The notes under the pieces are model-generated. The model was given only the letters and a program-made list of their open reading frames with translations, searched no databases and had not been told where the DNA came from. Position numbers and translations under genes: made by a program. A DNA stretch of 64,000 nt, taken from NCBI GenBank assembly GCA_003864495.1, contig ML133454.1, forward strand, positions 3,507,442 through 3,571,441, read 5' to 3'. Position 1 is the first letter of the stretch. Each line of letters begins with the position of its first letter. The stretch is from Nemopilema nomurai (Eukaryota; Cnidaria; Scyphozoa; Rhizostomeae; Rhizostomatidae). Of the stretch, positions 1 to 64,000 are shown one piece after another.

Positions 1-1432
1 CAATTCAGATGTACAAAGAAACATAAAAAACACGCTTCCATTGCTTCCAATTGCTGTTTTCTTGCATATAATCACTTAAGGCTATAAATACTAATCTCAT
101 TTTATTATCAAAACATTTGTAAAAGCGCAGAAATGATTTTATAACCTATGCCAATTCATCTTATTGTATCTTTAAGCAAATGCACCTAATTAGATGTTAA
201 TATGAACGTTCCGCTTATAAAAATCAAGTAATGTTGCATTGTAAGTTAGTTCATTAACAACCCATATTTATGATTATTATATAACTTCAAATATCAAAGA
301 CTGTGAAATATATATGAAACAATGTGTTAAATCTTTAGAGCCTGCATATTAGATTGACGTTTATTCAATAACTGAAGACAATGCACTTTAAGCCGTCTTA
401 GTTAGAGTTTTGTATATGCTGGATTTTGCCGCAATCGACAGTATCATTTTCTTCTGATACTAATATTGGAGATGCACCTTCGGGGACTCCATGACATGGA
501 AGAAGTCTTTTGCATATCATCATTTTGTAATATTGCTACAAAAAGTAGTCCTCTTATGTGAAAGTGTCTGTGGAATTGTCCAACACATCGTGAGGGTTAT
601 TCACAGACTATCGAGGTATCTTGCAGCCTCTGTAGGTGGGTCGTTTCTTTCTTCGTCGACTATTTCGTCCTTCTTCGATACCAACGATCTTGAGTCTGCA
701 AAGTCGAAATTGCAATTAAGAACATGCCCCAAGAACTTCGGACGAATTTGTAAGAATTCGTGAATACATCTAAATCATAAAATAGTGTTGGAATCTGCAT
801 TTCAACACTGGTTTTTAATGTCTGTTTTTGTAAGTGTGCAGGAAAAAATTGAATCGACAAAAATAGACAGATGTGCTTCTGGGCAACAGATGTTATACCC
901 AAAGCGGTCGCTGTATTTTCTTGCCAAATAGGCGTTTATCAAAGTTGCCTGACAGTTGCCCAAAGGCAATGAGGCGAAGGGTTGCCAATATATCTACTGC
1001 AATTGTTCATGTGCACGATTGGAGATAAGAGAATTAGCTTGCTGGTTTGTGTTGCCAATCACGTGCACATCACGAAATCAGTTAACCGATCACTTCCTAT
1101 CAGAATTAATAGGCCATCATAGACTAAGCTAATTAGCACGGCCAGTTGCATCCTTTCCCTGCTTGTAAGACCCAATCTGCGCCTCTTCTGTTACCTGCAG
1201 GACAGTGTAAATCTACGTAATAAGCAGACATAGCCTTTAAAAACCCAAAGGGCTGAATAAAGTAGGCAGCAGATATTTTTTGACGTATTCCAGTACAAAG
1301 AACCAAGCCACAACAAGGGAACAGTGGTTAAGTAAAGAAGGTCATTAAGCTCGAAGGGCGGCGACTATCTTCTCCGAACCGAATACCTTCTCAGAACGAG
1401 CCCCTGTAGGGTTATACCCCGTGCTTATTAGA
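1..1432. other. 3' flank of gene B, no gene seen
   Basis: AT-rich sequence without CAP exons or other recognisable coding features. It would contain the 3' untranslated region of gene B. Candidate minus-strand poly(A) signals are ATTAAA at 814-819 and AATAAA at 361-366; neither is close to the stop, so the true 3' end is uncertain. Short open frames at 491-763 and 660-902 show no similarity that I recognise and no splice context. Confidence 0.4.
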
Positions 1433-2805
1433 TTATATTTGCTTATATTCCGCTGCGCTGTATGTTTTGATATTCTGTAGTAGATCTTCTAGAGCCACAA
1501 GAAGTATACTCTCTCGAGTCTCGACTACGGCTACACCCCCAATCGTCATCCAGATTCCTACAAATTTATCATTATTTCCAATAAACTCCAGCTTACCATT
1601 TCTAAATGGCTTTTTTCTATAGCTGAACAAACGAGCCTTTTTGGAGGAGCTTTTGACTTCAGCGAGAATACTGTTCAGGTTCACACATGTTGTCGATGGG
1701 TCGAACTGGCCCTTGAGGACATTGTCTTCATACTGCCCTTGCCAGTTGCCAGCCGGCCTGTACCGTGCGACTATGTAGGTGCAGTACATCTTTTTCTGCG
1801 TGTTCTCCTTGGTGAATCGACCGATGCCTAGTATGGTGCTGCCCTTCCATACCACTTGCGTGAAATGTCCTGTTCCTTTCACTGGCTTTGCTGGCTTTAC
1901 AAACTCGTACCCCGGAGAACAAACCTCCTTGTACCTTGACGGAAGCAAAATATATTGGTAAAAATTCTAAAGTAACTAATTTTCTGTACTACAAGTTCCT
2001 TGTATCTTTTAGGTTTTCTAAGGAATATGATACTTTGCCGTTAAGAGAAGGTTCTCTTTGCACAAACTGTGACCTATATGCGGGATACTCTCATCACTTT
2101 TTAAAACCCCTTTTCACAGTTTTCGATGGAGCATGTCTTCTGCTATTTTGCAATTTTGAATATGTAAGAATCATTACCCTTTTATCTTTTTAGTTTGATT
2201 TTCTTTCTCTAGATAACTTAAAATCAGTATGCTCTATGGCTCATTATTTTTCTGCTAGTGTACCGGACTCGGTCTACAGAGCAGTTGCCACCGAATGCGT
2301 TGATCCTGAAATACCAGACTTGGTGCCCATGCCCCGGAGCATGTTTGCTTAGCACCGATCCAAACAAGGCGAAATCGGCCTTCACCCGACGGGAGTCGGT
2401 CTCGCGGCTGACCGAGCTCTCCCCAAGCACTCTCAAGGTCTTCGCCCACCGCAAATGTACGACAATTCTCTACGACATCCCCCGACATAATGGCTTCCCA
2501 TTCGCCTTGTCAGGTGACTAGGGCGTATCGGATGGGAATTGAGCTCAACATATGACGTCTAAATCCAAAGTAAACATACCAGTTTTTGGTTGCCTGCACG
2601 GCGCTCATTTCAATATTCTTGGAGGAGCAGCCCATTGCCAGGTTCTCGCCATCTTTTGAGTCGGAGTGCTCGAGGACTTCCTTCTCGGCAATCTGTTTGG
2701 CGTAGGCTGCGCAGCTCTTTGACAAATCTCCATCAAGAGTCATCGGACCAGAGCCATGAATCTTCCGCAGTATATTGTGGGCCTGCAAGCCGCTCTGCTC
2801 AAAGT
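1433..2805 (-). CDS. M13: last CAP domain and C-terminus of gene B
   Basis: A exon 2805-2580 (LQAHNILRKIHG, VLEHSDSKD, GENLAMGC) and B exon 1934-1433 (Y-K-E-V-C, GTGHFTQVVWKGS, GIGRFTKE, YCTYIVARYRPAGN, EDNVLKGQF, STTC). The pocket tetrad and all four cysteines are intact, and this domain is close to M5 and M4. The tail is about 75 residues: Lys/Ser-rich, then a moderately hydrophobic stretch (FVGIWMTIGGVAVVE) and a helical end before TAA at 1433. No phase-1 donor is apparent before the stop, which makes this the terminal exon. The hydrophobic stretch is short and interrupted by a Glu, so I do not call it a membrane anchor. Confidence 0.8.
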
Positions 2806-5800
2806 CTGAAAGAAGACAACCTTGCTTGAAGCCTGCTGTAGCCCATCTTATATTTTGATAGCAAAGAACACCTTGACATTGAGTTTAATTGTAAGTATGC
2901 GAGTTATAGAGCTAAGCTGAAATTGACTGTTTTTCAAAAACGCATTGAGCTGCCTCCACTCGCCTGCTTTCTGCTACAAGTGTGACACTTTAAACATTTT
3001 TAAGCCAGTGCATGGGTTATTTCCATTCGAAAAATCAGCTACGAGAAATGATTCACATGATTCCATTGAGACTTACCATCTCCTCCTGCCTGTACTTGCT
3101 TTTGAGGAGCCGCAGTGGCGGTCGTGCTTGGCTGAGCTGCTGTAGTTTCTGGTCTCGCTGTAGTTGCGACGTTTGTCTGGGGTGGGTTTGTTGGTTTTTC
3201 TGATACTGGCATCTTTTCCAAAGTCGTAGGCTTGGCTATCGTTGGTTGATTTACATTAGGCGCGCGAGTTGGACCAGTTTTAACAGGCTTTGTCTTCATC
3301 TCCGTTGGCGAGGGAGCTTGCGTTGTCTCTTTGCTTGAGGGTGTATTTGTTGGCCGAACTGAAGCTGTACCTGACGGCTTTTGGGATGGCCTAACAGGCT
3401 TCTGTTGTGGTTTCCCCTCTGGCTCTCCCGATGGCTTTCCAGCTGGCATCCCGGGTGGTTTCCCCTGTCCGTTTCCAGTTGGTTTCTTCTGTGGCACACC
3501 TGGTGGTTTCCCCTGCGCTACCCCTGTTGGTTTTCCCACTGGAACACCTGGTGGTTTTCCTTGTGCTACCCCTGTTGGCTTCTCCTGAGATGGATCTTCT
3601 GGATTTTCTTGTGTTACTCCTGTTGGTTTCTTCTGTGGCACCCCTTGTGGTTTTCCTTGTGCTACCCCTGTTGGCTTCTCCTGAGATGCATCTTGTTGTC
3701 CCCCCTGTCCCACTCCTGTAGGTTTCCCTTGTGCCGTCCCAGTTGGTCTCCCCTGTGGCACACCCTGTTGCTCTCCCTGTTGCCCTCCCTGTTGCACACC
3801 CTGTGGCTTCTCCTGCGTTTCACCCGGCGGCCTGGGTTGTGGCATCTCCTGTGGAAGTTTTCCCTGTGGTTTTTGTTGTGGTTTCCCTTGCTTTATACCG
3901 GGTGGTTTCCCCGTTGGGCCCGACGGAGGACCTGGCGTTGTGGGCGCTGTTGTTGGTGGTGCTGGCGTGGTGAAAGTAGCGGCGGATGTGGTACGGGCGG
4001 CCTGCGACGGTTTCCCAGTTGGGGTGGCTGGCACGGTGAATTGCGTAATCGGCGTTGGACTGGTAGCATCAATACCGATGGCGGAGGTGGGCGTCGGCAT
4101 CCCCACGGAGTCCTGTGCGGAGCCTGGCGGACCAGCTGTTGTTGGCGCAGTCTGAGACGGGGGTATTGTAGTGACCGGTTTTGGCGGGGGCGTTGGCTCT
4201 GTTAGACGCTGCTCCTCAATCTTCTTTTCCCTGTACTTTACCGCTGCGTCTGCAAGAATCAACTCAGGGTCCGAACACTTGCTTGGGTCAAACTGCCCTT
4301 GTTTCACGTTTTCCTTCACTTTTCCGATATAGTTCCCAGGCTCTTCATACATGGCAACAACACAACTACAGAAGTCGCCCGACGCCTTGTCTTTGAAGTC
4401 AACTTTTGCCATGCCGAAGTAGCTCGTTGCCCTCCAAATCATTTGAGTGAAATGATTAGGTCGTCCGGAATACGAACCTTCAGCAAAGCTGTTCTGATTC
4501 TCACACGCCTCAGAGTACCTGGAAAAAGTGCCAATAACAGTCTGCATTCAACAATACAATCCATGTTTCATTAAAACATATCGCTAATGAAAGAGATCGG
4601 TAGAAAATTGCTTGGATATTGTATGAATTTTCAAACATCTTTCTAACGAAAAAATTAGAAAATACATACACGCTGCCTAACAAATTCGTTGAAGAATTAC
4701 CGAAAATGGAACAATCAGCGAAGGATAGTCGGTAACATTATTGAACAAATATTATCTGCAGTTTTTCCCTAATCTTTAAGAGCTAATGATTGTAATGTTT
4801 TCAAGGGGACACTGCTTCACCAACTCAGCTGGAGAATAGAAGCCAGGCTTGGGAAGATGTTAATATCCGGTTTCTGCGTTGGAGCATTGGTCAGACAATG
4901 CACCTCGCTCGCATTTCATGTCAATCCACCCCTAATCAAGACGTTTAGCACACTGCCGTCTTAAAGATGATAATATGGCAAGCGAGATGACTTAGAACAT
5001 CATCTTGCATAATTCATTGCCGCCATCTTTGTGAAAACACTTCCATTCTAATGTTGTTTTTCGCGTTTTTGGTACTTTAACAGTAGCAGCCATATTGGGA
5101 CTATCGGTATATCCGTTATGTACTGGATAGTGCAACTTGATTATTCCCAACATGTAAAAAATGATGAAGGTTTATTGGCAAGAAGCAATATGAAACGAAC
5201 CAGTTCAGGATGGCATCCTTCGCTGAATACTCTGTCTTGATCGTGTCACACAGGATGACAAGGTTCTCCCCACTCTGCTGTACCATATTGCCTCGCTTGC
5301 CTTGCGATGCCACACCTTTCTCAATCATCCCCTTGCAGCGCTTTTGTGCAGATAAACTTAATCTATCGAGCAGTATCAGATCCTTTGACGTGTGTAGACT
5401 TCGCAGCTCATTGTGAATCTTCAGCCCATCTTTACCGAATTTCTTGGTAGCTAAAAGGTAGCCAGATTAAAAGCTTGTACCATTTATGATGATTGATTAT
5501 GATATTTTTTTGATTAAATGGGAAAGACTGAATGCGGCACAGCGATACAGATAGCACTTTCGTTCTCTTTAAAAATTTTAGTAAAAAACTATATCCCTTT
5601 CTCAAGACAGTATGATGAAACAAGAAAATCAATCGACCAGAAGAACACGATTATTGCTGCCACGTCTACTCAAAAGAAGAGCTGAAGATGGAAGAAGTAA
5701 CAGTCTGGAAAAAGGGGAATGAATTAAAAAGTAATTATCACTGTCGATGACTCTTTGAACATCTTGTATTAAAATTTCAGGTGCTCGTGACTAGAAGTTC

Positions 5801-8800
5801 ATGTCAATGGCTTCCATGGGATGAACTGAAGGGATTTCATAAAGGGTGCAAAGAACTATTTTATCAGAGATCGGTCTAGAATTACAATGCAACATGTTAC
5901 TTGACTTTGATGACACTAATCTATGATAGTACTACACACGGACCCCCCCCCCCCCCCCTCTTATTACTCAATTCATTTGGTTCCGTTCGGGACATGTTAG
6001 TCATCATACCTTCGATTGGTGGCAATTTTGCAATCGACTGTCCCAATGTCAAAACTTTTTCAGGCTTCCGTTTTCTTTCCTGCTTAGCCCCCGGTTTCGT
6101 CTCTCCTTTCAGTGTCTTTGACGGGTGTTTTTGCGCTGCTTGTGGGTTGATCCCTTTGTTTTTTCCTGGTATTTTTACCGGCTCCCCGGCATTCTTCATG
6201 TCTGGCATCGGATTTCCCTGGTTAGTTACCGGCTTGCTTGGCGTCTGCGTTGGGATCTTTTGCGTTGGCGTCTGCGTTGGGACCTTTTGCGTTGGAGTCA
6301 GGTTGTCATCCAAAACAGGAGCATTGGCACCCTGCGTGGGCCTAATTGTGGTGCTTGGGGCCTCTGTAGGCTTCCCTTCGTCAATTTTCTCCCCTCCCCC
6401 GGCATTCATAGGCTTTTGCATCGCCTGACCTGCAGTTGGTCGGTCCGTGTTTTTCACCATATCCGCTTTCGGTGTATCAATAACCTTATCGACATTTTTG
6501 CAAAATTCCAATGAGAATTCGCCCCGTTTCACATTATGTCGAAACTGTCCGATAAGATTACCAGGCGGCTCGTACCTGGCGACAATAATGGTGCAAAGAT
6601 TCCCGTTCACATTCGCTGTGGCCTTACCAATCCCTAGAAGCTCTGTTGCTTGCCAAACTATCTGCGTAAAGTGGCCTGCTCCATTCAGACCTTCTTCGGC
6701 AAAATCATAGTTAGAAGTGCATGCCTCTTTGTACCTGTTGCAGAGAATAAAATGCAAATAAAATTAGATCCATCCCATGAAAGGTATCCTCTCTCTTAAA
6801 ATTCCTATTTGATTTCGGTTAACAAACAGCCTCAGCTGTAAGTAAACGTTCTGAATTTAATGGCAAATCAAATGGCTTCACTATTACTCTTAATTAGGCA
6901 ATTTGTGAATAAAGACTTAATCAATAGTTTGTGATTTCAAACCTTCTTAACTCCTAAAGTCTTTTCCTGTCCATTTCTTTTCTAAAACTTTCTTATTGTT
7001 GTACTTTTGAAAAGCAGAGTTGCAACGCTCTTTCCTATTCTCAAATAATACAGGGGCTCCGATCGGTTTTTAGCCCGCATTTGCAGACTATTTTCACATT
7101 CTCATTCCTAAGGACGTTTCAAACCTCGCAAGAATTTGCCTAGCGCAGTTTTAGCTTCAAGCAAACGTACCAAGCTTTCACTGCTGCTCCAACAGTCAGC
7201 TCTTCGGAGCACTTGACTGCAATGCTTTCGCCTGAACTGGCGTCTGAACTGCGAATCTTCTTCTCAGCCAACAACTTCTTTGCATATTGTAGGGCGCCAA
7301 GACTTAACGCGGGAGAGAGCTTCAAATCTTTGGCGCCGTGAATTTTTCGCAGGTAATTGTGAACTCTGAGTCCTTCATCTTCAATTTCACCTAAAATGCA
7401 ACACAGGAACTAGGTTTTGAAACAAGGTCATTTATGCTTTTAACGACTTGAGAGACTGAGCTCGAAGTCTCATGTTGAGATGTACAAGAGATGGTCATTG
7501 CAAATTGACCTATTATGATTATGCAGGTTTCTAATTATAGAAAACCTTTGCCAGTGCCCATCCTTTTGTACAGGTCAGAGCTTTGAGTTGGAGCATCATG
7601 AAGTACTTTGCATTGCTGATACTACGAGTAAGTTGTAATTGCTGGTACTACGATATTGCATTGCTGTTGCTACGAGTAATTTGTTATTACTGATACTACG
7701 AGTAAGTTGTAATTGCTGATACTACGATATTGCATTGCTGATACTACGAGTAAGTTGTAATTGCTGATACTACGATATTGCATTGCTGATACTACGAGTG
7801 AGTAGTCTCAAGCCATTAACTTACCTCTACACTTTGGGTTGTCAGTGCCCTTGCTTGCGCACCTCTTGGTGCCTAAAGGCCTCGAGCTGGGAATTTTGTG
7901 GTACACTGGATACTTGAATGGCTCAAAGGTTCCAGCCTCGTGACTCACAGCCTTCAAAATCTGATTGGCTACTGCTGGGCCAAATGACCAATGATTGTGC
8001 ATAGAGGGTGGCACGTGCAACGCTGCAGTGATGGAATGGTCCATGGCTGCATTGAAGGCGATTGTATTCAAGCTGCCGCATATCGATGGGCTGAACGAGC
8101 CTTTCAAAACGTTCTCTTTATATGAACCAGCTTTATTTCCAGGTGGCGAGTACTTCGCCACAATGTAAGTGCAAAACAGGTTGTCCTTTGATCTCTTGGT
8201 AGCAAATGCAATGCCGAAGTCTTCCGTGGACTTCCAAACAAGCTGGGTGAATTTCGAGGTCTCTTTTGGCGTTTGCTCGTTGTCGAATTTGTAGCCTTTA
8301 TCACAAACTTGCTTATACCTGCAAATGGAATCATTTGAAAATTAGAAGCACCTATCGTAGATACGTAATGGGAGCAGTTTAATCAATATAAGGTCAAAAT
8401 TTTACATCTATGGTTCTGGACACGTGATGTAAATGTCAATAAACTTTTCAGTGTCATGAATCTGTCGATATAACAATCAACTCTTGTAACGAGTATAATA
8501 TATTTCTTATCATTTTCTCGATGATATTTTAACATAGCTAATGATGTCATGCTGTGACGCCACCTTACACGTAGAAAATCACATCACTGTGATCAGAATC
8601 TCTCATCGAGAAGCCTGTTCTTGCCTCTCTCTCTCAGCCAAGCCTACGCAAAACAAGCGACACCTCTTGAGAGACCGATGCACCTACCAGTTGGTTACTG
8701 CTTCCGCTGCACTAACTCGCTGGCTAGCTATGTTGCAAGCAGACCCAACGTTCTCCCCAATCGTCTTGTCTATTTTGCTTCGCTTGGTCTGTTTGGTGCA

Positions 8801-11800
8801 CATGTCTTTGACATCTTCCAAAGCTTTCCTCACAAGGTCTTCATTGATCAGCAGGGGCGGGCTGTTGTGAATGCGTCTGAAGTAGTTGTGCACCCTGAGG
8901 GATTCCCCAACAAACTTGGCCTGATCTACAATCAGCAATACCAGAAACCAACTGAGCATTTGTCTATTCGCAACAGATTAAGCTAGTTTGTACCTGAAGT
9001 AATACTAGCTAATGCTGTTTTTAATCCATGCCAATGATGGCAATGATGATTTTAGAATCTAAAAACCGTGGCCAATGTGATGGGCAACCCATTAAATTGT
9101 TTAAAAATGGTGGAATAAAAGGTTTATTGACAAGCGCTCTTTTCAATTTTAGTTTTTTTGATGTTGTTGTTGGTATGATTGTTTTCTCTTTTATAAGAGA
9201 AATGGGTCCTTTAGCTTTTAACAAAATTTACGAGACAACATTTGGAATAAGAGAGTTTAAGAAAATGTAAAGAAAAGAGTAGAAAGTCATCTTCATATCT
9301 TATCAATTTAGAAGAAAAGGACTGTTGCCAATTGTCACATTTCTGTTCCAGGCAAATACAAAATGTATGTACCATCAATGGAGCCCATGAGACACTTATC
9401 TCCGAGGGCCAAATTTGCAGGCGATTCAGGGGTGATGTGGAGTTTTGGTTTCTTCGTGTTCTTCTGATCCTCCTTTTTGTCCTCTTTTGGTTTATCGGCC
9501 TCTTTTTCGTTTTTCCCTTTCTTGTCATCAGAATCATTGGCTGGTTTGGTGGAGGGGGATTCCTTGGCACCATCGCTGTCGTCGGCCTTCCCAGACGCGC
9601 GTTTAACGATTTCTGTGAGATTCTGGCAGACGTCAGATTTGAAATCCCCTTTTTTCACTTCATCTTTGAACTGTCCCACCCAATTCCCGGCTGGCTCATA
9701 TCTCGCCACAAAGTAAGTGCAAGTCTTCTCATTCCTTCGTATTATTGCCCGTCCGATACCAAGCATTTTCGTGGATCGCCAGACGATTTGAGTGAAATGA
9801 GCTGTGCCAGGCGAGCTTGGGTCTTTATTGAAATCGTAATCTTTTGTGCAAGCCTCTTGGTACCTTTAAGGTATCATGAAGTTAATGCTATGAATAATTT
9901 AGAGCTTTGCAAGGAAAACTTTACGAGAAGAAGTGGCTAAAAGCAGGCTAAGGTGCTCCCTTGTTTTACCACTTGTCTCAGTTTGACTAAAAACTAGGCT
10001 CAAATTGGCTGACATTGTCATTTTAGCAGTAAACGCAAAAAACGTATCGTAACATTTTCAGCTTTATCACATAAAGGCTGGCTACTAACCAATTATGATT
10101 GCCACAAAAAGAAGACTTTAATGAGTATTTGCTCAGCTTAGCGTCGATGTACACCATAATCATACAATAATCATACTCCAGTGTTTCAATCCACTTACCA
10201 ATCCTTTATTGCCTCACTGACTGATGGGATACGCCCTTCAATATTGCATGAAAAGGCTAAATTCTCCGCAATGTTTTTTGCATGCTCAAACTTGTCGCTC
10301 TCTGCCAAAAACCTGGCATAATTCTCTGCTGCTATGCTAATCTTAGGGCTCAGCTTCAGCGCAGGCGCGTTGTGGATCTTTCTCAACGCATTGTGCACCT
10401 CCAGAGCTATTTTGTTTACGGCATCTGCAAATGAATTGAATTGGCACAGAAGTGCATTTGGTACAGACGTGCATTTGGTACAGAAGTGCATTTGGTACAG
10501 AAGTGCATTTGGTACAGAAGTGCATTTGGTACAGAAGTGCATTTGGTAAAGAAGTGCATTTGGTACAGAAGTGCATTTGGTACAGAAGTGCAAATAAGTC
10601 TAGCTGTTGTTATTGTTCCATGGAACATATTTCAATTCGACGGAATATAGATTTGTTATAGTAAAAGCACTAGCAATATCGTTTTAGCTTTCTTCAATTT
10701 TCAGCTGTATTGTATTTACACCTGCAGTCTATTTTTAGCATATTTTTCTAACATATTAACGGAGATTTGATGAGAATGTGCATGACAATTTCGAGTTGGC
10801 TTGAGGTACTGAAAGCCTTACAGAAGTTGTGAATCAAGCTTAATAGCTACCGGTATTTCTATAGTTATATAGTTACTATGAAAGTTACTATAGTTACTAT
10901 GAGTCATTACTATTACTTTTACTATTACTATTACTATTACTTTGAGCTATCTTCTGTAGTTACTATGAGCTATTATGAGTTTAACCTTTGAAGCTGTCTT
11001 CTTGATAATTGTGATTATGCACGCGTGAAACAATCAAAAGGTATCTAAAATATGTTCAAACGAACAAAAACTGTAAATAGAACCAGCGTCGTTTCATGGC
11101 ATAAGGATAAGAAAATTTCAACTCTTCTCACATTCATCTTCAATTGTCTTCCGTTCTGGTTCGACCATCTGGAGATCTTCAAACGACGGCTCGTAATTCT
11201 CGTCAGGGAGGTGCTTGACAAACATCTTCAACTTATCGGGCGAGAGGCTTTCCTTCTCCTGATCCAGTCTGTCCTTTATGTAGTCTGCCTGCACGTCGGC
11301 AGCTTCTTCTTCTTCTTCCTTCGGTCTCGCGCTCCCAAGCTCGCTTAGGCTTGAGGCGTCTGAGTCCAGTGCCGTCTCTGGTAGTGTCGGCTGCGACCTT
11401 CTAAACGCTGCTTCTTCCTGCAAACGGGTTTTTCTCGGTACGACAAAAGTCGAGCCAGTGTCGGAGGCCGTGACGAAATCCACTGGGATCTTGTAATAAA
11501 GGGTTCTTCGCTTCAGTGATGGTTTAGAAGGGTGCTTGTTCAGTATAAATCCATCCTTCTTTCTCCTTTTTAAATCTTCAAAGAGAAAAATTATATTAAT
11601 GTGTTACAATGAACTTTCAAATAGGTAGCACATTCTACAATTAAGAAAACCTATGAAGTCAAGGGTACTTTTTGAGCGTCAATTTATCAATTTTGGGCTT
11701 AAATTAGCATGGGATACTAAGTTTGAAGCATACTTTGAAAAAATTTAGCAAAAAATGTTTTAATTTCATTGTTTCTTGAGTATGTATTTAGTACTTGCAT

Positions 11801-13689
11801 TGTAATGTAAAAAAGTTTGAAAAAGCAGTTGATACTGGCTTCTCGACGTAGTTGTAGAATGTTGCATAGAAAAGCAGTTGAGAATCTTATACACATGCGG
11901 CGTACTTGATTTGGCCTGTGTTTGGTCTGTTTGTGGAGTCTTGCAGTATTCCTCCTTCTTGAAAGACCCCTGGAGAACATTTTCTTCGAAGTTGTTGAGG
12001 ACGTTTCCAGTTGGCTTGTAAATGGCCACTGCGTAGGTGCACAGGGTGTGGTTCCGTCGCGTGACTGCATGCCCGATGCCTAGCTTTTTAGACCCCTTCC
12101 ACACCACCTGAGTGAAGCTTCGGGCCTGCCTGCTGTCCGGATTGGAGAATCGAAACGCAGGGTGGCACACCTCATCGTACCTAGTTAAAGGATCTCTTTC
12201 ACTCAGAAGGCTAACAAGCATGATCGGCAGATTTTTGAGAGAATGCTACCCTGAACGGTGATAACAGTTAATAAACATGTCTCTTGCCGTCTATTTACAA
12301 TCAGCAATAAAATACGCAAGCAACGACAGTGACTTGATCAGCCAGTTAAATATCAGTGAACTCTGTCTTCTATTCGAAGCCTATCAGAAATGTATCTATT
12401 TTTCAAGCGCTTGACATTAGAGGAAGAGCGATGGAAAAATCTTGTGTTCGATTTCTATAGCGGATCGCACATTTCAAGATTGTACAACAAAATAGTGCCA
12501 TAAAGCTAGAGCACTTCACTGTCCTATACAGAAATTTCTAATAAAACTTTTAAATTTCCCTTTAGTGTTCTAGTTGCATATAGAAAAATATGAAAGTTTC
12601 ATCTTTTTAAGGTGAGGTATCTTTAAACTGCACAGAATAACTAACCTGATCTACCTCATGATAATGAACCAAAACGAAATGTTTATCAAGCTACTAATTG
12701 AAAACCAAACTTTGATAACCCGATCAGACATTTTATGAGAGCCTCTTTTTGCTGCAGTTGATTTATGCTAAATCTACTAGATTCATTGCAACACTTGGTA
12801 AGAAAACGGACATTGTCAGAGACACGGTAGAGTCTCTGTTTTAAATGCTGATATGTGATATCGAGGCGTACGTATACTAAAGTTACTGACAATAAGAGGA
12901 CACTCGAGGCAAGCTGGAGTGCGGGATAAGAAAATTTGTTTCCGATTTGTGTAAAAACGCCCTTTGATTATTTACTTGAACATCAGTCAAGCATGGAGTA
13001 CTCCTCATAAAAATAAATATGTTTTGATTGAAGTGTTCTGAATTGAAACATTTTCATAAGATTCTTGGTGACCCATTTGGCTCTACTCGAGCACTGGAGT
13101 TGTTATCGCAGCCAAAAAGATACTTTCTTAAAGTTTTACAGTCCGATTAAGGACTGCTTTCTTTGTGCTTGTTGAGGTTGGGCACAGGTTGAGCAGAGAA
13201 TCTGTTATCTCCGCCGCAGAGTGCTGCCTATTTTATCTATGTTTATGAGGCAACTGGTCTGCTTTGGAGCAACAAAAGTGCTAGCAGTGGTTCTTGCTTG
13301 CCAACCTGCATCAATCACTCGACTACGCGCCCTATTAAAGCAAAGATTGAGCCGACTCACCAGCTGTCGGTGACCTCCTTGCCAGTTAAGGCCCGGTTGT
13401 ACGTTGTGCAGGCCATCAGCACATTGTGTCCTGGTGGAAGGTGCTCCAGGATCTCACTATCCCTCGCTGCTTTCTTCGCCATCTGCCTGGCATCACTGCT
13501 AAGTTCCTTGCTGAGCTCCAGCTCCGACCCGTCGCCATTATGCACTTTCCTCAGCTGGTTGTGCCTTTTCAAAACATCTTTTGAAAATTCATCATAATCC
13601 TGGTGCTCTGCAGTAAACGAGGTGTGCAAAAGTGCACAAAATATGTAGAAATTTAGCAGCCAAAGGCTGTTTTTTCTGCCCAGCTCCAT
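1433..13689 (-). CDS. Gene B: giant protein with six CAP/SCP domains (M8-M13)
   Basis: Exons in order: 13689-13361, 12180-11906, 11575-11132, 10424-10199, 9863-9373, 8925-8688, 8318-7825, 7390-7171, 6734-6010, 5450-5201, 4518-3077, 2805-2580, 1934-1433. They total 5,862 nt, exactly 1,953 codons plus a stop, and every junction is in phase (1 between modules, 2 within domains). The start is Met at 13689 with a signal-like core (SLWLLNFYIFCALLHTSFTA). Six GAPR-1-like CAP domains alternate with linkers. It repeats gene A's module plan, so the two arose by module duplication or are one gene. Caution: a phase-1 acceptor lies at 13607, and intron pyrimidine tracts translate as hydrophobic runs, so the signal peptide may be spurious and M8 may be an internal exon of a 13-CAP gene. 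An extracellular role is inferred. Confidence 0.73.
3077..5450 (-). CDS. M12: CAP domain 12 with long Pro/Gly/Lys/Gln repeat linker
   Basis: A exon 5450-5201 (LKIHNELRSLHTS, GENLVILC) and B exon 4518-3077 (Y-S-E-A-C, RPNHFTQMIWRATS, FCSCVVAMYEEPGN, KENVKQGQF, PSKC). The A half is the most divergent in the array and has lost the first pocket His. Glu, Glu and the second His remain. There is one extra cysteine in the beta strand (FCSC). The linker of about 390 residues is Thr/Pro-rich at first, then made of loose repeats of Q-G-K-P-(T/P)-G-V-(A/P), then Thr/Pro/Lys-rich again. It resembles mucin or elastic-matrix spacers rather than collagen, as Gly is not at every third place. The donor GATG|GTAAGT is in phase 1 at 3077. 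Confidence 0.8.
5943..5958. repeat. Poly-C run of 16
   Basis: An uninterrupted mononucleotide run lying in the intron between the M11 B exon (ends at 6010) and the M12 A exon. It is only 52 bp past the donor. On the transcribed strand it is a G16 run, which can affect splicing and is a common place for length errors in assemblies. Confidence 0.9.
6010..7390 (-). CDS. M11: CAP domain 11 with PTQ/TP-rich basic linker
   Basis: A exon 7390-7171 (LRVHNYLRKIHG, GESIAVKC) and B exon 6734-6010 (Y-K-E-A-C, GAGHFTQIVWQAT, GIGKATANV, LCTIIVARYEPPGN, RHNVKRGEF, LEFC). The first pocket His is replaced by Ser (IRSSDAS); Glu, Glu and the second His are kept. The linker of about 165 residues contains imperfect repeats of P-T-Q-(T/K) (TPTQKVPTQTPTQKIPTQTP), followed by Lys/Pro/Asn-rich sequence, consistent with an extended, possibly O-glycosylated spacer. 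The donor GAAG|GTATGA is in phase 1 at 6010. Beyond it lies intron, including a 16-nt poly-C run, so the open frame that continues to 5921 is not coding in this model. Confidence 0.8.
7605..7800. repeat. Tandem repeat, about 24/48-bp unit, in an M10-M11 intron
   Basis: The motif CTGATACTACGAG alternates with TAAGTTGTAATTG and ATATTGCATTG variants, giving a 48-bp higher-order unit repeated roughly four times with small changes. It begins 25 bp downstream of the M10 donor (7825) in the transcribed direction and stays inside the intron. Confidence 0.85.
7825..8925 (-). CDS. M10: CAP domain 10 (pocket lost)
   Basis: A exon 8925-8688 (LRVHNYFRRIHNSPP, GENVGSAC) and B exon 8318-7825 (Y-K-Q-V-C, ETSKFTQLVWKST, GIAFATKR, FCTYIVAKYSPPGN, KENVLKGSF, PSIC). 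Only the GEN Glu of the pocket tetrad is kept; the first His is absent, the second Glu is Gln and the second His is Lys. The four cysteines stay. The linker of about 80 residues is mixed and not low-complexity, with several His and aromatic residues (HVPPSMHNHWSFG), and contains extra cysteines near its end (KRCASKG, PKCRG). The donor AGAG|GTAAGT is perfect, in phase 1, five codons before a stop. A hydrophobic open stretch before the A exon is pyrimidine-tract read-through. Confidence 0.8.
9373..10424 (-). CDS. M9: CAP domain 9 with charged linker
   Basis: A exon 10424-10199 (LEVHNALRKIHNAP, KFEHAKNI, AENLAFSC) and B exon 9863-9373 (Y-Q-E-A-C, GTAHFTQIVWRST, GIGRAII, TCTYFVARYEPAGN, FKDEVKKGDF). 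The four pocket residues are kept (AEN and AHF contexts) and so are the four cysteines. The linker of about 70 residues is extremely charged (KKGKNEKEADKPKEDKKEDQ), ending at donor GATG|GTACAT in phase 1. The acceptor of the A exon sits about 30 bp from a 17-bp tandem repeat in the upstream intron. That repeat translates in all frames and makes long artefactual open frames (MHFCTKCTSVPN...) fused to this exon; those residues are not included. Confidence 0.82.
10453..10588. repeat. 17-bp tandem repeat, eight copies
   Basis: The unit TGCATTTGGTACAGAAG is present eight times with two single-base variants (positions near 10467 and 10549). It occupies the intron between the M8 linker exon and the M9 A exon, ending about 30 bp before the M9 acceptor. 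Because 17 is not a multiple of three, the array is open in several frames on both strands and creates long spurious open frames. Confidence 0.95.
10870..10965. repeat. TTACTA-type simple repeat
   Basis: A run of TTACTATGA and (TTACTA)n variants inside the same gene B intron as the 17-bp repeat. It is low-complexity and shows no coding potential. Confidence 0.75.
11132..13689 (-). CDS. M8: possible signal peptide, CAP domain 8 and acidic linker exon
   Basis: A exon 13689-13361 runs from Met through a hydrophobic segment to LKRHNQLRKVHN, ILEHLPPGHNVLMAC and a Trp at the donor. B exon 12180-11906 has Y-D-E-V-C, RQARSFTQVVWKGS, GIGHAVT, LCTYAVAIYKPTGN and ENVLQGSF. A separate linker exon, 11575-11132 (444 nt, phase 1 to 1), is Lys/Arg-rich at first and then acidic (PKEEEEEAADVQ). 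Pocket: first His kept, GEN Glu is His (GHN), second Glu kept, second His is Ser. The donor at 11906 (TCAA|GTACGC) is weaker than the others and was chosen because it alone gives phase 1. From 13607 the A exon would be 247 nt, the same as in M1 and M2. Confidence 0.68.
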
Positions 13690-16594
13690 ATTAAGCCGTG
13701 CTTCTTATCTTCATAGTAATTTTTGTTTGCCTAGCGGCCAATCTCACGCCTTTTGCGTGTGCAGTGATCCGTAACCGGCTTGAACTCAAGATTCGGACCC
13801 ACCAGCCAACTTTCCATTTGCTTTTTTGCCAGCTGAATACGGGAATGGTTCAAATGTGCATTTTAAAGAAAGCATCGAGGAATAACTTGAAGATGGCATT
13901 GCTTGCTAAATGAACGCCTGGACGGGATCATGCAGGGTTATAAATGATCAGAACTTCTTTTTGATATTTCTTTCAACATCACACGCCACAATATTTTGGA
14001 AAACAATTATATATATTCTATAAAAACTTCTATTAACGATTTTTGCATTAAATTTTAGTCCAATATCTTTATCAATACAATCAAGTTATTTCTAAGCAAT
14101 CTTCTTTTGCAATCCATGCTTTATTTACAACTTGGTGCTGCCTGAAGCTCCTCCGTCATAGCTATCTCATGAGGTCAGAGCTAGCAAGAGGAGTGAGTGC
14201 GTATCGTCTGGTTGGCCCGCCTTAAAAACGTATAAATGTGATTTTCTGCGGGATGAATTAGAAGTAAAAAGCTCATTATAGTGGGAAAACTGTAAAATAT
14301 TCTGAAGCAAAGAGCCTAGTGACTGTTTCCTGGGATTCGCTTGAGGGAGCTAATCGCTAACGATTCAGAACTCTAGTCGCACTCAAGAGAAGAGGCCTGT
14401 AGAAATACAAATATGTGCAGCATAATTCTTTTTGTATTTTAGATTTTGCCAATGGTTTTGGATCAGTTGCTACTAACAACTACACAGTATCAATGGATAC
14501 ATCAATGATTGGTTGCAAAATCAACCTTGTGAAATATGGTTTCTAGAAGATTAGAGGCTTAAGATTTCGGAGACTCCCTCTTACCCTTGAAGATGACTTT
14601 CACGGGCGAAATCTTCTAACCAGAAAATTAAAGTTGCATTCAGTTGGCAACTAATGGATTTTCACTTTATCCTAAAACGGACATCATTTCAATACCTTGG
14701 TCAATTCAAAAGAACATGAAACGAAAATGAGAATCCACAGTCAGAATTTATCTGCTTTGGTTAGTTGGTTTCCTTGGCCCAAAGCTACGTCATCGCTCCA
14801 CAATTAAGTGAGCCACCAACACTAAGTGATCCGTTTACCCAGATTTATATGAACTAAGGCTATCAGACGATGACCTTCCCGTCCTAGTATTATCCAACTG
14901 TAGTTGGTTCAATGAGACTTGACAAAGTTGCTCGTTGAATAATGAAGTCTTTATAGTTTTTGGCATTCTCTACCGTAAAAGTAGAGTTAATTCTCTAAGA
15001 CACGAAAGAAGTTTTAATTATCAAAATCCTATTCTTTTTATGCGTCTTGATGCACACAAACATGTTATTTGCTTTAAACATGTTTAAATTTGATGCAGGA
15101 AAATACAACTCTTTATTCTTAAGGAAGGCAAAATATTGTTAAATAGCGTAGTAGTATAAATGTCTCTGGGTTTACTTTGGCCATTTATTTGTTGGTTGGA
15201 ATCCCCATCAAGGACACATGCACGGTAAATTGCCAAACATCATCTTTGGCATTTGCATTCTGAATGACATATAAGCGGGACAATGGCACAGGGAAGACCA
15301 TTTAGATGTCAGATGCCGATACTCATTCACTGTCACTAAAATTCAACAACTTGTGACATTGCTGGAATAATAACTAGCCTTGGATGATGACACTCGGACC
15401 CATTCTTCCATTCGTCTGCGTCTTCTTACGCCAAGCTCACACAAGACGATGATTTAATTATATATTAAAGATATTTTTTCATGGAGTTTTTAGTATATAT
15501 TGTGTAAAATTTTGATTTTCAGCTTTAGTTAAGTCTTCCAGGCGGCAAACTGGTTATGTCAGAAGCTTAGAGTTTAGAATATAAACAGAAGCTATTCTGT
15601 GCACTTTCTAAACCTTTCGGTTAGCTACGATAGAAAAATTGAAAAGAAAGAAATGAATCTGTGAATTTTTCAATTGGAAAACTGTTTGAAATATCTTAAG
15701 ATTTGCAGTGTTTCAAAATACTTCATTTTGAAAAAGTGATGAAAGTCAGTGACACTGAAGAATAGATGAATAGATTCCTTAAGCCTGATAGGAGCAACTT
15801 GAAGTTAACATTTTACCGGCTAGATGAAAAACATCCAGCCTTCAACCAGTTTTTACTAAATATTTTCCATATTCAATTGGCTTAAAGTTACATGCTAGAA
15901 ATTTAGTTTACAAAGGTAAAAAGTTAGAAGATAAAAATGACACACTTTTAGGATATTTTCTTTTGTTCATAAAACTATTAATTTTTTTCTTTATAATATG
16001 AATATAGTCTTATGAATATTTTTAATAGATATTTCATCTTTATCTAATAAACATCTTTGACAGCTATTTTACATTATATTACATATCTAGACATGCTAAG
16101 AAATAGCATCACGTCAACAACATTTATACATTCTGTGACAAAATAAAATCCAACCAGAAAAGGTTTAAATATCACACCAGTTGTCCACCCCGAAAACAAT
16201 ATAGACCATGCAACGTCCCAAGAATGAAATGACAAATGTTAACTGACACACTTAAAGCAATGCACTGACTCTATTTCACAATGAAGAGCGTATTTGCAAA
16301 CAGAGAATGTTTGCAGTGACGTACTAATGCATCTGCGGCACATTTGCCGAGACAAGGCAATTTGCCGTTCGAATCAGCGATGTCAGGTCATGTACAGCTG
16401 GACGTTTTCTAGCCCAAAGCATGCGCAGTAACTACTAAGGTACTAGATCGGACTACTGACCACTTCATTTAATGCTCCATTACTGTAGAGCTCGTATCTG
16501 TGCGCGCGCACCTGTTGGTCTCCGGATGTCGCCAGCCTCATTTGCAAAGAGCATGCACCAATCATATCTGTTCACAAAATCAAAGCAAAACGTA
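13690..16594. other. Intergenic gap or long intron between M7 and M8
   Basis: About 2.9 kb of AT-rich sequence without a recognisable exon on either strand. In the two-gene model it holds the 3' end of gene A and the promoter of gene B. In the one-gene model it is most of a 3.2-kb intron from the donor at 16798 to the acceptor at 13607. A minus-strand ATTAAA lies at 16468-16473, about 120 bp past the M7 stop. A TTTATAA-like element near 13938-13945 could serve gene B. Neither is decisive. Confidence 0.45.
16468..16473 (-). terminator. Candidate poly(A) signal ATTAAA for gene A
   Basis: ATTAAA on the minus strand about 120 bp downstream of the M7 stop codon. It is the commonest variant of the animal polyadenylation signal. 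It supports M7 as a terminal exon, but such hexamers are frequent in AT-rich DNA. Confidence 0.3.
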
Positions 16595-17946
16595 CTACCG
16601 GTAACGGTTGCTATATTTAGTATATGACGTAGTTCTTGTGTGATGGCGTTTGTGATGGCGACGATGGTGACGGTTGTGGTGTTTGCGTCGAACTTTCCGT
16701 TCCCTCCTCTTTCGCTTTTTACGCTTCAAATGACGTTTTCTTTCCACTCTATTCTGCCTAGATCCTTGTTTAGTTTTTTTAGCCTTATTTTTCTTACTTT
16801 GGTCCAAAGAAGATTTCTTAAATGTTTCGATTCTCTGACTGTCGTGCAAGCTAACTGAGTCCTCTCCTTCGTCGTCCCTTACTGGTGTTGGCTTGATCAT
16901 CTCTGATTTATTTGGTGCATCGAACACTGTTGTCGTACGCTTGTTCCCCAATACTGGTCTAGGGCTCTGGTACAGAACGGTCCGTTTGCCACCCGGTTGA
17001 CGGGCAGCGTTCGGTGCGCTGATTTTCGAGTCGACAAATCCGTGCATGGTTCCGCTAGAGGCACCTTTTCCTCCTCCGCCTTTCCCGAAAGTGTCGCAGT
17101 AGCGGTAGTCGAATAGGCCGAACAGTACGTTCTCCTTCTGCATGTTTCGCATTACGCCAGACGGCTCGTACAGCGCAACAACCCAAGTGCAAAGCATGCT
17201 GTCCAATGTGGTTGTTGCTTTGCCAATGCCAAACTTCGTCGAAGATGTCCAAACGACCTGCATGAAGTGGGCAGCGCCGAATGGGTTGGTTCCCTTGAAG
17301 TCGTAGCCAGGGTTGCATACTTCGTTGTACCTGTAGATTGAAAAACCATCTTGAATTCCTGCTTTCATCTGGTACAAAGGCAGTTGGGGGGAGGGGGTGG
17401 TGGCTCAAGTAAATTCACTATTGTGCAGCGCGTTTCAATAGTTTGTAGAAAACTCACTTGCCCCAAGTCAATGTCTACTCAAAGAAATTTGACGGAGTGT
17501 GTCTGATATTGATGTCTGAGGCGCTTTGAGTCGTGTATTGTTTGTGTCACGGATAAATTCCTAGGAGAACTAAATTCTTGTAGCCTTGCAGCCCATCTCT
17601 CATATTATTCAATGCTCGGTTATTTAACTACGGGCGCATTACGAGTCACTTTCATAATGTAAATCTACAACAGCGAAGGTTTTGTTGAATTTCAGTTGAA
17701 AATTAAAAGGCGCTCACCATTTGTTTGTGGCCTCGTCTCCGCTCATCTCGATCCCGTCCTTATTGCAGGACATGGCGATGTTTTGACCATTTACGCTGTC
17801 CTTTGTTCTCATCAAAGATCCCTTTGACGCAAGTTTTGCTGCGAGCTCCTCCGCTTCCTGGCATTTTTTTACATCAAGCTGCAGTGCAGGGGCATTATGT
17901 ACTGCCCTAAATCTGTTGTGAGTGTACAATGCTTCTTGCCTGAAGT
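16595..17946 (-). CDS. M7: CAP domain 7 with His/Arg/Lys-rich C-terminus
   Basis: A exon 17946-17718 (YTHNRFRAVHNAP, GQNIAMSC) and B exon 17330-16595 (Y-N-E-V-C, GAAHFMQVVWTSS, GIGKATT, LCTWVVALYEPSGV, ENVLFGLF, YRYC). Pocket: the first His is Arg (LMRT), the GEN Glu is Gln, the second Glu and second His are kept. The tail is a Gly-rich patch, a mixed segment, then about 65 residues dominated by Lys, Arg and His (KRKKRKRRERKVRRKHH, HHRRHHKRHH) ending in TAG at 16595. There is a strong phase-1 donor (CAAA|GTAAGA) at 16798, before the basic tail. If used, the basic tail would be intronic and the exon could splice on to M8. I favour the stop but cannot exclude the splice. Confidence 0.75.
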
Positions 17947-20900
17947 CTAATAGCAAGAATTTGGTTATAAAAAAACAGGGAACATAAATTTTACCAATAC
18001 TGAGACAACTATTCTGGTGCAGTTTGCAAATTATCACGTGCTTTTCATATTCAATTTTCAACATTGATATTCAATTTGAATCAGTGCTTAAGGCCAAATT
18101 TCAGCTTGAAGGGTCCTTTACTTGAATTCAATGGCAAATCTTCCTTTAGGTTCAAAGTCCAAAGAGAAGGGAGGAAATTGCAGGGCTTGAATACAAACTT
18201 GATTTTTTATTGAATGCATAGTTTGTTACAAGCAAACAGGTTAACAGGTTTCTAAATTGATTCTTAATTTGCATATTTAGAAATAAGAGTCTATTCTTCA
18301 AACTCTATGACTGTTTATTTGCACTTGAAAATGAAATGATCAAATTTTGCAAGGTTGCTTGAAGTTACAATAATGATATTTCCCTTTAGTGCGTCTGGTT
18401 TAAAAGCCTGAATAATGGCAATTGCTTCCATGAGAACCTACTTTGCCAAGAGGCCTGTGACAGTTGCTCTTGCTAGGGTGTCTGTTCGTCAGAAATGAAA
18501 CCTAAAGAGCTTTGATCCACAGTTTGCTGTTTAAGTCTTAAGAATCCCAAAATGGTTCCTTGCAAAGTTAGCAAATACGTAATCTAAGTAATTGAAGAAA
18601 ACACAGAAGCCTTAAAAATGAGACCCTTTATCAACTACAGAAAGCTACCTTGTTTGTTTCTTGAAGCCCCATCGTCCCCTGCACCGTCGCCCCCAGCAAC
18701 AAGCTCCTCCTCAGACTGTCCCTTCCCGGCGTGCAATGTGCTTCCGACTGTGTTTGCGTCCTCCAGCCTTTCGCTTTTCACGGGAAGGTTATCCAGTATT
18801 CTGTTCTTGCCAGCCATCTTTGCAGCTGCTAAGAACTGCTGGCAAAAGTGCTTTGAATCAATGCTTCCTTTCTGCACGTTTCCCTTCACGTCTCCGAGGA
18901 CATTCCCGGGGGCCCGGTATCGAGCCGCAATGTACGTGCAGAGCAGGTCGGCCTTGACCCGGGTCGCGCGGCCGATACCCATCTCCGTCGTGCTCGCCCA
19001 TACGACTTGCGTGAACCTTTCTGTGCCGCTGATTTCAGCCGCTGCAAAATCATAGCCAGGGTTGCACAATTCACTGTACCTGTGAATAATTAAACTTCCT
19101 CAATAAGTGGCACATAGCTGTATACTTCAAGTACAGAGCAAAGTAGTAAAAAGTTAAAGACAGTGGAATTGTTGCTAACTATTTCAATACGTAAATATGT
19201 TCGAGAGTTTACATTATTCATAGCAATTAGCTCAACAATAGGTGCCATAATTTCCCGTCCTGGCCCTTTTCAATTTGAGTACATTTTCAAAGTTACATTT
19301 TGAGTAAGCAGTGTTGTTTTACTGCATCATCTTGTGGTATTCATGCGTTGTGATAATCGTCAAAGTTTTTAACTAGCAGTTTCATCGCCAGTCTTACCAG
19401 GTTTCTGTCGCCTCTGACGCAGTCATCTCCTGCTTCCCGGCTTTGCAAGACTCGATCACATTTTCACCGTCTGGGGAGTTCGACCGCCTAGCCATCCCTA
19501 GCTCTGAAAATGGTGAATTCAACTCAATAAAAATATCGAATCTGAATTTGACGTTGTGGATACAAATATTTTTGTGGTAATAAGACACGCAGAAAATGTT
19601 GATCAATAGCACACGTGTTCTTTTTCAACCCGTTCTTTTTCAGAACACATTAGCTCTCAAGTGTTGTATCCACTCGATCTCAGAATACTACGATGTCAGA
19701 CTTCTCATTTCTTTTGAATCTTAGTGAAAGTATCGTTATCATTTCAACTCATATCATGAGCAAAAATTAAGGGCATTGATACAGTTGTTGGTGTAGGCCA
19801 TACTATTCCACATGTGTGTTACAAGCGAATCTTCTTAAACCAGACGTTGTGGATTAAAGCATCAATAGAAGAATATTCTATGAAACGCAAGTGAAGCCAG
19901 ACTTTGGGTCTTTGGTCATTGATTGCAAGCATTACCTGCGCAGTGTTGTGCCCAAGCCTCTGCGTCTTTTGTCAAGTCTTGGTTCAGTAACAGGGGAGGA
20001 GCATCGTGAACAGCACGAAAGCGGTTGTGTGCGTTCAAGGCTGACTGCTCGAATTCTGAAAATTGTAGAGGAGCAAAGTTTTAGAGAGATGAATTGGAGC
20101 TGGCCTGTTAGAAGGCCTCTTTGAACAAGCTTGTTCCTTAATGCGCTGCCTCAAACTATATACAGTACAATGCAACCTTCTTTTAAACTTTTTAAGTTTA
20201 TTATCATGAACATTTTGCTTTGTCCATTTTCAAGGCTCGCCCAGAATCCTATATAAATATTTTTTTTATCAAATGCAGGAACTCCTATCGACATATTTAG
20301 AAAGTGAGCTGCAACAATACTAGCGAAAATAATGATGATGATGATTCACTTGAACTTTCAAATTATTCATGTTGGATAAGTCATAATACCAAGTAATCTA
20401 TTGATTAGCAACTTAGGAATGAATTGAAGACTCTTTGATAATTTCAATTTCTCTGAAGTCAGAAAAATTTTTGGTGAATCAAATAAGTGAATGAAAAAGT
20501 CGCTTGGACGCACCCGTTGGCTTATAAGCGGCACTGGCGGCATTTTTCTCTTCCGCCTCCTTACTAAGGGCCGCTTGATCGTCGGCTACGGCATTAGAAG
20601 CCGCTAAGCCGCCAGCCGCAGGTTGATTGGTCGACAAACCCCCAGAAGGCGCGGCGCTGACTGCGGCACCTCCATTGCCATCTTGTGCATTGACATTGGC
20701 GGCGACTGTCCCTCCAGACTGCGGTTGGCCATTTGCTTGCAAAGTTGTGCCAGTTGTGCCGGAGATCATGTTCGCGGCAAATTTCGTCATTGCCGCGTTG
20801 GTTGTCGCGGTCTGAATTCCAGTCATCGCGGAATCAACGACACCAGTCGGGGCTTTGGAAGGAGCTTGTTGCGTCGCGGCAACATTGGCCACAGTCTGTG

Positions 20901-23900
20901 CCGCATTCTGCAACTTCTGCACCGCTTGCCCTACCTTGGATGCGATCTCAGCTGTGATTGGGCTTTCTCCACTTCTTGAGCTGCCTGTCTTAGCCAGTTC
21001 ACCGTCGTCATTTCCATCCAACCACGACTTTGTGTTCTTTTCAGCCAAAATTTCCCCTGCATCAGGTGGCAAAGTTGGCTTTGATTTCTTAAACGGTTCC
21101 TCCATGTTTTGGAATCCACTACTGGCCGCATCAACTTCTCCCTTAGACAAACGTATTCCATTTGCATCTTTGGTTTTTTGAAATTTCTTCACCTCTTCGC
21201 GCAATTTCGCTGCAAAGTTGGATGCCAGGGTTGTGTCGACATCGCTCAGATTTTCCATTGTTGCAGCAGCATACTTTCTCAAATACCCTTCATCACCCTC
21301 CATAACTGGTGCAGGGATAAACCCTGTGAAACCACTCATTTGAACACCTGACTCACGATTAGGTGGCCATAGTGAGCCTTCCCTCTCGGCATCAGCATGA
21401 AGAGCGCTATCCCTCGTTGCCATACGATGATCGTTTTCGAAGTTCCTTACACGTGCTTCGGGCCCAAATGGAAATGGTATTCTTGACCTTCGAACCGCTT
21501 TTAAAACCGTAGTCTGCGAAAGACGCTTGCCACTTCCCCCTTCCTGAGACTTTGCAGCCAGAAGGCATCGTTTTGCGTCGAAGCTCCCCCGCAGCACATT
21601 CTTTGCGAACTCTCCAAGGAAGTTTCCCGCTGGTCTGTACCGTGCAACAACAAATGTGCAAACGAGGCCGTCCTGCATCACTTCTGCTCTTCCAACCCCA
21701 AGCTGGGTCGTTCCCTTCCATACGACTTGCGTAAAATGGCCAGCCCCTCCTGGCTCTTCTGTCTTGAAACCGTATCCCGGGTTGCATATTTCGTTGTACC
21801 TTGATAGAGAAGACGATTCTGAATACCTAAGCTTAATTAAAAAGTTGTACAAAGGCTTTTTCAACTGCTGTTTCTAACCCTTGCATAGTAAATAACATTT
21901 CACTGTTGGAAGCGTCATATCTGCGATACCGATGTAACAAATGCAAATACATTAATATCCTACTGGTCAAGACAGTACAACTGTTGAATCTCACGTCAAT
22001 AGGATAAATGGGCTTTAATTTGTAGAGCCTATGATTCATGCAGCTCACCATATGTCTGTAGCTTGTGATCCTGACATCAATTCGTTCCCCTTTCTGCAGA
22101 CGCTGGCGATATTTTCTCCGTCCTCCGTTCCAGAATGATCTAATCGCCCTAACTGTGCAATCTTCTTTGCATACGTTTCTGCTTCGATTGACATTCGGTA
22201 ATTCATTGCCAGTGGGCCTGCACCATGCTGCCTCCGGTACATGTTGTGCGATTCCAACATGGACCTTTCAAATCCTACATGGTGATGCATGAAAATTCAG
22301 ACTCATTGTATACTTTCAACAGAGTAGAGGCACAACCTTTTTTCAGTGAAATATAATGTATAGTCTAAGATATGTTCAATTCATTTGATATTGTGTCAAA
22401 ATCAATAAAAACTCATTCATTCCCAAGTCTTCCCCAATTTTTATGGTTCTACATTTTCAATAGATTACGGAAACATGCTTGGAAAGCAGCTGGATTTGAA
22501 TGTTCTTAATACAGCAACAATAAAAGCTTGAGATGAAACTTAAAATTAACTCTATTCCTAAACCAGTGCAAAGATCAGTATCTTGTTGAGGATAGATAAA
22601 GATGAATATACGTTTAGTCCATCTTGCAATGTATTAAGGAAACACTTGGCTTCTTCATGGCCTCTCTTTCGTTCCCTTGTTAATAGATATACTGACCTTC
22701 CCTGTCTTTCTCTGTGCCGATGTTCAACAGCGTTCCCTGCTTGAAACTGCTTTTCTGGGGATCAAAGGAATTAGGCGTCGGCACTTCCATTGTCTTTATG
22801 AGCACCTTCTCTGCTTCATTCTGCGGAAGAACATTGGCTAAGGACGGTCCTTTGATTTTGGGATACCGGGCTGTTACTGTTGTCCGGGTGTATGCAGAAG
22901 AAGGGCGGATGTTACCCGCAAACAGGGGTCCAATGGCTCGAGATACTGTTGGCCTAAAAGCTGCAAACGGCGGTGCAATTGGAAAGTGAGAAAGCGACGA
23001 TAAAGCCGTGGTAGCTGTGTTAAAGCGTGACTTGGGATTACCATACGGCAATGCAATGCTTCTTCCTTGCTCAGTCTGCAGGCCCTTTTTCTGTGAAACG
23101 TTTTTATTGTTGCCGCTTAAGATTCGCTGCAAACTCTCGGGGATCGCCGGGGGCTCATGCACAAACTTGAAAGGAGTCTTCATGAGGTAATTCGAGACTT
23201 TGGGGTCTTTTCCGCTGGCCACCTCTGCGGTTAGCATTTTAAACAAGCTATATGGCACTTTGTGACCCCCTAAAGTTATGGTGTATGGCTTTTTCGTGAT
23301 TGGCTTTGTCGCGACTTCAAAGCTCGAGGCCAAGGTGGGCATTGTCTGCTTTGCACTCAGAATTCGTCGCAGACTCTCTGGAATCTGGTGCTTGCTGCTG
23401 GCGGGTCTGACAAACGAGATTGGCCTAGCCTCGTTCTGTTTTCCTTTAGAATTGAGAATCCTTAAGAGGCTCTCTGGCAGCTTGTGAACCACACGGGCTT
23501 CAGCATGCTGCGGAGGAATGTTTTGATTCACTGGCCTGAAAGGAGCATTGGCAGACTTGAGCTTTTGAGCTTGCAGAATTCTGGCCAAGCTCTCCGGGAT
23601 TTTGTGCTGTGGCGGCGTCGGTTTGAATGGCATCCTGAACTTCTGCATTGGGACGCTATGCGCTTGGTTGTTTGACTTGATCATCTTGAGCAAGCTGGCA
23701 GGCAGTTGGTGCTGTTTGAAAGCAGCGGCAAAGGGTCGCTTGGGAGCCAGTGGGAGAACTGGCCGACGAATTGCACCCACTTTGTTGACAGTTTTAATTG
23801 GTACTTTGTACTGCTTGTTCACTCTGCCCTTTGGTGAAGCAAGCGGCTTTTTCACATAATACTTGTTATACCTTATGTTGGTGTTAGGCCTGAGTTGATG

Positions 23901-26900
23901 TTGCTGCGCTCTCGCTTTAGTATTTACATGGTATGTCTTTGAATTTCTGCTGGGGGCTAGCGCCGTCTTCCTGGAGAAGTTAACTTTGAATCCATGCATT
24001 AAGGTTTGTTTTGAAGGGGCTTTTACTGGCACAAATTCAGAATTCTCTGCCTCAATGACACCCCCAGATATCGGGTCAATAGTCGCACTTGTTGTTTTTC
24101 TGGACACGAGCGGAGTCTTTTGCGGCTGACTATGCCTCCGCATCCCCAATTCTGGCTTTTTCAATTGCGCATACGTCTTTGATTTTATCAGGTCCATTGG
24201 GTTGATAAACTCCTCTTGTCTAAGTTTCACATTAGCGCCGACTTTACCGAAATTGCCGTGATGCATCATCCAATTATTTCTTCTCGCAGAAGATATCCCG
24301 GCAGATTTTGAAACACTAGGCCCCTCGATAGCTTTGTATATGAAACCACCTCCTTCCTGATTTTCGACTATTTTCACAGTCGGGCCTATGTGCATGACGT
24401 GACTGTTGTCCTCAACAATGGTCTTTAGGCCATTATTCAAGACTCCGGTAAGAAGGTGAGGTTTCGACTTTCTCATCACATTACTTGCGGGACCATTCAG
24501 CCTTTGCCGGGAGCTCCCTTTGATAGAAACCCCTGACAGAGGGCCAAAAAACCCATCTGATTTCAGTTTCTGTTGCTTTCCCGCGTTTTGTTGCTTTCCC
24601 GCGTTCTGTTGCTTTCCCGCGTTCTGTTGCTTTCCCGCGTTCTGTTGCTTTCCCGCGTTCTGTTGCTTTCCCGCGTTCTTTTGCTTTTGTTTATTTTTCT
24701 GTGCCTCCATCGCTTTCAAGTGCATCAATGCCATCATCTTCTCCTGCAACTTAGAAGCGTGCAGTGCCTTTGCAAAGTCGCTTTCCAACTTGCCCACCAT
24801 CTTTTCGTTTCGCTGGTGAAATCTCATAAGGTCCTTCATCTTGTCCTTGCAGACAAGCTCATTAAAGTCGCCCTTCAGCACGTTTTTCTCGAAATCTCCA
24901 TGCACATTTCCACCCGGTGAGTATCTTGCGACAATGTAGGTGCATTTGAGGTTCCCGTGCATTCGTGTTTGTTTCGCAATGCCCACCTTCGTTGTTGACT
25001 TCCAAACGACTTGAGAGAAATGTCCGGTTCCACTTTCAGCAATTTTATTGGCAAAGTTGTAGCCTGGCTGACAGACCTCGTAGTACCTATGAAAAATGTT
25101 ATGCTTGAGTATCTTGATTTGAAAAGTTTGATCACTAAGAAAAACAAATGCAGACGCTCAAACTAAGAACTATCAAATAGTAACTTAATTGAGAACATAG
25201 CATATGTATCGAATCTTTTACACTAAAATTTCCTTATAAAAATGGACTCAGTTGCTGGTTTTGCTTTGAAATGAGCAGTTATTGATCCTGAAAAACATCA
25301 GATCGACGTTTATGTTTCTGCCAAATATTTACTTCAACTATCCTTACCATCTTGTCACAGCGTCCTCTGCAGACATTTCGGCATTGTTGTCGTAGCAACC
25401 AATTGCAAGGTTTTCGCCTTGGTCCTTCGGTAGACTGACGTCATGTTTTAGAAACCCAAGCTGCGTAAGATACGTAGCATACTTGAAGGCGGCTATCGTC
25501 AAGCTCTGGTCGAGTTCCAACTTAGGGACCTTGTGAATCTCACGCAACTTGTTATGTGTCTCAACACCAATGTTTGTAAATGTTTTCGGATCTAGCGATG
25601 CAAAAGTCACAGTTATAATCAAGAAAGGATATATCTACCTTGTTTTAGGCTATTTTATATTGTCATCTTTCAATAGTTATAAAAAGTTGCTCTGTATCGT
25701 AAGTCAATGATTCCTTCAAAAAGTAATCGAGTTTTCATCAATAGTCTCATTAATGGATGATTTTGCTGCTCCTTAGCGTTTCAGCAAAATTCACAATTTA
25801 GAAAGGACAAGACCTACATCTAATATTCTAACTGAAGGCTAGAGAGAAAAATCACCCATTCAAAGAGCGCCTTTTTACGTATCAACTGTCGTTACTAGCT
25901 TGCTTATCAGGATTGAATATTGCGAAGGAGGAGAGTAACCTTTCAATTTGTCAAGTAACACTTTCGGACCTTGCTAAGCATTAACAACAAGTGTTCAAAA
26001 GCCAAAACATTTTTAAGGTACTTAAGCCTTTCGTCAAATGGTGACCTTTCTCTAAATCTTTACAGCAAAATTTCTATTGATTTTGCTAATACGCCTTACA
26101 CTTAGTCCCATCGATTATCAATAATATTTCGAAGCACTTTCAACACTTATGCAAAACCGACCTTCGATGTACCCGGTTGCACCATGGTACAAAATCACGG
26201 GGCTTCCACTTGTGCCACCCAGCTCTGAGACACCATCTGTCATTTTGTGACTAACTGCTTCACCGTGGCCCTTTCCTTGCAGCATTGATGTTACACCTTT
26301 GAAATTTGTGCCTCCTTTTCCTGTCATGCCAGTTCCCTTCTCTTTTTCCAACGTTTTTATCATGTGAGTAACTTTTTGTATTTCGAGGTTCAGCTTTATC
26401 TTCTCCTTCTCCTTGGTAGCATTGAACGGCTTTTTATGCGATTCGTTTTGCACAGCTTGTCCACGAAGACTATTTTTCCCATCCTTAAGACTCTTTTCTT
26501 CGACGCTTTTGCAACGATTAGACGCTTTTCCTGTCTCCAATTCTTTCGCCAGTCCCTCACAAGTTTGGTCATCGTAACTACCTTTATCGATGTTTTCTCT
26601 AAATTCTTTCTGAATGTTGCCCTTAGGCGAATACCTGGCTACAACGACAGTACAAAAACGACCATTTTTCTTTATCGTCGCTCTTCCTATTCCGAATTCG
26701 GTCGTATTTTTCCAAATGAGCTGTGTGAAATGACCTGTGCCCATTTGTATGACATTCGATCTGAAATCGTATCCTAGTTCGCAGATATCATTATACCTGC
26801 AAGAGAAATAATGAAGCACTTTAAGCAAAGCTACCAATTAATTAAATATATCTTTCTTTGAGTTTAAAACTGAAAAGGCTTGTTTCCAATCTCATTTCAT

Positions 26901-29900
26901 TTCCAATCTCCAAACGCTCTGTTCCTTCCCACTATTTTAACAGCTGAAGATTTGATATTTGTAAATTTCATATTAGTGGGGACTCATTTTGATGTCTTCT
27001 TAAAGAACGATGCCCCTTCCTCAAGACAACGCCTTTACGAGCTAAATAGGTTCTGCAATAATGCCTTTTACTCCTGTTTCAAGCATGGCATTTTCTTACC
27101 ATTTGAATGTCGCCTCAGCTCCGGACAAAAGCTCTTTATCAGCAGAACACGTCATTGCCAGATTCTCTCCCTGGTTCTTTCGTGAATCCAGCGTCGAGTG
27201 TTGCAGTACTCCATTATGCTTCGTCACAATTTCATTCGCGTACTCCTCGGCGTTCTTTGAAAGGGAGTCACTGAGCTGCAAGCTCTTGGCAAGATGGATG
27301 CACCGCAGACGGTTATGCCACATTAGGGCGTTTTGACGGAAGGTTGACAAGTCTGAAATCAGGAGGAGATTATTATGAACCAGCGGAATTCACTGTCACA
27401 TAGCATCAAAGTGATTACAGTGGATAGCTGCCTTGAAAATTAGCGTGACTTTCGATTCAAGATCTGAAAACGACCAAGGGTCATAGCACAAGCGTTGGCC
27501 TTCCGCGTAAAGAGATGCTTAAATACGGGGCTTCAGCAATTATGTCCTGTATTAACCCGGGATATTCAAAAATCTATGAAAAAAATTCATAGACCATACG
27601 AAATTTTGATAAGCTTCCTTAAATTAAACGAACTTATTAAATGATGATCAACATAAAGTGATTAACTAGGCAAGATGTAGTACGTTGGGCACTTGCAGAA
27701 ACCATCAATAAACTTTCAATGTAGCAATGTCAAAATTGCACATTCTATTTACAGCCATTCTATTTACCTTCCTTTCCCCTCCGCCTTGCTGAGTTGAACC
27801 TGCTCTGGTTTTCTCTATTGTTGTCTCCCTCCGAAAGCAGCTTCATGTCATCGCTCATTGGCCTTCCCTCTCTTCTCCTTTCCTTTCCGTCGCTTTTAGC
27901 AAAGTGCCTCCCTTTATTCCGTTATTGCTTCGATGAAGTGATTGCTTCTTGTCCAGTGGTGAAGCTCGCATTGCTTACTAGATTACCAAGAGCCTTGCCT
28001 GGTACCAACTCCAATTCACCATTGTTGACTATCCTTCCACTCTTCAGTGCACCCTTTGATAATCCTTTACTGCCTTGGTATCCTTCAGGTTTCTCAAATG
28101 CCTCAATCAGATCATGCCCGTATATATCTGACTGTTTCATTTCCTCTTCACTCGGTAGTCCGGGGTTATCTGTACCGGCCCATCCCATCAAACCGGACTG
28201 ATAATCCTGTGTATCGGGCCGGACCTGTCTCATGGCATGCAGGCCAGTTATGTCCGGCTGTTCTCTCACAATATTGGATACGCCGTTCAAACCATACGTA
28301 GCTTGGTGTGTCAGCATGGCCAGATTCTTGGCCTCGTAATCAGTCACATGACCTGTGTTTTCACCGGGTGCCACAACTAAATTATGCCGGCTGTCTATGA
28401 CAAAATGCCTTGTGCGACTTGGGTCATAGTTGTTCTTTTCAATGGCTGAAGCGCCTCCAGCGCGGTTTATAGTCGACTTTTCTTTCATACTGACCTGTTG
28501 TTGTGACGGAATGGGAGCTCGGGAAAGAACTCCCTTCTTGGTAGCAGTAACCTCTTCGATTTTGCCCATGTCGTCGTCACCAAAGGTGTACAAAGCAGCT
28601 TGAAATCCGCTCTTGAAGCTTGCTGGGAGGTTAGAGTACCCGGGTGCGCCATGTCTTGTCTTTGCATTCAATAAGTCACCATTAATGGTAGAGAAATGCC
28701 CGGACTTCGAAGAAAAAGGCACTTTCTTGTTTGCAAGTGCCAGCTTAGGACTCTTGGCATGCGGTATTTCTTCGCTATGCTGCTTCGCGACTCCAGCTGA
28801 GTGTCCAGCAGAAGCTTCCGCGTTAGTTTGACGGATGCCCGCACCTCTGCCATCAACCTTTTCAGCAGCTGGTGTTTGGTGGCTGCCTAGAGGAACCCTT
28901 TGCAGCCTGTTATCCCGATGTGGCGTCATCAGCTTGCCTTGCTGTTCGCCGGCCACTTCAGGCTTCCGGCTGCGATAATTCTTACTTTTGGCGGCAATTT
29001 TCCCCATTTTTATCCCGGCTTCATCCTCTTCGCTATCATAAACTGAGCCAGTTCCACCGTACTCCGGGGTGTTAAAGCGATACTCATCCGTAAACATTTC
29101 TGGAGCCTTTTGATTGTCTCCTGAAACTATATCCATGTCATCAAACTTTCCGCGACTGTTCATGTTCATTTCTCCTATCCTCCTAGCTTCACTAGAAACT
29201 TCATCTTCAATGTTGGTTCCTTCTTGCTGCAATGAGCTCAAATTAATTCCGCTCTCGACGTTTTCGAAGGGAGACCAGGCCCAGGCCCTGATATTGATTG
29301 CAAAATTTTGTCACCTGCATCCTTAGACCGAATGGAATCTTCCCGACTGGCTCTTCGTAGAAGCTAGCGTCTGCCTCACTTCCCAAGCCAAGACCAGCGC
29401 GAAGGCCTGCTAAGTATCCGAAGTCGTGCTTAGCGGAGTTTGATGCGCTCCCAGGATGGGCCTTTGCTGCCCCCTGCTGGTGGATTGCTTGCATTTCTGC
29501 ACCAAGCGACGGCTTCGATGCGACATGATGCTGGTAGGGCGCGTCTGCGCTAGCAACTTTCACTTTGTTTAAATGCTGTTGTTTAGAATTGAAGTTCAAA
29601 GCTGGTGTGAAATCAGTCTGCTTATTGTTTCTGTTGATCGGCCCTTCGTGATTTCCGACATTTGCTTTGCTTGTGTATAAAGGTTTGGTTGTTTTGCATT
29701 AAAAGTCTGAAATTTCGAAGAGTGAAGTTGTGGAGAGTGAAATTGTGGAAGTGAAGTTGTGGAATGGAACTTTGAAGAGTGCAGTTGTTGTTGACTCTCG
29801 TGATGAAGCCTTCCTCTTCCTGCAAATTTATTCTATTTGAGTGCAATGGCCTTTGCCCTTTGGCATTGGGTGTCTGGAGCCGTGACGGGTGAGCTTGCTT

Positions 29901-32900
29901 GCTACTTCTATGCGTAGAAGCATATGATTAACACCCGGCTGTGGCCTAATTCCATTGTGTGTAGCCCCACCACCATTGCCCACAGGCCGCCTCACGGACA
30001 TCGCCGCGTTCTTGCTCTCCAGCCCCCGGTTGGAAGGCTTCAAGGAAGGCCTATGTGTAGTTTCGCCATTGAAGTACTTGAAAACATTTCCTTTATGAGA
30101 TGACATTCCACTGGCTGGTTTATGATGAGGCGACTCTGTTGGGACAACGAACTCATTTGTGGACTGCTGCTTTACTGTGTGACCATGATCCGAAATATAG
30201 CCCTTGTGGTTATCATTTCCAGATGCGTGGACTTCCTTCACTGGCCTATGTACAGTTTGCAAATGTTGAGCTCTGAATCCTGGGCTCATCGGCTTGTTGC
30301 CTTGCCTTCCTCTAGAGCTGAAATCGGAACACGACTAGGAACATTGTAGCGTGGTGTCTTTGCTGAAATTTTCTCGACTCGACTGACCTTGATGATGACC
30401 GAGGAGCGGACTTCGTGACTTCACGATGCTCGGTCCTGCGTTGGGTTTCACCTCAAATTCATTTCCAGTGCTGTCACTATGACCTAGTCGGAAATCTTCA
30501 TCCCTTGGGGACTCGAATAATACATTTCTATGCCGAGGTGTTTGCACCAATGAAAATTCAGGCAAGTCTTTCTCCAGTCCGTGTTTTATCCAGCTGTTGT
30601 CATCAGTGGACTGTTTTTCTACCTTAAAGTGGAACTTATCAGGGTTTTTTAATTGTGCCAGCTGCCCTTTTTGTGAGTATCCAGAATAAGGCTCCTTCGA
30701 AACTGCCAAATCTTCCATGTTATATTCATGAACCTTATGGAACGTATTTTCACCTTTCGAATTATACTTGTAGTATCTTCTGCATCATTTGGCTTGATAT
30801 TAACCCCATTTGTGTGATGCCTTTGTGGTGCAATTGGCTCTGGCATTATTTTTCCTCCTTTAGAAGAACCAGGCTTGATAAACTCACTTTCGATCGTTTG
30901 CTTCCCTCTACCAGCATGTGAAATGGAGCCACTGCGACCTCTTGATGGCCTAAAGCCTCTTAAAGTTGATTTGGGCCTGCTATAGTGCCTTGCAGTTGGT
31001 CTTGAACCATGAGTGAAGAGTTTTTTGCCAGCATACGATGGGCTACGGTGTCTCGGCTGTGTTCCAAAATGGCTGGTGGCTTGATCAGTCGGATTGATGC
31101 TTCTACTTGCACTGTTTGTGCATGAGTGAAGCGTCCCTTTTCCACGTTGCTTCGTATTGTCCCGAGATCATTGCCAGCCTTGAAGTATCTTGCTACAATG
31201 AAGGAGCACACATGTCCGTCTTCGTTTTTGCTGGCAGCCAACCCGATTCCCAGAGCCTTTGTGTCCTTCCACACAATTTGGGTGAAGTGACCAGTTCCAG
31301 ACTGCTTGCCATCCCGCTTGAAGCTATACCCAGGATCACAAACTTCCTCATACCTGAAAAAAGGGTAATATTTTAGCTTGAAATTTTGTTTCTTGGATTC
31401 CTAGATGTCTGGAATTACAACGCATTCATCTTAAATCTCAAATTCAGAAATTACTAATAGATTTAGAATTCAATCTAGGAATTACCATTTCTTGACAACT
31501 TGCAAAGCAGACGGCATTTCTCCATTTCGCGTACATAATTTTTCGATGCTTTCACCAATGCCTGGTCTTGACTTGAGAGGTGAATGAAGGATGGATCCTT
31601 TTCTTGCAAGTTTATCTGCGTACCACTGGCTTTCTCTGCTCAGTTTGAAGTTGAGAAGCAACGGAGGAGCCGAATGAATATTTCTGTACTTGTTGTGTTC
31701 AGTCGCCATATCTCTTTGGAATTTGATGAGTACTTGAATGCAAAACCAAGAACATTAGAAAAATATCACACGTTTGGCAGAAAATAGCTGTAAGAGATCA
31801 AGTATAAAGAAGATGTTTAAGTAAAAGGCTCGCTTTAATATTCTCTGGTGCATATATTCACTCTGCTGCATATGGCAAATAACGTTAGCACATTTATTTT
31901 GCCATTTGAAGCAAGTAGTCTTCAAATAAATCTCAGTAGCTGGCAAACTAATCGAATCTTCAGAATCTGCCACTCGGCGAAATTTTTCTCAAATATGATA
32001 TCAACCTTGGAAGCAAGTTTAATGTTAAAGTTTAGACTGAAACATAAGCGAACATTTATTTACCTTGACGGGGAATTACAATGACCTCTCTTTGAGGCTC
32101 TTCGACGGCTTTAGCCTCCGTTGCAGGTAGTTTCATGCTTGCTGTAAACTCCTTTCCTTCAATTTTCGAAGCTTCCTTCTCTAAAACATTGTGAAATCCT
32201 TTGAAGTGATCGTATCCTGTCTCGATATTTAGGCCGACAATAGATGGAGATTCTTTTGCCTTGCTGTGGTCTGCTACCAAGTGTGGTTGCTCTTCACTCA
32301 ACTTTGCACTCTCACTATTAAGTGTAGCACCCTTCTTGGCATCATAAACAGATGCATTTGGTTGGTCTACTTTCGAGCTGCTGTTCTCTTCATACACTTC
32401 ATTCAAATTCCCATCCTTCGGGTTTTGCTGCTTTCTGTTATCTCTGAAAGACTTTATGGGACTCTGTTTATCTAGTTCACCACCTGGAAGTAAATTAACA
32501 TTTTGCTTTTCCTTCTTCCAAGAGACCTCATGTTTTCCTCTACTGGCTCCATTTTTTTCATCACTGCTATCCAAAAAGAAGTTACTATGCGTGTTTTTAT
32601 TGACAATTTTTTTCTCAAAATTCTCATGTTTATTTGATCCTAATTCAGCCTGGTCTGTATTGGGAAATTCTTCGTTGTTTATGATGTCAGTAGGCTCGTA
32701 TTTTGCAAACAGTCTGCTACTTTTCCTACTTGTCGGAGCCTGAACACGAGCTTCATTTTTCAAATCCGTCTTCTCTGCCATAAATGAATTGTTAGCCGGA
32801 GCTTTATAACTTTGTGATTGAGCACTCGTGATATTATCTCCTTGAATATTCGTGTTAGCTACATCACTGTTACTCCCACCTCGATTTCTCTCGCCTGTTG

Positions 32901-35900
32901 ATGCATTCTCCTGCATTTTATCACCGCTTTCAGTTGCCTTCCAAGAATACGAGTTCTTTACAGACTGCATACTGTTTGATTCATCTGCATTTGAAAGTGA
33001 AAACCATTTATCTTTAGCCTCGCCTTGGCTCCCATCTTCATGATTTTTGCTTCCTTGTGAATCATCACTTGCGTTGGCTGCGAGGCCCCATTTGTCTGTG
33101 CCAAATCTCTCCTCCGCATTGGACTGTTCCTCTTTGTTGTTATTTTTGTACGCCTTCTCGTGGCTTTCATGCGGTCTATTAGCTTCGCTGCTGCCGTAGT
33201 AATTTCTGTTATGCATCCCTTCTCCTTGTCCATGAGAAGAACTTACATTGCGATTCTCTGATGCTCCCACAAACTTTAAATTAGTAGGCTCCTGATTACC
33301 TCTAACTTCATCTGCATTATGCTCCATTGCAGAGTTGCTGACCATCTTCTGCACTTGATAATCCTTGTTTGCACTGGCCGTGTTGGTGAACCTATCGGCC
33401 GTTTCATTAGCTGCATTTTCAAAGGATAATCTTCCAGAACTCTTCCTGCTTGACTCAAAATGATCTTCACTTGCTTTCATGTTGTCTTCCATCAAATCTT
33501 CATGGCTAAAATCTTGATCATCCATTCCATTTCCTTGATAGTTCGTTGCCTCTTTTACTGCGGAGAATCCTTCATTCTCTCTAGCAGTATCTTTTCCTTT
33601 CGCTGAAACAAACTCAGCCACCTTATTCTTGATAGCACCTCCTTTGAATGGTATAAATTCTTGGTCAGATTGTCTGTCAATTTTATTCTGCAGAGGATGG
33701 GTTGGTTTTATTTGAATAATGAAGTGGTGGGAATCCTGCATATCTATCTCAGGTGAAAATGATTTGTGAGGCTCTTCAGTTGTGAGAGAGCTTTGTTTTT
33801 CTTTGCTAAATGAGAGCATCTGCTTCTGCCTATCAACGCGTGAAAGTCATTGTTTCCTCTCTCCTTATAATAATTGACATTTTTATCAAGACTATACCCA
33901 TCTGTTGAGCTATTTCCTGAAGTCTGCCTATGTAGCTCAGACGACGATGTTTGGCTACCGTGCTCCCGATTGGTTTCTTGTTCCAATCTGCTTTTCTGTG
34001 GCTCGTTCATTTTCACATGAGGCTCCTGGTACTGTATCTTTATGAATCCAGCTCCTACGTTTATAGTTGTACTGTTTTCTGAATCTTTCTGAATTTCAGC
34101 TTGGCTTGAGGACCCAGAAGTGTTGCGACTGCTCATCAAGCCTTCAGAAGCGAGGTTCTGTGAAGTGTCCCTACCATAATGACCAACATTTTGCATGGTA
34201 TCTGAGCTATTAGAATTATACTCAACAGCCCCTGCTCTTGAAGCTCCAACTTGATGAAGGCTAGTGCTAACAATAGGTTCCTCGTATTCACTTGCTGGCC
34301 TCTCTTTGTTGTGTAACTTTGCCGATTCTTGCTCAACCTTTTCTTCACTTGAAACCTTATTCAAATGTGTATTTAGATTGCTACTTTCAATTTGGCTTGA
34401 CAACTGATTGTCCTTTAAGCTTTCAGTTATTGGATGAAACGCATTCCCTTCCTCTGCTTTCGTTACATTTTCAGCCAATTTGCTTTCCAATTCTTTTCCA
34501 GCTTTCGGATATTTGTCTGTTGTCAGGTTCTCCCTGTCATACTCGTTTGAATTTTCTGACGAATTCAAAGCTGGTTTGATACTACCGGAGAAGCTCTTTT
34601 CGGCACCACTTGACTGATATCGGCTTCTTGAATTCGACGGCGATTCTTCACGGTGACCTTCTAATCTGCCCTCTAGCCTTTGACCTATGTACCCTGTAAC
34701 ATTCTTTTCGGGTTTTTTATGAAATAAATTATCTTGCTGCGATAGGATTTGCTTCTCAATATCCATGAATTTATTATTTTCAACTCGTCCTTGGCGATGC
34801 TTCTTTTTTTCTATACTATGATCAGAAACTTCAGCAAATTCAAAAATTTTCATGAATTTATGATTACTCATAGGGCTTGAGCCTCTATCCCCTATGAGCT
34901 CTGCATGGCGCTCGTGTCCACCTTTGTTTGTTGATATCTTAGTAGCGCCACTCTCCTCTACATTTTGAGCTCTGTCCTCGTGACCGCCTACATTCTTGTC
35001 ACTTGACAGTAAACTCATTTCACTGTTTCTTTCACTGCCTGGTGAAACCATTCTGTTTTGCTCAAAATGAGATCCTTCATTAGGCCTACTTTGTTGCAAG
35101 CCCTTATGAGTGACTTCATCCCCTGTCATTGGACTCTGCTTTGATTTCGACCAAGACCCATCATCAGTAGATTGGTCATCTTCCGCCTTTGACGGCACCT
35201 TATGCTCGATAGAGCCAACAGTTCTGTGTACCGGAACCAGAACACTGGAATTCGTTGTCACATTTTTAAAATTGTCGTTTGTGTATGACACCGTCACATT
35301 TGGCGCCATATTTTGACGAGGAAGAGTTTTGTTCGCAATTGCTTTCTGCATGTGTTCTGATGCCAGATCAGTTGTCTCGTCAGTGAATCCATAATCTCCT
35401 TTCCCGCCCTCCTTTGCATAGCTCGCCACTTCATCATTCTCCAACTTCTTCGAAGAGAAGTAATTGTCGTTAGGCGGCAGTTCACCGCTGTGCATCAATT
35501 TTTTCGCAATTCTCAAGTATGTGATTGAATTGTCTTCGTTCTTAAAGTTCATTCCTTTCCTATCCTGGAACATATGTACCAGCTTTTCGTCGTTATTTAG
35601 CTGGTTGGTCTTTTTTGTTCCCTTCTCTACACCTCCCACCTTTACTTGATCAGCCGCACCTAGTTGATGCTCAAAGCTCTGATTTACAAAATCACTCATT
35701 TTGTATCCTGCATCTGATTTAACGTTCTCAGTGAGATTTTTCATAACACCAGCGTTCTTCGGCTCGCTAAGCATTTCTTTGTTTTCTTCCCGCTCAAAAA
35801 ATTCATCATCTGACGTGATTATTTTTCCGGACTTGCCCGCAAAGCGAGCGACCGGATTGAACGCTGTTGGACCCGGGCTGCTATCCCTGTCACCACCCAC

Positions 35901-38900
35901 TGTAATTTGGATCATTGAGTCGTTTTTCGTTTGCAAAGTCTTCGGAAACGTGATGTTTATCAGCATGGGTAACTTTGGCGTCGGTTCACTTGCAGCCACT
36001 TTGATTCCAATGCTGCCATCTTTGTTTTGCTGATTCCCTAGACTCGATGGCGACGGGTTCGAAACTGGAGCTGTGTTAGTTGGATGGTCCTGTTTTTCCA
36101 ATTCTGGCAAATGTGATCCAAGCTTTACATTGTCATCGTTTAGTTTAGACAACCCGATTCCATTTGGGGTCTTCAGTTTCGAATCATCGATCTTCCCTGT
36201 CACTTTTTCACTGTTAACATCATCATTTTCCTTCGGCTGCTTGATTTTGACAGTGTTATCGACCTTCAGTTTGGCACCTTCTGCAAAGGACTGCATTGCC
36301 GCTTCGCCCTGCGTAGGCCCATCAACTCGCTTTAGTTCAGGCTCTACTGGACGCCTGACTGGAGCTGGCTTTGGTTCTTCGATTCTTGGCTTCGGTGCAG
36401 GATGTGCCATTTCCTGTTGATGAGAGCTCACCTTTGGCTTCTCACCTTTGACCTTTTGTATCAATTCTGGCTCCCCTAAAATATGAATTCGCCGTTGCAA
36501 TTCCTAAGCACAACTTTATCATTTTCTTAGTAGGTGTTTTATATTCACATTTTACTATTAAGCTCGGTTTTTGTACAACGTCCTCTTAAATTGTCAAGAA
36601 TGCTATTTTGACTTCTGACCGTTCTTCTAGTTGTCCTTACCTCGGGTAGGCCAATATTACAAGCTTGCCCAAATAATTAAAAGTGAATTTTTAATCAACG
36701 TTTATTAGTACTATTTGTCTACTAACATGGTTTTATCAACTAGGGACGCTTCCTTTATCCTTAAAGAGAGCAAACCCTGCGAACGGGTTACATGCAGTTA
36801 GGCCCCTTATATGTATGACAGTTGCCTCGAAACACTTGTCTGGATTTGCTTAGCCTGTCAAAGATGACGTAACCACTGCTTTATTTTGTTGAGAGATATT
36901 GTAGAATTACTTGGCCAAATGTCGCCAATCATCAGCAGCCCTATTTGATTGAATGCCGTAAAGCACATGTGAGAACTAACCTTGCTGCTTAGGTAAGCGT
37001 CCCTTGACAATGCACGATGAGCCACAGATTCCATCTTTGGAGAACGTCCCCTTCAATACATTCTCCGAAAAGGAATTCTTGTCTCCTTCGGGAGAATACC
37101 GTGCAACAATATACGTGCAAAGATTCCCGTCTCGATTTGAAACAGCTTTCCCGATGCCCAGGAAGGAGGTTGCTTTCCAAACCAGCTGTGCGAATGGCTC
37201 TACTCCCTTTTTGTAGCCCGAGAAATCGAAGTCCTTCTCGCAGGCCTTGCTATACCTGTAAAGACAGTCCCCAGAATGAAGCATCAATCAAGTAGAGGTG
37301 AAAGCGCAGAAAGGTTCATACTGAATAGTTTCTACAAAAGCAAATATCAGCTGGATGTGGGAACATTTATTATTCAAACCTGCAAAAACTAGCAAGAGAT
37401 AATTGCAGAAGAATAAACAACGCTTTGCAGTGAAGCAAAGAGAGCATTGGTAAAAATACGAGTGCCTAAGAAATATTGCCTCGGCTTAATGTCATCTCAA
37501 CAGAAAGGAGACTTTCACTCTATGTTGTGGCTTTAAACGAATTGTTCTGCTTGTAAGAGTGGAAGCATATCCATGTTTGTTTTGTATTATAGTATTAGAC
37601 TTCACTTTGCCTACTGCATGTTATCTGCAGCAGTTCTGGCTATGAGCATACGTATCAACCGATGCGCAATTCCAGCTAATATTTGCCGAACATGGGGGAA
37701 AATAGAATAATTTATGGACAATATTTGCATTGAATGCCAGATGATGTAAACACAGGAAGGGAGTGACCGCCAACACCTGTTTATGAACAAATCATGTTGA
37801 TAAACATTTTGCTTTATTCTTGCAAGTCAACATCATCAATTTCCTAAAAACTCAGGTTGATCGAAATCAAAACTTGACAGGTCAATTGAAGGTTCGTCGG
37901 ATAAAATTGGTTTTCTAGATAATTTGCGAATGGTGAAAATATCCTCAAAGTGTCAGAAAATGGCTCTGTACACTAGCCGACTTCTTTTGTAAGTAAACGT
38001 CGCCTTTGGAGATTAGGAAGTAGGTACAGAAAGATTTAGATGAACAACAATCAGCTGTGTTTGTTTACATCAACACAATTCTCTCTTTGAATTGCCGTTG
38101 TGAGGGAAACGTTTCTAAACTAGACAAAAATCTATTGCTTTGAACTAAAATTTGTTCTTGCTAGTTTTAACTTTTTGAATTGCTGCAAGTGCTTTATGCA
38201 TATGGATGCTCGTTAGATCTAATTCTTCTAGCTCATAATCGTATGCATATTAAAGGCTTCGTCAAGACAAATAACAGAAATTGTGATTTCTGATACCTAA
38301 AGAATAATTTTTTCTTTATCAACACCACAAAGTCAGCATAAGGTGATACAACAGTATTTTATCTTCTAAAGCACTGACTCGAATATGAATAAATATTAGT
38401 CAATGAATGGACCAACGAGCCGATGTAAATTCGTGTAATTCTTATATTTGCTTACCATTGTGAAATAGCCTCCTTTGCACGCAACTCTGAACCAGCAGAA
38501 GTGCAACCAACTGCAATATTTTCTCCCTGGCCAGGTCTGTCTTTTCGGAGCGAATGGACAGAAGATGCTGATTTTGCAAGATGCTCCGCGTATTCTTGCG
38601 CGTCTTTGCTCAACTTACTGTTCATTTCTAGATCAGCAACACCGTGAATCTTCCTGAACAGATTGTGGATTTTCAATGCGTTCTTGAAGAACGTGTCTTG
38701 ATCTAAGAAAAAAGTTACTGACGTATGATGGATCATATATTAGAGCTTGGTTCCAAAACATTTCATTCCCTTTAAAAGAAGGACCGGAACAAGAAATAAA
38801 CTGATTTTATAATCAGAAAGCCAAAGTAAACATTAGTATTTCATTTCATGCATGAAGGCAAATAGACATATGGCTAAGCAGTAACAGGGAGAAGAAAAAC

Positions 38901-39116
38901 AGGAGCTGTTGAAGATTGGAACTGAAAAAAGATCAACTCTCTTGATGGCTGCTTCAGTACCAAAGTGCTCTGTTATTATGAATCTTTCTAACTGGACGTT
39001 GAAATGATGCAGATGTTGTATTAATAGTATGGCATCAGTTTTTAAATTATAAATAAAAAGGCTGTTACTACCCTAAATTTTAATTATTTAATAATCTAAG
39101 GATACGGAATGATGTG

Positions 39117-39148
<32 letters not shown>

Positions 39149-42100
39149 TATTGAAGTTTTGCTATTGCTCGCACATAAAACTTCTTCAAATTTGCTTTTC
39201 CTGGAAAATGCAATTCTCCGAGTGCTTCCTTATTTATCAATCAGCTACTCCCGATCTTCAAATCGCTACTCCTGATCTTCAAACCACGTGCACGCACAAT
39301 GAGCTCATATTGTCTGAAGCAACATCACGTGACTTATACGGTTCGGTGCGTTGCAATGGTTTGGGCATGTGCAGGAGCGGGTGAAAGTTGTTGGTTCAAG
39401 ACAATGGGTTCATTTATACTTAACCTGGGATGCACCCGCCTCGTACTCTCGGACTATGATTACTTGAGGCTGATTGAAAAGTAAAATGTTAGGTCAGCTC
39501 GCTAACTCAGCCTCGAGACATGAAAGGTGAATGTTTTCATTTCACGTCTCTACCTCCCTCCCAAGCTTTCATCAATTGACCTTATTAACGATGAAGCCAA
39601 ATATCATCTTCCGAGAAAAATATTTCGGTGCATATTAGATTATCTCCGTATGGGAATGCCTGATTGAAAGCTTTTAAACCAACTTACAAAAATAGTCTTA
39701 CTTTTAGAGCTTTTAATTGGACTGAATAAAACAATGTGAAATTTGGATATTGTGCTTTGTTGGGAAGAAAAGCAGTTCATTTCAGAGTTCCAACTATGCA
39801 TATGAAATGCATGTAGCCTGCAGTCTGTCAATGTCTTATTATACTGGAGTTTCTACTGTATCCTATTGTTGTTCCCATTTACTGACTGTAGCCAGTATGA
39901 CAAGTAATCATGCATGACAAGTGAATGTTACAAGGAATGTAGGTCAGCTACGATTCAAGACATGGAAAATGCAGCTCTACAAATCGATGCCTTCAATTAT
40001 TGCATATGCCACAACACGAAGATAAATACCATGCCATGCCTTTTTGTCAAGTTGCCTTCAAGAAGCAAACCACAGAAACAACATCTTACCTTCAGGTTCA
40101 CAAACAGCACTTCTCTTCTTCTTGCAATTTGCAAAAATCGACTTGGCACCCGGCTGACAAGGTGCCTTCCTCCGTTCTTCCTTCTCCTCCCGCTCGTCCT
40201 GAGCAAATTCGTCGGTGAGCAGCTTCAATTCTTTGCCGAAGTCTTTGTCATTATCGCTGCTCAGAACTTTGTCGATAAGCAGTGTGTTGAGAGCGTTGCT
40301 CAATTCTCCCATTCCGTGCGAGAAGCCATCGTTCTTAAACAGTTTCTTGCTTGCCAAAGGGTCGGCGATTTTGACAGTGTCCGAGTTGTTTTCTTCCAGG
40401 GGGTCCTGTGGCGTGTCGTACACAAGAAGATTGCTCTCTTGGTTGCGTGAAGGGCGAGTTGGAAATGGAAGGCCATCGCTGTATGCTATTTTGTATTCAT
40501 TCGAGCTGACAGTGGGCACTTGAGTCTCACCAAGCGGCGAAGCTGTATGAGGTATGAGCGCAATGGTTAAACCTCCACGAAAAACACTTTAGGCTATAAG
40601 AGTCAGGGGCCAGCAAGAATATGACCAAGAAGTATACAATCTTGATTTATTGTACTTTTTAAGGCATTTTTTGCTTGCTCTGATTGCTTCTACATGGATT
40701 TCCATAGTGGATATACAGAATGCCAACTTAGCCTTTAGACTAGCTTTCCTAATCAACTAGGGAACTTTTCGATGTTGCTCTTATGCTTACTCGTCATTTC
40801 GTTCATGTGTTCATGTTAACATGTGTTCACCATTTCGTGATGTTATAGTATTTTGATTGCTTTTTGGAAAAGGAGCCCTCGAGAGAAGGGAGCCGTTTTT
40901 GAGTGAATTCTATTTTTCATAGAGCTTTTACCGTGGATAATCAAAAACATAGTTGAAGAAGTAGCCTTAACACATTGGTCCGATAAAGTGAAAGGCAGCC
41001 ATCAAAAGTCGTCTTTTCAAGATGAGCGTCCTGGTTTTATGTCCCACTCTGGATTGATTATTTCCTCAGACAGAGATTTGATCGTAACCAGACAGAGGGA
41101 CGCATAAAGCGCATTACGTCATATGCCTGTGAGTTTCAAGTGATTAAATCAATCAGCCTAACATATTCAAAGTTCTTTAAGACTTTAAAGTGTCCTAGAT
41201 TTTAGTTTAGGCAACTAGCAAGCCATAAGCATGACATAAGCTGCGTATTCGATGGTTGTCTTCAAGGTCTTTTGGCTCTATTTTTTTGCTTCCTCAGAAG
41301 GGAAGTACGTAGCCACAGTGGCAGAAGAAAAAGGAGTAGAGTGTCAATGCAGCAATAAGGCATTTACAGCAACATGAACAGTTATTTTAGGTTCTTTTCT
41401 AGTGGCATTTTGCGAGTCCATGGTGCATTGTTGTGCCCAGGGTAATCGAGGATCGATTACTGCTTTTAACATCTTTCTATTTATTACAGTTTATATTTCC
41501 GTGCATACTACGAGTACTTCATTAAAAGAAATGACGACATCAAAACGTAAGTTGCAAAGTATTTAATTGAGAGCCATCTTTGCTTTCTTGCAAGGCCTTT
41601 AAAGTCTCTTTGTGTATGTGACCTGATATTTTTCTTCCGTAACTGTTAATCATCAAAGTTTAGCGGTTACTCTTCTTTAAAGATTTAATTATAACAAAGA
41701 AGAACAAAGCTTGATTCGGTTATAGTAAGCGGGAATGGAAGAGTAATTATTTCCATGCCATGACCCTTGGTGTGTATTTAGAATAGTTTGTAAAAGGCGT
41801 CATATTCTTGAAGAAACGCAGACAATCTTTATCTTGCAGGAAAACTTTCTTTGTCAAAGAACAGCCAGACGCTGCGAATTACGCAAGAACATGCCAAATT
41901 GGTTTCCTGGGTACACATAAGAAATTCGTGGAATTGACTCTTGGATGGCTCTGGTCAAGTGATGATGAACGAGATCAAACAGCAATGCAGTCTTCAAATG
42001 CACTGTTAAAGCAAGCGTCGACAGTTAATTATAGACGCTGGGACATGAAGATTTGCTTTCTAATCATACGGTGTATGTCGAAAGTGCCAGCCACGGATTG

Positions 42101-44205
42101 CCAAAATTTAATGCAGAGAGGGATTGCCCAGCGCATTTGGCAGTTCATTTCTATCATGCCGTATTTGAAAATCTGAGCATTCAATGATCATGGGAGAAAA
42201 GTTCAACTGTTGCTTACTTGAGTGTGGATTGAGAGCCATCTCCAGGTCAGGAATCTGGACATATGACCAACAGACAGCTTGCTTGGGCAAAGTAAAGCGT
42301 GCATTTTGTTCTACGTTAAGCGTTAAAAGGAATAGGCATTGTTAGAAGGGGCGCGGACCCCGTTGCCTGCGCTATCTAAAAATATCAGCGAATCAAATCA
42401 AGACCCTTCTCTTTTGGACGTCTCTTCGCATGATCAGTTTCACAGCAGCGACCTTGACTAAGTGGCGGAAAGTTATTAGTGTTCGCCTCCTAGCTAATTG
42501 ATACGTGAAATTGATACGTAGTTATAGTGAAATTGCAAGGAAAACTATTGACAAGTATGGTAGAATCAAACGTAGGATGGGTTTTCAAACATCGAAGAGA
42601 CGGTTAAAATGGATCTTCAAGGAAGCTAGGTCGTTTATTACAAATGAAGAGTTGGTGTTGAAAGGGATATAGCTGTGAAGGTACAAAGCCCAAAACTGAG
42701 AGAAACTGTTGTCTTGGCAGAGCCAATTTATCAACACGGAAAGAGCAGGCATTGTGAAAAGGTTATTGTGTCGAAGTCTTCCAGTTGAGGTAGTTTACGA
42801 TGCGCCGTTTTCCTCTCAAGCACGTGACAGGGAAAGCCCAATCGACCATGCACTAAGCGTGTTGACTTGAATTGAAATCTATTTTTGCAAAATGTCGCCT
42901 TATCTGTGCCTATTCCCTTTAAATGTGAAATAAAGATGTTCATCTATATAAGATTACCTTCAACGTCGGCCTCTGGCATAGGAGCATACAAAGACTGTTG
43001 CCCAGTTGCCTCGCTGTGAACTCTCCCCACCTCAGGATTTGGAATCTGGCTGTCCAATGATGCATCGGTGAAGTACTCTTCCCGAGCATCCACTAAATTC
43101 TCTCTATTAAACCCAGAAATAATGTCTCGTCTTGCAGTCGTCGCCACCTTCTTGGCTTTCCGCACGTGACTTCTTTTCGAAGCTGCTCCATGAAGGCTTC
43201 TTGCTAAAGATTAAATTTGTCGTCATGCAGAAGGTACAAGCCAAAGAGAAAACTTAACATGAGTTTGAGTAAACCCACTTTTCTAATTTCTTCCCAAGCC
43301 ATTTTTACCTTGGATTTTTGGTGGAATGAATTATTAACATTGCAAAGTGAAGCCAATAGATATGAAAGTATGAAGCTCAACCAATAAGAAATGCACATAT
43401 TTGTCACATGCTCCACCCTCGTGATGTACACCCAACTAGACCTAAGAAGGTAACTTGAACGAACTCGTATGCACAAATTTCATAGCATTGTACGCCTTTG
43501 CTCCCTCCAGAGTCTTTGTAGTCTAAAGCTCTTGCGCAGCTGTTCCAAACTCGCACTACACGTGACCTTTAAAAGGTGGCCTATACCCAAAGGTGTTATT
43601 GCTTCACTAAGACCGGGGATATAAGGGAGGAGAGTAAGAGCTACTGCCCTTTGAGAAACTATGAAACAGCCAGCCGGTAAAGATTATTATACATAAATGC
43701 TTTTCTCGGGTGTCGAATATTCCGTGATGGGCCCTCTGGCTATGCTCCCGCAATTTGATAGAATTTTAACGCAGTGCCTGATAACTTGTTATTTCAATCT
43801 TATTTGTTGATTATCCTCTCTCAAAACTCCAGCGCATTCCATATCCCTGTGTTCCCAAATCATAATTTTTGCTAAATAATCTGATGAATTGCAATAAATG
43901 TTTATCTACACACCAAGCATGCTTGCAAGGTAAATTGGTACACAACAATATTATTTTGATAATGAAATTGCCATTATCAAAGACCCTCGCAAGAAGAGGG
44001 GGCACTGTATAAAAGTGTATGTTTTTATATCCTGAAACAATAGGGAAACACTGAAAACCACGGTGGAGAATATTTCGTATTTTTTCTAAATTCTCCAGAT
44101 TCAATATGAAATTATGACGCATTTATGGACTAACTTACCAGGAAGGATCGTCAGAATAAGAATGAAGAACACAAGTGAATTCGTGTGAAGAAAACGGCCG
44201 CGCAT
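16595..44205 (-). CDS. Gene A: giant secreted protein with seven CAP/SCP domains (M1-M7)
   Basis: Exons in transcription order: 44205-44139, 43203-42958, 40542-40090, 38702-38456, 37255-36981, 36475-32064, 31732-31486, 31353-27768, 27352-27100, 26796-26162, 25591-25348, 25086-22697, 22274-22049, 21799-20514, 20055-19936, 19503-19398, 19079-18649, 17946-17718, 17330-16595. All have GT/AG borders; A/B junctions are phase 2, the rest phase 1. The total is about 5,400 codons. The first exon encodes a signal peptide and the last ends in TAG with no donor at that point. Each CAP domain resembles GAPR-1/GLIPR2 but carries extra cysteines. CAP proteins bind sterols, lipids or protein partners in secreted settings; the role here is unknown, and an extracellular matrix or mucus function is inferred. 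Oddities: one frame break in the M1 linker and many in the M2 linker. The M7 exon also holds an internal phase-1 donor at 16798 that could join to gene B. Separate small genes are unlikely because most A exons lack a start. Confidence 0.72.
18649..20055 (-). CDS. M6: CAP domain 6, first half split by an extra intron
   Basis: This is the only module whose first half is in two exons: 20055-19936 (EFEQSALNAHNRFRAVHDAP to AWAQHCA) and 19503-19398 (ELGMARRSNSPD, GENVIESC). They are joined in phase 1 across a 432-bp intron, and each is too short to stand out alone. B exon 19079-18649 has Y-S-E-L-C, GTERFTQVVWAST, GIGRATRV, LCTYIAARYRAPGN and NVQKGSI. The first pocket His is missing and the second is Arg (ERF), so the pocket is likely dead although the fold-defining motifs and four cysteines remain. 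The linker is short (about 60 residues, Gly/Asp-rich) and ends at donor CAAG|GTAGCT in phase 1. Confidence 0.8.
20514..22274 (-). CDS. M5: CAP domain 5 with Ala/Thr/Gln-rich linker
   Basis: A exon 22274-22049 (LESHNMYRRQHG, RLDHSGTED, GENIASVC) and B exon 21799-20514 (Y-N-E-I-C, GGAGHFTQVVWKGT, GVGRAEV, VCTFVVARYRPAGN, FAKNVLRGSF, AKRC). The pocket tetrad and four cysteines are complete, making this one of the most canonical domains in the array. The linker of about 330 residues begins charged and becomes Ala/Thr/Gln/Asn-rich (VANVAATQQAPS, TTNAAMTKFAAN), a composition typical of flexible or O-glycosylated spacers. It leaves by donor ACGG|GTGCGT in phase 1. The Met upstream of the A exon lies in the intron's pyrimidine tract and is not taken as a start. 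Confidence 0.82.
22697..25591 (-). CDS. M4: CAP domain 4 with long linker bearing IPESLxRIL and KQQNAG repeats
   Basis: A exon 25591-25348 (VETHNKLREIHK, FLKHDVSL, GENLAIGC). B exon 25086-22697 (Y-Y-E-V-C, GTGHFSQVVWKST, KCTYIVARYSPGGN, EKNVLKGDF), an open 2,390 nt. The His-Glu-Glu-His pocket and four cysteines are intact. After the domain come a Lys/Met-rich helical segment and six tandem K-Q-Q-N-A-G units (24570-24677). A basic Pro/Lys/Gln-rich region follows, with six spaced copies of H-x-(I/L/V)-P-x-S-L-x-(R/K)-(I/M)-L (about 23115-23715). The donor GGAAG|GTCAGT in phase 1 lies six codons before a stop. The linker is strongly cationic. A ligand-binding or bundled-helix role for the repeats is only inference. 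Confidence 0.82.
23115..23715 (-). repeat. Six coding repeats of H-x-I-P-E-S-L-x-R-I-L in the M4 linker
   Basis: In translation order the copies are HQLPASLLKMI, HKIPESLARIL, HKLPESLLRIL, HQIPESLRRIL, HKVPYSLFKML and AIPESLQRIL. They are spaced by roughly 27-45 residues of basic, Pro/Ala/Lys-rich sequence. The core P-x-S-L-x-(R/K)-(I/M)-L is the most conserved part of an otherwise low-complexity linker, which suggests selection on the peptide. Its function is unknown. Confidence 0.85.
24570..24677 (-). repeat. Six tandem 18-bp units coding for KQQNAG
   Basis: The plus-strand unit CTGTTGCTTTCCCGCGTT occurs six times almost perfectly, encoding K-Q-Q-N-A-G in the M4 linker. Near-identity at the DNA level shows recent expansion or homogenisation. 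The unit is a multiple of three, so length changes keep the frame. Confidence 0.95.
26162..27352 (-). CDS. M3: CAP domain 3 with short Lys/Gly linker
   Basis: A exon 27352-27100 (LMWHNRLRCIHL, VLQHSTLD, GENLAMTC) and B exon 26796-26162 (Y-N-D-I-C, GTGHFTQLIWKNT, GIGRATIKK, FCTVVVARYSPKGN, EFRENIDKG). Pocket residues are His, Glu, Asp (for Glu) and His, so nearly intact. All four array cysteines are present. The linker of about 125 residues is Lys/Glu/Gly-rich with a short helical stretch (EIQKVTHMIKTLEKEK). It ends at donor GAAG|GTCGGT in phase 1, some 14 codons before the frame's stop. The A exon follows acceptor GATTTCAG in phase 1 and has no start codon of its own. Confidence 0.82.
27768..31732 (-). 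CDS. M2: CAP domain 2 plus frame-broken linker
   Basis: A exon 31732-31486 encodes ATEHNKYRNIHS, ILHSPLKSRPG and GESIEKLC. B exon starts at 31353 with Y-E-E-V-C, GTGHFTQIVWKDT, GIGLAA and VCSFIVARYFKAGN. The pocket residues (His, Glu, Glu, His) are all kept. The frame shifts at about 31130, just after the end of the domain. The alternative frame restores the fourth array cysteine (CTNSAS) and continues as a Ser/Arg/Lys-rich linker. Further frame changes or stops occur near 30785, 30335, 29850, 29620, 29310, 29270 and twice between 27950 and 27860. The exon then ends at a phase-1 donor (GAAG|GTAAAT) at 27768. The linker is either decaying or locally mis-sequenced. Its product in this assembly would be truncated soon after the CAP domain. 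Confidence 0.62.
32064..36475 (-). CDS. M1 linker: about 1,470-residue disordered, glycosylation-rich exon
   Basis: One very long exon from acceptor TTTTAG at 36475 to donor CAAG|GTAAAT at 32064. The product is hydrophilic and rich in Ser, Asn, Glu and Lys, with few hydrophobic runs, almost no cysteine and many N-x-S/T sites (for example NITF, NVTVSY, NVTTNSS, NVTGY). An early stretch is Pro/Glu/Lys-rich (EEPKPAPVRRPVEPE). The reading frame changes once near 33.83 kb: the upstream frame runs to a stop at 33744, and the downstream frame is open from about 33838 to the donor. The exon is 4,412 nt, one base short of what its phases require, which fits a single-base deletion in the DNA or the assembly. 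I see no convincing short intron there. Its role as an extended glycosylated spacer is inferred from composition. Confidence 0.68.
36981..38702 (-). CDS. M1: CAP domain 1 of gene A (degenerate pocket)
   Basis: A exon 38702-38456 (247 nt) encodes the helical first half: IHNLFRKIHG, then VHSLRKDRPG and GENIAVGC. B exon 37255-36981 begins Y-S-K-A-C and has PFAQLVWKATS, GIGKAV, LCTYIVARYSPEGD and ENVLKGTF. The four cysteines typical of this array are present. Of the GAPR-1 His-Glu-Glu-His tetrad the first His and the GEN Glu remain, but the second Glu is Lys (YSK) and the second His is replaced (VEPF instead of GHF), so the metal/substrate pocket is probably not functional. The intron between the halves is 1.2 kb. 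The B exon ends in Lys-Gln-Gln before a phase-1 donor that joins the long linker exon at 36475. Confidence 0.82.
38703..40089 (-). other. Intron of gene A before M1
   Basis: About 1.4 kb between the cysteine-cluster exon and the M1 A exon. It holds an AAT microsatellite at 39116-39149 and otherwise unremarkable AT-rich sequence. No further exon was found in phase. Confidence 0.5.
39116..39149. repeat. (AAT)n microsatellite
   Basis: About eleven consecutive TAA/AAT units in the intron upstream of the M1 A exon. It is a perfect trinucleotide run, likely polymorphic. Confidence 0.95.
40090..40542 (-). CDS. Gene A exon 3: unique N-terminal region with cysteine cluster
   Basis: A 453-nt exon (151 codons, phase 1 to 1), acceptor CATACAG at 40542 and donor GAAG|GTAAGA at 40090. 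The first two thirds is acidic and hydrophilic with a helix-like segment (LSNALNTLLIDKVLSSD). It is followed by a run of charged residues (DEREEKEERRK) and three cysteines in the last 25 residues (APCQPG, FANCKKK, AVCEPEG). No family is recognised. The cysteine cluster could form a small disulfide knot or pair with other chains; that is inference. It directly precedes the first CAP domain. Confidence 0.62.
40543..42957 (-). other. Largest gene A intron
   Basis: About 2.4 kb between exons 2 and 3 of gene A. A plus-strand open frame at 41808-42176 has no recognisable similarity or splice context and is left out. I see no repeat or RNA gene here. Confidence 0.45.
42958..43203 (-). CDS. Gene A exon 2: unique N-terminal region
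   Basis: A 246-nt exon, phase 1 to phase 1, with acceptor ATCTTTAG at 43203 and donor GAAG|GTAATC at 42958. It encodes about 82 residues, starting with a basic Arg/Lys stretch (KRSHVRKAKK) and then an acidic, Asn/Gln-containing segment without cysteines. No domain is recognised. The stretch after the basic cluster could be a propeptide or a disordered spacer; that is inference. Gene B has no counterpart. The call rests on matching phases with the signal-peptide exon and the following exon, and on the open frame across its full length. Confidence 0.6.
44139..44205 (-). CDS. Gene A first coding exon: signal peptide
   Basis: The ATG at 44205 opens 22 codons plus one base. The peptide begins MRGRFLHTNS and has a hydrophobic core LVFFILILTILP, then a consensus donor (G|GTAAGT) in phase 1. 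A basic n-region followed by a leucine/isoleucine core is a classical secretory signal. The phase matches the acceptor of the next exon at 43203. The exon lies about 140 bp downstream of a 33-bp tandem repeat that may be part of the promoter. The untranslated leader upstream cannot be delimited from sequence alone. Confidence 0.7.
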
Positions 44206-44348
44206 TCTGTGTCATTGTTGAATTTCCTTCGAAGAATGAAATGTGATATTTGTAAAAAGGCCATTGCAGAATTTAATGAAAACGTCTTTGAAATATAATT
44301 GAACTTAACCATGGGTTTAGTTCGAAACGAGGTCTATAACTCAAGCAT

Positions 44349-44513
44349 GAGAGTGCAAATCATTCGATATATCCTAGGCATGAGAGTGCAAATCATTTGA
44401 TATATCCTAGGCATGAGAGTGCAAATCATTTGATATATCCTAGGCAGGGGAGTGCAAATAATTTGATATATCCTAGGCATGAGAGTGCAAATCATTTGAT
44501 ATGTCCTAGGCAG
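44349..44513. promoter_or_regulatory. 33-bp tandem repeat with octamer-like core upstream of gene A
   Basis: Five copies of a 33-bp unit (core GAGAGTGCAAATCATTTGAT, then ATATCCTAGGCAT) begin about 145 bp upstream of the gene A start codon. Each copy contains GTGCAAAT, one base from the POU-factor octamer ATGCAAAT, and the palindrome CCTAGG. The period is close to three helical turns. The repeat is observed; its role as a promoter or enhancer is inferred from position. Confidence 0.5.
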
Positions 44514-45028
44514 GTTCTGCAGACTAAAGCTGAAATACGCTGCACCAGACAAAAACGAGTTGAGCAGCGTTCATTGACCAAGAATATAGGAGTTGTCAGG
44601 ACGAATTCTAAAATATAACGAATAATGCACATTGAATGGAATTCGTGCGTCTCTTCTTTAGTTTCCAGAGACAAGAATCAAATATTTGCATGACAGATAA
44701 ACCAGACCTAATTAAGTCAACTTCAGTCGTTGAAATTGCCTTACAAGAGGTAGTACTTTTGTCTAGTAGGTCAATAAATCGTAAAGCTGCTAATTAAACC
44801 AAGGTGCAAAAGCTGCTAATTAAACCAAAGTCATTGTTCGTTTTGCTGGGAAAGGCGGACTGACGGTCTAGAAAATTTTAATTAAGTAACAAATCAGATG
44901 AAACCGCCTCAGCGGGCCAAAATGCCGAAGTCCGTTATTATACTTTTTCCAAATTTATTGCCTTTGTCAATTGCAACAAAAGAGAGGATTATATTTCAAT
45001 GAGAATGATTCAGCCAAACTGTTTTGGC

Positions 45029-45510
45029 CTAGAATTCGATGAAAAACGGGTAACATACCACAATCATTGGCTTCAGTGGATTGCAAAAATCGTCATCTAC
45101 ACCACAACTCTCTCCTCCAATTTCGACATGAGAAGTCTGTCTCCTTGAAAAATAATGCTTCAGAAAAAGTATATGCAAAACTTGAATTCCTTTTAGACTT
45201 CGATTAAGACTTCGGTATAAAGTGGAATACTTGTTGAGGGTAGAGCGAGAAGTCCGGCTGCGCAAGGTCTTCGGGTATGATTCACACAAGTCAAGATAGG
45301 TCAACCGTGTCGATTCAGTAAACACATGAACAAGCCCGATGTCTGGTAGGCCCATCAAGTCAAAGAAACCACCCCGAGAACCGAGTGGATTTCTTGGACA
45401 AAAACCACTCTATCGTGAATGAGAACATTCAGCAAGCATATTCGTTGTATTTGAGAACATGGACTGTTGTGAAACATCTTGTACGGTTGGAAAATCTGAT
45501 ACGAATTGCC
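45029..45510 (-). pseudogene. Decayed coding remnant of unknown family
   Basis: The minus strand shows protein-like sequence spread over different frames. One frame has CPRNPLGSRGGFFDLMGLPD and continues to about LTYLDLCE; a neighbouring frame then has PEDLAQPDFSLYPQQVFHFI; upstream there is GDLPAIRIRFSNRTRCFTT followed by stops. A GT donor-like site follows KPMIV at about 45060. The alternating frames suggest an inactive gene or transposable-element fragment. I cannot name the family, and a real exon with indel errors is also possible. Confidence 0.3.
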
Positions 45511-48500
45511 GGTAGATCACCCTGTTGGTCATGCCTAGATAATTACAAACATATCAATTTTCATATCTGCTTGATAAGGAGAGGGCATCGCTACGCATAT
45601 GTATCCAAGGGCCTGTTGGAAGAAAATTCTATATCGTCGTTTCTTGGCTTTGTTTTCCTTCTTGAAGATAGGGGTTGCAAATAGATTTGCTTATTGGCCA
45701 TGCGTCAAAGTATCATTAACGGAGATGGAAATTCTACTAAGCAGCAATACGTGAATACCTGTACTCATACGAGGCTAATACTTTGTGATCTGGCCAATTT
45801 AGTAAGACGAGTTAACAAGAAAAATCATATCGGGAAAGTACATATTTAAGGGTCTCTGACTGCATTGCAGCTAAAGAGTTTTTGAAAGCATTATAAAGTC
45901 AGATAACGCTGTTCAATACTACGTCATTCCATGGCAATTTTTGAAAATTAATAAGCCTTGTTCGTGAAAGCTGCACGCTTCTTTTGATGCACGTCACTTT
46001 ATTTAAAGATAAACACTGCTCAAGAAAACACATTTAAATAATCCACACCTTTCTAGGCTCCATAAAATTGGATATAAGCTGGCTTGAGCCTAAACTTTCC
46101 TACACTTCAGATGACAAAAGGCAGGCAACAGTCTACAGCTGGCTCCATCTAGCTTGCTCAGAGAAAAGCGAAGATGTTGCTTTGATAACAGCTAAAGAAG
46201 TCGTTCCGTTAAAGAGTCATTTTTGATGGCATGTCTGTTGATGTAGGAGCGCTTTGTATTTTAAATTAAAAAGAAATTCATGGACTGATGGCAAATGTTT
46301 GCCCAGAATTATCAAGAGCAGACTGCTTCGATCGAAGTGTTTAGAAACATTTCATTCAAGAGCAGACTGTTTCGATTCAATGCGTACTACACAATATAGA
46401 GAAAAGAAATCAAACTCTAAGATAATGCAATCAGGTATTATAAAAGAACCACACTCTACTTAAAGCAACTTTAGTCAACAAAAGCCAGGTCATAGAGTTG
46501 TACCAAGAGCGCCCAACCTTCTCTTACGACGACTGGGATTTGCAAACATCAATCCTGCATTTTAAGCTCCAAATGACATAACATAACAGGCTGAAATACT
46601 TGCTTCGTGAGGCTAGTTTGAAAAACAAGTAGTGGGTTTTAGATAGAAATTGGTTCTTAAAGAAGAAGGTTCAAATACAAGGTAGACAGAAGAAGCTAGA
46701 CAGTTGAGATGCTGGTCATTTTGGAATTTGGAATGAACAAGTAACAAATGAATGTTTTCCCGTGTTAGGTAAAGATACAGTATTCTATATGAGCCGGTTG
46801 CATTAAACTCCCGCAAATTTGATAGTTTAAGCCAAATTGCGTTCATGAAAAATCTTACTTTCGCCACCCTGTGATGCAAATGAGTGATCCCACCCGTGAA
46901 AAGTAACTTGTGAGAAGGTACTTGTGGATGGATTTTTAACAGATAGGGTTAAAGGGAAAAGGCTAGAAACATGGCCGGTTGCGAAGGCCGAATAAACCAC
47001 CTGGAAAAATTTTAACTGTTTTATTGCAAGAGTGATTTGAGATACAAAGGACATAAACAACTTTTGACAGAAAAGACGTTTCTGCCCTTCATATGTTGCA
47101 ACTGAAGAAGGAAACAATGAAAATGAAATGAAGGAGGGAAAATGCAAGAAGTAAAGCATTCAGCCCACGTTTCATTGAAATGAGTGAGCGGTTGTTGCGA
47201 AAAACTCTTAATGATGAAATAAGCAAACAGTATTACATTTGACCACACTAATTAGGGCGGTGCGGTTTCATCAATAAGATGACAATTTGTTGACAAAATG
47301 TCTTGATTAAATTCATAATCAAAATTTGCAGCAGTTTATTCCATTTTTATTTAAACAACTGCAATTCATAAACAACAGCAAGCATTTTCTCATTATGAAG
47401 CAAACATGAATCTCTAACTTCCATCACCCCGAATCCCCGAGGAAAGTCACAAGTCCTAAGATGAATGAAGTGATAATGTTTGCAAAGACTTCAATAGAAA
47501 ACTTCTGTTAATCGAAAACATTTTCAAAAAAATAATGCAAAAGTTATTCGCGAAAACTACCAGAAATAATTTGTTTTGCTGATAACACATATGAATATTT
47601 TTCAGTGGAGGATTTATGACTGAGTGTAATCAGCTGGTTTTGAGCAAATAACCTTGCTGTAAAGATAAAAGAAGATGCATCTATTGTGCACAAACATAAA
47701 GCCTCACAGCTTTTGATTTCTTGACGCTCATCCTAAAGTCGTCGGAGTAACAATATCAGTTGGCAACCAGTTTTTAATGGATCATAATTTAATGATATAA
47801 GTTTCAAAGAGCTGAATATACCGATCTATCTTTCAGCGCGTGAGTAAAAATTAACTTTTTTATAGAAGTATCCCTTCGCTTCAAATGCGGTTTGAAAGCA
47901 AAATCGTAGATAGAAACTTCATCTTTTAATCATTAAAACTGAGAAAAATCTTGATTATTTTCCTTTTAAAGTGGTGGCTTTTTTAATTACCTTTCAAGGT
48001 GTATTGGGATTGGCAGTAATATTTATAGATGGGAGCTCGAGAAGAAAAGGCAGACTCTAAGCAACCTGCTCGCTTTGATAAAGAACAAATCGACTTACCA
48101 TTGGGTTATATAAGGAGCTTTACGATAAAAAGATATAACGGTGATTTATGGACGTTGGCTAGAAAGCTTCAATTATATTATCATGAACAGAATTTTCTAC
48201 AGGTTATTTTGAGCGACTCTCAGATTCTGAAACAATAAAATTCACAATTTAGATGAAGACATAACAATTAAGTTGAGGGCAAAACATTTCATTTCACTTT
48301 AAAAAGAAGGCGGTAATTTCCATCTTTTTTAAGTGTTTTATCTGTCACAGCCAGTAATCTCTGATTTTCAACGGCTTTTCGCCCGCGATAAACCAAAGCA
48401 CGTGCTTATCGACATGAGAAAGGAAACATTTATGGTAGAAAGTCGGTAACATCTACTCATGTAACCTACCTAGGAAGGATAAAAGACATTGCACCGTTGC

Positions 48501-49685
48501 AGTTAGGTAAGTGGATACTTATTTCCAGTACCAAAGTATACGCATCAGGTAACGGGAGGGTCGAAAGCCCCTGCCTAACCCCTCTCCCTCGAAGGGTGTT
48601 GGTCATTTCCTGATGTTTGATGACACACAAAACTTGACATATAATTGTTTTGGTGCTACACGCTCTTTTTATAGAGTCAGGGCAAGGCTTATGTGTAGAT
48701 TCTAATGAAACCCAGAAGCTTAGGCTTTCATTTGCGAAGTGTCCTCAAAACGCAGCTCGTAGAGAGCACCTGCCAGTTCAATTCTCTGCCATGAAACTTG
48801 ATGCGAGACACTTGAGACCAATTGCCGTATAACCCAGCGTACAAGTGAACGCTGATAAAGTTAAAATAGCCTGTTTAAAGTAAAAGACAAAATGAGAAGA
48901 GAAAAGTTAGTCTACTGCATAGTTACGTATGAAAATAAAAGAAAATAAAAAGTACAAAGTCGGGTTACTGGACAGCACAAAGTTGCTCAATTCATGGAAT
49001 AAGAAATTTAATGAGCTAGCTTAAATTCTCAGTAGCTTGATATCAGTACAAGATGGGCTGCAAAATTATACATATGGTGCTTTAGGGTTGGTGTCAAAGT
49101 GCCATATGGTATAGGATTTTGAATCTTCTTAAGTGTGCTCCTCGTCCAATATTATTGTCTTGGCAAGACAAGGTATTGGCAAAGCCGAGTGAAAGCAAAG
49201 GGCAGTTCACAAATCAGAATGAATATTTGTCAAGAGACTTTGCATAAACAGTTATAAATAGAAACTGATTCACACAAAACCATGAATAATTGCAGAAGTC
49301 GTTGGCAAAGGTAATGCTGAACATGTCGTCTAGGTACAGTCAGCCTTTTGTTTACCTTCAATGCTCTTACTATCGTCTGTAGACATCACATCTGGTAAGA
49401 ATTATCTACAGACGCCATTTTTAAACAATGGATACCCAAGAGGCTTATGAACTTGAAGCATGTTGCCTGGCAACTAAAAACAGAGAAACACAAAATTTCA
49501 ATGGTGAGCAGGGCCCGCAAGTTCAAATGCATCTGGCGTTAGAATTGCAAGGGTTGCTAGAACTGGAGATTGAGCGAAGAAATTTAATTGCAATGTAAAT
49601 TCTCTTTGCTTGGTCGATGGTGTGTTAATAAAAATCTCTGTTATTGTAGGCATTACTGTAGAAATGCTAAAGGTGTGAACAAGAA

Positions 49686-52647
49686 ATGGCAAATGTGACT
49701 GGAAACACAACAATAAAAGAGGGACGTGGAGAACTTTTGGTTTATTGGGAAATATGGTCAGTCTTGATTTTACTTGGAATACTGATAATAGTTGGCAATT
49801 CTCTCGTATGCTCTATCTTCTTGATCTGGAAACAGCTTCGCAATCCAACAAACACGTTCTTGGTGATGCTGGCAGTGGCAGACTTGCTGATCGGAGTCAT
49901 CTTCATACCATTATACATTGGTGGGCATTACCTGGAGTACCACAATTCCCTGTCAGTCACTGAGAACCTTGACCTAGTTTTGAAGCTGACATTTTTCGCC
50001 TCCGTGTTCAACCTTTATGCAGTAACTGCAGACAGATACATAGCCGTGTTGCACGCGTTACGGTACAATGCACTGATGACCACAAAGACGGTTGTCCTGA
50101 TTGCGTTGGCCGCGTGGCTCTGTCCGACAGCTCTTATTGTCGTTCTTCTTATCTGCAAAAACCTCACGCCAGACTCAGTCCCGTACGTGCTTATAGGGAT
50201 GGAAGTCGTCTTCGTCATAATACCGGGCATTTTGATGGCCATTGTCTACACTAGAATATTCATGGAGGCTCGGAAGCAAATAAAGCAAGTTGCTTCCCTT
50301 CAAGTTTACGACCAGAGCCAGGAACGAGAGAAGGCAAAGCAAAGGAAAGCAGAGCATAAGGTTGCGAAGGTAGGGCAATTGCATTTTTGCCATCACAACT
50401 ACATGATTGAGTTGCGGGTTTGATAGCATGCATGACTGAGAGATTTACTAACCTCTTTTCATCATATCTAATTTTCTACTTTCGGCTCTCTATCTGGTAT
50501 TGGCCTAATCTCGTGACATAATCTCTAAAAAAACATGATTTATATAAAAAAAATTATTTCAATTACAAGCATAAGATTTTTATGTTTACTTGTTCCCCTG
50601 TCTTACGCTTCCCGTAAAGCTGTTCAATGTCTTTTGGCTCGTCGTATCTCCGTGTGCATTGTTTCCACAAACAGTTGCCGATTTCAAAAGCAACGTTCTA
50701 CTTTGCATGTTGATGAAGCTGATAGCTGATAAAATTAATAAAAAGAGTATAAACGAACGCGACAAAGAGGCTGATTCACTGGCTCATTCATTTTATTTGA
50801 ACATCATGGTGCCATGCCAACAATGCATCAGGATAAGCTAGATTGTCTTCAGTATACTGTGTCAATCACGATGCAGTACCGTAAATCCTCGAATTGGCCC
50901 CCCTCGAAAAAGCCCCCCCCTCGAATAAGCCCCCCCCCCCTCGGTTTGATGATTTTTTACTCCTGAGTTTGCCTTTGGCATTTTAGTGAATTAACAAAAA
51001 AATTTATATTCTTTTAATAATTTAATCAAATGTTACTTTATACTTTCTTTTAAGGCACTCTTAAAATTTCAAAAGCTTGAAAAACGCTAGCTTCATTTGA
51101 AAAACACAGTTGTATAATTCAGTTGAAACAATCCAGCATTCCACGTGCGTGACTCTTGAGCAAAACATTAATGAAGTACTACAACTGTTGAAAGCATTTA
51201 AATATCTGAGTATTGCAATTTGTCATCATTTATCCATATTGAGCCCTAGGCATATCCAGTTGTCAGCATCGTGTAGGCATTATAGTTCCTCTAACGAGCC
51301 TTCGAAGTTTCAACAGCATTTTCAAAGCAGAATTAGTGGATGAACTCGTAAGCGCAAAGGCCTTAATGCTTATGAATACGGCGCCAATATCATATGGAGG
51401 CTGAGAGTCTTTTGGAGGTCTTCATGTTGTTTCTCAACTGGAGCCTAGGAATTTCTTGGACTCTTCAAGTCCCAGTTGTCACTCTAGCTGAACAAACGCG
51501 ATGGACACCAAGCCATGGCAACTTGATTCAATGATTGGACTGGAAATACAAGCACTTACGCAAATGCAAGCAAAACGTGATTAGAAAGTTCAATCTTTCT
51601 GATGGCTGTTTTGGCAAAATTAGCCTGTCATGTTGCAGCTGCAACTACAACGCTATATTTGAGCAATGCGCCCTTGACATCTCTTTCATAACATATTCAA
51701 TAGTCATATTGTACTTCACACAATCATATACCTTCCTTTCACCTACCGATCTGCAGATTTGCATATTTGCGACCAAGACACCTTCCTAGCATAATAAAAG
51801 ATTGCTAAATGACAATAAAATTGCAAAATTTATTATCAAATAAAAGCAAACCTATAATGCATCAGAGTAAAGCCCACCAACACTGCAGATCATAGTGCAG
51901 TTACAGTGTGCGCTTCCGATAACTTAGGCCCATTGCAAGCATCACAACAGCAGGAAGGCAATGTGCAAAGGGACTCGTCTTGAAAGGAGCAATCGGTTGT
52001 TTGCCACTGAGAACGAGTATTGCTCTGGTACTATGCATTTGCTTTCTCGCCCGGTATGGAACGGTGACGTCATTGCCGACTTCTTGAAGCGATGCTTTCT
52101 TTAATCCAAATGAGCTCCATCGAGTTGTCTTGGCCTAAGCCAACTCAACATTGAAAGTCGATGAGTCAAGCAGATATAGAAATAAATTCGCTTGGCCAAA
52201 CTGGTATCAGAGGGGAGATATCTAATCTAGATTTCCTTGCGTCCGCCTATTGCTCTATTCCCTTGCGTCAATTGCTTCTATTGTCATGCATTTGTGCTTG
52301 ACCTTGTTTTCAATCTGGTTGCCTTGCAGACCTGTGGCCTACTTGTTTTCATTTTCTTCGTCTGCTGGATTCCCACGTGCATCGAACAAGTCCTCGATTT
52401 GGCACAGGTCAAAGTCCCTACAGTCTACACTGACGTGGCTATTATCCTCATGATTGCCAACAGCGCTGTCAACCCATTCTTCTACGGCCTCACGAAACAG
52501 GACTTCAGGGATAAGATCAGGAGGATCTTTGGAAGGCGCAGTCGCAACGGCGAAAGCAGTATTGGAACGGGAGCCATTGGCAGCCATTACATGTCATCAC
52601 CGAAACCCAATGGGAAATCTCGAAGTGAACGGGAATCTGGAATGTGA
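49686..52647 (+). CDS. Rhodopsin-class (class A) G-protein-coupled receptor, orphan
   Basis: Two coding exons, 49686-50369 and 52330-52647, joined in phase 0 (GCGAAG|GTAGGG to TTGCAG|ACC), give 333 residues. The extracellular N-terminus has two N-glycosylation sites (NVTGNTT). TM1 has GNSLV, TM2 has LAVADLL, TM3 ends in the DRY motif (TADRYIAV), TM5 has IIPGILMAIVYTRIF, TM6 has FFVCWIP and TM7 has NSAVNPFFYGL (NPxxY). The third intracellular loop is short and Lys/Arg/Gln-rich; the C-tail is Ser/Gly-rich. Counting back from DRY, position 3.32 is Leu, so an amine receptor is unlikely. No Cys is found at 3.25, so the usual TM3-ECL2 disulfide is missing. The ligand is unknown. The 2-kb intron splits the ICL3/TM6 border. 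A clear AATAAA follows about 365 bp after the stop. Confidence 0.88.
50370..52329 (+). other. Intron of the GPCR gene
   Basis: A 1,960-bp intron with GTAGGG donor and TTGCAG acceptor. It contains a C-rich dispersed-repeat-like patch at 50886-50944 and otherwise AT-rich sequence. The short plus-strand open frames inside are not recognisable. Confidence 0.7.
50886..50944. repeat. C-rich TCGAATAAGCCCC-type repeat
   Basis: Three degenerate copies of CCTCGAAtaAGCCCCCCC follow one another in an AT-rich intron. The composition is foreign to the surroundings and looks like part of a dispersed genomic repeat or the end of a transposon. No partner end or target-site duplication was identified. Confidence 0.55.
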
Positions 52648-53011
52648 AGCACTCCTACACGAAGAGATGACACAGGATGACATTGGCAATGAGGCAGTGA
52701 CATTACGTCATCAGGGCGAGAGACGGAACAGGAGTGGATAGAAGAAGGAAGAGGAACCTATCAAGCATCTTCAAGGCAGTTGACACGCTCCGTACATATT
52801 TTCTTAGCATGCTTTAGAAAGCAAGTTGAGAGTACTGTTAATTCATAGCGTAACTATGTGGGAAAGTTTAATTTTAATGGTATATATTCTTGGGGACTAA
52901 ATAGCATGCTTGCAGATTCGAAAAAGGAAAGGGACAGAATAATTTGGGTAGAACACCATATGACTCTAAATAATCCGAAACATTTAAAACATTTAGTTTT
53001 TTTCACCGGAT

Positions 53012-53017
53012 AATAAA
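53012..53017 (+). terminator. Candidate poly(A) signal AATAAA for the GPCR gene
   Basis: The canonical hexamer lies about 365 bp downstream of the GPCR stop codon on the coding strand. Distance and orientation are suitable for the 3' end. No downstream GU-rich element was assessed in detail. Confidence 0.45.
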
Positions 53018-53644
53018 TCATATTAGTTACATGTATATATGGTATATTTGAAAGAAAGCTTGTTATGGGTAGGGGCGTCTTTTGACCTTCTTGCCTATTA
53101 CGAAAGATACAATATTGCACTCTTTGAATTTCTAAATATATGAATTTCATCCTAAAAGTCAGATTCTAAACTTATTCGCTGCCTTGTGGCAAACTGTTTT
53201 TGATTACTTGTACATTCAAGAGTACTAGCCCCTATATTATACATTTTCCAGCTCAACAATTTTTCAATAAGCTTACCAAAAGTAATAAAAATAAGAGTAA
53301 TATCAAAATATGGTTAAAGCTTGAATCAATGTCCATCAATATCGTCATTTTGGAGAATAGTTGGTTTTGCACGATCGTAAATGCGACATGCTGTGTTTCA
53401 TCGTGTTTGTTTTCGTGCTTGCATAGGAATAAGTTCCATCATCAGGAACCGTATGCTCAAATTCATTGCTAACATTTATTCTAATACTTCCCGTCAGAAA
53501 AACACCTGTGACTACACAGTTCAGTGCCAAAGTTGTTTATGCTATCTTACTACAAAGTGCGTCTAAAACCAAGGAGATAACTGCTCACAAAAAACGACTG
53601 ATTTAATTAAGTATATTGTATTTTTTATAGACATAAGCATATAA

Positions 53645-53650
53645 TTTATT
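53645..53650 (-). terminator. Candidate poly(A) signal AATAAA for the coiled-coil gene
   Basis: A minus-strand AATAAA about 1.16 kb past the coiled-coil stop. If used, the whole minisatellite at 54222-54708 would be in the 3' untranslated region. One variant repeat copy also creates AATAAA at 54337-54342, which would end the transcript inside the array. Confidence 0.3.
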
Positions 53651-54221
53651 ACCAGGGGTTTCAATAATATCATAATAAAAATACAACTTGTAATACTTTC
53701 CAATGATACAAGAATAAAAGTCAAAACATCACAAGAAAAATTCGAATATCAATGTACATAAGTGAAGATAAAAATCGCACTATTATGACCGTATATTACA
53801 AGCTAGAGATATCATCAATGATTTTTCATATTCAAACAAAAATATACAACATATAACATATAACATTTAATCGTGCTACTCGAGTGTCTTGCGCTAAGTT
53901 AAAAAATCCACCAATGCAGCTGCTTGCTAGCCAAGGTAAAGGGTTCTGGCAATGCAGTAACAGCAAAGCGGATTTAGGACGGTATTCAGAGAGAATCGCG
54001 TCATCGGATAAAATAGGGAACTTCTGAGGTCAGCTGTGCAAATAGACTCAAAAAGACTTGAACTTCTACTAAAATCAAGCAATCAGCCGCAAAATCAACA
54101 CGATAAAATATTATTGATGAACAAAGATAGAATCCGGCAACCTTCAAATTAATTGCTAACAATTTGCTTATCAGTGTCAAACACGGACCGCCATTACAAC
54201 GAGACCGAATGCTCTCTTGCC

Positions 54222-54708
54222 GGAATAGATAGCAAATACATTCTATAATGTTTGCGGGGCCGGGAAATGAGGGAATAGATAGCAAATACATTCTATAATG
54301 TTTGCGGGGCCGGGAAATGAGGGAATAGATAGCAAATTTATTCTATAATGTTTGCGGGGCCGGGAAATGAGGGAATAGATAGCAAATACATTCTATAATG
54401 TTTGCGGGGCCGGGAAATGAGGGAATAGATAGCAAATACATTCTATAATGTTTGCGGGGCCGGGAAATGAGGGAATAGATAGCAAATACATTCTATAATG
54501 TTTGCGGGGCCGGGAAATGAGGGAATAGATAGCAAATACATTCTATAATGTTTGCGGGCCGGGAAATGAGGGAATAGATAGCAAATACATTCTATAATGT
54601 TTGCGGGGCCGGGAAATGAGGGAATAGATAGCAAATACATTCTATAATGTTTGCGGGGCCGGGAAATGAGGGAATAGATAGCAAATACATTCTATAATGT
54701 TTGCGGGG
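54222..54708. repeat. 50-bp minisatellite, about 9.7 copies
   Basis: The unit begins GGGAATAGATAGCAAATACA and ends with a GC-rich part, TTTGCGGGGCCGGGAAATGA. The copies are nearly identical: one carries AAATTTATTC in place of AAATACATTC and one lacks a G. There are no unique spacers, so it is a direct tandem repeat and not a CRISPR-like array. It starts about 100 bp beyond the stop codon of the coiled-coil gene. Confidence 0.97.
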
Positions 54709-54810
54709 TGTATCCTCGATGCAAAAGCTGCTTACAACGCAACATCCAGACCTGAATAAGCAAGTCATCAAGATAGGAATTCTATTGCGTCTTATCTAAA
54801 TACCCGATTG

Positions 54811-57800
54811 TCAAGATTTGTCAACATGTCCGGATAGTTCTCGGACCTTTTGCGACCAATATTCACTGCTTTGTTGTAGTTGAACTGACAGCTAGAAAAG
54901 AAGAAAACACGAAATCATTTCCAAGACCAGCACAAAGGGAGGGTGCTACAAAAACGCAAACATTTGAAAGCTACATGGGCTACGTACTTCTTTGCATGAC
55001 AAATTCGCTGTTCGACGTGCAAATATCGCATGGGGTATTGATGGAGGGATTGGTCATTAGCAAGCACCAGAAAATGGAATAACGGTTGGTTAACGAGGTA
55101 AACCAAGAGAAGCTAATTTGCAGAAACTACGAATGGGGCATGAAAAGCAGACATGAGTAATGACATAGCATTATGGAGAAGACATCAGCAAATTGGATTA
55201 AAAATCTAGTTTGAAATTGGTTCGAAATTTGCAATTGTTTAAATAGTGTGGGCGTGAAAAACGCTTAGCATAGTCGCTTGTTTGCATTCAGCAGGATAGG
55301 TGGCATTTCAATATCATCCTCGTAGATAGAAAGGAAAACTCAACTGTTTGAGCGTTTAATTTAGAGATTCGAACTTTTAAGCATTCGGAAGGGCAAAAGT
55401 CGCTGTTTGTTAAAGATATTTGATCACAGTCAAACATGGAATAAATGCAATATGCTTCGTCCATTGTAAATTTGTTTAAAACTCTAACGAAGCGCTTATG
55501 CGACAGGAGTCATGTTTTGGCGCGAAGAAATCGTCAATTACCTCTCCCACGCGTTGAATCCAATATGACTTATCAAGGGCCTCTGCTGAGGAGACCCCGG
55601 CCTTCTCCAGCTCCTTGTTGACGGCCGAGCCAAGCTGCAAATCGAAGGCAATCGTGGATCAAGAAAAACAAAGAGGGCAAATAATAAGTCGGAATCACGC
55701 TGGTCAGTCAGTGAAAGTACAATCATATGGCAATATCAAGTAAATAGTTGTCTACTTAAATTTTTTGAAGGATAAATTAAACTGGGTGGGAACCTTTTCG
55801 CGTCTGCTTGAAGACCCGTTCGAACTTTTCTCGTAATTGTTGCCATGGCTACCGTCAATCAAACGATACGATTCGCCCTGTGAACGGAAAGAAAGTGGTA
55901 ACAATTTAAAATCGAATTTACTGTGCCTATTGGTACACAAAATAATGTCACATTCTGACTGGATAATAACAACATGTAGCTACAATATTTTCGTTATTAA
56001 AAATGAAATTATTAAGAAATTCCAGCTTTCGAACAAAAAACTTCAATGTGGTCACAACTGTAGGTGTTCTACCTTGAGGTGATCTGTGTCGCTGTATTTG
56101 CTTGTATTGAGCTCTTCTTTCAAAGATTCGATATTCTGCTCACGTGCTCGAACTTGCGTTTGTAGTCTCTGAAATGAAGCAAAATTGGTAAACTTCTTTC
56201 GATTTTCCGGCTAGCAAAAAGTTGTCGAACACACCAGCTGCACCTTTAAGCATTAACACACAAAAGATAGATGATTCGGTTTTTAAGTGAAGTGGAGAGC
56301 CGTACAGAAGAAAACACTTTTGGGCTACCAGCAATCTGTTATGACACAGATGTAGCAAGTTACTTTGGAGTTCCCGCAATGACGACAAAACGCGACTGCA
56401 TTAGAAAAATGAAAGATTTTAAACCACGATTCCGTACTTTCCTTGCAGCAACTTCCCGGTCAAGAAGAGCTCGCTGTCGCAAATTCTCCTTGCTTGTTTG
56501 GTTGAGCTGGAAAAAGAGTAAACAATTCTAGGCACAGATTAAGCTAAAGAAAATAATAGGGAGAGATTGGTGGTCACACTATTTGGGCAACACACTTAAC
56601 ACCATCCAAATCGAAGGGATCCGTCAGCTGCAAATTAAGAGAAATGGCTACCAAATGTGAGATGCAAAAAAGAAAAAAAGTGCGTTGGCAAAATAAAAGA
56701 AACACGATCAAGACTGAACGACGTTATTTTAAAAATTGGTGTCTTGAATGAGGCTTTAAAATGACACTAAGCTGTCTCGATTTTAGAGACGTGCAATCTT
56801 CCTCACCCTGATTTCTCCTCCCGCTGTGCTTTTTATTCTACACAAGAGGATAGCCATCGAATGAGGCCCACAAATAAGCATCCCAAATGGCTTTTTCACG
56901 AAAATCGACTTACAAACGTACCCTCTGATTGGATTGAGAAGGAGAGTGGAGGGTAAATGGAGCACAGGGTTGCCATTTGAAATTCGAAAAGAGGACGGAA
57001 TACTGAGGGGTAAATGATTTGAAGTGTGAATGTTTCGCAGCGAATAGTGCAATACAGTTTGGTTTTCAGTGGCTTAGGTAGCAAGCAAAGCAGCGTCACA
57101 GCCGGGCACTCAGGCGGAAAAAGCTAAAAAATTAGCGCTGGCATCAACAGAGGCGTAAATGTGTTACGAATCCTAACTTCCGAACAGCAACGAGATTCGT
57201 GTAAAGCAGAAAAGCAGATTTTCGCCATCTTTCCGCTTTCTTTCCCACGCAGCTCTTCTTTTTCCGTAAAAAACCATCATAATTCAAACCTCCCCCTGAA
57301 ATTGCCAACTGCTGCTCTCTCTCTTTCTCAAACATGCTGACTTTTGAGAATATGAACGGCAATAGAGAAATGAATAAATAAACGAATAAATAAACGAATA
57401 AATAAACGAATAAATAAACGAATAAATAAACGAATAAATAAACGAATAAATAAACGAATAAATAAACGAATAAATAAATGAACAAATGTACAAATTAGTA
57501 AATGAAATAACCTGGGTATGAAGTTGCTGGACGGTATCTACGTTCATTTTGAGCCGATTATGCAAATCGTCGATTGTTGCTGATTTGGTGTTCCTCTCTG
57601 CATCCAGCTCTTGCCTATGGCCACAGAAACCGTTACAGAATACTCTGAAGTTTCCCAACAATCAACAACCAAAACAAGTCATGATATAATGGTTGAGCAT
57701 TTTCTCTTGACAACGATTGGGAAATTATGCCAATCATAAGAATCTAATTTCGAATTGTATGCGTCACAATAAAGAATAACCCCCTTGCTAGGAAAACGAC

Positions 57801-60800
57801 TAGTAATTTAAATCGGAATGCTAGTCCAGCTTTACACTAGAGAAAAACTATAGAAAATAAAACGGATGGGGCTGCCACAAATAAATCCAATAAATCTTAA
57901 AGTAGGAAAGCCACTAAAGGTAGTTAGATAAAAACAGTCAAGACCATCTTGAATGAAGAAATTAAACACCCTGGTTCTGGAAGATAGGACAGACAGAGAA
58001 GGACTTAAATTGCACTGCGATCAGCAAAGGAAGAATGGCGTCACGTGGGTTCGAAGGAATTTTGACTTACTCGACATCACTTAGGCGATTTCTTAGCTGT
58101 TGAATGGTGAGTTGTTGTTGCGACGTATGCACGTGAATGGCCTAGGTTTGGAAAAACACGGTAAGGCTACTGATGACGAGGCATTACTGACATTCAAGTG
58201 AGAGGTAACAGAATGATCACTTATCACAGGAATTGGCGTGGAGATGTGTCACTGATGGGCTGATTGAAATTATTAGAGGAGTATTCTCAGGGGAAATTGT
58301 AATTGCTTGCTTCAGTTAAAAAGGATTGTGGTTTGTTTGACCAACTGCCGTTAATTACGCGCTTTTCTTTTCCTTCTGCAACTCATTCGAACCTCGAAAT
58401 CGATGCACATTGATGCGCAGAGGCGAAAAAAGGCGATCGTACCATTGGGTCGCTCGGCTAGGCTACGTGTCCAACAACCATCTATTTGGTGCGTTGTGTT
58501 ACAGTGTATTAAGTTACAAAAGAAAAAGTTGAACACTCCTTTAAAGTCGATCAAGAAACAGCTCAGGTCATTGCCTCTCAGCAAATTCGCGAAGAGAAAA
58601 TCGTGCATTTCACGTTTGTAGGAACAGGGGTACCAAGCAACGACTTAAACACCAACCTGGTATTTTTCGTTCTCAACTCTTTTTTCATCTAAAATAAACA
58701 AATCATGCACCATTAGAGCACTGAGTGATGACCCTGAATCATGATAATCGCAAGGGAAATATCCTTCCTGCTCAATAAGGTAAAATGCATCATAAAGTTT
58801 TTCTTCCATTTAAAGAGAAGTTTTCACTTTTGAAAATTCTTTTTTAGACAATAATACAAACCCAGCTCCATCTTCAGTCTTTCGTTGGTTTTCTTTAACC
58901 TTTCGTTTGATTCAGATAGAATTCTAAAAGATGAAAATAAAAAGCATTCACAATTAAAATACAAATATCACTTATATCAGATACAGCATGTTTCCTATCC
59001 ATAACCTCTATGTTCTATCAAAAAGTAATCCAGTCAAATTCACTGGTGTTTTCTACGCTTCCTCAAAAAATAAAACAATTTCTATTCAGCTAAGCACAAA
59101 AGATGAATGTGCAACAAAACACGATGTGTCACGTTGAGCAAAAATGTCTTGTCTTCAAAACCCACTTCCTGCTTTGCCGCATCGATTTAATAACTGCAAG
59201 ACTCATTGCTTGCACTGATGCACTGATGCACTGATGCACTTTGCAACCAAGGCCAACATTAGCAACTGCTAACAAAACTTGAGATACTTTGAACCAAACA
59301 CACGCTAATGACAACAAAATCAAACTACTCTCACGTAACCTGACAAGAAAGGAAGCTATTTATGTGGTCCAGAGCCCCTAGCATTCTAGGATAGACGTTT
59401 TGAGTTGTTTACTTGCAGCCTTCCGGGCATCCCGTCGAAGAGAAACACGAAAAGGGGAAGAAACAAAAGAAGGGGTGCTCACTCTTTTTCAGCTTCCAAA
59501 GAGGCAATACTGCTGTTTTGGTCCCTGAATTGGAATAAAGGAAAATAATTGAATTTGCATACAAGGAGATGTGTATTACCAGGGTGGGTCTGATTCTGAA
59601 TAGGAAAATCATGGGAAGAGCAAATACAGCCAAACCCACACAAGACAGACGGATAAATGTAAAGATAGCACGGAGAGGAAAGAATACCGTGCATATCGGA
59701 TTCTGCGGCAACGAGTCGTCAAGAGTCATATCAAGAGTCGTCAATTTAAATTTCACTTTCAGGGGATTAAAACCCCTTACGTGGTTACTTAAGTGAGATG
59801 CGACCTGCGCCAACATCCGACTTCGCAGAGGTCAGGTCCTCCGCGCGGAGGATTTTAAAATTTCAAAAAGACCCCAGATAAAAGCGAGCGCTGTTCTAAC
59901 CAAAGTTTCGCCGTCATTCACAAAAGCTCTTTGTAGTACGACAAAAGTGGTCAGTGCAGGAAAATGAACGACGCAACATTCAAGAAAAGAACTGAACGAA
60001 TGAGCGTTTGTAAGAGGATCCCGCGCGGTGAAAAACATTTGCACTACACGACACCGCAATAAAAATAAACGACTTCGAAGGCAGTTAGAATGCAAGGATA
60101 AAATCTGTAGCTTTTTACCGAAGCTTTGCTGCAATTTTCGAGTTTCCTTCCCTGCAAAATAGAAGCAATTCATGTTAACAATAACGTAAAAGTGAAGCGA
60201 GATTAAGGGGCGTGAATCTAGCCTGCTGTGTTGGGTATTAAAAGCGCTTGATAAAATCTTTAAAGGAAAGCATTGTGGTGGAAAACATCGCCATTGAAAA
60301 ATCAATAAGTCTCAAAATCGCTACATCTTTGACGTCAATCTAAAAGCTGAGCTTTGCTAAGGCTGCAAACAGGAGATTCCTGTAGATAACGAAAGACTTT
60401 TCAGGGGTCACAGAAACTTTCACCCATGCATCGATAATAAATATCGATGGAGGGCCATCGGAACTGATTTCAACTCTAAAGAATGGACAGGATTGACGAA
60501 TATACTGTATTTAGTATGGCTGTGATTCATTTTCACAACCGTAACGTCTTCCTATCAACCTGGTTATATAACTCCTTTGATTTGCAACTTTAAGTTCTGG
60601 AGAGAAAACATCAATCCAGCTTTGAATAGACATGGTAATCAGATGCTGCAAGCAAGCCATAACGCAACATCCATTAGAGAATTCAGATTGCACCAAAACA
60701 TACAGTGACGATAATTTTTGCATTGTTGAACAAACTAGATCGTTATTCAACTAGGATTTTTTAGTCTTACTATGCAAAATCCCATTTTATGAAGACAGAA

Positions 60801-63793
60801 TAACTTTGCCAAGGCTCTTCTCAAATAAGACGCAAAGGAGACGCTGAAAGGGTCATTAACCATTGTTGGTGAAGCAGCAGGCATTTTTAAACATAATCTA
60901 ATAAAATCCACTTATCAAAATCCACACATTATAGGTAAACACACTGACCAAACACATTTACAAGTGTGAAAGAGCAGGGTGTTAAGTTCAAACCTTTGCT
61001 CTTGAACCCAAGTATTCACGTTTTCAACAACAGCCTCGCTTTCACGAGTCAGCCTATCGCTGTTTGCCCGAGCCTCGTTCAGTGATTTCCTTGTGTCTTG
61101 CAACTGGAAACAAATGAAGGGCAATGCAGAACAATACTGAAAAGCGATTACGAGCTTCCTAGGAAGCATTATGGATGTCTGACATTGTGCCATGCATCTA
61201 TCCATGTTAAATAACGTGCATTGAGCAACTGCTTATAGGGTGAATCAGAAAAATGAGAATACTAAAGGAACATGATAAAAAGTAGGACAGAATAGCAAAA
61301 ACTAATACTGTGGTTCATTTGATGGAACCAGTGGGAATGTTTGAACGTTAAAAGCATAGTGAGGATTGGAAATTTCGCACACCTATAGCAGAGAGTTTTA
61401 TTAAATTGACACGCCTCAGATTGAACAGATTGAAGCAAACGACAAACAAACATTGATGCTTTAATTGTGAGTTGGCAAAACAGATTCAATCGATTCAAAA
61501 TTGCAATAGTGGCAGTTGAAAGAAATACAAAGCACGAATGTCAACAAACAATAGCGATGGTGGATCTCTAGTCAACCCAGAACGGAAAATCAACTAGAAG
61601 AGATTGATTTTTGTGGCATATCTACTCGATATGGAACTGACCTCTTGTTGAGCATTGTTGTATTTCGATGCGGCAGCCTTAATTTCTTGCCTCAGCCTCT
61701 CAACCTGAGCAAGACAAAAGGCCTATCATCTACAGGCGCCAAATTGGCAAAAGAGGCGATGACGTGACCTCCCTCATCAATACACAAATCACGGCATCAT
61801 TCCGTTCATAATCACTGACACAATCAGAAGTGTAAATAGACAACTGCACAGCGCCTCTCTGGTAAGCTCGCGTAAAACGTGGCTGTAAATAAAACGCTGG
61901 ATAAGAAAGGTCAGAACAGATCCACCGGAATAACAAAAGTAATTGGAATAACCTTATGACTGATTTTTCCTTTTTTTTATAAAGCAGACATAATATTTGT
62001 GAATAGGAGGGCAGATAGCAGGCAAATAAAAGCTATCTATTGCAACAAACATAGGGTCAGACAAAGGTGAAAATGCATAGAATCCGTACAATCAGAAGGG
62101 CAGAACATTATTATTCAAACCTCTTCCTCGCGAAGTTTAAGTTTTTCCTGAGTGGATGTCAAGTCTGTCTTGAGTGTGATGACTTGCTCATCTCGTCTTG
62201 ACAAATCTTTGTTTGACCTTCTTCCTCTGTCTAGAGCCGTAGACAATTGCTCCTTGAGTTCCGCCATGTTTGCCGACGCTGACGTCACCTTAGGAAATAA
62301 GTTCCATTCTATGGTAACTTGAAATGACATCATTGTGATATTATATGATGTTAATGTGACATTAAGATGTAGGTAGGGAAAGTATATGATCCTATTGAAA
62401 TGAAAAACATTGCAGCGTATTTCCTAATTTAAAACTTAAACAGTGCCATTCTAGTTGGCAAATAAACTAATGTTCCAGACCAAAGACACAACTTTAAAAC
62501 TGGAAACTTTTGAAAATTGAAAAGAAAAGTAGAACTCCCGCTTTTCATAAACTTATTTATTTTTCATCCAAATGCCCATTTTAAGTAAAAGGATGGAGCC
62601 TTCTTTAAAATTCCACCCTATGAAGAAAGCCAGTGATATGCCAAACACTGAAATTGATTCTGTTTGCTAAGGAAACAGAATTTAGAAACTAATTCAATGA
62701 CGTCATCACTACATTCGTCAAAGCTACTAGCGAAAGAGGCTATGTTAAGATTTCCGTATTGAAGACAAAACGTTGTTAAATTTTAGCACCTCTACATTGG
62801 CAGTTTTCATTTTCTCTTGGGACTTCTTCAGTTCAGATTTCAATTTCTTGACTTTTTCTTCGTATGCAAGAAACTGGAAAATAATCGCAAAACACTTATA
62901 AATACAAGCAGTGGGCTTTTAAAACAATGCAAGACTTGCAAATGAACTGAACAGTAGGTTGCAGAAATTCACTTTGCTTGAACAATATCAGACTGGGGTC
63001 GTGCAAAATGGAACAAGGGATCACAATAGCTACGCAAGATGGAGTCATGCTATATCGAAATGAGTATGCATGACTTTCGTTTTCCCTTTTAGCGTATCGA
63101 ACTTTGCTGACGTCACGAAGGACTATGCCTCTTCGTCCCAGGCTCTTGGATATCTAATGAAGGGGAGGCTAGCACCAGCATCGAATTTCAGCAAACAAAG
63201 GGTCTTCTTTATTCAATATACCTGTGTCTCCATTGCCTGTTTCTTTTGCTTTAACGAAGAGATTTCACTCTTATGCGAAGCGATTTCCTTTGACTTTTTT
63301 GACAGCTAGAGTTATAACGATTAGGAAGTAAAATAGGGCAAGAAGTGTGAAAAAGCTCTAATCTGGTAAAAAATTAATCATAAGAAAAAACGTTGAAAAA
63401 TATCTGGTGAAAGGTTTTTATAAACATAACGAAGGTTTACGTTACAGCATTGCAATAAGGTAATACTGCATAGAGTTGGGTGTGTAAATGCGAAAATGCA
63501 CCTGCTCCATGCATTCACGGAGGTTGCCTTGAACACTCGATAGCTGGACCTTTAGGCTTTGATTTGCTTGCTCGTGGTTAGCAACCTAGAATGGAAAGCA
63601 TTCTCACCATAGCATCGTTGAAGTGGTCAAACAATATAACAAACGGCTGAAGGCTTTCAACGTTATGACGTCGGTGGTTATAAAATGGCAATAGCTTGTG
63701 TATACATACGTCTCCTTGTGAAACTCGGGCATGCTCCCTAACCTTGTTCAATTCGCCTTGCAGCTGTTGAACAACCTCGTCATGTCTCGAAAG
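54811..63793 (-). CDS. Coiled-coil protein, C-terminal 480 residues (5' end beyond window)
   Basis: Exons in order: 63793-63710, 63585-63502, 63305-63222, 62873-62790, 62288-62121, 61704-61642, 61103-60994, 60151-60119, 59524-59483, 58923-58862, 58688-58657, 58141-58071, 57614-57512, 56506-56438, 56168-56073, 55877-55794, 55634-55542, 54891-54811. They sum to 1,443 nt (480 residues plus TGA) with every phase matching. The product is almost wholly heptad-like, rich in Leu, Glu, Lys and Gln (for example ENVNTWVQEQ, KIAAKLRDQN, LTIQQLRNRLSDVEQEL). A Ser/Asn-rich break (NYEKSSNGSSSRREK) follows, then two related C-terminal segments (YWIQRVGELS and YWSQKVRELSGHV). No transmembrane segment is seen. 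It is probably a structural, centrosomal, ciliary or vesicle-tether coiled-coil protein, but I do not recognise the family. Several exons are tiny (32-42 nt) and were placed by phase and splice sites. Confidence 0.78.
57371..57480. repeat. 12-bp repeat AAATAAACGAAT, about nine copies
   Basis: A near-perfect array in the intron just downstream (in transcription) of the 57614-57512 exon of the coiled-coil gene. On the minus strand it translates as a repeated hydrophobic peptide (YLFV or IYSF), which explains long spurious open frames there. Confidence 0.95.
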
Positions 63794-64000
63794 CTGTAAA
63801 CAATTTGATGCTCAATGAACATCGCTTATATTGTATAATTTTGCTTATGAATTATCAAAAAGTTGTATATAGAAGAACTACAACTTTGCCTATCGTCATA
63901 GAAATCTATGTATTCCTTTATTCATTCCCTTAGATGGAACATCATTCACAGATGGGAATTTATGGCAACTGAAAAAGGTTAACAAAACATATCTGAAGGG

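What the first reader, a model, noticed from the sequence alone, without database searches (positions are those of the whole stretch)
1433..44205. A 43-kb locus encoding one or two giant poly-CAP proteins with 13 arrayed CAP/SCP domains
Seen: 13 pairs of A/B CAP exons on one strand. Junctions between modules are phase 1 throughout, and most A exons have no own start. In nearly all B exons a consensus donor precedes the stop. Gene B exons sum to exactly 1,953 codons. Known: CAP proteins (PF00188; GAPR-1, CRISP, PR-1, VAL) normally have one CAP domain, and two-domain forms are known from nematodes. Inference: a secreted filament-like or matrix protein presenting seven, six or thirteen CAP domains is an unusual architecture that may be undescribed.
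Basis: partly seen in the sequence, partly recalled or inferred. Interest (0 to 1): 0.85.

Follow-up and report, generated by a model that had tools for sequence, protein, structure and literature searches.

The report
Jellyfish giant genes with many CAP domains
A jellyfish-like genome carries three neighbouring genes predicted to make giant secreted proteins with 7, 6 and about 30 copies of the CAP domain on long flexible linkers, where one or two copies per protein are usually described.

Summary
The window has 13 two-exon CAP modules on the minus strand, forming two genes, each with its own signal-peptide-like start: gene A (44205-16595, 7 CAP) and gene B (13689-1433, 6 CAP). The array continues 65 kb left of the window as a third gene, C (C88:3506467-3442391): 30 modules, Gly-rich linkers, about 9,500 codons. 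In all, 43 modules alternate A-B over 104 kb. Without cDNA, joining is supported by: two gene C exons that each hold the end of one CAP and the start of the next; gene A CAP1-5 pairing in order with a 7-CAP Hydra protein; a Rhopilema protein spanning gene A's signal peptide, CAP1 and CAP2; gene B CAP2, 3 and 5 pairing in order with domains of a 5-CAP protein. Most likely these are secreted multivalent scaffolds, CAP beads on disordered linkers; location (nematocyst, mucus, matrix) is unknown. Thirty CAPs in one transcript is unproven: repeats are near-identical, and some copies carry frameshifts that look like consensus errors.

The parts
44139..44205 (-). gene A exon 1: start codon and signal peptide, phase-1 donor
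   Evidence: of 38 hydrophobic ATGs the only one with a phase-1 donor above 6 bits within 40 codons; matches the start of Rhopilema protein P0005
42958..43185 (-). gene A exon 2
   Evidence: alignment to P0005 across the 44139/43185 and 42958/40542 junctions
40090..40542 (-). gene A exon 3
   Evidence: 84% identical to P0005
38456..38696 (-). gene A CAP1, exon A
   Evidence: 89% identical to P0005
36981..37255 (-). gene A CAP1, exon B
   Evidence: 89% identical to P0005
33959..36466 (-). gene A long Ser/Glu/Lys/Asn-rich linker exon
   Evidence: 43% identity to P0005 over 861 aligned positions; no Pfam match
32064..33641 (-). gene A linker exon
   Evidence: 32% identity to P0005; donor at 32064
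31486..31732 (-). gene A CAP2, exon A
31037..31353 (-). gene A CAP2, exon B (3' end uncertain)
27768..31036 (-). gene A linker region, several exons not resolved
   Evidence: P0005 residues 2027-2967 match in order between 31143 and 28327
27100..27352 (-). gene A CAP3, exon A
26162..26796 (-). gene A CAP3, exon B and linker
25348..25591 (-). gene A CAP4, exon A
22697..25086 (-). gene A CAP4, exon B and long linker (may hold a small intron)
22049..22274 (-). gene A CAP5, exon A
20514..21799 (-). gene A CAP5, exon B and linker
19398..20055 (-). gene A CAP6, exon A split in two (20055-19936, 19503-19398)
18649..19079 (-). gene A CAP6, exon B
17718..17946 (-). gene A CAP7, exon A (weak acceptor)
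16595..17330 (-). gene A CAP7, exon B, basic tail and stop
   Evidence: Hydra P0004 also ends in a basic tail
13361..13689 (-). gene B exon 1: signal peptide fused to CAP1 exon A
11906..12180 (-). gene B CAP1, exon B
11132..11575 (-). gene B linker exon without CAP
10199..10424 (-). gene B CAP2, exon A
   Evidence: pairs with P0002 domain 1
9373..9863 (-). gene B CAP2, exon B and linker
8688..8925 (-). gene B CAP3, exon A
   Evidence: pairs with P0002 domain 2
7825..8318 (-). gene B CAP3, exon B and linker
7171..7390 (-). gene B CAP4, exon A (weak acceptor score)
5944..6734 (-). gene B CAP4, exon B and Pro/Thr/Lys linker
5201..5450 (-). gene B CAP5, exon A
   Evidence: pairs with P0002 domain 4
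3077..4518 (-). gene B CAP5, exon B and Pro/Thr/Gly-rich 400-residue linker
2580..2805 (-). gene B CAP6, exon A
1433..1934 (-). gene B CAP6, exon B and stop (a phase-1 donor at 1597 could lead to a further exon)
1..1432 (-). spacer before gene C; gene C itself (30 modules) lies outside the window at window coordinates -974 to about -65050 (C88:3506467-3442391)

Best explanation
The locus is a cluster of three genes for giant secreted poly-CAP proteins in a scyphozoan-like cnidarian: gene A (7 CAP; at least about 4,200 residues in the parts I could splice, 4,600-4,750 in gene-finder models), gene B (6 CAP, 1,975 residues) and gene C (up to 30 CAP, about 9,500 codons). Each CAP is coded by an A exon and a B exon with a phase-2 intron in a Trp codon. 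Because the outer borders are mostly phase 1, an A-B pair can be duplicated inside the gene without breaking frame, and gene C's units have multiplied that way. Working inference: each protein enters the secretory pathway; each CAP folds with two disulphides (four conserved Cys); the linkers (Ser/Glu/Lys/Asn-rich in A, Pro/Thr/Gly in B, Gly-rich in C) space the domains; the result is a multivalent extracellular scaffold or gel former, perhaps in nematocysts, mucus or matrix. Most modules keep the metal-binding tetrad, so divalent-cation or lipid binding could be the repeated activity. Shown by sequence: module count, phases, three signal-peptide-like starts, order of gene A CAP1-5 and gene B CAP2, 3 and 5 shared with other species, conserved Cys. 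Inferred: one mRNA for all of gene C, secretion, scaffold function, location.
For: Strict A-B alternation of 43 modules on one strand. Phase-1 donor best in 40 of 42 B tails, 28 of 30 distinct. Two gene C exons (-54406..-55029, -55524..-56585) hold B + linker + next A in one open frame, so adjacent CAPs share a polypeptide there without any B-to-A splice. Signal-peptide-like starts found: 44205, 13689 (seen by eye in the A8 frame; below the filter) and -974, for 43 modules. Gene A CAP1-5 group one-to-one and in order with Hydra P0004 CAP1-5 (UFBoot/SH-aLRT 99/97, 100/99, 100/91, 100/99, 100/99). Rhopilema P0005 runs through gene A exons from the signal peptide to beyond CAP2. Gene B CAP2, 3 and 5 pair with P0002 domains 1, 2 and 4 (99-100 UFBoot, 98-100 SH-aLRT). 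M10 and P0002 domain 2 have lost three of the four tetrad residues at the same three places, and a linker motif is shared. Gene C linkers around M21-M23 have in-order counterparts in P0007. Six gene C units: introns differ 4.2-6.6%, the A CAP exon 0.3%, the B exon 1.6%, the 75-bp linker exon 1.6%. Alleles: CAP1 exons 9 synonymous to 2 nonsynonymous codons. HEEH tetrad in 29 of 41 modules.
Against: No transcript was seen. Acceptors are in phase 1 in only 32 of 43, and some gene C exons (those opening with MDLVFTV) have better phase-0 acceptors. Gene C CAP modules at -23.8k and -46.1k carry single-base deletions, a linker exon a 2-bp gap, the KDKEDE repeat a change of frame, and the second haplotype a 1-bp indel in a gene A linker; if real, they would truncate the proteins. 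Between haplotypes, predicted exons of gene A differ as much as introns (54 of 6,885 against 70 of 8,603 positions), and the two long linkers show 11 synonymous to 31 nonsynonymous codons, near what no selection gives. In the six gene C units the B exon has 6 synonymous to 4 nonsynonymous variable codons and the linker part of the A exon 5 to 4, with 4.9% divergence, like the introns. The last B exons of genes A and B also have a phase-1 donor, which a stop there does not need. Starts with another donor phase or a weaker hydrophobic stretch could have been missed; most of the 38 hydrophobic ATGs were not looked at singly, and one search also flagged an ATG at 8959 inside gene B. My gene finder mis-joined genes and took a minisatellite for an exon. 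Hydra's 16 CAPs group with each other. Nothing here tests location or function.
Confidence: 0.7

Rival explanations
1. A cluster of many independent one- or two-CAP genes in tandem, like the 16-gene SCP/TAPS array of Lucilia cuprina, read as multi-CAP genes by mistake.
For: Tandem arrays of separate CAP genes are known (PMC7694928, passages read). Many B exons, above all the gene C repeats, have a stop soon after the donor.
Against: Only three convincing signal-peptide starts were found; donors precede the stops, mostly in phase 1; two exons fuse B and the next A; Hydra, Rhopilema and EukProt models join corresponding modules. Weak: no AATAAA or ATTAAA in three repeat-unit introns of 547 bases, which are near-copies and of which about 0.6 each is expected.
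Confidence: 0.08
2. A polyprotein cut by proteases into single CAP proteins that act separately.
For: Disordered linkers are protease-accessible; polyprotein precursors are known among cnidarian toxins (recalled, not tested).
Against: No RX[KR]R motif in the 10 linkers between two CAPs that were scanned in genes A and B; the only two motifs lie in gene A's C-terminal tail. The CAP2-CAP3 linker of gene A was covered only in its first 53 residues, gene C was not scanned, and other cleavage motifs were not tried.
Confidence: 0.15
3. Genes A and B are one 13-CAP gene with an alternative promoter at 13689.
For: Phase-1 donor at 16798 (6.9) and a phase-1 acceptor-like site at 13607 (4.3) just after the signal-peptide stretch.
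Against: Gene A's own frame ends in a basic tail and stop, and Hydra's 7-CAP relative ends after CAP7 in a basic tail; P0002 holds counterparts of gene B modules only.
Confidence: 0.12
4. Gene C is a decaying or mis-assembled array; the true number of CAPs in one protein is much smaller than 30.
For: Frame-changing deletions in two CAP modules, a linker exon and a linker repeat; stretches between modules are up to 98.7% alike, a hard case for assembly.
Against: The two damaged CAP modules differ from a neighbour by single-base deletions with at most one substitution inside the matching sequence, which looks like consensus error; CAP exons are more conserved than introns; linkers around M21-M23 have in-order counterparts in P0007.
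Confidence: 0.25

Closest known systems
Hydra vulgaris LOC136072146 isoform X2 (P0004, 4,995 aa, 7 CAP; database model, uncharacterised)
   Same: Seven CAPs with long linkers; CAP1-5 pair one-to-one and in order with gene A; basic C-terminal tail.
   Different: CAP6-7 not resolved in the tree; this isoform has no obvious signal peptide by eye; function unknown.
Hydra vulgaris LOC105846415 (P0003, isoform X2, 3,788 aa, 16 CAP; P0001, isoform X4, 2,136 aa, 8 CAP)
   Same: Many near-identical CAPs in one protein; P0001 ends in a basic tail.
   Different: The 10 of its 16 CAPs left after dropping identical rows group together, next to gene A CAP4: an independent amplification, not gene C's ortholog.
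Rhopilema esculentum LOC135691380 (P0005, 2,979 aa)
   Same: Covers gene A from signal peptide through CAP2 and linkers.
   Different: The model holds only two CAPs and stops before CAP3.
EukProt gene19050-20963_t (P0002, 1,476 aa, 5 CAP) and gene1836-16326_t (P0007, 973 aa)
   Same: P0002's five CAPs lie in the order of gene B CAP2-6, three of them paired in the tree; P0007 holds gene C-like A exons and linkers in order.
   Different: P0002 lacks gene B CAP1; P0007 has A halves without B halves; species not named.
Vertebrate GLIPR2-like, insect, lancelet and coral proteins with 3-6 CAPs
   Same: Several CAPs per polypeptide.
   Different: The five proteins put in the tree form their own group (100/98), their domains clustering by species (weakly, 75/62, for the frog); only the 3,507-aa Stylophora protein among them is giant.
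GAPR-1 / Pry1 (1smb, 5ete)
   Same: Best solved relatives of module 13, E 1.9e-18 and 4.8e-17; tetrad residues.
   Different: Single CAP; GAPR-1 lacks the four conserved Cys.
NOWA (nematocyst outer wall antigen)
   Same: Medusozoan structural capsule protein with a signal peptide and a CAP domain (PMC3627010 and PMC11565402, passages read).
   Different: One CAP plus lectin and SEA domains in the Craspedacusta form (PMC11565402); no such match in the ten exons tested.

Membership tests
CAP superfamily (PF00188) | Profile match above Pfam's cut-off | tested here: met
   5 of 5 spliced modules given, out of 41 spliced; P0001 and P0002 too
CAP superfamily (PF00188) | Cavity tetrad H-E-E-H | tested here: met
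   29 of 41 modules have all four; 12 lack one or more; 2 of 43 modules skipped for frameshifts
CAP superfamily (PF00188) | CAP fold | not tested
   only sequence homology to solved CAPs; no model was folded
CRISP (CAP plus C-terminal Cys-rich domain) | Cys-rich domain after the CAP | tested here: not met
   linkers scanned in genes A and B have 0-3 Cys each; no Pfam match above its cut-off in ten exons; gene C linkers not tested
NOWA | CAP plus C-type lectin (and SEA or Cys-rich parts) | tested here: not met
   no such match in ten exons of genes A and B; the other exons and gene C were not given
Medusozoan poly-CAP proteins, Hydra LOC136072146 type | Seven CAPs in conserved order | tested here: met
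   gene A: seven CAPs, CAP1-5 paired in order; CAP6-7 unresolved
Medusozoan poly-CAP proteins, Hydra LOC105846415 type | Orthology of gene C to the 16-CAP protein | tested here: not met
   Hydra CAPs form one group apart from gene C (18 of 30 gene C modules used)
Nematocyst structural proteins | Presence in nematocysts | not testable with these tools
   needs proteomics or in situ hybridisation

The most novel reading that the evidence does not exclude
Gene C makes a single secreted chain of about 9,500 residues with about 30 CAP domains on silk-like Gly-rich tethers, and it belongs to a medusozoan set of poly-CAP biomaterials in which a phase-matched two-exon unit is multiplied inside the gene, separately in jellyfish (gene C) and in Hydra (16 CAPs).
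Probability: 0.45. Interest if true: 0.75.

Novelty: new variant of a known kind. Interest (0 to 1): 0.56.

Why it matters
CAP proteins are mostly discussed as small single-domain proteins whose activity is disputed. Giant CAP chains whose order is kept between a jellyfish and Hydra, and whose domain number has been multiplied separately in each, turn the question from what one CAP binds into what an array of CAPs builds. The locus is also a clean case of growth of a giant protein by duplication of a phase-matched exon pair, and it names candidates for structural or gel-forming material in medusozoans. Automatic database models of relatives exist; in ten literature searches I recognised no listed paper on them, but only listings of at most 20 papers per search were seen and most subscription journals are not held.

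Tried and rejected
Rejected or set lower: one 13-CAP gene as the main form; independent tandem genes; Hydra's 16-CAP protein as gene C's ortholog; the KLELVKLELM stretch at -59875..-61996 as an exon (looks like a minisatellite; an acceptor at -62333 opens the next A exon). Sweet-tooth proteins of the Hydra cuticle were considered: the passages read describe two sweet-tooth domains with a predicted lectin-like beta-sandwich (PMC3531485), not CAP.

Led nowhere: paper searches gave nothing on poly-CAP proteins in what was listed; the Hydra nematocyst proteome paper is not held (identifier recalled). No structure was predicted. Early gene-finder runs joined neighbouring genes, so gene C exon borders remain approximate. 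One search had an off-by-one exon end, corrected. One search was an attempt to find the 18S rRNA for naming the species; it did not complete.

Papers: passages only were seen of PMC7694928, PMC3531485, PMC3627010, PMC11565402, PMC4848628, PMC4321713, PMC6441219, PMC7766711 and PMC4921858; other papers were seen only in search listings.

Full report
What is there. The window is C88:3507442-3571441 of an unnamed 213-Mb genome in 226 contigs. Profiles of the two CAP half-exons, seeded from 8 A and 9 B peptides of the window, find 13 A-B pairs in the window and, once 80 kb to the left was fetched, 30 more: 43 in all between window coordinates 38691 and -64953, all on the minus strand and in strict A-B order. 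One A half in gene A is split by an extra intron. Two weak partial matches (9.1 bits at 57002-57052, minus; 8.1 bits at -2977, plus) were dropped.

Exon rules. All 42 checkable A ends (of 43) have a GT donor within a Trp codon, and all 42 checkable B starts follow an AG, though the latter is partly built into the seeds. The next junction, B to A, is mostly phase 1: the best donor in the B tail is phase 1 in 40 of 42 B exons, 28 of 30 when near-copies are dropped. The two exceptions are a B exon that continues in frame into the next A (-54404) and the last B exon of the array (-64714). A second B exon that runs into its next A (-55522) counts as phase 1 only through a site beyond that A, and the last B exons of genes A and B have a phase-1 donor that a stop there does not need. 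On the acceptor side phase 1 is best in 32 of 43. The splice matrices were trained on these same A-B introns.

Three genes. Signal-peptide-like starts were found at 44205, 13689 (below the filter) and -974. A flagged ATG at 8959 lies inside gene B, where P0002 continues through the corresponding place. The filter accepted only phase-1 donors within 40 codons, so other starts may have been missed. Gene A: 44205 to a stop at 16595. Gene B: 13 exons, 13689 to 1433, 1,975 residues. Gene C: -974 to a stop at about -65050, followed by a gene that looks, by eye, like a 5'-nucleotidase; its listed exons sum to about 9,507 codons in 76 exons, an approximate figure that spans frameshifts.

Evidence that modules share a chain. 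Two gene C exons hold the B half of one CAP, a linker and the A half of the next without an intron. Rhopilema protein P0005 aligns through gene A exons from the signal peptide to beyond CAP2. Hydra protein P0004 has seven CAPs, and its CAP1-5 pair with gene A CAP1-5 in order (99/97, 100/99, 100/91, 100/99, 100/99); CAP6 and CAP7 are unresolved. EukProt protein P0002 has five CAPs in the order of gene B CAP2-6; CAP2, 3 and 5 pair with its domains 1, 2 and 4 at 98-100, CAP4 and CAP6 are unresolved. M10 and its counterpart have lost three tetrad residues at the same places, and linkers share a motif. P0007 carries gene C-like A exons and linkers in order. Whether these database models rest on transcripts I could not check.

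Evolution. Six gene C repeat units differ by 4.2-6.6% in introns but 0.3% in the A CAP exon and 1.6% in the B exon and the 75-bp linker exon; the linker part of the A exon differs by 4.9%, like the introns. Variable codons, synonymous to nonsynonymous: B exon 6:4, linker exon 2:1, A-exon linker 5:4, A CAP 2:0. A second haplotype (C33) covers window 28718-45236 at 98.6-99.6%. There CAP1 exons have 9 synonymous to 2 nonsynonymous codons, the two long linkers 11 to 31; overall, predicted exons (54 of 6,885) differ as much as introns (70 of 8,603); of 16 indels one lies in a predicted exon. So CAPs look constrained and linkers do not. The first modules of genes B and C, M08 and M14, group together (96/92 and 98/85), which hints at gene duplication. 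In a tree of 76 rows (18 of 30 gene C modules, 10 of 16 Hydra LOC105846415 domains after dropping identical ones) frog, fish, beetle, lancelet and coral multi-CAP domains form their own group (100/98), mostly clustering by species, and the Hydra 16-CAP domains cluster next to gene A CAP4. Poly-CAP proteins thus seem to have grown several times.

Assembly caution. Two gene C CAP modules, one linker exon and a KDKEDE repeat carry frame changes. The two modules differ from a neighbour by single-base deletions with at most one substitution inside the matching stretch, which looks like consensus error; intact neighbours exist. The copy number in a near-identical array may also be off.

Function. 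Module 13 is GAPR-1/Pry1-like. Four Cys columns are conserved in 39, 40, 40 and 41 of 41 modules, and the tetrad is intact in 29 of 41. In Pry1 the tetrad binds magnesium, and magnesium restores sterol binding lost with EDTA (PMC4921858, passages). Ten exons of genes A and B have no Pfam match above its cut-off (CAP halves alone fall below theirs), and none of the 10 inter-CAP linkers scanned has an RX[KR]R site. CAP proteins occur in Hydra nematocysts and a structural role was suggested for them, with NOWA as precedent; the same paper doubts such a role for the Nematostella CAP proteins (PMC3627010, passages). CAP domains were also reported among putative toxins of Rhopilema (PMC7766711, passages), so a venom role is not excluded. 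I infer a secreted multivalent scaffold, with nematocyst, mucus or matrix all open.

Species. Size and contig number resemble the published Nemopilema nomurai assembly (213 Mb, 255 scaffolds, PacBio and Illumina; PMC6441219, passages), and gene A CAP1 exons are 89% identical to Rhopilema. This is an inference; the tools gave no name.

Verdict. Novelty is a new variant of a known kind: relatives exist as unnamed database models, but 30 CAPs in one predicted gene is the largest count among those I saw.

Noticed in passing
window -59875 to -61996 (C88, left of the window): Long minisatellite-like stretch open in one frame (KLELVKLELM repeats) between two gene C modules.
   Followed up: partly
window 49671-50420 and 52231-52644, + strand: Reading frames that by eye look like a rhodopsin-type GPCR in two exons, on the opposite strand.
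   Followed up: no
window about 54 kb to 73.8 kb, minus strand: Many predicted 84-bp phase-0 exons with coiled-coil-like protein, upstream of gene A (rough gene finder).
   Followed up: no
window 54222-54708: 50-bp tandem repeat, 9.8 copies, 98% matches.
   Followed up: no
window -69547 to about -69974: Start of a gene that by eye looks like a 5'-nucleotidase, just beyond gene C.
   Followed up: no
L020 (C90:1418001-1428000): A second place with two A-like and two B-like CAP exons on one strand, perhaps a small multi-CAP gene.
   Followed up: partly
L018-L019 (C33:85001-101439): Haplotig of window 28718-45236 at 98.6-99.6% identity.
   Followed up: yes
M08 (window 13587) and M14 (window -1076): First modules of genes B and C are sisters in both trees (96/92, 98/85), hinting that the two genes arose by duplication.
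   Followed up: partly
P0005 C-terminus: The Rhopilema model seems by eye to leave the gene A reading frame near its end, before CAP3.
   Followed up: no
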